Shown here piece by piece: positions 1-64,000 of a stretch of 64,000 nucleotides of DNA; positions within the stretch are counted from its first letter, which is position 1; every line of letters begins with the position of its first letter. The stretch comes from Loxodes magnus (lineage: Eukaryota; Ciliophora; Karyorelictea; Loxodida; Loxodidae), in contig CAMPDV010000265.1 in assembly GCA_946699065.1 (NCBI GenBank), forward strand, positions 248,001-312,000, given 5' to 3'. The position numbers and the translations under genes were made by a program. Below the pieces are notes generated by a model. It saw only the letters and a program-made list of their open reading frames with translations. It was not told where the DNA came from and did not search any database.

Positions 1-479
1 CTCTTAAAAATTTCAAATATTTTATGCTAGAATTTATAACCTTCAGAAAAAAAGATCCCAGTAAGCATAGATTTTAAAATAGTTAACATATTGATATGTA
101 GAGTCTCAAATAGCAATTAATATAATGATAATTTAATAGAGATATGATTTAATATAGCCTTTTTAATTTATTTCTTCACTCTTTCTATAAATAAAATTAT
201 TTTTCAGATTCAAAAAAAATGTTGGTTAGCAACTCTAAAAGAAAAAATGTAAATATATCATAACATAATATGAAAATAAATATTATATATAAAGAGATAT
301 ATTTTAGATAATAAACTAAATTATTTAAATAATAAATGTAATTAAAAATAAATAATATAATGATAAATTAAGTTTGTCTTTATTTTATAATTTGGACCTA
401 TGATGAGAATTGCAATATATGTTTCCCATTGTTTTGTAAAAAGTTAAGGACCTCCATTTTTTTTTGAAATTAGAAAAAT
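1..479. other. AT-rich intergenic stretch
   Basis: This stretch is very AT-rich, with homopolymer runs and no frame that resembles a known protein on either strand. I see nothing to annotate in it. Confidence 0.5.
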
Positions 480-1200
480 GTTTCTCATATTTTCCTTAAT
501 CATTCTTGTCTCGCTTTTGTTTCATATCTGTTGATTAAGTCTTTTCTCTTGTATATTATCCAACTGGACTGCAGAATACTCGATTCATTTATTTTAATTT
601 TATTTCTCACAATGGTTTTGCTATTTTTTTTCTTGCTTTTTATCTAGAATTTTCTAGCAGGTCCTTTAGAGAAATTTTCAACTTCTGTATCAATAGCATT
701 TCATCTTTACTGACTTAGTAACTTTCTACTAATAAATAAGTATTGCTCTCTCCATTTCTTTATGTCAGAAACATCTTTTAGCTCTTCATGTTGTACATTT
801 CAGATTTTAAAATTTTCTCCCTATTCTTGACTCTTTCTTCAACCTTGGTGATTAATTTGCTCTAGTCCTATTAAATGGTTCCAAAGATGTCCTTTTCTCT
901 TTCTTGGCAATCAGTCTCTATTTCTTTAATTACTATATCTGTTCCAATTTCATAATTATTTTAACTCAAAGCATTCAGTTTTTAGACATCTTACTAAAAG
1001 TTGACACTTATCAGCGCTAATTGAGCAATGCTTAATTGCTTCTATCAAAAGAAAAATTCATGTTCAGTCTAATTCATAACTATTTTCTATTGTTTCCTTT
1101 GATTATTTGCTTTAGTTAACGTTTCAGACTTCTACTTTTGTGTCTTTCCTGCTTTTATGAACTATTTTTTTAAATTATAAGAAAATGAAATGAGGTAAAA
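480..1200 (-). mobile_element. Degraded zinc-knuckle element, copy H
   Basis: Read on the minus strand this is an old, broken copy of the short zinc-knuckle element family found elsewhere in the window. Two landmarks match better-preserved copies. One is a purine-rich coiled-coil stretch around 860-910 that aligns with the copy at 28.8-29.8 kb. The other is a C-terminal signature, RVFCSPVGQYTREK, near 560-583, which parallels RMYCNPDGSIYKIK in that same copy. The ends are not sharp. It has clearly decayed and is probably one of the oldest copies here. Confidence 0.5.
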
Positions 1201-1465
1201 ATTTGACACTTTTCAATTTCTCTCCTATCAATAAGAAAAGCATATCCTGAAGCCTCTAACATTTTTAAAATAAATATAAGACAATCAATTAATTTTGAAA
1301 ATATTAAGTAAAATATCAAATATGAGAATAAGCAGCATTGCTTATCTTTATATATGATTGGTATAAATTTGAATTGAAAAAAATGTAAATAAGATTATTT
1401 TGATTTATACTTTACCTAAAATAAATGAATTAAAGCATTCTTTTAATAATCTAATTTTTCTTTGC

Positions 1466-2071
1466 TCATATATTTTAGTCTTTGAAGTAGTATCTTTCTT
1501 TTGAATTCTTTAAATACTCGTTAAGCTCTTAATCATTTTTTAATCCGTGAGAGGTTTCTAATACCATTTGTGCTACTGCTTCAAATAATTCTTTCACATT
1601 CATTCCATTTAGCGAAGAGATTTCGTAAAAGGGTATTCCTCATTTAAAAGCTTATTCAAGGCCTTCTTCATAAGATACTTATCTTGCTTAAATTTTATCT
1701 GATTTTGTTCCAACTAAAACCAATTTAGCATTAGGCATGAAGAATTACATTCAAAGCGCATATGATTCTTGTAATGATTGGAATGATTCTAAATCAGTAG
1801 TATCATAGATAAGTAGAATAACTTATTTATTCATGATAAAAAACTTGAAAATATTTAGAAATCTTTCAAGTCCTCTTTTAAATCAAACAATTAACTCAAC
1901 CTAAAACTTATCGATATTGATTTTGGTTTTTTCGTTTTCTATATTTAGTGAAGTGTTATATCTTTAAGTAATAAAAGTCTTATTAGCAAATCGTGCTTAT
2001 AAACTCTCTCTACCAGTAAAGCTTCTTCCAATTAGTACTAGCTAGAGTCGGAATTAGATGGATTATTACAT
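1466..2071 (-). CDS. Rab-like small GTPase with altered nucleotide motifs
   Basis: The frame encodes about 201 residues starting MQQSIQFRLQ and ending at a TGA, a normal length for a Rab or Ras GTPase. The family fold is visible in order: a P-loop position (GRSFTGRESL), the strand after switch I, the WFKRGLERF segment where Rabs carry WDTAGQERF, LLIYDTTDLESF, the guanine-specificity motif GTKSDK, and IPFYEISS at the G5 position. The P-loop Lys is Arg and the DTAG motif is lost, so GTP binding or hydrolysis is doubtful. I see no C-terminal prenylation Cys. Internal TGA codons fall at Trp positions such as AFKWGIPF. Seen: the motifs and their changes. Inferred: a divergent or pseudo-GTPase rather than a working trafficking Rab. 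The start is the first ATG before the P-loop strand. A close relative lies at 12241-13083. Confidence 0.8.
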
Positions 2072-4039
2072 TTATAATATATTTATAAAGCTTCAATTAA
2101 AGATCTTATATATTTAATAGATTTTATAGTTATAATGAACGAATTTTATAACCAAATTTAGTAATTAATTAGTTTATAACTAAATACAATCTTAGTTTTG
2201 TAAATGACTTAGTTTAAATACATTATTGTTCGTTTTTCAATGTTTATCAAATTTATTTTCTAATTAAGTTAAACATTTTTATAATAACCTGAGTAGGCTA
2301 ATATTTATTAATCATATAGATTTTATTTATTAATATACCTTACTAACACTTTTACTTTTTAAGCTTAATACTAAAATAAACTTTTCTATATTAAATCAGT
2401 TTATTTCTATTGATTAGAGAAGATATAATGAAAGGATATATTTTATGAGATGTATATAAATGAATGATAATTAATACTTAGCAAATTAATTAATTCCTAT
2501 ATCTTTTTCCTCATTTTATTTATATTTATTCAAAGCATTCTCATATAATACTCAATTATTAGATTCTAAAATTATTTTTCTATATCTGAATCAATGGAGT
2601 AGACACTTCTTTTTTCACAAAAAAGGTATGAAAAATAATGCGTTTTTGATGTATTTTTAATTTATCATTGAAATTAAAAAAGATATAAATATGTATTTTA
2701 AATGATGAAGGTATATATTAAATAGTTATAATAATCTAAATTATTAAAATTCTAATTAAGTTTAAAGTCTAAGAAATGACATAAAAAGGTAAATAATCTA
2801 CTAAAAATTATTATTGTACTATTCCTTTTTAATTTTTGTTATATACTTGATATTATATGCTAAATCTTTTTATACCCTTTTATTTGCTTCTAGTGTTTAC
2901 TACTAGTGATCTGATATACTTTCAAGGTTTAATATATTAATTGTAAAAATGCTTCTATATTTGAATTAGTAAGCTCCTTTGTTTTTAACTTTTTTTATTT
3001 AAACAAATAAAAAAGCATGTTTGTTTTCTTTGAAATTTATGCTTTTAGCTATGTTTTTCTAATGATACTAATTTAATTCTTATATTTTCATTTAAGATTA
3101 TATACCTATACATTTAGATATATTTTTTGTTCTATAAAAAGCGCTCTATTTTAGATATTTTCGCTAAATGACTTCATGTATACATTATTTAAAAAATGAA
3201 AGAGTTCCAAATATTTAGTATAAAATCTATATTTATTAGATTTTTATTTTCTTAACTAAATTTTTATTGTTTTAAGTATATTCTAAAACCTTTTTTTACA
3301 TACATTCATTTATTTTTAATTTTATGCTTCTAAATAAATTCGAGTCTCTATTTTAAGACTTTCTATTTAATTTTAATTCAAAAATATTAAATAAATAGAA
3401 ATTTCTTTCTCTTAAAATGAAAAAAAACTCCATTTTTGGTAAAAAGAATCCTATTAAATCGGATTTGAGTAATAATTTTATACAAATCTTGAGTAATTAA
3501 TTACATGATTATATGGACTTCAGATGAAAATTAATCCTGGTTTAACTTATTTAAGTGAAGTACTTTCTAATTTAACCATTCAAATATTCTTAAACTTCAT
3601 TAATTTTCCCTTAAAAGCTTACATTATTTCCAATTTCTCATCTATTTTCTTAATATTATGACTTTTAGAAGTATAATTAATCTCACTTTACCTTTTTCTT
3701 TTTTAAAGTTTAAATTATACAGAAGCAAAACCCATTTTTACATAAATACTCCATTCCTTATGAATTTTTTTATTAATTATATTAAATAAAATCCTCAAAA
3801 ACATAAAATTTCAGTTCTATATAATTTAGTTTTATTATTGCTCTTATTATTCTGACTTAAACCATAAAAATTAAAATTTTGGTCATATCAAGATATTTAT
3901 TAAATTTCTAGCTCTTTATAGAGTTTTAAAAGCTCTAATTTATGTGATCTTTTTAGTAATAGTTCATCAATATTGATTCAACTTATTCTTATTGATTATT
4001 TAGATAATTACTTTATCCTTGAGATTTGCCTTATTTTTT
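2072..4039. other. AT-rich intergenic stretch
   Basis: About 2 kb of AT-rich sequence with many short A/T runs. I found no tRNA, no recognisable protein frame in the ciliate code and no clear repeat. Confidence 0.45.
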
Positions 4040-4980
4040 TCTATTTATAATAATAGAATAAATTAAGTTTAGCAATTTTCGAGGATTTTCACCTCTTCAT
4101 GCTGGACACCAGATTGCTCCAGTGTTAAAAATAAAGTTTTAGATGTCTTTACTCCTCTCTCCTCCCATTACTCTTGTCATTTCCGGATCTAGCCTTATTT
4201 CTAATTAAATTTTCTCTTGTAAATGTATTCTTATTCATTTAAGTATAATCTTTCTCTTATTTGTCTCTACTACATTTGTTTTTTCTTCCTCTACTGTGCT
4301 TGTATGATTCTTTATTTATTCCAGTACTACGTCTTGAAATTTTGGAATTCCTTGCAGCTCTTCATAAGTGTTCTGTCGAATTGCAGTAGTAACATTTCTT
4401 CACTACTTTTTTGAGTTTAACCTTAGTCTTCCTATTGGTCTCTTCAATCATCATTGGATCTCCCCTTTGTTCATCTAATTTCTTTTCTAGTATTTCCAGT
4501 CTAATACTCAGATTAGATTGTTTCTGAAGCTAATTTTAGGTTTAGCTACTCTGGTCTTAAGATATGTTTCAGAAAGAGCTTAGTTCTCTTTCTTAAGACA
4601 TAAATCTGGATTCCATTCCTTCCGCTAGGTTGAGTTTTTCCATCAGTTTCTCATTGTCCTTTCTCAGTTTCCTAACCTTTCCTGGAGGTTTAGTACCACT
4701 TTGATGAGTTGTTCCATGCTCATCTGGCCAGAAGGATTGAACTTTGAGACCTCCTGGTGCAGAGCAGACTTCATCTGCTTTCTGGGCTTCTCTTCCGAGG
4801 TTGGAGTTATCGCATGTGTTGTCTTCTGATCTTGTTTCTGTTCCTCTTCAGGTTGTTAGAATTAAGAAAAAGGTTAGAGTTAAGGATAAGAAGACTATCC
4901 AAGATTGGATTCAGGTTTCCTCTCCAACTTTTTGGAGGTGGTGTAGAAACCTCTTTTGAATCCTTCCATTTTTTTTCTAT
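4040..4980 (-). mobile_element. Zinc-knuckle element, copy A
   Basis: A copy of the single-protein zinc-knuckle family on the minus strand, starting at the ATG at 4967-4969. It opens with the family N-terminus MEGFKRGFYTTS and continues into a Gln/Glu-rich stretch. It then carries the conserved block around SGQMSMEQLIKVVLNLQE, a coiled-coil segment and a CCHC-type knuckle region. After the coding part come two small hairpins (about 4102-4122 and 4081-4095) and an A/T tail with ATT units near 4045-4065. The body resembles the copies at 28.8 and 38.4 kb. It looks broken in a few places and is treated as a fossil. Confidence 0.75.
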
Positions 4981-5509
4981 TTATTGTTAAAATTTTCATT
5001 TACTTCTAACTTTTGCTTAGTCCTATTCAATCATAATATGTAAATACAGCAAGATAAGCATATGAATATTACGATTGATATAAGTTTCTTATAATTTTTA
5101 AGATTTTATCCCTTAAGTTTCTTCTTCAACAAGAATAAATGAGCAATCCTATTTTTTACTAAAGTTATTACCCTACATATATAGCCTTAAGATAACTATA
5201 TATAAATCGGCAGATAAATAAGATAGACTAAGCACTATAGCAAGTATTTAGGATGTTTAATACACTTTCAACTGGTTAATTTAACCTATTATGTTAAATA
5301 GATATATAAGCATTAGCTTATTATGCTAGAATTAATTTATATGAAGAACTGATTAAATACCTATATGAAAGATAAGCTAATAGCTACATACAAATATAAA
5401 AATCTAATCCTTAAAGAAAACTTTCAGAGTATATAAAGATTAAATGACTTGAAAAGAGCTATATACCCAATATTTAAATCATATACTTATTATCGATTTA
5501 TTGTTTAAA
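4981..5509. other. Intergenic, upstream of the glucokinase-like gene
   Basis: AT-rich sequence with no recognisable gene. It must contain the promoter of the gene starting at 5510, but I see no defined promoter motif. Confidence 0.4.
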
Positions 5510-6898
5510 ATGGAGAATAAACTAAAACTACTAATTGGTTTAGGTTTTGGAACTGCAACAGGAGCTTTTATTGGATGGGTGGTGAAAAATATAGGAAGAA
5601 AAATTTAGAAAAAAGCAATTGATAATAAAATAATTCTTACAGCAGATGTTGGAAGTAATAAATGTGTTTTAGAGCTATAAACTAAATCTGGCAAATTTAT
5701 AAAATCAAAAACATATCTTTCGCAAAAATACCCTTCCTTTGAAAGTATACTAGCTGTATTTCTTTGGAAAAACCATTAATATAAGCCAAAGGCAGCTATA
5801 ATAAGATGTGAGGGAGATGAATTAATGAAAGAATTTAAGCCTAGGAATTGTAATCACTGAGCTTCTTTCAATGAAGAATCAATTAAAAATTATACAAAAA
5901 TTCCTTTTGTCTAGATAATTAAAGACTCTGTTTTAAAATGGCTTGGACTCCTAATGCTTTAGTTAGAAGATATTTACTGCGTTTACAATCAAATCTATAA
6001 AAATTCCAGAGAAGCAATAGTCATATTTAACATTGATAACCAGATAAAAGCAAATGTTTTAAATTATATTTAAAATAATGGAAAAACTAGAGATATACAA
6101 AGTAACCATGCTTAGTTTTGGAACAATGAATAAAGTGAAATGTGCTCGTTTATACTTAATAGTTTCAATTTAAAATTCCTAACTGTTGAATAGGCTATTT
6201 GTGGATAAAATTTCCATAAATATTACGAGTTTTAGAGTCTTAAACTAGAATTCAAAAATGAGCAGATAGAAGCATATAATAAAAGTTTAGATGCTAAGAT
6301 TAAAAATGATATGATTTTAGAAAATGCTAAAAATGGAAATAGAGCAGCTATTGAAGGAATTAAGCTATACATGTAAAATCTAGGAATAATTATTAGTAAC
6401 ATTGCTCTTCAAGAGCTAAGCTATGGCGGAATCTATCTTTCAGGTTAATTTATTCAAGCAATATTTAAAAATGGATTTTTTGAAGGAGAATATAAAGACA
6501 TTTTCATAAACTAAATGGAAAGGAAATTAGAAATTCTACCTGTAATAAAAGATATTCCAGTTGCTATAATCAAGGATAAAAGTATGGAATAGTTAGGTTT
6601 TAAATTTTTTGTGATATGGGGGCTTTATTAACAATTTTCTCTATAAACATTTATAATTAAAATCTTAAACTACTCACATTTCTTATAATTCTAATTTATG
6701 ATTATTTTGCCAATATCAACTTTAATTAAGTGGTAGTGTTAAATGGCTTTGTCATTCAACTAATGGTAAAAATAAGATAAAAATATTCGCAAATAAAGGA
6801 ATGCCTGTTCTATTTCCCATCATGCTATTTCCTTACAATTTATGAGTTATTCCTTGTAAAAAAGAAAAAGTTTATTGAAACAAAAGTAAAATGTTTGA
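5510..6898 (+). CDS. Glucokinase-like protein with N-terminal membrane segment
   Basis: Glucokinases phosphorylate glucose with ATP at the entry to glycolysis. The frame runs 462 codons from ATG to the first in-frame TGA that follows the conserved region. Residues about 7-26 are a hydrophobic segment (LLIGLGFGTATGAFIGWVV), unusual for the bacterial-type Glk family. Family landmarks follow: TADVGSN at about 44-50 (family ADIGGTN), CNHWASF near 114-120 where Trp117 is a TGA codon, an IIKDSV stretch that may hold the catalytic Asp, and GGIYLSGQF at about 306-314 (family GGIYIAGG). The usual PGTGLG motif is not apparent, so activity is uncertain. Homology fades after about 6640, and the last 80-90 codons may not be genuine protein. 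The start is the first ATG ahead of the hydrophobic segment. An actin-fold sugar kinase of another family is the alternative. Confidence 0.75.
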
Positions 6899-9715
6899 TA
6901 GTGAGAGTATAAGTTTTCACAATTATAGTTAAAACTAAAAAAATGTAATTTTTTTAATTCTAAATTTCTCATTTAAATTAAATTAAATCATCACTGATAA
7001 ATGAAATTGGTTAAATAAATGCCGCATTTTTGGTAGAGAAGCATAATAATTTTTTAAAAGTAATACAACAAATAAAATTCATTTATTTAATAACTTATTC
7101 ATTTTTTCCAAATAAATTAGAAAACTCTATTATTACACACTTTGGATATATCTGCAAGAAATTGAATGAAATTATTGTAAAAGATTTAAAAATTTTGAAT
7201 GTATCTTAAAATTTATAAATTTATCTAAGCAAGATAATTCAAATAAGCCTTTTTAAAATTTATTTGTTAATAGTCCATTAAAAAACTAAAAAGAGAGTGA
7301 TATAATATTGAGGATTTAAATAAATTATATGAAAATAAGAATAAATAAATAAGGAAAAGATCATCGAATATAAATTTATTTAATTCTTGGGTTAACTAAG
7401 GAAATAAAAGCTTGCAGTGTATGAGTATTGATTTAAGCAAAAAATTAGCAGGTTTATTATAATAATATTTAACATTTCAACACTAGTTTAAATCATATAT
7501 TTTTAGAAATTTATTAATTATAAAAGTTAAAGAGGAAAGGAGATAGTTTAATTTATATAACTTAATAAAAATAAAATTAGATAGTAATAAATTAATATTA
7601 TGAATTAAATAAGCTTCTACCTTTCATACAAAAAACTCTTTCACTTCCAACTATCTAATATGCACAAAAAGTTACGAAGTTGTTACTTAGTTTTTATCTA
7701 CTTTCATTTCAATTTTTATACTATCTGCTTATTTTCTTAGTTTTCATGTTTATGATTAAAAAATTCTCAATTAATCTCAATATGTTTTTTATCCTAAAAA
7801 ATTTAGTAAATTGCTTGATATTCATTTTCATGTAAAAAATAAGATAAAAATAGAAAAATTTTTTCATTTTTTACGTTAAAAAGCTATATTAAAATATCGT
7901 AATAACTATATAAATTGACTGAAGAAAGATGTGAAAATTAAGTCAAATTTAGGTAAAATTTTAAGATAAAATTTATAATGTAGAAATTAAATCTAAAAGC
8001 ATATCTTAAAGAAAATTCATTTTACAACATTAAAGTTTAATTTTTTTTAATTTATTTCAAATAAAAATAATAAAATATGCTAATTTTTTAAGTTTATTAA
8101 TTGTTTAGCTTTTACACAACTTTTATAATGTTTAAATTCTCTAGCATTTTTTAATAAATTAAAAAAGTCTTGAAACAAACAATATCACAAGGATTTAAAA
8201 TTAATTAAGTTCTATTTCCTTTTAATAAAGACTTCTGTGAAGAAATAATTGATTTCTTTTTTTAATTTTACATTTTCCAAATTATATTATAAATATTTGC
8301 TATATTTTTATTTTTTAACGATGGAATTCTCTTTTTAATTGGAGATATAAAAATAATATAAATTCGTTTACGAAATTTTTTAAAACAGTAGCATAGTTAG
8401 AAAATAGAATCGATTTGTATGAAATGTTTCTAAATTAATAAGTATGTATTATTATAACTACAATCAGTCATTTTATAGAAATTATTAAGCAATGCATTTT
8501 ACATAAAAAGTAGATAAGTAATCTTAGAATATTAAACTTTTATTTCTAAATAGAGCAATTTTATGAAAAATTTTCTTGTTTTTTGTTTAACTTTAAATTT
8601 TTAATTCGAAGTTTAGATAAAAAAATCAATTTAATTTAATTTTAAAGCTTAAGATACAAATTTTCAACTACCTTATATCATTTACAACCAAATTTATAGA
8701 AGATTTTATAATTGAAGTCTACTATTGATTTTAGTTGATGTTCTAAAATTTTATTCCTAGTTGTATTTCCAAGAAAATATTAAACTCCAATATACTGAAA
8801 AACAATGCTAGCTAAATCACTTTTACTTATATATTCGACTGGAAAATTTTTAAATATTTTTAATAAAATACTTATTTAAAATATAAGGCTGTCTATATTT
8901 TTAAGGTTTAGACATGCTTTACTATAATTTTAATACTTTTATTGCTAGTTTTTTATCCAAAGCTTGCTAATTTTTCGCAATAATAAATTTTCATAGTTCA
9001 TATTAAAATAAAGCCATGCGAACTAAATCATTATGATTTGGTTATCTAATTCTGTTCCTTAAATTTTAGTTTCATAAATTATAGTGATTTTTTGGGTTTC
9101 TTATTAATTCTAGTGCTCAAAGTAACCTTAAATTTAAAGTGAAATATCTTAACTTCTATTATATTCAATTCCGATGATGTTGGACTATGTTTTTTATTAA
9201 GATAAAATTAAAATTAATTAAGCATTAGCATATATTTCGAATTTCAAAGATATGAGAAAATAGATTATAATTACCTACTATTTTTAATTAAGCTCTATTT
9301 AGTTAAACGTAACTTATTATTTTTAATAAGCTTTCTAATTATTTACATTAGCATAATTTCATTAAATTAAGCAATTGCTTCTCATTTACTTTATATCTCC
9401 TATACTAATACAGTCTCAGTTTGCTTAATGCTAAGATAACTTACTATCATTGAAATTCTTTTAGTTTTATGATTTTCTTTCACTTATTTGCAAGTATTAA
9501 TTTAGTCAAAAGTGTATTTAAGCTAGATATTCATTTTTTACTAAGAAAGTTTATTAAATCTATTTTAGATATCATAACTCATTAGTCTCTATCTAGATAT
9601 ATTAGCTTGCTATATTTAGTAAGATATTTTGCTTCGATTTTAAGGAGTATCATTAGCTTGTTAATTTTGAATATAACTAAATTTTTATAGGTTAGTCAAC
9701 ATAAAAAATGATAAC
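6899..9715. other. AT-rich intergenic stretch
   Basis: About 2.8 kb of AT-rich DNA separating the glucokinase-like gene from the tRNA. I could not support any coding frame, structured RNA or element here. Confidence 0.45.
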
Positions 9716-9799
9716 CCGGCAATAGCTCAGCTGGAAGAGCATGAGACTGTAGAACTTGTGGAAATCTTAGGGTCCTCGGTTCAATCCCGAGTTTCCAGA
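9716..9799 (+). tRNA. tRNA-Tyr (GUA) with an 11-nt intron
   Basis: A cloverleaf can be folded: D stem GCTC/GAGC, anticodon stem TGAGA/TCTTA, and T stem CTCGG/CCGAG with a TTCAATC loop. The anticodon loop is expanded from 7 to 18 nt. It reads CTGTAG, then AACTTGTGGAA, then A, which places an 11-nt intron one base 3' of the GTA anticodon, the canonical eukaryotic position. Tyr tRNAs are the class most often carrying introns. The first base is C paired with G72, a eukaryotic Tyr identity element. The acceptor stem has two mismatches (positions 2-71 and 5-68). Internal A and B box sequences are present, and a T run follows directly. Most likely a working or recently working gene. Confidence 0.88.
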
Positions 9800-9805
9800 T
9801 TTTTT
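9800..9805 (+). terminator. RNA polymerase III T-run terminator
   Basis: Six consecutive T residues begin immediately after the discriminator base of the tRNA, as expected for Pol III termination. Confidence 0.75.
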
Positions 9806-12240
9806 AAATAACTTTAATAAAGCTGTGCAAATAAGCATTCTATAAACTCTATTTCATCTAAAACTAACAACTAAGAAAAATTAATTTTCACTTTAAATAA
9901 GTAATATAAATAGTGTTTACTAAGAAACTAGCTATGCTTAATATTTATTTATCATCTAAATAACTTATTTTAAATAGAATAACTAGCAAACCAAGAGATT
10001 CAGAATATTTATTTCCAACACTAATTCTTATAAAATTTATTAAATAACCCTAGATATTAAAATAGTAAAAGCTTCTCTTTTTTCTTGAAATATGAATAAA
10101 AAAAGTGATATATCTTAACCTTCCCTTAACTATATTAAACTAAAATTAGCTTAAAGTATAAACTAAAAGAGTAAGAGATAAATAAACATTCTTTAGCTGA
10201 ATCTAATAATTATAAGCTATTTTAACTATTTGCTAGCATTTTTTAATTTAATGCATAGAGTCTTAGCATTATAACAATAAAAGCTCAATTATTATAGCTA
10301 TCATTAGAAAGAAAAATCAATTATTATTTGATGTATAACTAATTAATTAAACATATCTCAACTAAAAACTAAGATTAAAGCTTAATTAAATAAAGCTAAA
10401 AAATCTTAAGTCCGCTCAATTCCTTTTGAGTAGTATAAGTCATTAATTAATTCATATTTTCAGTCTAATTTAGATTTTTAAGATTTATTTATAGAACGAA
10501 AATTAAAAAATTATCCTCAGAGTCTAGAATTCACAGAAACTTAAAAAAGCATAAGATTGAAAATGAAATCATAATCCTTAATAAAATTTCTTATTATTAT
10601 ATATTCTTCTTTTAGCTAATCTTATGCATTAATTGAAATATCATAATGATAAGTACAAACTAAATAAATTTAATACCCAGAATGAAATGAAAAGTAAATT
10701 AAAGCGATGTCTTTAGTACAACGAAAAAAGGGAAGAAATATAACTAAATTTAAGAAATTTAAAATAAATAAAAAATTTAATAAATTAAGAAAAGTAAAAA
10801 TATCACTAGTTGGATTTATTAATGTTACTAAGAATTAAATGAGATCAAATTAAAATTAATAGAAATAAAGATTAAATCTTAAAGTTATCTATGATGTTCG
10901 CTTAAAAGAATAGCTAAAAATAATCTTTTTTATTAAAAAGATTATCATTTTTGTTTCTTAGGAAGAAAACAAAAATAATTAAATTGAGAATCTTTTTTGA
11001 AAAAGCATTTTATAAAATAGCATCAGAGAAAAAATAGTTCCGAATGATTTAGGTTAAGCTTAAATAAAATTTAATTTTTCGAAGAAATTTATTGGTTTAA
11101 ACTAATATTCATAATTTAAAAAATGCAAACAATAGTTAAATTTACTAAGTTGCTTTTTGGATTCGATTCTAAGGTTTGAAAGATTGAAATGTAAATTTTT
11201 AATATATGTAAAATAAATTTTTTTATTAGCACATAATACGCTTATAAACAAAATATGCTCAGAAATTAATTTGTTGTTTGAGAAATCTAAATTAAGCTAT
11301 TTCTTTGGAAATTCTTTCTAAAGAGTAAAGAAAATTTTAAAATCAAACATTAAAAAAGCAACTTTAAAAGTCTAAATTCTATAATCTTAGGTTTTAAAAA
11401 GGTTCTTCATAGAATTACTAATTATTGTAGATCATAAGTTTATCTTATGTTTATTTAGTTAACTATTGAAATATAATTTGATTAAAGTAAGTGATTAGTG
11501 TATAAAATAAAGTGCATAGATATAATCAACATTCATATTCTTGATTCAAGAAAAATTCTTTTAGGCTAAATATTTATCTTAAATTACTTTATCTTTACTC
11601 TTAAGATTCTTTCCTTTAAAAAGAGCACCTAAACTTACTATTGTTGTATAAAAAGTATTATAAAGAGCATAAATATTTAGAAATAAAAGCTTTAATTGTG
11701 TATTGAAAAAATTTTATCTAAGCTAAATGAAATGAAAAGCTATATAGAAATTTGAAGCTTAAAGTTATACAGCATTCATATGCTATCTTTCTCTTAAATT
11801 AGTAGCATTATAGACTATAATTGATAAAGTGTATAAAGAATTATCTAAGGCAAATTACCAAATATCGATGAAGTAATGGTATGCTTTAATTTCTTTTACA
11901 TATTAATTAAACGAAATAAATTAAAAGGTATAAACATTTGGCTTATCAGAAAATTCTCTTAAAACCTAGCTTCTCGCTTTAAATTAATTTTGCAAAATAT
12001 AAAAAAATCAAGATGCAAAGCTTAACTGTAGAGTAAATACTATATACTAGACTTAGTATTTTACTAAAGCCGAATCGAAATGGAAGAGAGATTATCCTAC
12101 TAAAGATTAATAAGATAAAAGTAATTTATAATTAACTAAGTTTGATTTAAATTATCATTAAGGAAGCTTAAGCTTAATATGATTAAAATGAATATGTACT
12201 AGTAAAGGATATACGAATATAGTTATAATGCTAATTTTTA
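9806..12240. other. AT-rich intergenic stretch
   Basis: About 2.4 kb without a frame I can recognise. Composition is uniformly AT-rich and I saw no second tRNA. Confidence 0.45.
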
Positions 12241-13083
12241 TCAAGATATTCTAATTTATATGAAGAAACTAGCATACATTTAATATACCCATATATGCAA
12301 AAAGATTTGTATAAAGTAGGTATTAAAATTAATATTGCAGACAATGAGCAAGTTTTATATATCATTTATATTTAAATATTCTAATATAAACCTTGGAGAT
12401 AAATTTTGATAGGATGCTTTATAAAGAATCAAAAGAGAAATTGCACAAGCCAAAATCTAATAAATATATATCAATAATTAATTCCGTTTTTTCGCAAATG
12501 AGTATTTTAACTTGGAATAGAAAAAATAGCTCTAAAGATCTTCGTCATTTCTTAGACTATAAACTTTCTCTAATATCATTTAAGCTACTTCTTAAAAAAG
12601 CTCCTTTATGTTTAATCCTGTTTTAGCTGATGTTTCTATAAAAGGTATATTTCATTAGAATGCTTGATTAAGACCTTCTTCATATGAAACTTATCTTTCC
12701 AACTCTTTATCTGATTTAGTACCAATTAAAATGAACATTGTATCAGGCTTAACATTCTTTTTAGCTTCCATGCATTGCTATTAAATGTATTCAAATGATT
12801 TAAAATTCGAAATATCATAAATCAAACCAACCACTTGTATGCGCTTAAAAAACATCTAAGGGACTGTTCTGAAATTTTCCGATCCCTTTGTATATCAAAT
12901 TTTTAGCTTAATTCTATTTTCAGCTATTTAAATGTTATGAATCCTATAGTCAACACCAACAACATTATTATCAGAAGTTTATCTAAACTCGTTATCTATA
13001 TACTTTCCAACTAAACTCTACTTTCCAGCCTCACTTGTTCCAGTTAAAACGATTTGCAATAGAAAATCGCAAACTAAGCTCAT
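12241..13083 (-). CDS. Rab-like small GTPase, second copy
   Basis: The minus-strand frame opens with MSLVCDFLLQIVLTG and shows the Ras/Rab order: GTSEAGKQSL (P-loop with the Lys kept but the next Ser/Thr replaced by Gln), KIWYTKGSENF where the DTAGQE motif should be, VGLIYDISNF, LIGTKSDK (guanine specificity) and IPFIETSAKTG (G5, canonical SAK). Internal TGA reads as Trp in AFQWNIPF. It shares YEEGL-QAF-W-IPF with the gene at 1466-2071, so the two are paralogues with the same loss of the catalytic switch II motif. The Rab-like part ends at about residue 195. The frame then stays open to a TGA at 12241, adding a tail with a hydrophobic stretch (ILACAISLLILY). Either this is a membrane-anchored Rab-like protein or the true end is earlier and was lost. 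Confidence 0.75.
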
Positions 13084-14537
13084 TTATCCTTTTATACAAA
13101 TAAATAGATATTTATTAAATGTAACTATTTAACTCCACTTCAAGGAGTTTTTTTCAATTTTCAACTACAAATTTAACCAAAATGCAAGAGAATAATCAAT
13201 GCCTATACTGTTATTATAAAAGAGTACAAACTTGTCTACTAAATCCTCTAGTTTGCTTTTAAAATTTATAGTAAATGGGATGCGAATAAATAGTCATGTT
13301 CATGGCTAATTTTAAAGGATAGTGATTCACCTAGTTACTAGTTTTAACCATCATCTAGCATATGCTAGGTACTTTAGTTTTTAGCTTCTCTTGCATGTTA
13401 TATAATATTTATCTCATTCTAATAAGTGCATTCTCAAAAATAAAGGCTAAATAATAAAAATAGGAATGCTAATAGCTTTTTTCCTAAGATTAAGCTAAAT
13501 TTAAAAAAGTAAATGAGATAATAGATAAAATAATGTAAAGCTTGCTTATTCTGCTTAAGTCTTATATTTATTATAATTAACCTGATAAAAATGCACAGCA
13601 AAAGCTTAAGCTAATAGTTGAAAGCAATTATTAGGACTAGATAAAGATTATTCATTATGCTATATGAACACAAAGAGACTTCTTAAAGAGTGAAAGTCTG
13701 TTAAGAGAATTAAATTTAAAATAATCTAGTCACATCCTATTGTTTAGTGGATCATATGCTAAGCATTACTATTTAAATTTATATTAAAAACTAAGGAAAT
13801 GGAATGAAACAATGACTTAAAATTAAAAAAATAATTAGATCCTAATAAATAAAAAACATTAATAAGACATAGCATATTTAAAGAAATATATACTAAATTT
13901 AAAAATTAAATCTACTAATTTATATCAGACTAGTTATCTAGTTTTAGATTTAAGATTAATAGAAGAACTTTTAGTTTAATTGGACTAAGTTTATTTAAAC
14001 TTTCCTTAGTGTGAAGACTTATAACTTCAGTAAATTTATTAGCAGAAGTAATCAAATCCTACAGACAATACCAGCAAATTTAATTATATTCTTATAAGAT
14101 TAATAAAATATTGCTTCATATATTAGCCTAAGTGAAAATCATTTGAATAAAACTTTTGTGTATATAATTACTTAGTAAATAGCTAATTCTGAAGAGAAGG
14201 TATAATATCTAAAACTTTAATATTTAGATAGTTAAATTCCTATTTTTAGTATATGGAGAGGGTTTTATCAGATAGTCTAAGCATAACTTTTATCAGTGAT
14301 GTCTAATTTACTTGCTATGCCTCTAGATATATCTATATGTATCTAGAAGACTGATTTATTATTAATTAAGAAAAGCAATATGATATATCAACAAATTAAA
14401 AGATAAACTTAAATTAAATGTTTTGTTCTTTAAGATTGGAGTTCTAAGTCTAAATTATTTTTGAGTATAGTAGAGTCCAGCACTTTACTAAGCTATCCTT
14501 CATTAAAAGATGATAAATTAGACTGGCTTTATTAAGC
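13084..14537. other. Intergenic stretch
   Basis: AT-rich DNA between two minus-strand genes. No RNA gene, element or protein frame could be supported. Confidence 0.4.
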
Positions 14538-17500
14538 TCACTCATAAGGACTTGTTGTCTATAAATTTAATTTATTAGTCTTTTATTATTCTTAATCTTT
14601 CTTCCATTCATTTATTTATTCTTAGTCAATAAAACTATATCGCTCATTTTAATCGTTTACACTATTAAGAATTGCCTAGGTTCTCCGGCTTTCTAAAGTA
14701 ATATCTGGCCTCTCATAACTAGTTTAATCTTAAATAAATGGAAAGATAGTTGCTTAAGAGGTTTGATTAGAGAAAATTTTAGGTTAAATTGAAACTAACT
14801 AAGAGCTTTTACTGGTTGTTATTCTAATTCTTTTTTTGAATCTTTTTAATTTTCCTTTTAATTTCATCTTCTTTTTAATTTTATTATTATAATGCCAATT
14901 AAACATTTAGTAAACTTGCATAAATCCTCCTATAATTATCATTATTCCTACTACAGAACTTATTAATGCTTAAAAAAAGGCGAAATAAGTGAATTTTAGC
15001 GTTCTTATTGTTTTCAGTCCGCTTTCTGAAAGTTCTATTTTTAATTAGCTTCTTATTCCTTATGTTATATGCATTTATTAGGTTGTGAATGTTGAACCTA
15101 TTTCTATTTGCTCCTTGTTCATAAGATGAAAGCCAGTTTGATCTTAAATTTATCCATAATCTGATTTATAAACAGAAGGAATTCCAATCACCGTCATTTA
15201 AGAAGGAGTAGGGCCTCTAAAAATTCTTTCTTTTGGAGCTGAAATCTTCATAACAACAGTGCTAAATTAATATGGAATGGAAGAAGAAGAGGTGACATTA
15301 AATTAAATTCCACTGGCAAAGCTATTTTCTTCTAATATATCAATTGATAGTACTATGTTTTAAGTAATGCTATAATCAAGCAAAATAAACTTTATAGAGC
15401 AATCCTAATTGCTTTTAAAGCATTAAATTTGCTTAGAGTTTGTTTAATTAGAATTCATATTATCAATTATATCTTGCTACTCTGATGTGATTTATACTGA
15501 TTCATCACATTAAGTCCATCCCTTAACCATACTATCTTGTTACTCCTACTTGATGCATTTTCCTCCATACTAATAATATGTAAGAGTAACATAAAAATCG
15601 GCTTTAATAACTTCATAGCTTTCTTGTAAGATTAGAAGAGGGATAAGAGACTTTGATTCTATAACGTTATTTTAGTAAAGCTAAATAAGGTTTACCCAAA
15701 TAATTAAGATTGCTACGTAAATAAAAATTAATGTGAAAAATCCCCCAGCTTTTGTTTTTTTAAACTTAAAGACTTTCTCTTTATAGTTATGCTTGCTATC
15801 ATAAATATCTATTTAATGTATATTCTCATGTATTTTTTTAGAGAAGCAAGTAAATATTAAAGTGACTGCAAGAAAACCACTGATTAAAATCTAAGCCAAA
15901 AAGTTATTTTTATTTATTTATTTGTTACTTAATTTATAATTTTCAGGCTAACTGGAGAAAGTTTAGTTTTCTATTTATAATATTTAAGGCTGGATTGATC
16001 CTATGAAACATTTTTAATCTGTAGGACATTAATAACATTAAGAAAGGCCAGAAATAGGACCATATGTTCCATTATTACAAGGAAGACAATATTTTTTGTC
16101 TTAAGCAGCTTCTAAATTATTTGATGTTCCAACGGGACAATGATCGCAAGTACCATTTTAAGTCCAGTATGTTCCCTTAGCACAATTGAAGCATTTATTA
16201 TCTTGGTCCAAATAAGTTCCATCACTACAATTTCAGCCGCATTATTTAATGGAACAGTTAAATATATAAACAAAAAAATTGTTCTAAGATTTTGAAAACT
16301 ATGGCGCTTTCTATGAAACAGAAATTCCACCAAACATTATAATTTATCTTTTATAATATATCATACTTTATCCCAATACATAGCCAGGCCACGCTCTCTG
16401 TTTCTTATCAGATTAATATATAATCATTTCTCCAGTCTCCAAGTTAAATTCTATGAAATTATCTCTAAGCTAATCTCAATAGTGTCCTCCATATCAAAGC
16501 ACTTAATTTTATGAAGCTACAATTCCCTGCTTGGTAGTTTAATATACTCTATTCTTTGTTTGATTAACCAGTCTTCATTTTAATGTGCTTAAGCTATATT
16601 CAAAGACTGCACTGTTTGGAGTCAATGATAATTTCTCTCCACCTATTACAAAAAAGAGGTTATTATAAGAATGAGCTTTACAGTAATATATTTCTTTGGG
16701 ACCTTAGGGATCATTTGATGACAATAAGGTTCATTTATATGTTCCAAAATCAAAGGAATATAAGTCACTTGAAATACCGTTTTATCCCATTCCTCCATAA
16801 ATTAGAAGCTAATTCCCAGAAATCACACCACAGCTACCATATTTTCCAACCGGATTCTCTGAAAGATACTGTTGCTACGATCATCTCTTGGTGAAGGAAT
16901 CATACAAATACATATCATTAAAAATAAAATTGTTATATCCGATACCTCCTCAAATTACCAGATATTTCCCATATGTAGCTGATATATGTTTGCTCCTTTA
17001 TTCAGGAGTATTTCCTTAAGCATTCGGCATCTCCCATTATCACTTTTTTAAATCAAATAACCAAATTTCATTATTTTTTACCGAGTTATGCTCACCTCCA
17101 AATACTATCATTTGAGTAGAAATCAAATTAGCTGAATGGAACGCTCTTGGTTCAGGAACTTCTGCTGATGGATATAATTTTTCCCATTGTAGAATCTTCT
17201 AAGACATGTTTAATTTAAGGATATCATTCTTTATTCCATACTAACTTCAACCTGAAAAAATATAAAAACAATCTTAGTAAAAGGAAGTTATAGAATTATC
17301 TCTCTCACTTATTTCATGATTCGTTACATTTAATATATATCAAGTTAAAACTTCTAAATCTGTTAAGTCAACATAGTAGGTAAAACTTAAGTCATGAGAG
17401 AGAGCAAAATCTCAGCCTTAGAAGAAATATCATCTTTTCTTTTATCAATCTACCCATTCTCCATGTAAGTAAGATGATTATGGATATTCACCTTTCACTC

Positions 17501-18200
17501 TTTTTCGTGTTCAAAACCCAGAAGATAAGTTTAACAGATACATATCCTAGTCGTTGCTTTAAATATCATAAAGGCCATTTTTGAGAAGCAGAGAACCATT
17601 TAAATATAGTAAATTAGGCTAATTAATTTTTAAAGGTTTCTATCCAAATGTTTCGATTTTCTTAAATTTCCAGTCTTTAAAACTTAGTTCTCAGAACTCA
17701 TCTGTATAATCCTCTTTACCTATTCCACCGTACATAATCATTTTTCAGGTCTAATTTGTCTGATCTCAATAAGTTGTGCATCCCATCTTTTTTGAGGGTG
17801 GAGGTACCTCTCCTGATGGGATTATTTAAATCCAATATAAATAATTTAAATCTAGTACTCATAAATCATTTTTTTATCCGTTTTAAGTTTAACCTCCATA
17901 GAGGATAAACTAGTTTTTTTCTTCAATTTTAGATGTGCAATGACTAGTCCTTGCTTAAGGTATTTTTTCATTAGTTAAAGTGATTATAGTTCATTTTTAA
18001 TCTTAGAATGTAAATTTTCAAGTATCATCCAACATTTGTGTATTTCCCATGCCATGAGATATTATCAAATATTAATCAAAAATCTACTATCCACTACTTC
18101 AATATCGAGGAGCAGGTGGAGTTCCACTATAAGGATACAATTCTCATTCTTAAAAAGTAAATTTGAATAGCACTAGCAATTAAAATATAAGATAAGCCAT
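14538..18200 (-). CDS. Kelch-propeller / Cys-rich / multi-pass membrane protein
   Basis: A 1,220-residue protein in one uninterrupted frame once TAA/TAG are Gln and TGA is Trp. It begins with a signal-peptide-like stretch (MAYLIFQLLVLFKFTFQ). Residues about 20-620 contain repeated kelch blades with paired Gly (LYGG, MYGG, VFGG, IYGG, VIGG) each followed by a Trp-containing strand, many of those Trp codons being TGA. Residues about 645-745 are Cys-rich with CxxC units (CFNC, CDHC, CLPC, CYQC), like the ephrin-receptor-type GCC2/GCC3 repeats common in ciliate surface proteins. Hydrophobic segments follow near 770, 830 and 1087, with a roughly 240-residue Cys-containing loop before the last, then a charged tail. 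Likely a plasma-membrane or vacuolar surface protein; the ligand is unknown. The start is the ATG right before the signal peptide and the end is the first TGA after the charged tail. Confidence 0.88.
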
Positions 18201-18540
18201 TTTATTTTCTTAGTTGAAAACGTTCCCTGTAAATAAAGCTCTTCTTTTTCCTTAAGAATTCATTAGTATTTTCTATTAATCATTAAAGCTACTCATTTTA
18301 AACAACTGGGTTAAATCATCTACCATATTCAATTTAACTATAAATGCAGTTAGTATTATAATAGGCTGTCTAAAAGTTGGTTAAATTAAGTTAGACTAAT
18401 AAGAATAATGTAGGAAAGCTAATTGATTGATTGAAGCTCAGCGAGAGATTCTTTAATAGGAAAAAATTGAAAAAACCTAGAAATGTAAATTTCTATTCTC
18501 ACAAACTAATCATCGTCGGTCGTTGACAAGTTGGAGTCTA

Positions 18541-19145
18541 GAATTAAAAAAAGACAAATTTATTAATGATAGAAATTGGGGATTCTAAATTTTACTAGCA
18601 AAATTAAAAAGCTTGAAAAAGTCTAAGATCAAGAAATTATATAACTATATTCCTTATTTAAGTAAATGAAAATAGAAATATAATACTAAAAGAAAAAAAA
18701 TCAAAATTTTAGAATGCTCTCGGAAAGCAAAAGAAGGCAAATCAAAATTTAGCAAATTAAATCTAGAATTAATTAGAAACTTTAATGTCCAAATTTATTC
18801 TGATTGAAAATTTTTGGCAATAAATAGTTTAAACATGAATAAATTGTGGAATATTTTGGAAAGTTCTATGTAGCAACGGATGGGGAATTCTATAATAAGA
18901 AATAAATTTAAAAGGTATGAAGAGACGATATCCAAAAAGAAAAGAAGATATGATGATAAAAGATTGTAACATAAAAGAAAAAGAACAGTTTTTATTTTAA
19001 AGCATGAAAAGCGTAAGCTGATCATGTTTCAAAAATTTTTAAGTGACATTATTATTAAAACTCAGCGAAAAAATTATAAGAATAATAAAGATAAATTCTA
19101 CATAACTTAAGCAATTAAACACAATCATATTCTAGTAGAAGATTA
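18541..19145 (+). other. Unresolved Lys/Arg-rich open region
   Basis: Between the kelch gene and the next AT-rich gap the plus strand is open in more than one ciliate-code frame. It gives basic, Lys/Arg- and Gln-rich peptides, for example KRYEETISKKKRRYDDKR in one frame and VEYFGKFYVATDGEF in another. Base composition is slightly richer than true intergenic DNA. I do not recognise a family and cannot fix a start. It may be a small basic protein, an element remnant or nothing. Confidence 0.25.
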
Positions 19146-19559
19146 TCATTTTTGTTCATTCTACTCCCATTAAAATTTTTTAGTTTAAAGGATTGACCTA
19201 TGGATTTTAAATAATTTTCTTACGAATTATGACTATTTAAATTTCTAAAAGTTACATAATCTGAATAAGAATCTTCAGTCATTTATTTTATAATTATTAG
19301 ATTTTAGATTTCTAAAAAATAACCCTTTAAATTATAAAGCATGCAAATTAATGGTGTAATTTATTCCATTTGCATGCAAAATTATTAATTATTCTCTAAT
19401 TTAATTTATTCTTACTTCTTAGAGCACCTTATATTGCTAATATTTGCATGCATACTAATGATTATATTTTTGCTAGCTTTAAGTCTTATTATCAGGATTA
19501 ATTGAACACTTTGCAATTATTATTCCTTTATACTACCACATTTATCTAAATTTGATAAA
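19146..19559. other. AT-rich intergenic stretch
   Basis: It contains two copies of a short ATGCAAATTA/TTTGCATGCAA inverted motif near 19340-19376. Beyond that I see nothing. Confidence 0.35.
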
Positions 19560-20000
19560 TTTCTAGTTAATCTAAATCCTTGAAATTTTAAGATCGATTC
19601 TTTGTAGATTCAATTCTTTTTTCTACAAATGTGTAAATTTTCTAAATTAAATGAGGTTTATCTTCTTTTCATCCTTATAATCTTGTCACTATAACCTTGA
19701 ATAATAGCATTCTAAACTTTTGCAAGATTTTTATTATATCTCTTTCAAACTCCAGAATTTTGTTTTATTGCAATTGATTTATTTATTTCTAACTAAACTA
19801 CTTTAAAATTATTATTGAAATTGTACTTAATTACTTTTTCAAAAATAGCTGTTTTGATAAAGAATATTCTCATTTAAAACTTTTAGATAATCTTCATTAA
19901 TTTGCTTTCATAATGCTTCAAGTGCTTCTTACTTTTACTTGTAAATCTATTTAAATCTTAAAAAAATTGTTGTATTAAGGATTCTAACTTTCATTCTAAT
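19560..20000 (-). repeat. Dispersed-repeat fragment, relative of 43310-43640
   Basis: Read on the minus strand this resembles 43310-43640 over about 300 bases, including a shared ACACATTTGT core that translates as KIYTFVEK in both places. The repetition and the location near a LINE in the second case suggest a piece of an old mobile element, possibly a LINE. No catalytic motif is visible, so the family is not certain. Confidence 0.4.
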
Positions 20001-21589
20001 CAAGCATATTCGTATTTCTTTCGTTTGGAACTAAAAAATGAGGTTTTTATACATATACCCTTTGGCAAACAGAGCATTTACTTAATAAACTCGGCTGAAG
20101 TTAATTTAGCACACTGATAAATCACAAGTTTAGAAGAGTGGCAAATTAAGATTCAATTACTTTTTTGATTGAAAGAATAGCAATTTCTAATACTTGCACT
20201 TATAAAAATTTAAAAGCATTCCTACGATTTTTTACCTTAATTGATAAAAGAAGAAACCTTTCTAGCTTTAAATAAACAAAATAAATCTAAATAAGCCAAT
20301 CTTGATTTAAAATGTACATAAGGAACAATAATAAAGCACTAAATAGATTTCTTTCTACTCTTCATTTCAAATAATAATTAAGTTTCAAATAAAGTTTTCA
20401 AATGGGTAAAGTATCCATAAAGAGCACATTATACTTGCTAATAAACTATCTAATGATATCAATATCATAAATTTAAATAACTTAGGACTTTATAACTAAG
20501 TGCTATTATAAAAGTATCTCATTACTTTATTCATTCTCCATAGGATATTAAAAGTATTTATGATTTTATTAGATTATTTTCTATAACTAAATTGACCTTA
20601 CTAATGAAGCTTTATTTCATCTTCCTTTTTTTTCTACATTTTTGTGTTTGGAAATATTTATGAGATTCTTGCTTTAATTCACTTTTCCTTTAATTTTTTT
20701 GAATGAACTTAGGACTAATAGCAAAAAGAAACGATCGTATAATAATAAGAACTAAGCTATAGGCATAGAAGATAATAGCCAAATATTATAAATTTCTCAA
20801 AGGATTAAATAACAAATATAAAAGGAATGCTTACTATCTTCTCCAAAGTATAGCCAAACTTAAAATAACTAGCCTTTAATAATAGTCTACGCATTGCTTA
20901 TTAGATAAATTAATAAAGCATAAGAGACCTTAAACATAATAATAGTTATAAAATACTAATTCAAAAACTTAGAAAATATAATCATATAAATTGTGATAGA
21001 GTTATGCATAATTTTATCATTTTAGTTCAATTTTATTTTTAAATTATTTTCTAGCAAAGAGATAAAAATAAACATTCAAAAAGCTTTTCTACTCAGCTTC
21101 AGTTACTCCTTTAATTATTAAATGCTTGATATTTTAAACTTTTATAGAAAATATCTGATTTTTAAGATTTGATAAGAATGATTTATTTTAAAGGAAAGCA
21201 ACTATTAAAAGTTTTATATGCTTATTTTTCCTTCAATAGTTGTAAGAATATTTTATTCTATAGCATTTTTCTTTAGAAAATGATTCCAATAGCATTTCCT
21301 GACTTTTCTACAGCATTTATTTTCCTTATTTATCTAATTTGCTAAATAACTTCATCATTTTACTTATCGCATCTAATTTTATAATCCTGCTAGTTTCAAT
21401 TTTTAATAAAAATTTAGAGATTTCAACTAAATTAAAAATCTAAAGAGCCAATTAAATTTATTACCTTTATTTACAACTAAAATAAAAATAAATAGTCAAT
21501 CTAATTAAATCTAATAAAGCTAAATAATAATGACTAGCCTTTTAGACATCTAAATTAAAAATAAATAAGCACATAAATTAGTTTTAAAC
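20001..21589. other. AT-rich intergenic stretch
   Basis: About 1.6 kb with no recognisable gene before the receptor-kinase block. Confidence 0.4.
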
Positions 21590-21702
21590 AGGTAAGATTA
21601 TATCTGATTCAATTAGATTTTCATTTCTATTAAATTATTAAACTCTAAAAAAGGAAACCTAACTTCATGCTTTTAACTGATAAATAGGTATTTTAGATAA
21701 GC
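21590..21702 (+). repeat. Diverged outer flank of the inverted repeat, left
   Basis: The sequence just outside the near-identical block resembles the inverted 57951-58060 (matching words such as AAGGAA-CCTA and TTTTAA-CTG-TAAA-AGGTAT). Similarity is much lower than inside the block. This shows that the duplicated segment is older and longer than the near-identical core. Confidence 0.5.
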
Positions 21703-21804
21703 TCCTCTTCATACTAAAGTGTTCTAATAAGAAGGAAAATAATAAAAGCTATAATAAATAAAATTTAGGTAAATTGCTTATATCATATGGCTTATATAAT
21801 AAAA

Positions 21805-24291
21805 ATGGAAGTGACTCTTCTATTTTGACTATTAAGTATTTCAATGGCTTGCTAAGATTTATACTAGAAAACTAACAAAGAGCTTATTAAATTTTTAGAA
21901 ACTGATAGATTTGAAGTTGATTAAGAAGTTACTTTCGCAGGAAATAACAATGAGTTGAAAAATAAAAGTGAAATTAATTTTTTTTAGTAAGAATCAGGAA
22001 TAACTGCATCGACTGCAATTAGTTTAACTGATCATTAAATTATGTCAGTAGCATTGATTAAATCAAAGTACTATGCTTTTCAAATCTGAGATCAAAACTT
22101 TTAGATAAAATAAAATTTAAATTTCGTGCCTCCAGAAAACTAATAAGACTAAAATATAAGCAGCATTGAAGTAATAGCAATTGATAGAGGAGTCTTATTT
22201 ACTTATTTCTTCAACTATGAAAATAGTTCAGATATAATCGTAGTTCACTTGAATACGGATAACAATTAATTTACATAATACCTGAAGTTTAGTGAATCAG
22301 CTTAAATAACAGATGCAGCATTAGGTTAATTTTCAGAACTTGGATTCCTATTACTCTATCAAGTGAAGAATGAAAACAATGGATTTTCACTATTTTAAAA
22401 AGAATTAATTGAGTAGGAATCTAAACCTCCCTAGCTAATAATCCAATCTAATGCAGAGATATCCTTTGCTAAAGTTTACATTCCTAACTAAGGACATTTT
22501 CTGTTCTATTAACATAGCGATTTCGAATAAAAGGTTTGAAAGAGTTTATTTTGATATAGTAGTAATGACTCATAAAATATAGACGTTGATGTTAATGTTA
22601 AGGATAGAGGTTCCTTATCTATAGCTTAATTGAGTGATAGTAAAATAATAATATCCTATTAAATATCTATTTACTAATATCTAAAATAGATGGTAATTCA
22701 GTTAACCTCGAATCAATTGATTATAGACAGTTAGGATTAAAAGTAAATGGATATACTATAGAAATGTGCTAATTAAGTATAGGAATTTATTAAGCATTAA
22801 GAAGTTTTACAACTTAGTGATAAATATCATCTTATTACTTTTCAGAGTTAGGATAACTCAGTTTACTCATTAATTTTTTACTAATAAGCTTACTAAAATG
22901 AGTGCCCTTAATTAGGAAACTAATAATACATAGTGTCGGATGTTTCCTCTTTTAAAACTTTACGTATCTCTGACAACAAGATTTTAGTATATTTTACAAC
23001 TGAAGATCCATCTAAGTAATAAATGATCTGCAAAGGATAAATTCATTAATATTAAGAAGATGAGAGGAACTGAATCGAATCACACTATATAGAAGTGATT
23101 ATTCTTATTGAAGTACATTTCCTAATGTTAATTTTCATTTTTATGCTAAATCGAAGGGTAAAGAAGAATGAAAAGTAAGAAGTTTAACCCTAATTTGTAT
23201 ACAACTAATTTGCAAAGAGAGAATACTAGTTAAACTAGGTGGGGTCCGATTAATAATCTCGTGATACTGAAAGTACTTGGACAGACCGAGCTCAAAAGAT
23301 ATGGATTCTAAGCTTTGAAGACGTTAATGAGTGCTTTAGTAAAAATGATTTAATTAGACAAACCAGGTAGGAAAAAGTATTCAAAGGGATAATAAATTAA
23401 GTTTAGGTTTTAATCTTCTTCAAGAAAAACTTGAAAGTCCCTGATTAAATAGAAGATTTTGTAGAATAAATAGAAAAGCTATAAAGAAAAGGCTGCGATA
23501 ACTTAATTAAACTATTAGGAATAAGTTACGATCATGAGGTGATATTCATCACAGAGTACATGCAATATAATTTGCTTGACATTCTCTATCCTTAAAACAT
23601 CCTAGACAAGAAGGATCTTCCCTTTATTGCCTATTAAATAGCAGAAGGAATCGATCATATACACTCTTGTATTGGAAAGTAAATTCATGGAGATTTAAAG
23701 CCAGAAAACATTTGAATGGACGAATGTAAAAATGTAAAACTATCAGACTATTTCATTTCAGATTTTATTTAAAAAACTTAAGCCAAAAACGATGAAAAGT
23801 TTAAGTACCAGGAATTCCCAAACTATACAGCTCCTGAAATATTATTAGGAAGCAAAGTGACACAAAAGGTTGATATATGGTCATTTGGTTGCATTTTAAG
23901 AGAATTATACATATTAGAGAGGCCATGGCAAGAATTGAATTAATACTAAATTCGCTATAAGGTTAAATAAGGAGAAATTCCAGATTTAAATGAAGTTAAA
24001 AATAAGAAAATCAAATAGCTAATTGAAAATACCTTAAAGTATGATTAGGATGAAAGACCAGAAGCATAATAAATAATGGAGTATTTAAAATCTTAAGTCA
24101 ATGAAAGAAAAAGTAAAGCAAGAAGTATAAAATAAATCCAAATAGAAACAAAAGAAGACTCTCACGAAAAAAAGAATCCAAAATAATTAAGCCAAAAAGA
24201 TTTATTTTTAGAAGAAATGAAATAAACATCCTAAGACATTAGTTCATCGTAGAATACGAGCGATCGTGGAGAAACTAATAATGTACGTTGA
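21805..24291 (+). CDS. Receptor-like pseudokinase (left copy)
   Basis: An 828-residue type I membrane protein. A signal peptide (MEVTLLFWLLSISMAC) is followed by an ectodomain of about 410 residues that I do not recognise. A membrane segment lies near 430-450 (IEVIILIEVHFLMLIFIFML), then a juxtamembrane stretch and a kinase-fold domain at about 497-770. Conserved kinase structure is kept: HGDLKPEN near 628-635, NYTAPEILLG, and VDIWSFGCIL. The glycine loop is gone, VAIK is not recognisable, HRD is HGD, and DFG reads DYF (LSDYFISDF). It is therefore probably catalytically dead and acts as a scaffold or allosteric partner. The Trp after ENI in the catalytic loop is a TGA codon. It is followed 1.1 kb downstream, on the same strand, by a related receptor kinase with intact motifs. 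An in-frame ATG 18 bases upstream (21787) is an alternative start. Confidence 0.88.
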
Positions 24292-25422
24292 GAAAACAGT
24301 AAAGTTTATAAAAGTTAAAGCTTATTAAAAGGATTATATTTTTAAATATTCTCTTATAAAATAGTTAATTTCTTAGTTTTAAACTGAATAGCTAAAAAGA
24401 GATTAAGTAATGAAAGAATAAGCGTTTATTTTGGATGAATCATATGTAGTTGATAAACATATTTGATTAAGTAACTGATATTTAAACTATAAGAATGAAT
24501 AGAAATTTCTTAGGATTTCTTTTAGTTAGATTAAAGAAATAATAAAGACTTGATTATAATATTTAGCTTAAAGTAGTTTGAGGTTAATATAAGAGGATTA
24601 TTTTTTAAAAAGATTTAAATTTAATAACCAAATAGCTAAAATAATAAAATAATCAACATTAATTAGAATACACTACACTCAAAATAATAATTAAAAGGCT
24701 ATTTCAATAAACAATAATTTTAAAGTTAAAGTCTTAGGAATTAAACATAACTAAGCAATAAAGAGATTTTATTACCAATCTAAATTTTAATTAAATTAGG
24801 CTTTTCCTTAAATAGGAAAGGTACCACATTAAAATAAAAAATTAGTTAAGAGAATATTAATAATTTTATTATTTCTAAGCTTTAATCTTTAAAAGGAAAA
24901 AGAATCTAAGCAATGTCTTTACAGCTAATTGGAATTTCTAACTCTAGTTATTAATATTCAATCATAATTAAGCAAAGAAAACACAAATAAAGGGAGATAA
25001 CTTTCTGATTCATAAATTATTTACTAGCATTTTTTAACGAGTTAGGTTGAAAACTTAATAAGAAAAGGAATATTATAATTATGGCTTTTAGATAGATAGT
25101 GATATAGCTAAAGTAAGGTACTTAGTAATTAAAGAAATAAATATTAATACCTTTTAAGTTTTATCTCCTATTAAAACTAATGAGTTTTAAATTAGATTTT
25201 GTATAAATTAAGATAGCTAAAATAAATAATAGCAAACCAAAGACAGAGATCATATCTAAAATGTATTATATTTAGCAATGTCTAGATAATATATTTGTAT
25301 CCTTTAGTATTTACAAAACTTATTTCATAGACAGTCATATAAATCACTATCTATATAAAATTGTTAACTAGCCATTTATGGATTTACCTTCAATTTAAAT
25401 AAACATAATTTATAAAATAAAG
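24292..25422. other. Spacer between the paired receptor kinases (left)
   Basis: AT-rich sequence with no supported gene. It is as conserved between the two inverted arms as the coding parts are, so the arms' identity does not reflect protein constraint. Confidence 0.6.
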
Positions 25423-27774
<2,352 letters not shown>

Positions 27775-28308
27775 TTTGGAAACATTCTTCAAAATTTTTT
27801 ATTTACTTCATTAATAAATCTTAAAAATTATTAAGTTCTATCATATGATTATATCACATCACAACAATATATTCAATACTTATAAGAATTTATTAAAGTA
27901 TTTTAAAGTTCATATTTAAGGGGAAATATTTTAGAAGATAATTATTTTAACATGACAATAATGAAAAAAATTAAAATGTTTTAGAAAAATTTTAGATAAA
28001 AATTTTGATTTAGAAGAAGAATCTGGGAAATTTTCGTAAAGTACTAGGAATATCTAAAGGATTTAGATGCATATTTATTTTTAGGATATAATTATTTTTG
28101 TATATTATTAAATTTAAATAGAATTATCATTATTAGTTCTTAGTATTTGAAGTCTTAATAAATTTTTCTATTTTGCTTTAAAAATCATTTAGTCTAGTTT
28201 TATTAATTTTAACTTTTTCTCAAATTGATATTTCGTCATATGAAATTTAAAATTTTAAAAGTTTTCTTTTATTTTAATACAAAAATATCTTTAGTATAAG
28301 CATCTTTA

Positions 28309-28790
28309 TTAGTTAAATTTTATAATTTTAACTATGTTAAAATAATTAAAGATAGAATTTAATTTATGATCTTTTTCTCTAAATTTTTCAGCTATTTTTT
28401 CAAATAATTTAAAGAATTATATTAAATTTATTAGCTTTATAACTTTACTGTTATTATTAGACTATAATGCACCTATCTCCTTTAATCTAAACTGAATTAA
28501 GTTAATGATTCAATTATTTCTATCTTTAGGAATTGATATTCTTTAGTCTTTATCAACAAATGATAAACTTTAGACATGTTCTTTCAAACTAACATCTTCA
28601 AAAAGATTTTCTCAGTGTAAATTAAAAGTGAATTTAGTTAAGATTCTCTCATAGGTAAAAACAAGTTAGTAAATAAGCTAGACATTTTTAAAGCTAGAGC
28701 CTCTACATCTTATTTTTTTAGTTATTTGGTAATTGGAACAAAATATCTAATAATTTAGTAAAAAGTGACTTTCAAAGGAAAATAGATTTA
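28309..28790 (+). repeat. Diverged inner flank of the inverted repeat, left
   Basis: Beyond the sharp end of the near-identical arm, this stretch still aligns with inverted 50860-51344. Shared words include CCTATCTCCTTT, AATTAAGTT, AGATTTTCTCA and AGAGCCT, at roughly 60-65 percent similarity by eye. It is AT-rich with no evident gene, apart from the open frame trailing the receptor kinase. Confidence 0.6.
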
Positions 28791-28839
28791 ATCTATTAAT
28801 ATTATATAGTGCTAATATTTAAATCCTATTAATTATAAC

Positions 28840-29808
28840 ATGCTTAGGAAAAATGATTGAAGGTTTCAAGTCAGGCTTCTATACCACCTCTTCCTAAGTC
28901 AAAAAGGAAGGAGGAAGCAAGAAACTAAGTCTTAATAATCTTAGCAATCTTCTCTATCACAACCTTAACCAACACTGAACTAACAACTTGGAATCTAACA
29001 AAACGAACGAAAGCCAACCTTGAAGAATATACACACAGAAAATCCAACCTAAAGCGAAAAACCGAGGAAACTGATGAAGTCTGTTCTCCACCAGGAGGTA
29101 TCAGAGTTTAACCCTTCTGGCCAATGAGCATGGAGTAGCTCATTAAAGTGGTACTGAACCTCCAGGAAGAGGTCAAGAGATTGAAGAAGGACAGTGATAT
29201 GTTGATGGCAAAGCTAGACCTAGCAGAAGGAATTGAGTCAAGACTTATGTCCTAGGAAAGAGATCTTAACGCCTTTTGGAATATATAACAAAGTCAGACT
29301 AACGAATCCTAAAATTAGCTTTAGAAACAGACTGAACTGGATAACAGACTCGGAAAAGTAGAAGAGAAATTGTAAACTTTTAAGAAAGAGTAAAGCGAAA
29401 CTGGAGCTATACAAATGGAAATCGAAGCCTAGAAAGAGCAAACAAATCAAGGAAAATAATTCAAAATAAAAAAGAAATGTTTCTGCTGTGGAAGCGTATG
29501 ACATTTTTATCGGAAGTGTTAGAAATTCTAATAAAAATAAAGAAACTATTGGATAAAAGATCAACAAAAAAAGAAGCAAGAATGAAAAGAATGTATTGCA
29601 ATCCGGATGGTTCAATATACAAGATTAAGATGTAACCAAGGCAAGTTAAAAGGGAAAACCTAGAAAATCCAAGTTCCCAATCTCGCTAAAATTGGGCGAC
29701 CCGAACTTTTATATTTAACAGCAGGGAGCATGAACTGCTGTCTTCTTGACGGGGTTGGAAATCCCTAAAACGGAAAACTTAAAATTAATATTATTATTAT
29801 TATAACAT
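28840..29808 (+). mobile_element. Zinc-knuckle element, copy B
   Basis: One of the best-preserved copies. It opens MIEGFKSGFYTTSS at the ATG at 28853 and continues through a Lys/Gln-rich coiled coil. A CCHC zinc knuckle follows (CFCCGSVWHFYRKC, spacing C-x2-C-x4-H-x4-C; the Trp is a TGA codon), then a C-terminal signature near YCNPDGSIYKIK. The 3' part is non-coding and folded: AAGTTC (29671-29676) pairs with GAACTT (29703-29708) around an inner CCAAT/ATTGG stem, and CAGCAG pairs with CTGCTG (29719-29740). A GGG/CCC hairpin follows. The element ends in an (ATT)n run at about 29789-29803. It has a few breaks and is treated as a fossil of low to moderate age. Confidence 0.8.
29650..29808 (+). 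ncRNA. Structured 3' end of element B with (ATT)n tail
   Basis: Three nested or tandem hairpins followed by an (ATT)n run. An (ATT)n or similar tail after a stem-loop is typical of elements copied by a LINE reverse transcriptase through recognition of the RNA 3' end. The neighbouring LINE could be the source of that activity (inference). Confidence 0.6.
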
Positions 29809-31455
29809 CGTTAGTAGTTTGCTTAATGTTCCCTTAGTTTCTATTTTTATTCTTTAAATTTAATTTTTAATAATCTAAGCTAGCCTTTCATTCCTTACTA
29901 GAGCTTAATATTAGACATCTAAAATTTATTTAAATGCTTTAATATAACTATTTTATCATTTTTTCTTCTTAAATTGAATCTTTAAATAAAATTAATAAAA
30001 ATTCTGACTATCAAATAAAACCCAGAGCAAGGTTTTGAAGCATCTGACTATATAATAATTATATATCTTTTAAATAATTCTTTTTCCTCAAAATTAAATT
30101 TTAAATAAGACTGGACTAAAAGGAAGAAATAGGAATAAGTTTTAAATATTAAACAGTTTTGAATAATTTAAATTAAAGCCTTATATAAATTAGATATATA
30201 CTTTATACTATTTACTTAGAAATATAAAAATACTAAATTATAAAAATATAAACAAATAAGTAATTTAATTTAAATAATTGTATTGTATAAAAGATAGTAG
30301 CATCAGCTAATTATTATATAATATCCATTATTATAATATCAAAACTATTTAAATAAGGCTACTAAATGTATATAGTACAAATCATTTTAAATAAGAATGT
30401 TTAATAGCCATTATTGAATATAATTCTATTATACAGTTCTTTAATTCTATTAATTATAGTTACTAAATTCATAGTGCTTAAATAATAAATTACTAGTTGA
30501 AAGTATTAAAATCATAGATAATAAAATTAATAATATTTGTAGATAAGATAATAATGAAAGAGCAGAACAGTAATTATATAATCATAAAAACTTAAATATT
30601 ATAATTTTAAAGTAAATATTAAATTATTTTTACAATAGAAGTATAAATATTTCCTTTAAAGTCATATATTACAATAAAAATTACTATAATTGATATTAGT
30701 ATAAATTTAATTATTAAATTAAAACTTATATCTCTTTTTAAAAACTTAATAAGCAAAGAAGTAGAATATTCAATAAATATATTATTGGTTTTAATTTTAT
30801 CCTCAATATACTTTTACTTACTCTCTAATTAATAAAATAATTTATTTATATTATAAACTGAAAAATTTAGCTTTATCTAAGATAAAGGTAAAAAGTATAA
30901 TTTATTCAGATTTTTTTTTAATTTTTCAAATTATTTTTTATTATAAATTAAATCAATTACTAATGTCTAAAATCCTAATTTTAAAAGTGAATATAACTTG
31001 TAAAATTTAATTAATAATATTAAATAAAATAAATTAGATATTCATTATAAACATTAACTTAGTTAAATAAAATTTTATTAATTTCGATTAAATAAAATAG
31101 CTATATTTATTAATAATTACATTGTTGAAATTAAAATTATTAATAGTACTCTTTTAAGTTTTCTATGTCAAACATTCTTTTTATACTTTCCTTCCTTTAA
31201 AGTCTTTTAATAATCTCGTAGAATATTATAATCTGCATTATCTTAAATTTTCTCTTTTATATATATCTTACACAAAATTTTTAAATAAGTTAGAATTTAA
31301 ATAATATTAAAAGAAGCATTATTCTATTTAATTTAATGTAAAAGTATTTATATTTATTCTTTAAATTTTTAGTGATTTCTATATCTTTGGTTATAACTTA
31401 ATTTATTAAATTATATTATAGTATTTTTAATTTATTCTTGTAAAAGTTTAAATTT
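29809..31455. other. AT-rich intergenic stretch
   Basis: About 1.6 kb of AT-rich sequence between element B and the end of the kinase-RING gene. I see no gene in it. Confidence 0.45.
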
Positions 31456-34114
31456 TCAAACGTATAACTCTTTAGCCTCTTTTAACTTGTTTTGATCGCA
31501 ATCGCTAGGATGAAGTGGCTCCATGCATAAATTGCAAAAGTCAGCCTAGTCTTTAGAACATAATGGAACTCCAATATAGTCGTTTACTATTAAAGCATTA
31601 AAAGCACATTTGACACATTTTTTAGCTTACTCTTGTTAATTCTAATTTTCATTTTATCTTACTTATTACACCCATTAAAAGACTTATTATTCATATATAC
31701 TCATTAAAATTTATATCTTCAATTGGAGTCCTGCACTATAAGCATATTAAATCTTGCTTTAAAACTTTATCTTGTTTAAACTATTAAGCAAGATATTCAT
31801 TTAAGCAAAGTTTACATATGATATGATTGCAATTTAAAATTATCAATTGTAGGTTATTTCTATAACATTAATAGCATTGCTAAGCTATTTAATTTTAATT
31901 ATTTATTTATTTTATAATGGGAGCAATTTATGGCTAGTTAAAATTCTGGTTGGTATTTTCTAAATTTTGAGGAATAATGTTTGGATTTCCTTAATATATT
32001 TAGCCTCCCATTGGAAGTTAATACTATTTTTGAGTCTCTATTTACTTCAGTTAAAACTTAAGTTTACTATTTTCTTACTCAAGTTCCTTTTGACTTTGCT
32101 AAACTTATTGAATAAATAATATTTTTCCTTTATTTTCATCTCTGAGTTGCTTTATTTCGTTTTGCATTATTTATTTATCATTTTAGAATTAAACATTTTA
32201 GTTAGTTAATTATTTTATTTAAGTTACTTACTCCTCATTTTTAACAATCATCTGTGTTTTAAAAGAATTAAATTAATTAATTTGATTTAAATATTCTTAT
32301 ATTTATTGCTAGTTTCGATCGTTCAATTGTTTTGCTTACGTATTTTAAATTTGCATTTACTCAAATTATCCACTTTTTTATTAAACTTATTCTAAAAGTT
32401 GTTTATTATACAGATCCATTTTCTGAATTTGGTCTTTCATTAGATTTATTTCATTCTATTTTTAGTTTCATTAATTCTGAAACTATTCGTTTTACATTTT
32501 TATTTAGTCTTCATACTCTTATTTTTGTCTCTAAATTTGAATCTGAAGATTACTTTCTTGCTAATTCTTTTATATTAATTCCTAGCTTACTTTTTATTGC
32601 TATTTTTAATATGTTTAGAGATTTTACTCACTTTGATTCAAAGAGATTTTAGTCTATTATAATTCCTACGATAGCTGCTATATTTGATTCTATATCAAAA
32701 TTTCTTTTTTCTTATATCCTATAATTTTTTATCTACTTACTTTTTAATTTTCATTTATTTGATTAAAAGATTCTTCTTTTTTAGCAAATTTTTCATTGAG
32801 ACTATCTAATTCTTAATTTTAATGGCTCAATTATAGTTTTAAAGTGTTATTTTCGTATTGAACATCATTTGCTTATTATGTTAAAGTTTATACCTAATTT
32901 TCTATTATTTTTACTCTTTTAACTTCTTATCTTAAATCTTCAATATTTTAATTTAATTAAATAATTATTTCACCTTTTTCTTTAATTTCCTTATTAAGAT
33001 TATTTATTTCTTTGCTTTTTTGACTAAATTAATTATTTAAATCTTTGATTTAGACTTGTGGATAATTGACTTCTTATGATATCTATTAAGTACTGATTTT
33101 TTAATTCTGAAACTCATTAATTTACTACTATATGGATTTTGCTTCGACTGTTTTCTCCTCATTTAGCGCAACTAAATATTTTATATTAGATTATAAATTT
33201 TAATCATTTTCTATATTAATTTATGAGTTTTATTTAGATTCTTCTTATTCTAATCTGCTTTGTGAAATCTAATTATTTTGAATAGTCTCAAGGTAATTTA
33301 TTTTGCTTTAGTTTAATTTTTATAATTCACCTATCAACTTTTCCAATGTTAAACGATTACTTGGATTATGCTACCAACAACCCTAAATCAGTTCCTTAAA
33401 CTACTCTGGACAATTCTCAGGAATTTCCTCTCTCTCCCCTTTTAATACTCCCTTCTCTATAAACTAATCCTCAGCATACACAAAAGGTGTTTTTCTAGCT
33501 GCTATTTCCCATAATATCATCCCCAAAGCATAAATATCAGACTATTTACTATAATTTGGCCTCAAATTCATTAATTCTGGCGCCAATCAACGAATATTAC
33601 CTACAACTTGCTTTTAAATTATAGATTTTGATTCAGTACGCACTCTCGATAGTCCAAAGTCAGTTATCTTAGCTCTCATAAGACTATCCAACAATATGTT
33701 GTTGCTTTTTAAATCTCTATGTATTATGTTTTTCTCATGCATATAGTCTAAACCTAAAACTATATCCAGACTTATTCTATATCTCATTTCCCATGATAGT
33801 TCTTCCTTCTTATGTAATAAATTGAATAAATTTTAAGGAAGATACTCCATTACTAAACTTATCGGAGAAAGGCAATATCCGTACACTGTTGCTACATTAG
33901 GATGCTTTATTTTTTCAGTAATTATAACTTCTTATTAAAACTCTTCTATTGCATTCTCAGAAATATTTTGATTGTAAAGCTCTTTAATTGCCACTTCAAT
34001 GCATCCTCTTCACAATCCTTTGAAAACTACCCCAAAACTGCCTTTAGCTATCTCCTTTACTTTTACAAGATTATGACTTGAAATTGCGAACTCTTGATTC
34101 ACCTTAGACACCAT
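31456..34114 (-). pseudogene. Kinase / coiled-coil / RING-IBR gene, left copy, frameshifted
   Basis: A paralogue of the intact gene at 60686-63178. The kinase domain is complete and typical of the TKL group: GSFGVVFKG loop, [32 protein letters not shown] and MILWEI. A Gln-rich coiled coil of some 430 residues follows, then a C3HC4 RING (CQQCYQC ... LNCNHIICKLC ... CLQC). Just past the RING, near 31690, one extra base relative to the sister gene shifts the frame by +1. The remaining zinc domain (KCVKC ... GVPLC ... FCNLCMEPLHPSDC) is readable only in the next frame, up to a TGA at 31456. The distance from start to stop is three times 886 plus one, agreeing with a single-base insertion. Either a recent pseudogene, a protein that ends after the RING, or a base-call error. 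Confidence 0.8.
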
Positions 34115-35979
34115 TAATAACTTTTAGTCAAACATTTCCACAATTAATACAAAATACCAGAATACTTTAGAAAGAAAATAGTCTATCGTATTTTAAAGCT
34201 AAAACTAATATTTATACGAGCAAATAAAATAGGTAACAATCATACTTTATTGCTTGAATATTTATATTCCTCTAATTTAATTACTAGTTTACTTTTAATA
34301 TTTTATTTATAATGAAACTTTTATTTAACTTGCAAATGTTCAATTTAACAAAAGTTAAACCATTATTTTCCCTATTAATGATTAATAAATTTTTAGTATG
34401 CATTGCTAAAACTATTTAAAGTGAAGATAAAACTTAACTTCTTTTTTAATTTGATAATAGATGTATTTTTATTATTTTGAATCTAATAAATAATACAATC
34501 TTAATTTTAAATGAATGTCTAACCAATATTTTCTATATTGCTATTTGAATAAAATTTATATTTACCTAGCTATTATACTTTTATATTTAAGCTTATACAT
34601 TAAATAGCTATAAATACTATAAATAGTTATTATTATTTAAATTTAATTTTTAAACTATATCACATTCCAATAAATATATTGCACAATAACATTATAATAG
34701 TTGAATGTAACTATAAAGTCATTAATCATGGAATAAACTAGATGAAAGGCAAAAAATATATCTAAATTACTAATAGCAAATTAAATAAAGCATTAAAAAT
34801 ATAGCAAATCTCAAATAAGCATAAATAAATGAAATTTTATTCAAAACTATCATAAGTTTATTATATAATATCTATCATTAGTTATTTATTAATTATTGAA
34901 ATATAAAAGCATCATGAAATAATATTAAAAGGATTAATTAAGAAGTGTTAATTAAAATATTTAGTTTAAAAATAAAAAAATGTATAAAAGATATTCCTAT
35001 TAATATTATCTGCATAATTAATAAACCATTTTATTTAAGAAATTACTAAAAGTTTTAAATATTTTATATATAAAAGTCAATTTTATAATTGAAGCATTAT
35101 AGTTTGAATTCTAATTTCAGTTTAAAGTTAATATTTATAATTTAATTAATGACAGAATAGTAAAAGGAATATAATTATAATTTGTAAACAATTTTATTTA
35201 ATTAACTACATTTTTCTTTTAACTATCTTCTTCGATTTAGAAATGATTTTAATTTTATAATAAATTAATAAAATAAATTTATAATTTATTTAAATACTTT
35301 TAGTTTAATTATCTTATAATAATAATTAGAAATAAGCTGAAAAGAATTAACGTATGTTTAAAATTATGTAAAGTAATTAAAAAATAAACCAAATAAAGTA
35401 AAATTAATTTTATTAAATCCAAATGTAAATAATTTCATCAAATTAAGATATAATCAAATATTTTTCATATCTTAATATTTTTACTATGATTATCAATTAT
35501 TCTTATAGAATAAAATTATGGTTTTTTTTATTTAATTTAGAAAATTAATTAAATTTTTGCTAAGTATAAATAAATAATTTTTTATAAATTTAGATTAATT
35601 TTTTAATTAATTAGCAAGAGTATTTTAGAATTAAAATAATATTATTATAAAATATATAAATTATATCTATAACTATTACAAACTAATTTTACTAAAGAAT
35701 ATTTGCATTTTCTAATACATAAAGTTAATATACTTTAAGATTTTTTAATTTAACATATTATTTTATATATTTTTTATTCTATAGCTTCTAATTTAAATTA
35801 TCTAATCTAAAATATTTATTTGATGCTTTTATTTCAAAAAACCTATCTTACAGATTTTGTTTATATTTAAGAAAGATGAATGAATTAATTATTTAATTTA
35901 CGTGATTTTACCTTTATTTGGTTAATCACAAATCAAAAGTTTAATGTTAAATAAAAGAAACTTCATATTTGCTTGGATC
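34115..35979. other. Upstream region and AT-rich gap
   Basis: The first 180 or so bases are nearly identical to the sequence upstream of the sister kinase-RING gene (63179-63360), so the promoter region was copied or converted with the gene. The rest is featureless AT-rich DNA. Confidence 0.55.
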
Positions 35980-36600
35980 TTGTTTATCATAAGTCCTAAG
36001 GATTTTTAATTTGCTTTTTCTGAGAGTTTCAGAAAGGTCGATTCTCATTCAATTCTTATTAAATTCGTTAATTGCATGCTATATGTTTGGAGTTTCTTTG
36101 TTTAGCTAGAGTATTTTTTTCCTGTAGAGTTTACCTTCTTGATTGATATAAATCCTGAAAATATTTTCCCATTAATTTTCTACTATTTTCTTTGATTTTC
36201 ATCAGAATTGGAAGCAGCTTCTAACTTTGAGCCATGGTCACTTGCAGTATCAACATCTCATTATTTTCCAATAGGGAATATAATTTGTTAAAATCTGTTG
36301 CTCTACATTCATTGAATTATTCATCGACATTTTTTACAGAAATATGCTTTCAGTTAACTCTGCGAGTTGGTTAAGTTTTGTTTCTAATTATTCTATTCTG
36401 ATAATTCCTAGCTATTTATCTTCTATTTTTTTGCCTTATGATATAATCATCAGTTGTTCAATTTTTCTTTCGAGTTCTTGTACAGTTCTTAAAAGTTTAA
36501 AATTTTTTAATTGCATAACTTGGAGTTCTTAAAATATTTTTTATTATTCGTAACATAACTAAGATGAATCCTTTTGAGAAGAGACTTTTTTACAAGTAAT
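35980..36600 (-). mobile_element. Zinc-knuckle element, copy G (eroded)
   Basis: Minus-strand reading gives a coiled coil (LETKLNQLAELTESIF) that closely parallels TEEKLNQFAEITESLF in copy D, a decayed knuckle region, and the C-terminal signature LYINQEGKLYR (copy D: LYVTQEGKIYR). It is clearly a member of the same family but older and broken. Its ends are not defined. Confidence 0.65.
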
Positions 36601-37559
36601 TTTCCATTTTTTATAGATAATAATAAGACAAAAGAGTTTAAGAATTTTGAATATTGGGACATAATTTCACTACATATAGATATATTTCATGTAAATTGTG
36701 CTAAATATAAGAGTTTATGTAAGTTATAACCATATTCTAGTTAACTCTTCCTGCTATATGTCTTTTGTTTCTTTTATATTATTTTTAGTTGTGCGTCCGC
36801 CTTTTCCCTTTTCTTCTTATCTTCAATTTTCTGCTTATTTATTTTTCGCATAATTATTACTTAAGTTTCTTTCTAAATTATTTTTCTCATCAATTTATCT
36901 TTTTGTTTTGACTGTATAATTTTTAATTTCTATCTTTTAAGCAATTTTTTATGAATTTTTCAATCTTAAAGATTTACTTTAACAAAATTTTAATTAATAT
37001 AATTTTATTCGTACAGAGTTAGTTTTTAATGATCTTAATCATAAAATATTTATCAACTAGATAATTCATAAAAGATATCTGTATTGAAATACATTCAATT
37101 ATATGATTAAATTCATCATAAGCTAAACTACATACACAATCAATTCCATTTTATATGTCTATGTGATGAAAACTGAGTTCGTATTAGAAATTATAAGGGA
37201 ATGTTCTCAGTTGGAAAATATAAATAATATCTTATATTCGAAATCTGTTAAGCTTAGTATAAATATTACAAAAATACTTTGATAATTTTAAATAGATTAT
37301 ATATACCTTTAGCTGTAGGCATCTGTATATTCCTTTAAAGACATTCTTATAAAATTTTTTCTTTAACTCTTAGAATAATATGCTAATTAAATATTTTAGA
37401 TTTGTAATACCTTCAATATCAATTTTAAATAATTCAAGGCTCTTATTTATTTCATATACGGTTAATTGTATTGTATACATTTAGAGAATAAAAATGCTAT
37501 ATTGAAATTCAGATTATCTCTATTGATTTATCCTAATTTAAATTAAAAACGTATTAATT
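36601..37559. other. Mostly AT-rich, a Lys-rich frame on the minus strand
   Basis: Around 36770-36900 the minus strand reads as a Lys/Gln/Glu-rich peptide (KIEDKKKREKADAQLK). It might belong to the neighbouring element remnants. I cannot assign it. Confidence 0.3.
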
Positions 37560-38385
37560 TTATTATTGCTACATGTGAAAACAGAAAATAATTAAGATCA
37601 ATGAAGCAAGATTCATTAAATGTTGATTAAGAAATTTAAAAGCTTTCTTTGAGATGAGTCTTTGTAATTTATTTATTTAAGCTTTCATTCCTTTAAGTCC
37701 TGGCAAGAGACTTCAAGGAATATATCATTTAAATAATCTATTTTGGTCAAAATAAACTTCCTGTAAAGTTTTATAAAATTGAGTGGTGATACTATTACAT
37801 ACTTGAAAGAACTGCAGAAGTTTTCAAAATTGTACTCTGAAGTCAAATATTTGCTTACACAATGTAGCTTATAATTTTATTTATTGCTCAATCTGTATCC
37901 AAGAATAATAATTTAATCTTTTTAAGCAATAGGAATTCCATTAATATTTTAAATTATTTTAAATTCTCTTTGCTTTCATTTAAGAACTAATTACTTCACA
38001 TTTTACCACATTTATATTTTAATTTTACTCAAGAGAAGATTTCTTAGTGGCATTCGGCAATTTTTCTGAATTTTGCTATGAATTTGAAAAGTAAATAAAA
38101 TTATCAGCGAAGTCACGAGCAAAAATTTTCTCTAACAGATATTATAGCTTCATTTATATTATTTTTTGCTAAACTCCTTATTAAAATATCTCTATGGCTG
38201 CTTCCTTATAATACTCCGTTATTTAACTTATTTGATTTCGTAATATTACCGTCAATAATGAGATTCACATCAATATTTATACATAAAGATTCAAGTGTAA
38301 TTGTCCTTCCTATAAGTTAAATTATTAAATAAATTGTTTAGCGAATCCAGATAGTCACCACTTAAAAGAAGTTTTTAAGTTTGAG
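37560..38385 (-). mobile_element. LINE reverse transcriptase, 3' half
   Basis: Minus-strand reading shows later reverse-transcriptase blocks of a non-LTR (LINE) element: NNGVLQGSS at about 38197-38217 (family GVPQGS), FADNFIYFSNS at about 38085-38110 where LINEs have YADD, and NVVKCEVI (family VNxxKTE). The second catalytic Asp of the YADD box is Asn. Frame changes occur between blocks, so the enzyme is dead. It continues the segment at 39285-40160 from which it is separated by element C. Confidence 0.7.
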
Positions 38386-39284
38386 CTTAGTTTTTAACGA
38401 GTTCTAAAAACGCAAGTCTTGTATTTCTTGTCTTCCATCTTTTGTCATTTCATTCGTTTGTCGTTTTTCCCAATATTTCCAATTCAAGGTCCGTTTTCAA
38501 TCTATAAACTTTTCCATTCTCTCTACATCAGATTTGGTTTTTCGTTTTTTTTTATCTACTATATGACTTGCTTTTTCCATTAATTTTCCTTTACTTTTCC
38601 GAATTATCCACAGTTCTTCCGCTGATGATATTTACTTTTGCAGTAGTAGCATAGTTTCCTTATCTTAGGTCCTTTTTATTGAGTCGGCTTGGAATTCTTT
38701 TCTATTTCCATCTTATCGGAACTGAAATTCTATTCTGATAGAATCTGCTAGCTTTGGAGACTCCTTTGACTTTGCAAAATGTTTTCAAACTGCTAGCTTT
38801 GGGCTTGGATCTACTGAACTTGGGAATTTGTCTGACTAAAGTGTTCTTGTTAGTACTTCCATAGAGCATCGATCTCTCTTTCCTAGTTAGACATTCTGAA
38901 GTCTAATGTGTCTTACAGTCTGTGCTGGATCATTTGTGATAGTTTGTCATTCTCTTTACAAAGCTTTCTAACCTCTTCCTGGAGGTTCAGACCACTTTGA
39001 TGAGCTGTTCCATGGTCATCTGGCCAGAAGGATTAAACTCCAACACTTCCTGGTGGAGAGCAGACTTCATCTGCTTTCTCGGTTTCTCGGTTTCTCGGTT
39101 TCTCTTCTGAGGTAGGAGTTTCCACATGTTAGGCTTTCTTAAAATGTTGCTATTCTTCCTGGTTGGACTAGGTTTTAGGATATTAAGGTTAAGCGAGAGA
39201 AAGTTAACTGGCTTTCGGCTTTCTCTCCTATTTCTAGGAGGTGGTGTAAAAACCAGATCTAAAGCCTTCTATCATTTTTTTTAT
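38386..39284 (-). mobile_element. Zinc-knuckle element, copy C, inside the LINE
   Basis: Begins at the ATG at 39273-39275 with MIEGFRSGFYTTS and shares the conserved block found in copies A and B (SGQMTMEQLIKVV region near 38990-39040). Coiled coil and knuckle-region sequence follow toward 38600. The element lies between two parts of one LINE reverse transcriptase in the same orientation. It therefore inserted into that LINE, or arose from a template switch during LINE copying. It appears broken in a few places. Its 3' limit is approximate. Confidence 0.72.
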
Positions 39285-40160
39285 TCTTTCATTCCAATAA
39301 ATAGTCTAAGTTTTCTTAGAGGATCAAAAAGCAATTTCTTTGGTATGCTGTCAAACGTTTTTTCTACACTTATTTGAGTAGCAATTAACTCTTTTTTCAT
39401 GCTCATCTACGAAGAAAGTCAATAATTTATTAAATTTTTCAAAATTGTTATCATGTAAAACTTTTTTGAAGAAAGCAAAAATTAGGCTTGATGAAGAATA
39501 TTTCTTTCATATATATAATTTTATGGTCTTTATGCTAGTACTATATCATATATTTTAAATAAATAATTCAATAGGGCTATTTTTCAATTACGTCAAACAC
39601 TTTTACTTCCTTTTTTGAAAATAGATAAAATAATAATTCTTTTCAACTCATTCGATATAGTGAGTATTCCTAGCATATTGTTACTAAAACTTATAACTAT
39701 ATTATGTAATTCTTATCCTCCAAATTTAATTAATTCTGTTTTTAAACCACCACTAACTGAGGCTTTATTATTTTTTAATTTCATATTCTTTGAAGAGAGT
39801 CGTTTTCTATAAGTGGCAGCAATCATAATTAATAGCCAAGGATTCATTTTTATATATCTATATATGTTTTTATTTAAATTTTAAATCTCTTATTTATTTA
39901 AATTTGAATGGATATCAAAAACTTAATTTTAAATAAATTGCTAATTTTACTCATAATTTAAATTCATCTAATAATATATTTTCGGATAAAAGTTTTTGCT
40001 GTTTGAACATAATTTACCCATTCTTATTAAGGCTTTGATGTTTTTCTTTAGCCTATATCTTCTTCATTTTCAAATATATGTAGATATTTTTTATAAGATT
40101 CATTTTTATTCTATATAAGTTGGTGACTTCTTAATTTTGACGACCTTAAAAGTTTGAAGA
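39285..40160 (-). mobile_element. LINE reverse transcriptase, 5' half
   Basis: Minus-strand reading shows the early LINE reverse-transcriptase blocks in order. They are NKASVSGGLKTELIKFGG at about 39740-39775 (family NKApGpDgi-ell), LSIFKKGSKS at about 39600-39630 with ALLNYLFKIYD after it (family pifKKGd-NyRpIsLLn-yKi), and VEKTFDSIPKKLLFDPLRKL at about 39310-39363 (family DfeKAFDsI). The spacing of the blocks is normal. Upstream, 39850-40160 reads as low-similarity linker (EWVNYVQTAKTF). I could not see the endonuclease domain. The reading frame is not continuous, so this is a dead copy. Confidence 0.75.
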
Positions 40161-41110
40161 AATTTAGTATTAAATATTATCTTATTTAGCTTAAGAAAGA
40201 AGCTATGCTAGATGAACTGGAAACTTATAATAATTTTTTTCTAGACTTATTAAGCAAGTGAAATATCAGCATTAATATTAATTAAATCGCAAATAAGCTA
40301 GTACTGCTTTCAACATTGTTTCAATCTATTTGTTTAAATTGAGAAATTATACTGAATAAAAATTTTGATACTGATGCTTAGAATCCAACAATATTTAAAT
40401 TTTAAAGAGCTAACGTTATTCTTAATTTCTATATATTCTAGTTAAATGATATTCTAGTGTAATAATTAATGAGAAATGATCAGTATGCAAACCAAAATTT
40501 TAAATCACACAAAAATTAGAGAAATCATTAATATTAAATGCTTAGTTGCAAGGAAATAGTCATAAAGTAATTTTAATTGTTTGCTCTTTAAGTGAATATA
40601 TCGTATTTATCATTTAAAACTATTAGATGTTAAGTATCTATATGAATTTAATTATTAAACTTTATTTTATGATTTCCTCTTTATTATTAAAGTGATTAAA
40701 ATTTTCTTTCATACTGTGAAATAAAAATCAATATTATATTTAATAATCATTAAAATAGATAAGCAGCAATAAGATAATCATTTAAAAGATCTTTTGATCT
40801 TTCTCAAAGCCTTGCTTTTTTATTTATTTATCTTAAAAGGAATGTGCAAATAAAATTTTTAATATGAGGACAATAGATTTATTAAAATAGTGTACTTTTT
40901 ATCAATCAAATTTATAAATAAATGAAGGCCCCTTTATGAGAGTTACTTTTATTTTACAGCATTTCTTTAAATGAAAATGATTTATTATTACCTTTGAAAT
41001 TATACATCTATATTATATGGTCTTCGTTAGTTTAGCGAAAGATTGCTATTAATAAATAATTGTTCTTTCCATCTAAATTTTAAAATTTAGTTAATTTAAC
41101 TTTACTTTAT
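40161..41110. other. AT-rich stretch
   Basis: No motif found. It could be an eroded 5' part of the LINE. Confidence 0.35.
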
Positions 41111-41997
41111 ACATATAAAAAAATGGCTGGCTTCAAGAAAGGTTTTTTTACGACCTCCTCAGAGTAGGAGAGAAAACCTGAAGCATCATCTCTAACCACG
41201 TCTTAGCTTTAATTAACCCACTCTTCTTCCTAAGATTTATTAGATCCTCAGAAAATAATTTTTGAAAACCTCTAAAAAATGCAAAATGATAATAACGAAC
41301 TTTCCATACAACTTAATTCACTGAAAGAATAAATCTAATGCCTGATCAATAACGTGAACATGCTAAGATAAGAAAATAGTAACTACAAGACTGAACTCAG
41401 CAATCATCCTTAGTTATTAGAATTTAACTAGAGAATCAAGCAGACAGAAGAAAAATTAAACTAATTCGCTGAGATTACTGAGAGTCTGTTTCTAAAAAAT
41501 CTCTCTAGCAACGATCCTATGGATATAGAGCCAGCAATTCAACATCAAAAAGAAATAGAATGAAGGAAAAGCCTAAATGCTGGTTCTGCAGAAAACCTGG
41601 TCATTTTGTAAGATAATGCTGGAAATATTAAAATAAACAAAATGAAGAGAATAAAAGAATTTAAAAAACACTGAATAAATTAAGCAGATTGTATGTTACT
41701 CAAGAGGGTAAAATTTATAGACTTTAAGATAACAAACGTAAAAAATTAGTTAATCGGTCCTGAAGAAAATATATGATTTAGACCCTAGTAAATAATTGGA
41801 AAAAAACTAGATTTTAACCAAATTCCTATAATAAAACCTGGAGAAAAAAGTAATAGTCGATATGTAATAATGAAGCATAAGACAGAAGAAGACTATGAAG
41901 AATATATCCAGAATACTTTTTTTTAACATTTATAAACATTATATCAGTGATGATCCTAATGAAAGGTGGTATCACTTTAATTAATTATTATTATACT
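41111..41997 (+). mobile_element. Zinc-knuckle element, copy D
   Basis: Well preserved. The protein opens MAGFKKGFFTTSS at the ATG at 41123 and continues through a strong coiled coil rich in Gln, Asn and Leu. A canonical CCHC knuckle follows (CWFCRKPGHFVRQC), then the C-terminal signature LYVTQEGKIYR. Behind the coding part a hairpin with arms AGTGAT and ATCACT (41945-41976) precedes an ATT-rich tail ending near 41996. That is the same layout as copies A and B, although the primary 3' sequence differs. Orientation is opposite to the LINE. It has few breaks and is probably a young member. Confidence 0.8.
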
Positions 41998-42033
41998 ACT
42001 TGAAGAAATAAACATGTATTGAAACATTTATTA

Positions 42034-42090
42034 AAGAGCTGCGCACCAACGAGGTGCTACGCGTTCTATAATCAAATTTATTTATTTATT
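42034..42090 (+). repeat. Short hairpin repeat, copy 1
   Basis: A GC-rich hairpin (GCGCACC / GGTGC-GC arms, bracketed by AGAGC and GTTCT) followed by TATAATCAAATTTATTTATT. The same unit occurs at 46718-46767 (minus) and 50201-50262 (plus). In an AT-rich genome this looks like the 3' end of a small dispersed element. Confidence 0.6.
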
Positions 42091-42407
42091 TATACGCTTT
42101 TTATTAACTTAAAGATAGACTCATTATTAAATTTCTTAGATGTTTAAAATAATTAAAATATAATCTTTAGATTTTTTCTATCTATTATGATTTTAATATA
42201 ACTCTTAAATTTGTTCTATTTAATATGATTTTTAATAATTATTATTTCAATTTATTGCTAAAATGTTATTCTTTTTAATCTTTTCCTTTTCGATTTGTTA
42301 TGATTTAGCTTTTCCTTATCTTTTTAATATATGATTTATTCTTTATATTAGAAAATGAAGATTGTTTAATACCATTACAACTTTATATTATATATTTATT
42401 AAATCGC

Positions 42408-42560
42408 CATAGTTGTTCAAAGGTGAACAACAAGGGACGGCTTCATCAGAGGTTGGGGAAGCTAAGTACCCATAATCGACTTTATGTCTTCCTCTGCTTT
42501 GGTGATGCAACGAGATGTAATCCTGCCATGTCCTTGAACCTCCAACAAGTATTAAAGATC
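42408..42560 (+). ncRNA. GC-rich structured RNA candidate 1
   Basis: An island of near 50 percent GC in AT-rich DNA. CAAGGGAC near 42431 can pair with GTCCTTG near 42530, enclosing CATCAGAGG and CCTCTG-GTGATG arms, and GTTC-GAAC forms a small hairpin at its left edge. I compared it by eye with 5S rRNA (a GGAAGCTAAG word is shared), SRP RNA and RNase P and could not assign it. The strand is a guess. Confidence 0.4.
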
Positions 42561-42579
42561 ACGAGTATTCTGAAATTAT

Positions 42580-43650
42580 ATCAGTATTGAACATTTTTAT
42601 CAGTATCTGATAATTTTATCAATAATTTACTTCCAAGCTCGAAAATATAAGCTAAATCTTTTAATCTAGAATTTTCTGAATTTTTATTTAAAAAATCCTT
42701 AAAATTTTTTGAATGGTTTAAGAGTTATAGCTTTTATCTAATATTTTATGTAGTTTGTAATCTAATTGAACCCAATCATCGCTTCTTATATGATATTTAA
42801 ATATTTCTTATAAGATAGCTTGATTCTTACAATTCTCCAGAAATGTTTATATTTTCTTCACCAGTATTTTTCAAGAGCTTTTATAATCCAGCTTCATAAA
42901 TTATAAATTAGCAAAAAGTTTATTCCTTTTCTTTTCCTAGTCTAAATTTTTCTATTGAATTAAAAGATTTCATTTTTTCTCTTCTCCAATCTCCAATTAA
43001 ATTTAGGATCCTTAGGCATATGAAATAACTAAATATTGATTCTTCTTAATTTAAAGTAGTCGTTTTTAATTTCCTTTTAAGTCCTTTCGATAATATTTTA
43101 ATTGTTCTCCTTTTTATTTTTCCTTCAGTCAATAATAATTTTCTTCGTCGCGATATTTTTGATCCATTTCAACTGACTTTTAAAGGTCAACTGTTTCTTT
43201 TTGGTTTATTTCGATGTTGAATAGTAAAAGCTTTAAAGTTTTGATTTACAAAAGAACTTTTACTTTTGTTTTAGATTTTCAAATTTATCTAAATTGGGTT
43301 AATTTTCTAGTTTATTAAAATAATTTTTCAATTTTATGATTGATTCTTTTGTTGATTCAAATCCTTTTTTTCCACAAATGTGTAGATTTTCATCATTAAC
43401 TTAGGTTATTCATCTTTTCATCCCTAAATTTTTGAAGCTTCTTTATTACTCAATTAAAAGCATTTTAAGACGTTTTCTATAGCACTCTCAAATTAAGAAT
43501 ATTTTTTAGTTACAGTGAGTTATTAATTTAGCAAAGCTGTTTCAAATTAGAATTGAAATTACACTTGATAATTTTTAAAAAATGTTGCTTTTGAGAATAA
43601 CTCTTTTTAAATCTTATGGGCTCTATTAACTTGCTTTAGCCTTTAGCTTT
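42580..43650 (-). repeat. Eroded element sequence, relative of 19560-20000
   Basis: The minus strand is open in shifting frames with Lys-rich peptides. The part at 43310-43640 matches 19560-20000 (common KIYTFVEK reading). It may be the 5' half of the nearby LINE or an unrelated old element. No endonuclease or polymerase motif is visible. Confidence 0.35.
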
Positions 43651-43654
43651 AGTT

Positions 43655-44480
43655 TTATAATAATAATAATAAAATTAATGTGGGGTCTGCCATTTTAGGC
43701 TATCCACAGATTAATGTTTTTTACATAAAAATTCTTAAGCTTCATTTCTCCTTGTTTTGATTCAAAAATTTGAAACCTTCTTCTCTTAAATCTTGCTGTT
43801 ACCGTCGAAAGTTTTAGTATGAGCTCTTATAGAGTTCTCATTCTTGTACAAATGAACAGTCTTGGGTAGTCTTCTATAATTAAAATCTTAATTGAATTTT
43901 GTTTCAGCTATGCATTGCTTTTTATCCAAGCTCCTATCCAAGTTGCCGGCATAGAGAATAGGGGAGTTTCTGAGACGCGGACTACAGAATAAGACTCGCT
44001 TGCTCTAATGTTGATTCTCAAACTAAGAACTAGCTTGAGACTCACCGTCCATATTTTAAATTATATAATGTTTAATTTATTTCAGTTCTCTAAATTTTTA
44101 ATTAATCATTTACTTAGGTAGATGTGATATCAATCTTAGTTTCTTCAGTAATTATGGAAATTTCTCCCATTAAATTAAATTAGGCTTAACATAAATATTA
44201 TTCTTCTATTAAGATTTTTTTGAACAAATTACTTCCAGAAATGTAGTTTCTTAATTTAGTTACTCAGTATTCATCATGAATTCTTTTATTCTCACTTAAG
44301 ATCACAGATTAGCTAATTCTACTTGCTGAGAAGTCCTTTATATTGACATTTAACTCAGATATAATTCAATTTCCTTTTAGATTGATTGAAGAACTATCTT
44401 AGTTTCGATGTAGTTAGGAACTTGATACGCTAACGAAGATTTTGGCATCATTTTTGCTTATATCTTCTTTTCTGGACAAT
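43655..44480 (-). mobile_element. Unclassified (ATT)n-tailed element fragment
   Basis: On the minus strand an (ATT)n run at 43656-43678 terminates a unit that, further 5', holds a GC-rich hairpin region (43935-44060). Before it lies a protein-like stretch beginning near MMPKSSLAYQVPNY at about 44435. The tail matches the family habit of (ATT)n 3' ends, but the protein part is not recognisably the zinc-knuckle ORF. Confidence 0.35.
43935..44060. ncRNA. GC-rich structured region 2
   Basis: Two clear hairpins: GAGTTTCTG with CAGAA-ACTC, and TGA-TCTCAA with TTGAGA-TCA. It lies within the tailed element fragment above and may be its structured 3' region. Confidence 0.4.
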
Positions 44481-44954
44481 CATCTAATTAGGCTGTAAAA
44501 TGAAATAATAAATTAGAAAAGATTCTGCAGAATTACTATTTAATTATATTCAGCTATACCTTTAATTCCTTCAAAATAATATTGGAATATTTTGAGATTT
44601 ATTATATATAAATAAACAAGGTTGATAGAAACTATTAATATTAGGTATTTTTAAGATAACTAAGCAAAAAAATATCAAATATTCTGAATTGCGATACAAA
44701 ACTAAAAGACTTAATTAAACAATATTCTTATAAAAGAAAATTTATTCATTTTGATAAAAAATATTAAAATTTTTTAATTATGACACGAGAAATCAGTTCC
44801 TAACATTGGAATCAACCAAAAAATTATAAAAAATATTTGCTTATAAAAGATGTATTATTTATACAAAAAGTATTACCAATATATAAATGAGTTAAAAAAG
44901 AAAAAAAATTAAAAAAATAAGCTGATTTTAATTAATTAATTTTAGACTTAAAGA
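44481..44954. other. AT-rich stretch
   Basis: No feature seen. Confidence 0.4.
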
Positions 44955-45236
44955 GTTTTGGACTGCAACTTCTTGCAGTTTAACGACCCCAACACTCCCT
45001 TCATGGGATAACGGGGATATCCTGTTGCTTTCGAAAAGCAGCTGCCAGGGAGCTCCATCACTATGGGCAGCCAGGCTTCAAGCCCCTACCAGGAGTGGAT
45101 AATCAAAAGGAAGGCGTTCCCTTGCAAAGGTTGACTTTGACCAGGGACTTTCTCAGCGACAGGAAAGGAACTTTTTCCTAGCCATAAAACCAGAAAGTAT
45201 GATTCAGAAGGTCAATCTCAGCTCCCACCATCTTTT
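44955..45236 (+). ncRNA. GC-rich structured RNA candidate 3 (about 280 nt)
   Basis: The most GC-rich island in the window. Perfect or near-perfect stems are easy to see: ACTGCAA/TTGCAGT with a CTTC loop, CCCC-TCCC/GGGA-GGGG nested, TTGCTTT/AAAGCAG around CGA, GGCTT/AAGCC, CTCC/GGAG enclosing it, and GGAAA/TTTCC near the right end. A short T run follows (ATCTTTTT near 45230). The size suits SRP, RNase P or MRP RNA, but I could not find their signature loops. It could also be the structured end of a mobile element. Plus strand is preferred because of the T run. Confidence 0.5.
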
Positions 45237-45529
45237 TAATTATATAAGCTGATTTTATAAAATGTAATATTTGATCTGATAAAATCATTGCTAGAATTTT
45301 CACATTAGATTATAGAGATTTAACAATATTTTAGTTTATCTTTTTTCAAAATTTAGGTTTTCTGTCTCTGTTATACTTATACATTCAAATTCTTAAAATG
45401 ATTCTCACATTGAAATGTGTGACTTTAATTAAAAACATAAGTAGAGGTATTTTTCTATATTTTAGTAAAATAAGATAAATTTTGTATTCTTTATATTTTA
45501 TATAGTTCTTAGAAATTAGTAAAAATGAA
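45237..45529. other. AT-rich stretch
   Basis: No feature seen between the GC island and the next element copy. Confidence 0.35.
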
Positions 45530-46330
45530 AAAGGATTTTCGATTTAAAGAGATGAAAGTATATAAAAAAGATGTCAGTATTCAGATCTTGATTTTTATAG
45601 TACTAAGGAAATTATAGTTAACAACATCCTAGTAAAACAAGGAGCAGGAAAAGGACTCCAAAAAAGTACCAATCAAATCGAGAATCCTTCCTCTGAAAAG
45701 AAGCTTAGAAATAGGATAAAAATATTTTTGCTTTCGGAAGTCTCGAATTCCACGTTTGCAGAAATAAACAATTATTAGCTGATTTGGTCCTAGATATCCA
45801 GAAAGAGATAAAAAAATTAAAGAAAGACAGTAAGAAATTTATAAGAAAAGCTTTAATTAGCAGTGGAAATAGAATCAGGACTCAAAATCTAAGAAAGAGA
45901 TCTTAGTACCTTCTGAAAATTTTCACTAAATCAGAACGACCATTCATAGCAATAGTAGTAGTAAGAATTTTGCAGTAGAATCGAAAAAGAAAAAAATCAA
46001 TAAAATTGCAGCGTTAAATGGAACTAAGAGAATAAAGGAATTACTCAATGATAATCGAAGAAGAAAAAATAAAAATTTAAATTAAGCAAGAAGCAAAATA
46101 TTATAATACTATAACTCTAGAATGCATCTTGAAAAGTGCTGGAAATTTTATTACTTCAAATAATAATACTGAAACTGCTAGACAAAGTTAAAGAAACAAA
46201 AGAAGAGATAATATTTGATATAATTTAAAAGAGAAATAGAAAGATTATTCTACAACAAACTCAGACATTTATTATTTTTATAAATTCGAATACGAATGTT
46301 ATTAAGAACTTTTATCTATTTTTATATCGA
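45530..46330 (+). mobile_element. Zinc-knuckle element, copy E (diverged)
   Basis: The coiled-coil part around 45790-45920 matches copies B and C (the LKKDS and AEGIESRL-QERDL blocks can be followed), and a decayed knuckle region lies near 46110-46140. The N-terminal signature is not obvious. Broken and older than B and D. Confidence 0.6.
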
Positions 46331-46717
46331 TCGCCGATGAATAGGGATTAATGAAAAATTTTAATGACTATATCCATTATTTTTTAATTTTTTACTTTTC
46401 CGAAAAGTTTTGAATGTTAAAAATATTAACAGTTTTGCAAAGAAGTATCTTCAAGAAGCAAAAATAGCATTTTTTTTCTAATTTTATAACTTAACATCTC
46501 TATTTTTATTAAATTAGATTTTTACGTTTTTTCAAGATAAAAAGGTTATTATTTAAATTACTTAATTTTTCATTCAATTTATATATATTCATTTTAATGT
46601 TTTAAGAATATATAATAGATTACCTTCTTTTGGTTTTATTTAAGTTTCGGAAGGTATTTAAATCGTAATTTTAATTCATGAATCTTTAGTTAATTATTTC
46701 TATTAGTCAAAATGCTT

Positions 46718-46767
46718 TATAAATAAATTGGATTTTAGAGTGCGTAGCACTCGTAGGTGCGCAGCTT
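46718..46767 (-). repeat. Short hairpin repeat, copy 2
   Basis: Minus-strand copy of the unit at 42034-42090: AGCTGCGCACC, a short loop, GTGCTACGCACTCT, then the AT-rich trailer. The sequence between here and 47065 may be the body of the element it terminates. Confidence 0.55.
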
Positions 46768-47065
46768 TTTAAATTAGATTTATTTAATGTCGAAAAATAA
46801 AATTTAATGGGTCTCTCTATCCTTGCTTTCTCTTGCTGTAGTATGTCCGTGTAATTTTTCCTTCCGAAACATAGGATATAATATGCGATTACGGGTATAT
46901 CTTTCCTCGACCTATAATGAAGAAGGTTTTTTCCTGGCATTCAGAGTTTTAGTTTGTCGAATCTTCCTTCTCCTGTTGATGGTTTCTCTTTCTCCAGTTT
47001 ATCCTTCGTCCGCGCTCATTTTTTAGTTGCCTTGCTGGGCCTCCAAGCAGCATCCGAAGGAAAAG
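46768..47065 (-). other. Moderately GC-rich unit ending in the hairpin repeat
   Basis: Less AT-rich than its surroundings. The minus strand starts with ATGAGCGCGGACGAAGG and is open in two frames giving charged peptides (MSADEGQTGERETINRRRK or ERPIKFYFSTLNK further on). It ends in the hairpin repeat. Possibly a short non-autonomous element or a remnant knuckle-family copy. Not assignable. Confidence 0.35.
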
Positions 47066-47929
47066 GCTTTCCACTCTATTTAAAAAATATATATAATAAT
47101 GCTGTTCAATTTCAAATGCTTGATCTCTTCTGCAAGTTTAATTATTTTTAAATATATTTAAAATCAGATATATTATGTTAAATATCTCAATACTACTAAT
47201 GCTGACTTGACCTTTTCACAAATTTCTAAAATTGGAAGATTCTTGTGAATGAACAATTTTCTTTTTAAGTTTTTTTACTTCATTAGTTCCTTTTTTTGGA
47301 GCTAAAATTATTTTCGTTTCCTTATTAAATTTTTATCCAAGAATATTTACTATTTTTCCTTAAGTATATTTAATCTTAATAATAATAACAATTAACTATT
47401 ATAATTTAATTATTTTGTTTTCCTATTGAATTTATATAATCCATCTATTTAGCTATAATGCAGATCTATATTAAAATTAGCTGACTTATTTCTTCCTACT
47501 TTTATTAAATTTATATATTTTAAATTAATGCTTAATAAAGAGTATAAAGCTATATACCTTACTTAAAATTTAAGTTTAGATTACTTAAATAAATCCATCA
47601 ATCTTTTTTTTAGCTCAGTATAGTACTAAAAAAATTTGAAATTTGGAGAAAATAAAATATATAGAAGATTTAATTTGTATATGGAGTTTTAGTAGCATTA
47701 TAAGGCCAAAAAAATGAAAACACAGTAAATTGGATGAAAAAGTGAAAGATCATTCTTAGAAGAATATAAAATATATTATATTATATAAGAAAGAATAGAT
47801 AAGATTATTTAAATTTAATAATTTAAATAACTAAAATAATTATAATTTAAAAGCGTAAATAAACTTACAAGTGATATAATGATTTACTATATAATTAAAA
47901 AAAGAGGACTGTATTATTATATTGAAATA
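47066..47929. other. AT-rich stretch
   Basis: No gene or repeat identified. Confidence 0.4.
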
Positions 47930-49222
47930 CAATACATTTAGGAAATTTAAGGATTGAAAGGGTAACAACTTTTTAGTATTTAGGTCTTATAATAGAAGAG
48001 AATATCAGTTTTGAAAAAACATAGAGATTAGACTAGAAAGAGCATAAAAGATTTAAACATGAATACTGGGAAAATAAAAGTGAATAAGGGAATAACATCA
48101 TCAACACAGGAATGATGCTAAAAACTTTCGTTAGCTCAGTTTTTAGCTATGGGACAGAAGTGATTCCATATTGAAAATAATTTATAGGAAAGTAAATGAT
48201 GGAATAATTAGAAATAATATAGAGAAGACTTTTACAAAATCATCAAAAATGCCCCTTTTAAGTGCAAAATGAGATTTTAGAACATGAACTGTAGTTTATG
48301 AAATTTAAACGTTACTTATGACAGAAAAAGTTGAGATTATGAGGTAGATTAATAGTATATTATATCTAACATTAATAAAATGGAATAATAGGTCCGTCTT
48401 TCAAAAAACTAAATAAGGAAAGCAAGAAAGCAAGCGACGAAAGAGGAACTAAAAAATAAAGACAATAATAAGAATCTAGCTCTTCACCTGAAGGAAAAAT
48501 AATGATGGGTCCAGCTGAGTCAGTTAATCCACAAATTTAGAGTAACGACTTCTTCAATATTAAACTGAAAAAATGAAAGCAATGATCACTAAATAAGATG
48601 AAATGATATTCAATTACGGAGATCGAATTCGAGAACTTATGGATTGCATCGAAGATTAAAACAACGAATTAAAAATATTGAGAAGCTAGCTAATAAAAAG
48701 TAGTTTAGTTACAGAATAGTAATTATGAGAAATGTCATAATCAAATTTAAAAAAATCTCAATGCATGATTATAGAAGAAACTCCAACCCAATTTTAGAAT
48801 ACAGAATAAAATAAACCTAGTTAAGAATAGGTAAGCACGGATTTAACTAAAAGAATTGAACAACTGGAAAATAAAATATTTAAAAAGAAGAACACTGAAA
48901 AATAAATAAAAAATTGTTGGTATTGCTACTCACGGAATCACTTACTAAGACACTGCAAAGAATGAAAGAATTTACAGATAAGAGAAGAGCAGAAAACATG
49001 AACAGCTTTAAATAAACTATGGATTACTGAAAATGGAGTTTACAGACAAAAACTTTTAATTTGCAACAAAGAAAATTAACAGAGGTAACCATCCACTTAC
49101 AAAAAAGGTCTGGGAAGATTTACCACGTAAAAAAATTGGTCTGCAGGTACCTGGTTGAAAGCCCAGCCCAGGGATAGCAAACTTTTATTTAACACTAAGT
49201 TCATTTATTATTATTAAGAGGT
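47930..49222 (+). mobile_element. Zinc-knuckle element, copy F (divergent, long)
   Basis: A divergent member with a long open coiled-coil frame from about 48560, including LTKRIEQLENKIFKKK. A canonical CCHC knuckle follows (CWYCYSRNHLLRHC at about 48913-48955), then LWITENGVYRQ, matching the C-terminal signature of copies D and G. After this comes a GC-richer stretch with CTGGG/CCCAG and CTGGTT pairings (49105-49185), the word AAACTTTTATTTAACAC shared with copies A and B, and an ATT run at 49205-49217. It looks nearly whole over the coiled coil and knuckle; the 5' part is uncertain. Confidence 0.75.
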
Positions 49223-50200
49223 AGATTAATAGGTAACTAAGGAAAAGCAGTAAACGGAATAATATAAGACCTAAGTAAAGAAGAAAACTTTATATTTGAA
49301 TAATATTGCATGGCAATAAAATTAGAATTAAAAATTTAAGACAAAGATATGTTTATAGATGATGGTAATCATAATCAAAAAGTGGAGAAAAGCATTAATC
49401 TTGAAATTAAGAACATAAAACATACGTAGAAGATAGAGAATGAATGGAGGAAATGATAATAAAGGATGTAAAAACACCATTTAAGGATATGTAGTAGGAC
49501 CATCCAAATACCTGAGATAAAAGAAAAACAGTATAGAAGAAAAATGTTAAATATTTAGAATAAGAACGAGATGTAATGGTAGTTAGAATTGTTTAGAAAA
49601 AATTCAACTTGTTGTGAAAAGTCAAGGTTTTTTCTGTAATGATGAAAGAGAAAATAAAGGAGATATAATAGAAAATGGTGTAAAAATATAAAGAAGGAAG
49701 ATATATATGTATCTGAAGTCTAAGATCAATAAGATTAGAGAGATAATAGACGGAATTATTTGTTGATATATGAGATACGGAAAAATTCAAGAAATTCATT
49801 AGAAAATAAGAGGACTAAACAAGATTTAAAACTAGATTGATAATGAAAGATTACATAAAATATATAAAATATATAATAGAAATAGGAAAAGGAAAAGGGA
49901 GGCATAGAAAAGAAAAATAGATGAAAAAAATAGAAAAAGACCATAGAGTAGGAAAAGGATATTTTTTATGAATTTATATGAGCTTTGTTACGAAGAAAAG
50001 AATTGGTAACGAAAATTAGCAATATATGTAAGAAAAAATAAAGGAAGTTGCATTAAAGATAAAATAAAGCATTTTAGATAGAAGAAAGAAGAACAAGAGA
50101 TAATATAGAAGTAAATGATGTAGATATACAATTAATAAGAGAAAAGTTTCAATTTCTTGAAGGCTTACTTGAAGAAATGGACGTATATTGGAGTATGGAA
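49223..50200 (+). other. Purine-rich strand, Lys/Glu-rich frames
   Basis: About 1 kb in which the plus strand is markedly purine-rich and reads as charged peptides in the ciliate code (for example KLELKIQDKDMFIDDGNH near 49320). The stretch ends at the third hairpin repeat. It may be the body of an element ending in that hairpin. No family recognised. Confidence 0.35.
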
Positions 50201-50262
50201 AGAGCTGCTCACCAACGTGAAGCTTCGCGCTCTATAATTAAATTTATATAAAAATAAATTTA
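50201..50262 (+). repeat. Short hairpin repeat, copy 3
   Basis: AGAGCTGCTCACC, loop, GAAGC-CGCGCTCTATAAT, then an A/T trailer, corresponding to copy 1 with some changes in the stem. Confidence 0.55.
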
Positions 50263-50859
50263 TTAAAGTGATACTGCCGTTGTTAGGTTCACCACTATTT
50301 CTGCTCTTGAAACTCTTGATTTCAATACCTTTATTTTTTCATTTTCTAATCCATAATTTAACCTTTTCTTATTTTTTTAAATCAAAATTGAATGCCTCCT
50401 TTTTCTCAATTCTTTCCAATGATGAGTTAGAAGAGAATAGAGGTAATTCAAATATTGGGCTAAAAGTTACAAACAAATTAATTTTTTCTACATAAATATT
50501 TTACTTTGCCTCAGTCAAATCTTTGATATTTTTCGATTCTTTTCAGATTAGCGAAATACAAAGAAAGGAGAACTCGTAGATAATGACTTCGGTATCCATT
50601 ATTCCAAGCACTGATACCAATCCTTTAATCAGCTTCTCGTAACGCTAGAGAGAGCACTCGAATAAGTTAGATTTATTGAACAAAGAGCTTTCCATACTTA
50701 TCTGAAATGCCATCTATTATGAGAGTACTCTTAATGTACTACTCTGTATCAGATTACCTACTTTTCTAACTATGGCTCGTTGTTCATTTTCTTAAAAGTT
50801 ATTTACAATTAAGTTTATTTTTATTTTTTATTTATAAAAATAGAATAAATTTACTTTAT
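50263..50859. other. Unassigned stretch before the right arm
   Basis: The minus strand around 50270-50500 gives a charged frame (ERIEKKEAFNFDLKKQEK). The section 50520-50770 is less AT-rich but unrecognised. Confidence 0.3.
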
Positions 50860-51344
50860 ATCTATGAAGATCAGCTTTTTACTTAAACAATAAAATTGTA
50901 AAACATTTTTACTTGTTCTACCAAATAATTTAAAAAAAGAATAAGAAGAAGAATTTCTAATTTAAAATATAAGGCTCTTATTTGTTTTGTCTTTAACTTC
51001 TGATGCAGTTTTTGCTTCAGCTAATTTTAAATTAAAACTTGAGAAAATCTTGTAGGAAATGTTACTTTGGAATATGTGCAAATTTCATAATTTATTTAAT
51101 AAATATTAAATAGGAATTTCCTGTGATATAGATAGTTGAGTCAAGAACTTAATTAAGATTTGCTAAAAGGAGATAGGTTAGCGTCATTCTAATTTTATAA
51201 GTAAATTAAAAATTTAATAATTTTTATTTAATATTAAAAATGCTAAGAAAGGAATAGATGGGATTTTTAGAATAGCAAAAGAGCATTGTAAACATAATTT
51301 TAATGATCTTTTAATATTTTATCACATTGAAAAAAATTGACAAC
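50860..51344 (-). repeat. Diverged inner flank of the inverted repeat, right
   Basis: Counterpart of 28309-28790 in reverse orientation, strongly diverged, with a sharp jump to near identity at 51345. Confidence 0.6.
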
Positions 51345-51878
51345 TAAAGATGCTTATACTAAAGATATTTTTGTATTAAAATAAAAGAAAACTTTTAAAA
51401 TTTTAAATTTCATATGACGAAATATCAATTTGAGAAAAAGTTAAAATTAATAAAACTAGACTAAATTATTTTTAAAGCAAAATAGAAAAATTTATTAAGA
51501 CTTCAAATACTAAGAACTAATAATGATAATTCTATTTAAATTTAATAATATACAAAAATAATTATATCCTAAAAATAAATATGCATCTAAATCCTTTAGA
51601 TATTCCTAGTACATTACGAAAATTTCCCAGATTCTTCTTCTAAATCAAAATTTTTATCTAAAATTTTTCTAAAACATTTTAATTTTTTTCATTATTGTCA
51701 TGTTAAAATAATTATCTTCTAAAATATTTCCCCTTAAATATGAACTTTAAAATACTTTAATAAATTCTTATAAGTATTGAATATATTGTTGTGATGTGAT
51801 ATAATCATATGATAGAACTTAATAATTTTTAAGATTTATTAATGAAGTAAATAAAAAATTGTGAAGAATGTTTCCAAA

Positions 51879-54230
<2,352 letters not shown>

Positions 54231-55361
54231 CTTTATTTTATAAATGATGTTTATTTAAATTGAAGGTAAATCCATAAATGGTTAGTTAACAATTTTATAT
54301 AGATAGTTATTTATATGACTGTCTATGAAATAAGTTTTGTAAATACTAAAGGATACAAATATATTATCTAGACATTGCTAAATATAATACATTTTAGATA
54401 TGATCTCTGTCTTTGGTTTGCTATTATTTATTTTAGCTATCTTAATTTATACAAAATCTAATTTAAAACTCATTAGTTTTAATAGGAGATAAAACTTAAA
54501 AGGTATTAATATTTATTTCTTTAATTACTAAGTACCTTACTTTAGCTATATCACTATCTATCTAAAAGCCATAATTATAATATTCCTTTTCTTATTAAGT
54601 TTTCAACCTAACTCGTTAAAAAATGCTAGTAAATAATTTATGAATCAGAAAGTTATCTCCCTTTATTTGTGTTTTCTTTGCTTAATTATGATTGAATATT
54701 AATAACTAGAGTTAGAAATTCCAATTAGCTGTAAAGACATTGCTTAGATTCTTTTTCCTTTTAAAGATTAAAGCTTAGAAATAATAAAATTATTAATATT
54801 CTCTTAACTAATTTTTTATTTTAATGTGGTACCTTTCCTATTTAAGGAAAAGCCTAATTTAATTAAAATTTAGATTGGTAATAAAATCTCTTTATTGCTT
54901 AGTTATGTTTAATTCCTAAGACTTTAACTTTAAAATTATTGTTTATTGAAATAGCCTTTTAATTATTATTTTGAGTGTAGTGTATTCTAATTAATGTTGA
55001 TTATTTTATTATTTTAGCTATTTGGTTATTAAATTTAAATCTTTTTAAAAAATAATCCTCTTATATTAACCTCAAACTACTTTAAGCTAAATATTATAAT
55101 CAAGTCTTTATTATTTCTTTAATCTAACTAAAAGAAATCCTAAGAAATTTCTATTCATTCTTATAGTTTAAATATCAGTTACTTAATCAAATATGTTTAT
55201 CAACTACATATGATTCATCCAAAATAAACGCTTATTCTTTCATTACTTAATCTCTTTTTAGCTATTCAGTTTAAAACTAAGAAATTAACTATTTTATAAG
55301 AGAATATTTAAAAATATAATCCTTTTAATAAGCTTTAACTTTTATAAACTTTACTGTTTTC
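54231..55361. other. Spacer between the paired receptor kinases (right)
   Basis: Inverted copy of 24292-25422. AT-rich, no gene. Confidence 0.6.
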
Positions 55362-57848
55362 TCAACGTACATTATTAGTTTCTCCACGATCGCTCGTATT
55401 CTACGATGAACTAATGTCTTAGGATGTTTATTTCATTTCTTCTAAAAATAAATCTTTTTGGCTTAATTATTTTGGATTCTTTTTTTCGTGAGAGTCTTCT
55501 TTTGTTTCTATTTGGATTTATTTTATACTTCTTGCTTTACTTTTTCTTTCATTGACTTAAGATTTTAAATACTCCATTATTTATTATGCTTCTGGTCTTT
55601 CATCCTAATCATACTTTAAGGTATTTTCAATTAGCTATTTTATTTTCTTATTTTTAACTTCATTTAAATCTGGAATTTCTCCTTATTTAACCTTATAGCG
55701 AATTTAGTATTAATTCAATTCTTGCCATGGCCTCTCTAATATGTATAATTCTCTTAAAATGCAACCAAATGACCATATATCAACCTTTTGTGTCACTTTG
55801 CTTCCTAATAATATTTCAGGAGCTGTATAGTTTGGGAATTCCTGGTACTTAAACTTTTCATCGTTTTTGGCTTGAGTTTTTTAAATAAAATCTGAAATGA
55901 AATAGTCTGATAGTTTTACATTTTTACATTCGTCCATTCAAATGTTTTCTGGCTTTAAATCTCCATGAATTTACTTTCCAATACAAGAGTGTATATGATC
56001 GATTCCTTCTGCTATTTAATAGGCAATAAAGGGAAGATCCTTCTTGTCTAGGATGTTTTAAGGATAGAGAATGTCAAGCAAATTATATTGCATGTACTCT
56101 GTGATGAATATCACCTCATGATCGTAACTTATTCCTAATAGTTTAATTAAGTTATCGCAGCCTTTTCTTTATAGCTTTTCTATTTATTCTACAAAATCTT
56201 CTATTTAATCAGGGACTTTCAAGTTTTTCTTGAAGAAGATTAAAACCTAAACTTAATTTATTATCCCTTTGAATACTTTTTCCTACCTGGTTTGTCTAAT
56301 TAAATCATTTTTACTAAAGCACTCATTAACGTCTTCAAAGCTTAGAATCCATATCTTTTGAGCTCGGTCTGTCCAAGTACTTTCAGTATCACGAGATTAT
56401 TAATCGGACCCCACCTAGTTTAACTAGTATTCTCTCTTTGCAAATTAGTTGTATACAAATTAGGGTTAAACTTCTTACTTTTCATTCTTCTTTACCCTTC
56501 GATTTAGCATAAAAATGAAAATTAACATTAGGAAAAGTACTTCAATAAGAATAATCACTTCTATATAGTGTGATTCGATTCAGTTCCTCTCATCTTCTTA
56601 ATATTAATGAATTTATCCTTTGCAGATCATTTATTACTTAGATGGATCTTCAGTTGTAAAATATACTAAAATCTTGTTGTCAGAGATACGTAAAGTTTTA
56701 AAAGAGGAAACATCCGACACTATGTATTATTAGTTTCCTAATTAAGGGCACTCATTTTAGTAAGCTTATTAGTAAAAAATTAATGAGTAAACTGAGTTAT
56801 CCTAACTCTGAAAAGTAATAAGATGATATTTATCACTAAGTTGTAAAACTTCTTAATGCTTAATAAATTCCTATACTTAATTAGCACATTTCTATAGTAT
56901 ATCCATTTACTTTTAATCCTAACTGTCTATAATCAATTGATTCGAGGTTAACTGAATTACCATCTATTTTAGATATTAGTAAATAGATATTTAATAGGAT
57001 ATTATTATTTTACTATCACTCAATTAAGCTATAGATAAGGAACCTCTATCCTTAACATTAACATCAACGTCTATATTTTATGAGTCATTACTACTATATC
57101 AAAATAAACTCTTTCAAACCTTTTATTCGAAATCGCTATGTTAATAGAACAGAAAATGTCCTTAGTTAGGAATGTAAACTTTAGCAAAGGATATCTCTGC
57201 ATTAGATTGGATTATTAGCTAGGGAGGTTTAGATTCCTACTCAATTAATTCTTTTTAAAATAGTGAAAATCCATTGTTTTCATTCTTCACTTGATAGAGT
57301 AATAGGAATCCAAGTTCTGAAAATTAACCTAATGCTGCATCTGTTATTTAAGCTGATTCACTAAACTTCAGGTATTATGTAAATTAATTGTTATCCGTAT
57401 TCAAGTGAACTACGATTATATCTGAACTATTTTCATAGTTGAAGAAATAAGTAAATAAGACTCCTCTATCAATTGCTATTACTTCAATGCTGCTTATATT
57501 TTAGTCTTATTAGTTTTCTGGAGGCACGAAATTTAAATTTTATTTTATCTAAAAGTTTTGATCTCAGATTTGAAAAGCATAGTACTTTGATTTAATCAAT
57601 GCTACTGACATAATTTAATGATCAGTTAAACTAATTGCAGTTGATGCAGTTATTCCTGATTCTTACTAAAAGAAATTAATTTCACTTTTATTTTTCAACT
57701 CATTGTTATTTCCTGCGAAAGTAACTTCTTAATCAACTTCAAATCTATCAGTTTCTAAAAATTTAATAAGCTCTTTGTTAGTTTTCTAGTATAAATCTTA
57801 GCAAGCCATTGAAATACTTAATAGTCAAAATAGAAGAGTCACTTCCAT
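55362..57848 (-). CDS. Receptor-like pseudokinase (right copy)
   Basis: Inverted duplicate of 21805-24291, 828 residues, with the same signal peptide, membrane segment and degenerate kinase domain (no glycine loop, HGD, DYF in place of DFG, but APE and DIWSFG intact). A His-to-Leu difference from the left copy lies in the membrane segment (VHFLML versus VLFLML). The in-frame upstream ATG at 57866 is also conserved. The pseudokinase features being identical in both copies means the loss of catalysis predates the duplication or conversion. Confidence 0.87.
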
Positions 57849-57950
57849 TTTTATTATATAAGCCATATGATATAAGCATTTTACCTAAATTTTATTTATT
57901 ATAGCTTTTATTATTTTCCTTCTTATTAGAACACTTTAGTATGAAGAGGA

Positions 57951-58060
57951 ACTATCCTACTTAGAATAAAAGGAATAAATTTTAGTTAATAGCAAATGAA
58001 TCTACTAAAGAAATATCAATCTTATATACCTTTTTACCAGCTTAAAACTGGAATATAGGC
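57951..58060 (-). repeat. Diverged outer flank of the inverted repeat, right
   Basis: Counterpart of 21590-21702, recognisable but strongly diverged. Confidence 0.45.
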
Positions 58061-60685
58061 TTCCTTAGAAACTAATCATATAAACAATTTTTAATATAAT
58101 TTAATTATAAAAAAGCTTTGCTATTTAATCAAATTTGCTTGCTTATCTTTTATTAATTTAGATGTATAAAAGTATTAAAAGACATTAGTTGGCTACTAAG
58201 GTTAAATAAGTTTAAGTATTTAGTTTAGTTTTAAAGCAAAAGAAATCAAATATTAGTTGGCCTTTTGAATTAATCTAGTTTAAACTTTAAATTATATATT
58301 TTTATAAAATTAGATCTAATCAGTATAATTATTAAGTTATTTATCAAAATTAGACAATAAAAAGCTATTGCTTCTCAAAAGAAAGTACTATGCATATGGA
58401 ATAACTTTCTAAGGATAAATTAAATAAAGAATATTATCTTATAATTACTCAAAAGCATTATCAAATTTAATATAATAAGCATTTTTATAATAGCCTTCAC
58501 ATTGTAGATTAGATAACTATAATAAAGTATTAAAAGCTTAAAGTATAAAATTAGCAAAAAAAAAAACTCAAAAACTTACAAAAGAATTACAATTAAATGA
58601 ATAATAGAACTACATATAATTGTAACTTTTAAGTATGCTCCCATTTGTAAACATTTTATAATAAAAGAAATAAAAATAATAAATCTAAAAGCTTTTATAT
58701 ATTTATACTGATTGCTTGCTTAATAAATGATTATATTTTAAAGTTTATTTAGAAAATATCTTTCCTTTAAAATTTACTAAGAAGAAGCTATTTTTATAAT
58801 TAAGTAGCAATTAAGAACTTTTAAATTATTTTTGCTTCTAAAGAAAGAAATTACGCCTATTATAGTTTATTATTTAGTCCTTTAAGAATTTTAAGCATTT
58901 GGCTACTATCTTTATTACACCAACTTAGTAGTTGCTATAATATAACATATTTCTCAGTATAATAATCCTAACTTAATAGAATCTAGTTATTAAGTTTAAA
59001 GCTGCCTTAAATTATATTATTTATATCTTTAGATATTAATAAGCATTAAGCACTTTATATGGGTACTTTATTTATTTAAATTTGATTAGAATGTTTAAAT
59101 AAATAGAAGCTTAAAAGAAATATACTTAGTGCTTTATTATATATAGTTCTATCTTTCTATTTATCTAAAGATTAGCTTATTTATATATTCCTAGCTAAGA
59201 AGGTATTTTCCTTTATTAATTTAAGTTAATCATAATATAGCTTTAATTTCTTAATCAATTTAAGTATTATAGTTTGCTATTTTCTTTATAAGCATTCATT
59301 CCTAATCTTTATTTATCACTCTCATTGTGATCGCTCAGTATGATAAAATTAGCCCGTAATACACTTAACTAATTTCAACTAAATAAGTACTCTTTTTGCC
59401 AAAGGTATCTATATAAGAGCCTCAGGATTTATCTCTTAACGAAAGAAATATAAGTAAATTTGATTAGAACGAAAGTTTGAATTTATAGTTAAATAATTTT
59501 TAAGACTGAAAGAGATATGCTAGTGAAAGAAAGAAACTCTTTAAAAATGATTTGAAAGATAAAAAATATTGATATTGTAATCCTTCTTATTTTCTAAAAA
59601 AAGACTGTATAAATTATTAAAAGTTTATAAGATAAGAGAATCGAAAAGTTCAAAGAGAAATAATTAGGTTATGAATAAATAACAAGTGAATCAAAAGAAT
59701 TGGATATTTAGAACCTTTGAAAACCGATGAAAGTTAAGCATTATTTTAAATTTAGTTGAAATATCTAAAAATAATTTTTAATTAGTATTTTATTTTTACA
59801 CTAAATATTTCATCTATGAAGTTTAATTGAATATAATAATAAAATAATAAAAATATTTATTTTTTAGGGAAAATATTTGGTTATTCATTATTACAATTCA
59901 AATAATTAAGAAGTTAATTTTTTTGCTTAATTTTAGCTAATTAAATTTATCTTTTGAAATTTTTATTATGATTTAATTTAACTTTTAATTAAAACCGAAA
60001 TTATATTAGTCATAACTTCTCTACTCGAAGATATTTCCACCGAATTGATTTAAGAATTAAATGTTTTCATTCGTAATTTTTCATAGAAGAAATTAAATTT
60101 AAGAGCAAAATGATGAACGAATGGAAGAGCTTATGGAGCAATTTGATTAGAGAGCAGATCAAGAAGAAGAAAATGATTAAAGGTAATTGATACATGACTA
60201 TTGAGATGGAAGAAGCAAAACATTTTTTATTATCTATATGAAATATGGTAAAAACATATTTAACTTTAATTAATTATTTGAGAATTTTTTCAGCGAATGC
60301 TTTCAGTCTTTATATCGATAATATCTACATTTAATATATAAATTTAAGTATTATCAAAAAAACTTTTTTTTTATCTTTACTTTAACTATTCTTATATTTA
60401 AAATTCATCTACCTTTGAAATTTCTTTAAAAACTTCATAAATTTATCCCTCAAGTTACTCATGCATAAAATTTAAACAAGTTCATCATAGCATAAGCATT
60501 TTTTTATTTAGTATTAGATTAGAAGAAGTAGAGAATCATATCCTTTATTGCTATTAAAAATGACAACTATTAAGATAAAAAGATATACTCTTAATTTAGT
60601 ATTAAGTTTTCTCTGTTTTATAGAAAATAAAAATAGCTAAATAAATTTAATTTCTTAAGTTTATAATTTATAAAGTTTAAATGTT
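58061..60685. other. AT-rich intergenic stretch
   Basis: About 2.6 kb without a recognisable gene. Near 60110-60185 the plus strand has a less AT-rich patch that reads NDERMEELMEQFDQRADQE in one frame. It is too short to call. Confidence 0.4.
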
Positions 60686-63178
60686 TCAAAAATAAAATTG
60701 TCTTACCATGTTGACCTTGTTTTGATCACAGTCTCTGTCATGCTTTACTTCTCCACATAAATTACAATAAATTTAAATGTCTTTAGAACATAGAGGAACT
60801 CCTATAAAATTATTTTGCTGACGAGAAAAAAAATCACACTTTATGCATTTTTTAGAAGGCTATTAATTATTTTATTAATTCTGATTTTAAAATCTCCTAA
60901 TTTGCATTATATATTCAAAAGCTTATTAGTTATAGATTTGCGTTAAAATATAATCTTATATTGGTGTGAAACATTATTAGCATGCTAAATCTTATATTTA
61001 TAATTTATCTAATTGATACTAATTCTAAAGATATAAAGTTAAGCATTCACTACAATATTAATGATTACAATTTAAAACTATTATAGGTTTGTCTTATCTT
61101 TAGCATTTTTAACATTACTAAATAATTTTTATTTGATCTTATTAATGCAGCTACTAGTTATTGGAAGCAAATGATTGTTATAAAATAAAGCTTTATAAAC
61201 CTTATTGTTGGTTGATCATGTTTGGATTTCCATATTGCTATCCTTGATCTTACCCTATATCTGGTAATGGATTTTTAGAGTTAGATTACGTGAATTATTG
61301 AAGCTAATAAATAATTGCCTAATCTTATTTCTAAAAATCTTAAAATTATTAAAAAATTTAATCTTTTTCATTCTAAAGGTTTTAAATATCAATCAGCATT
61401 TTTTATTTTTCATTCTAAAACAAAGTAATTTGAGCTTAAAATGATTTTATTTCTACTTATTTCTCCTGATTTTATATAGTCAATTGCTAAATACTTTATT
61501 AATAATTCTTAATTTGGTTTTCGTACTATTACCTTACTTGCTAATTTTCTTATTACTTTTTATCTATAAGTTATTTCATTTAATTAATCTAATTCTGTAA
61601 TTATTCGTTTTATCCATTTTTTTATTTCATTTCAAAAGTAACTTATTAATTCAAAGCCTCTATTTTTTAAACATGTGCTTACAACTAACTTATTACATTT
61701 TAATTACCTTCCTTTTAGGATAATTAATTCGAAATCTAAATTAGCTGATTATTTTTACTTAATAGCTAACTTTCATAAAACTTTTTACATTCCAATATTT
61801 AATTTTAAAGATTACTTTCTTCTTAAATCTTTTATTTTAAATCATAACTAGCTTTTACTGCTTGCTTTTAATGATTTTAGAGATTTAACTCACTTTCCTA
61901 TAATTTATTTTTAGTATTTTATAATTCTTAATTTAGCTATTAAAACTTTTTTTCTGTTTATATATCTTTTTACTTAAATTAAATTGATTCTTTTCTTCTT
62001 TCTTCTAAATTTTCATTTATGCCAATAATAAGTTCGTCTCTTTTTTTTATTTTTTCATTAAGATTTGCTATATCTAGCACTTAATAATTAACTTATTAAT
62101 TTAAAAAATCATTTTAAAATTTTAATTAATTAGCTTAATATGATATCACTTACATCTACTTTTATAAATCCTAAAACTAGTTATCTTAACTTGTCATTGT
62201 TTTCATTTCAACTACTTTCTCCTCATTTTGTATTATAACTTTTTGAAATTTCGATTAGTCATTATTATTATTTTCTTTATCTATTTACAAATAATCTTGG
62301 CTTTTTTATAAATTTTGTTATTATTATTAATTTTAAATGTCTTTTGCCATCTTTTACTCTGGTTATTAACTTTAAATAAGATTTTTTAATATATTGATCA
62401 ACATTGCAGAAGTTAACCGATTATTTGGATCATGTTACCAACATCCTTCTATCAAATCTTTATATTCTTATGGACAATTCTCTGGAATTTCTTCTCTCTC
62501 TCCTTTCAATATTCCCTTTTCTATAAATTATTCTTCAGTGTCCTAAAACGGTGTTCTTCTTGATGCTATTTCTCATAATATCATCCCTAGAGCATATATA
62601 TCAGTTTACTTATTATATTTTGCTCTTAAACTCATTAATTCTGGCGCCAATCATCGAATGTTTCCCACTACTTACTTTTACACAATAGACTTGGATTCAT
62701 TACGCACTCTTGATAGCCCAAAATCAGTTATCTTAGCTCTCATAAGACTATCCAACAATATGTTGTTGCTTTTTAAATCTCTATGTATTATGTTTTTCTC
62801 ATGTATATAGTCTAAACCTAAAACTATATCCAAACTTATTCTATATCTCATTTCCCATGATAGTTCTTCCTTCTTATGCAATAAATTAAATAAAGTTTAA
62901 GGAAGATACTCCATTACTAAACTTATAGGAGAAAGGCAATATCCGTACACTATTACTACATTTGGATGTTTCATTTTTTCTGTCAGCGTAACTTCTTATT
63001 AAAACTCTTCTATTGCGTTCTCAGAAATATTTTGATTGTAAAGCTCTTTAATTGCCACTTCAATGCATCCTCTTCACAATCCTTTGAAAACTACTCCAAA
63101 ACTGCCTTTAGCTATCTCCTTTACTTTTACAAGATTATGACTTGAAATTGCGAACTCTTGATTCACCTTAGACACCAT
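60686..63178 (-). CDS. Protein kinase / coiled-coil / RING-IBR fusion, intact
   Basis: An 830-residue protein in one frame from ATG to TGA. Residues about 20-285 form a TKL-type kinase: [21 protein letters not shown] near 43, [12 protein letters not shown] near 132, TDFGLSRV near 152, GNIRWLAPEL and GMILWEI. Three Trp codons in conserved places are TGA. Residues about 290-680 are a Gln-rich coiled coil ([24 protein letters not shown]) with no TGA at all. From about 687 a C3HC4 RING follows (CQKC ... LNCNHQYCSEC ... CQQC). Then from about 777 comes a second zinc cluster resembling IBR (KCIKC ... GVPLC ... [14 protein letters not shown]). This joins a kinase to the first parts of an RBR-type E3 ubiquitin ligase; I see no classical RING2. 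Expected role: phosphorylation-controlled ubiquitination or a self-regulated E3 (inference). A paralogue lies at 31456-34114. Confidence 0.9.
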
Positions 63179-64000
63179 TAATAACTTTTAGTCAAACACT
63201 TCCACAATTAATACAAAATACCAGAATACTTTAGAAAGAAAATAAATTATCATACTTTAAAACTATTCACAGGCTTTTATTTAAAATAATAAAATAGGTA
63301 GTAATCATACTTTATAGCTTAAATATTTATATTCCTCTAATTTAATTACTAGTTTACTTTCAATCTCTACTTATATTATATTTAATTATTTAAATTATAT
63401 ATATATATATAAAATAATATTTAATTCCTTTTTCTAATAAACTAGATCTATATAATTTTAATAAATAATCTTATTTATTTTTATAATTAATTAAAGAATT
63501 AGTGAAATATTAATTTAAAATGGATTTCTTTAAATCTTACTTTTTAATTAGTGAATTATATCATATTTAGATAAAATATTTAGCTAGCTTACTATATTTT
63601 AAATTTTAAATGTATATATTAATTTACTATAAAATACTATTATTTATATATTTATTTTAAAATAAATATATATTATATTTCTCTAATTAAATTAAATGCA
63701 CTAAAAATATTTAACTGTAGAACTAAAAAATAATATTAATGTGGGCAAAATAAGAAATTCCATAATAAAAATATCTAAACTATTGAATAATTGAAATGAA
63801 CATAAAGCATCTAATAGCATCTCCTATTAATCAGAAATTAAATAAAATTTGGAAAATTGGAATTATAAAAAGTATATTATAATTGAATATAATATAGATA
63901 AGATTTTAATTATTTAAAATATTAAGAATTAGAAGCTAAGTTTATAATATGGTAAATAATAAAGCTTAGTACTAAAAATTTAATTAAATTTAGTTTAAAA
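63179..64000. other. Upstream region of the kinase-RING gene and AT-rich end
   Basis: The first 180 bases match 34115-34300 closely (shared upstream region of the paralogue). The rest is AT-rich with a TATATA run near 63400 and no gene. Confidence 0.5.

Follow-up and report, generated by a model that had tools for sequence, protein, structure and literature searches.

The window analysed in this study is a stretch of 64,000 nucleotides of the Loxodes magnus genome (contig CAMPDV010000265.1, here C265; C265:248001-312000). According to the available part of the report on the macronuclear assembly of this ciliate (706 Mbp; PMC11441545), code table 27 is used, in which TGA is Trp or stop, and extensive genome editing was not detected in this karyorelict lineage. 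Our inspection of the actin genes revealed TAA and TAG as sense codons and, in some of the genes, in-frame TGA. No open reading frames were listed with the bacterial or the standard code at cut-offs of 250 and 200 aa, and the genes described below were translated with TAA/TAG as Q and TGA as W. A gene finder based on codon usage proved weak (K1 was called, K2 was missed); the genes were fixed by homology.

The window contains two arms in inverted orientation, each carrying two genes on the same strand, which encode a predicted receptor pseudokinase (K1) and a receptor kinase (K2). The features of the locus are as follows:

19760..21702, plus strand: left outer flank, a diverged homologue of 57951-59699, without the 64 bp just before 21699
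21703..28308, plus strand: core of the left arm (putative homogenised tract, probable recipient)
21805..24288, plus strand: K1 left (signal peptide, ectodomain, TM segment, predicted pseudokinase; 828 aa), from the Pkinase stretch and motif alignment
24292..25422, no strand: non-coding K1-K2 spacer
25423..27771, plus strand: K2 left (signal peptide, ectodomain, TM segment, kinase; 783 aa), from Pkinase and motifs
28309..28856, plus strand: left inner flank, a diverged homologue of 50784-51344
31601..34240, minus strand: K3 left (kinase, coiled coil, RING)
50784..51344, minus strand: right inner flank
51345..57950, minus strand: core of the right arm (putative homogenised tract, probable donor)
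51882..54230, minus strand: K2 right, differing from K2 left in 17 of 783 residues
55365..57848, minus strand: K1 right, differing from K1 left in 1 of 828 residues
57951..59699, minus strand: right outer flank, retaining the 64 bp adjoining the core
60821..63310, minus strand: K3 right, the direct-orientation partner of K3 left

In the motif alignment, the kinase-like domain of K1 has no VAIK-type Lys, and DYF replaces DFG. This domain was placed at 23332-24099 by a phmmer comparison with K2 and is one of two Pkinase stretches in the frame. The best Pkinase stretch of the frame is K2 (frame E value 4e-88, for both kinases together), in which the main kinase motifs (G-loop, VAIK, HGD, DFG, APE) are present. 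The motif names, signal peptides and TM segments of K1 and K2 were assigned by eye and are putative. The start codon of K1 was also picked by eye (a further in-frame ATG lies 18 bp upstream); its candidate stop is at 24289, and K2 ends with a TGA at 27772. The core begins 102 bp upstream of the chosen K1 start codon and ends 534 bp beyond the K2 stop. Scanning the window for Rfam families and tRNA genes yielded only one tRNA-Tyr (9716-9799).

Comparison of 21703-28308 with the reverse complement of 51345-57950 revealed 34 mismatches and no indels over 6606 bp in each arm (99.49% identity), in agreement with the original prediction of arms nearly identical and of the same length to the base. 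All 100-bp bins of the pairwise MAFFT profile between 21700 and 28200 were 97-100% identical, and the two bins adjoining each end of the core dropped to 62-69%, with no shoulder of intermediate identity at either edge. A base-by-base comparison outward showed the match collapsing at 21703 and 28308, the step being completed within a few bases. The change predicted at both ends is therefore abrupt, and a smooth gradient is absent from the profile of the arms and their flanks. Blast extended the match at lower identity (21696-28627 with 57956-51025; 97.98%, 27 gap openings); homology therefore continues past the core.

The near-identity is not confined to coding sequence. As predicted, the K1-K2 spacer is conserved: its 1,131 bp contain 3 mismatches, which all fall within the final 78 bp (24292-25344 is mismatch-free), and a further 3 were found in the 534 bp downstream of K2. 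The run 24013-25344 comprises 1,332 bp without a mismatch and includes most of the spacer, so that selection does not account for the identity. Strong purifying selection holding the arms alike would agree with the single residue changed in K1, but the conservation of spacer and silent sites and the free change of K2 (dN/dS about 1.06, against about 0.06 for K1, both from small counts) make its probability negligible, and on the silent and spacer sites we rejected it. In codon terms, K2 carries 17 residue-changing and 4 silent changes, and K1 carries 1 and 4 (Fisher p=0.020).

Silent differences between the arms amount to 0.3-0.9% (5/1,647 sites in 21703-25344 and 10/1,082 in 25345-28308). According to the available part of PMC11441545, the heterozygosity of L. 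magnus is 0.60% in the MIC and 0.59% in the MAC. The silent divergence of the arms is thus close to the level of allelic variation, which indicates that the homogenisation event is young. The contrast between these two parts of the core (3.6 kb and 3.0 kb) is marginal for silent sites (Fisher p=0.037), the cut at 25344 having been picked after the data were seen. For all mismatches it is stronger (6 in the first part, 28 in the second; binomial p=1.4e-5), mostly because K2 changes residues in 17 codons.

Outside the cores, inverted homology was detected across 19.76-28.86 kb and 50.78-59.70 kb. Past that span nothing was found inside the loop, and outside it a single weak match of 68 bp was obtained (E 9e-4). 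The left inner homology stops about where a dispersed repeat starts (~28849), for which there are at least dozens of copies among the matches listed. Three pieces of the outer flank align with their partners: 19917-20508 (65.6%, score 150), 21237-21698 (66.6%, score 107) and 20841-21234, which matches 58448-58838 (69.4%, score 135) in locally flipped orientation; in the inner flank, 28326-28627 reaches 69.1% (score 113). By comparison, 100 dinucleotide shuffles each of the outer and inner flanks scored 47 and 48 at best, and the reversed-sequence controls 44 and 34; a control of random window pairs was contaminated by a true repeat (score 182) and was not used. In global alignment, percent identity did not set the outer flank (81.7%) apart from its five shuffles (79.2-82.7%), but the score did (143, as compared with -34 to -100 for the shuffles); for the inner flank, global alignment gave 79.9% and a score of 25, the shuffles having covered the outer flank. 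The predicted homology of the sequences immediately outside the arms is thus present on both sides, although its level, given as roughly 60-65%, is rather 62-69% in the bins adjoining the core and 65.6-69.4% in the flank segments. Its inverted sense also holds for the outer flanks, except in the piece of ~390 bp that is flipped the other way. This piece, which causes bins 20900-21100 to drop to 48-55%, indicates that one of the outer flanks has undergone an inversion of ~390 bp.

These flanks bear directly on the possibility of a fresh 6.6-kb inverted segmental duplication, or a mobile element, in surroundings similar by chance. Gene units do move in this region: beyond the window, at 69928-73948 and 86954-90974, lie inverted units of a kelch/ephrin-receptor-like gene (4.0 kb, 99.3% identity, no indel), the flanks of which showed no homology above controls. 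An insertion would not, however, give homologous, collinear and correctly placed flanks on both sides of both arms, and we regard such an origin as very unlikely. Concerning a mobile element, kinases were found when all six frames of the left arm were compared with Pfam, but no transposase family matched at E up to 1 (three other weak matches fell below cut-offs), and among the matches listed only two near copies were present, so that neither a transposase nor the many genomic copies expected of an inverted-repeat DNA transposon were found. A transposon or terminal-repeat element was rejected on these grounds.

The assembly searched comprises 705.73 Mb in 7,843 contigs; only the best candidates were scored, and the figures are therefore lower bounds. 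Among the matches listed, the K1-K2 pair has no near copy apart from the two arms themselves. The best other protein matches among those listed were single loci with 31-42% (K2) and 26-35% (K1) identity, and the best other DNA match was contig C4651 (65-68%). This contig contains K1-like DNA (65-68% alike) and K2-like DNA (66%) in shuffled order, with the same neighbours. Its K1-like copy has probably decayed, because the protein match reaches only 74 bits. Since the gene order is shuffled and the best shared blocks are 60-81% alike, we read C4651 as a paralogous region, a very diverged haplotype being possible but unlikely. The order of K1-K2 and K3 on C4651 was considered as a guide to which arm was inverted, and proved unusable owing to the same shuffling.

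An assembly artefact, in which one true arm has been written twice (e.g. two alleles placed in two positions), appears unlikely to us. The divergence of the arms (0.51%) does resemble the heterozygosity of 0.60%, and the available part of PMC11441545 describes an unphased assembly in which heterozygosity was collapsed at an identity threshold of 96%. The copying of one read path would not, however, produce four distinct flanks homologous in pairs. Among the matches listed, no alternative near-identical haplotype of either arm was found elsewhere in the assembly, and the only other contig with arm-like DNA is C4651, with its shuffled order and best blocks of 60-81%. The halves of the loop display no inverted homology, and on this ground a palindromic, head-to-head join of two haplotypes was rejected. 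Short reads would leave the orientation of the loop unresolved, and if reads did not span an arm, this orientation could be reversed, which would affect the orientation of K3 and leave the tract as it is.

Two features expected of an ectopic gene-conversion tract were found at this locus: high identity bounded on both sides by homologous sequence of lower identity, and identity that reaches silent and non-coding sites. We therefore consider it probable, from the sequence comparisons presented, that ectopic long-tract gene conversion has taken place between old inverted duplicates of the K1-K2 segment. This is also how the original prediction interpreted the repeat (a recent tract between old inverted duplicates), and it gives the best fit to the homology on all four sides, the sharp edges and the equal length of the arms, with further support from the near-identical spacer, the lack of another near copy among the matches listed and a 64-bp deletion at one edge. 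In outline, K1-K2 would have been duplicated long ago as part of a ~9-kb segment, giving inverted copies at 19.8-28.9 kb and 50.8-59.7 kb, which would have diverged until their flanks were ~65-69% identical. One arm would recently have been overwritten across 6.6 kb from the other, in an ectopic event, either intrachromosomal or between sister chromatids, and the 34 substitutions would have gathered since.

The homogenisation itself is more certain than its origin in a single conversion between copies only ~65-70% alike. Recombination between copies of this similarity is normally suppressed by mismatch rejection, and a single 6.6-kb event would therefore need one-ended invasion, or else copies that had earlier been more alike. 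Long-term concerted evolution, i.e. repeated conversion of the cores since the duplication, with flanks that escaped long ago and the present tract as the latest round, needs no pairing of copies 65-70% alike; as a sub-case of the conversion reading, with which its probability overlaps, we see it as a real possibility, though short of an even chance. It is favoured by an older patch also present in K3 (described below) and by the silent divergence of the two parts of the core, which looks as if tracts of two ages were overlaid. That contrast is, as stated, marginal and its cut was chosen post hoc, and repeated conversions with differing ends might leave a shoulder, whereas both edges step straight to 62-69%.

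The direction of the proposed conversion is suggested by a single indel. The left arm lacks a stretch of 64 bp that the right arm carries beside its outer edge, and the gap in the left ends 4 bases before the core. The right arm aligns with C4651 through this edge (56770-58484 with C4651:286-1976, 66.5%; 57934-58053 with C4651:1407-1538, 69.9% over 133 columns), and a three-way alignment revealed that C4651 has bases matching the 64 bp. A conversion tract is also expected to show phylogenetic discordance, the cores grouping the arms together and the flanks grouping with other copies or orthologues; the comparison for this covered the two arms and C4651, the only third copy, and gave flank identities of 68.9% (left-right), 62.8% (left-C4651) and 61.9% (right-C4651), C4651 being the more distant. 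A single deletion in the left lineage would explain the difference. Since the left arm is without the 64 bp that the right arm has kept and shares with C4651, the right arm is probably the donor and the left arm the recipient, on the strength of this one indel and one diverged relative. If the copied DNA was end-joined to the left flank, a deletion so near the edge of the tract would be expected; alternatively, an older deletion merely limited the tract.

Following the preferred direction, the right arm would have been the template for repair of a break within the left arm or next to it. Homology would have closed the inner end, and the outer end would have been sealed by end joining, at the cost of 64 bp. 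Earlier conversions may have kept the cores alike, making pairing possible. Long-tract gene conversion ending by non-canonical, microhomology-mediated termination is described in the available part of PMC5104497. The two cases are alike in that several kb were copied, one end was closed without homology and sequence was lost at the second end; they differ in that the published system is an engineered sister-chromatid reporter in mouse cells, whereas the mechanism proposed for Loxodes is inferred from one 64-bp edge deletion.

Ectopic (non-allelic) gene conversion between paralogous genes is known from the concerted evolution of gene families, with which the Loxodes locus shares the near-identical tract within diverged paralogues, the sharp ends and the inclusion of silent sites. 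It differs in the length of the tract (6.6 kb, two whole genes), in its strongly diverged surroundings and in its occurrence in a karyorelict ciliate. Like the mammalian Y-chromosome palindromes, as presented in the available part of PMC3403216, it has inverted gene-bearing arms on one chromosome with more than 99% identity. In those palindromes, however, the arms are near-identical and conversion is ongoing, whereas in Loxodes the near-identity extends over no more than a part of an older inverted duplication, with a 23-kb loop; an arm near-identical throughout, up to unrelated sequence, was not observed here, as diverged homologous flanks remain. Our literature search found no work joining Loxodes and gene conversion. 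The kind of event is therefore known, and as far as these searches go the present example has not been described. For a karyorelict ciliate, it would offer a clean and datable footprint of ectopic conversion over a long tract and, if reads confirm it, a test case for the homogenisation over 6.6 kb of copies whose flanks are about two-thirds alike. It would also serve as a warning that the identity of paralogues in this assembly need not reflect the age of duplication.

A more speculative proposal is that the tract is a functional unit, i.e. that Loxodes keeps a matched receptor kinase-pseudokinase pair by whole-unit conversions in a rapidly rearranging receptor cluster, with the K2 protein changing freely after each event (17/783 residues vs 1/828 in K1). 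We hold this to be quite improbable; if true, it would define a recognition-type locus in a ciliate, the changes of which would be expressed quickly, since the somatic nucleus of Loxodes is formed from the germline in asexual divisions as well.

Judging from its sequence, the neighbourhood of the arms is a rearranging kinase/kelch cluster; the survey for mosaics elsewhere in the contig covered 234 kb of C265. In the K3 left region, 33333-34299 is 88.6% like K3 right. The K3 pair uses identical codons for 147/156 shared residues in the first 180 codons compared vs 185/287 in the rest, and this first part looks like an older conversion patch. Over ~1.28 kb at its C-terminal end, K3 left is 98% identical to another copy, located ~46 kb leftward at about -14.8 kb in window coordinates. 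Further right, at least 22 kb are duplicated in direct orientation (98.3%, 54 gap openings), up to the end of the sequence examined. Together with the kelch units, K3 and this duplication suggest that copying and rearrangement are common here and are not confined to inverted pairs.

The sequence similarity between the two direct copies of the kinase, coiled coil and RING gene K3 (left, 31601-34240; right, 60821-63310; both on the minus strand) was found to be unevenly distributed. The segments of note here and in the neighbouring contig sequence were as follows (window coordinates; values below 0 or above 64 kb lie outside the window on contig CAMPDV010000265.1):

33333-34299 / 62397-63364, kinase domains of K3 left and K3 right, 88.6% DNA identity
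31637-32913 / -14811 to -13538 (contig positions 233189-234462), C-terminal part of K3 left and partner gene, 98% identity
69928-73948 / 86954-90974, two kelch/ephrin-receptor-like gene units of 4021 bp in inverted orientation
5861-6895, reading frame with a glucokinase-like Pfam match (E 5e-12)

Outside the kinase domains the two K3 genes are only ~60% alike. Over ~180 codons in the kinase-domain region, the same codon is used at 147 of the 156 shared residues, which points to an older patch of conversion between these directly oriented copies. The partner gene lies ~46 kb from K3 left, and its kinase-side flank displays no homology above control; the picture is that of a mosaic gene.

The paired kelch/ephrin-receptor-like units differ by 27 clustered mismatches and no indels, and further family members occur at 14.7-18.2, 124.5-128.9 and 155.2-159.6 kb.

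Between the near-identical inverted arms, the receptor kinase K2 (25423-27771 / 51882-54230) carries 17 amino-acid differences vs a single one in its predicted pseudokinase neighbour K1, which may reflect either relaxed constraint on K2 or its diversification. Beside the arms, a ~390-bp piece of the outer flanks (20841-21234 vs 58448-58838) has opposite sense in the two copies.

Elsewhere in the genome, 43 of the 96 matches to the actin family span the full length, score almost alike and recur along a few contigs (C266, C437, C524, C707, C711, C1162, C1812 and others), a pattern resembling an amplified actin array.
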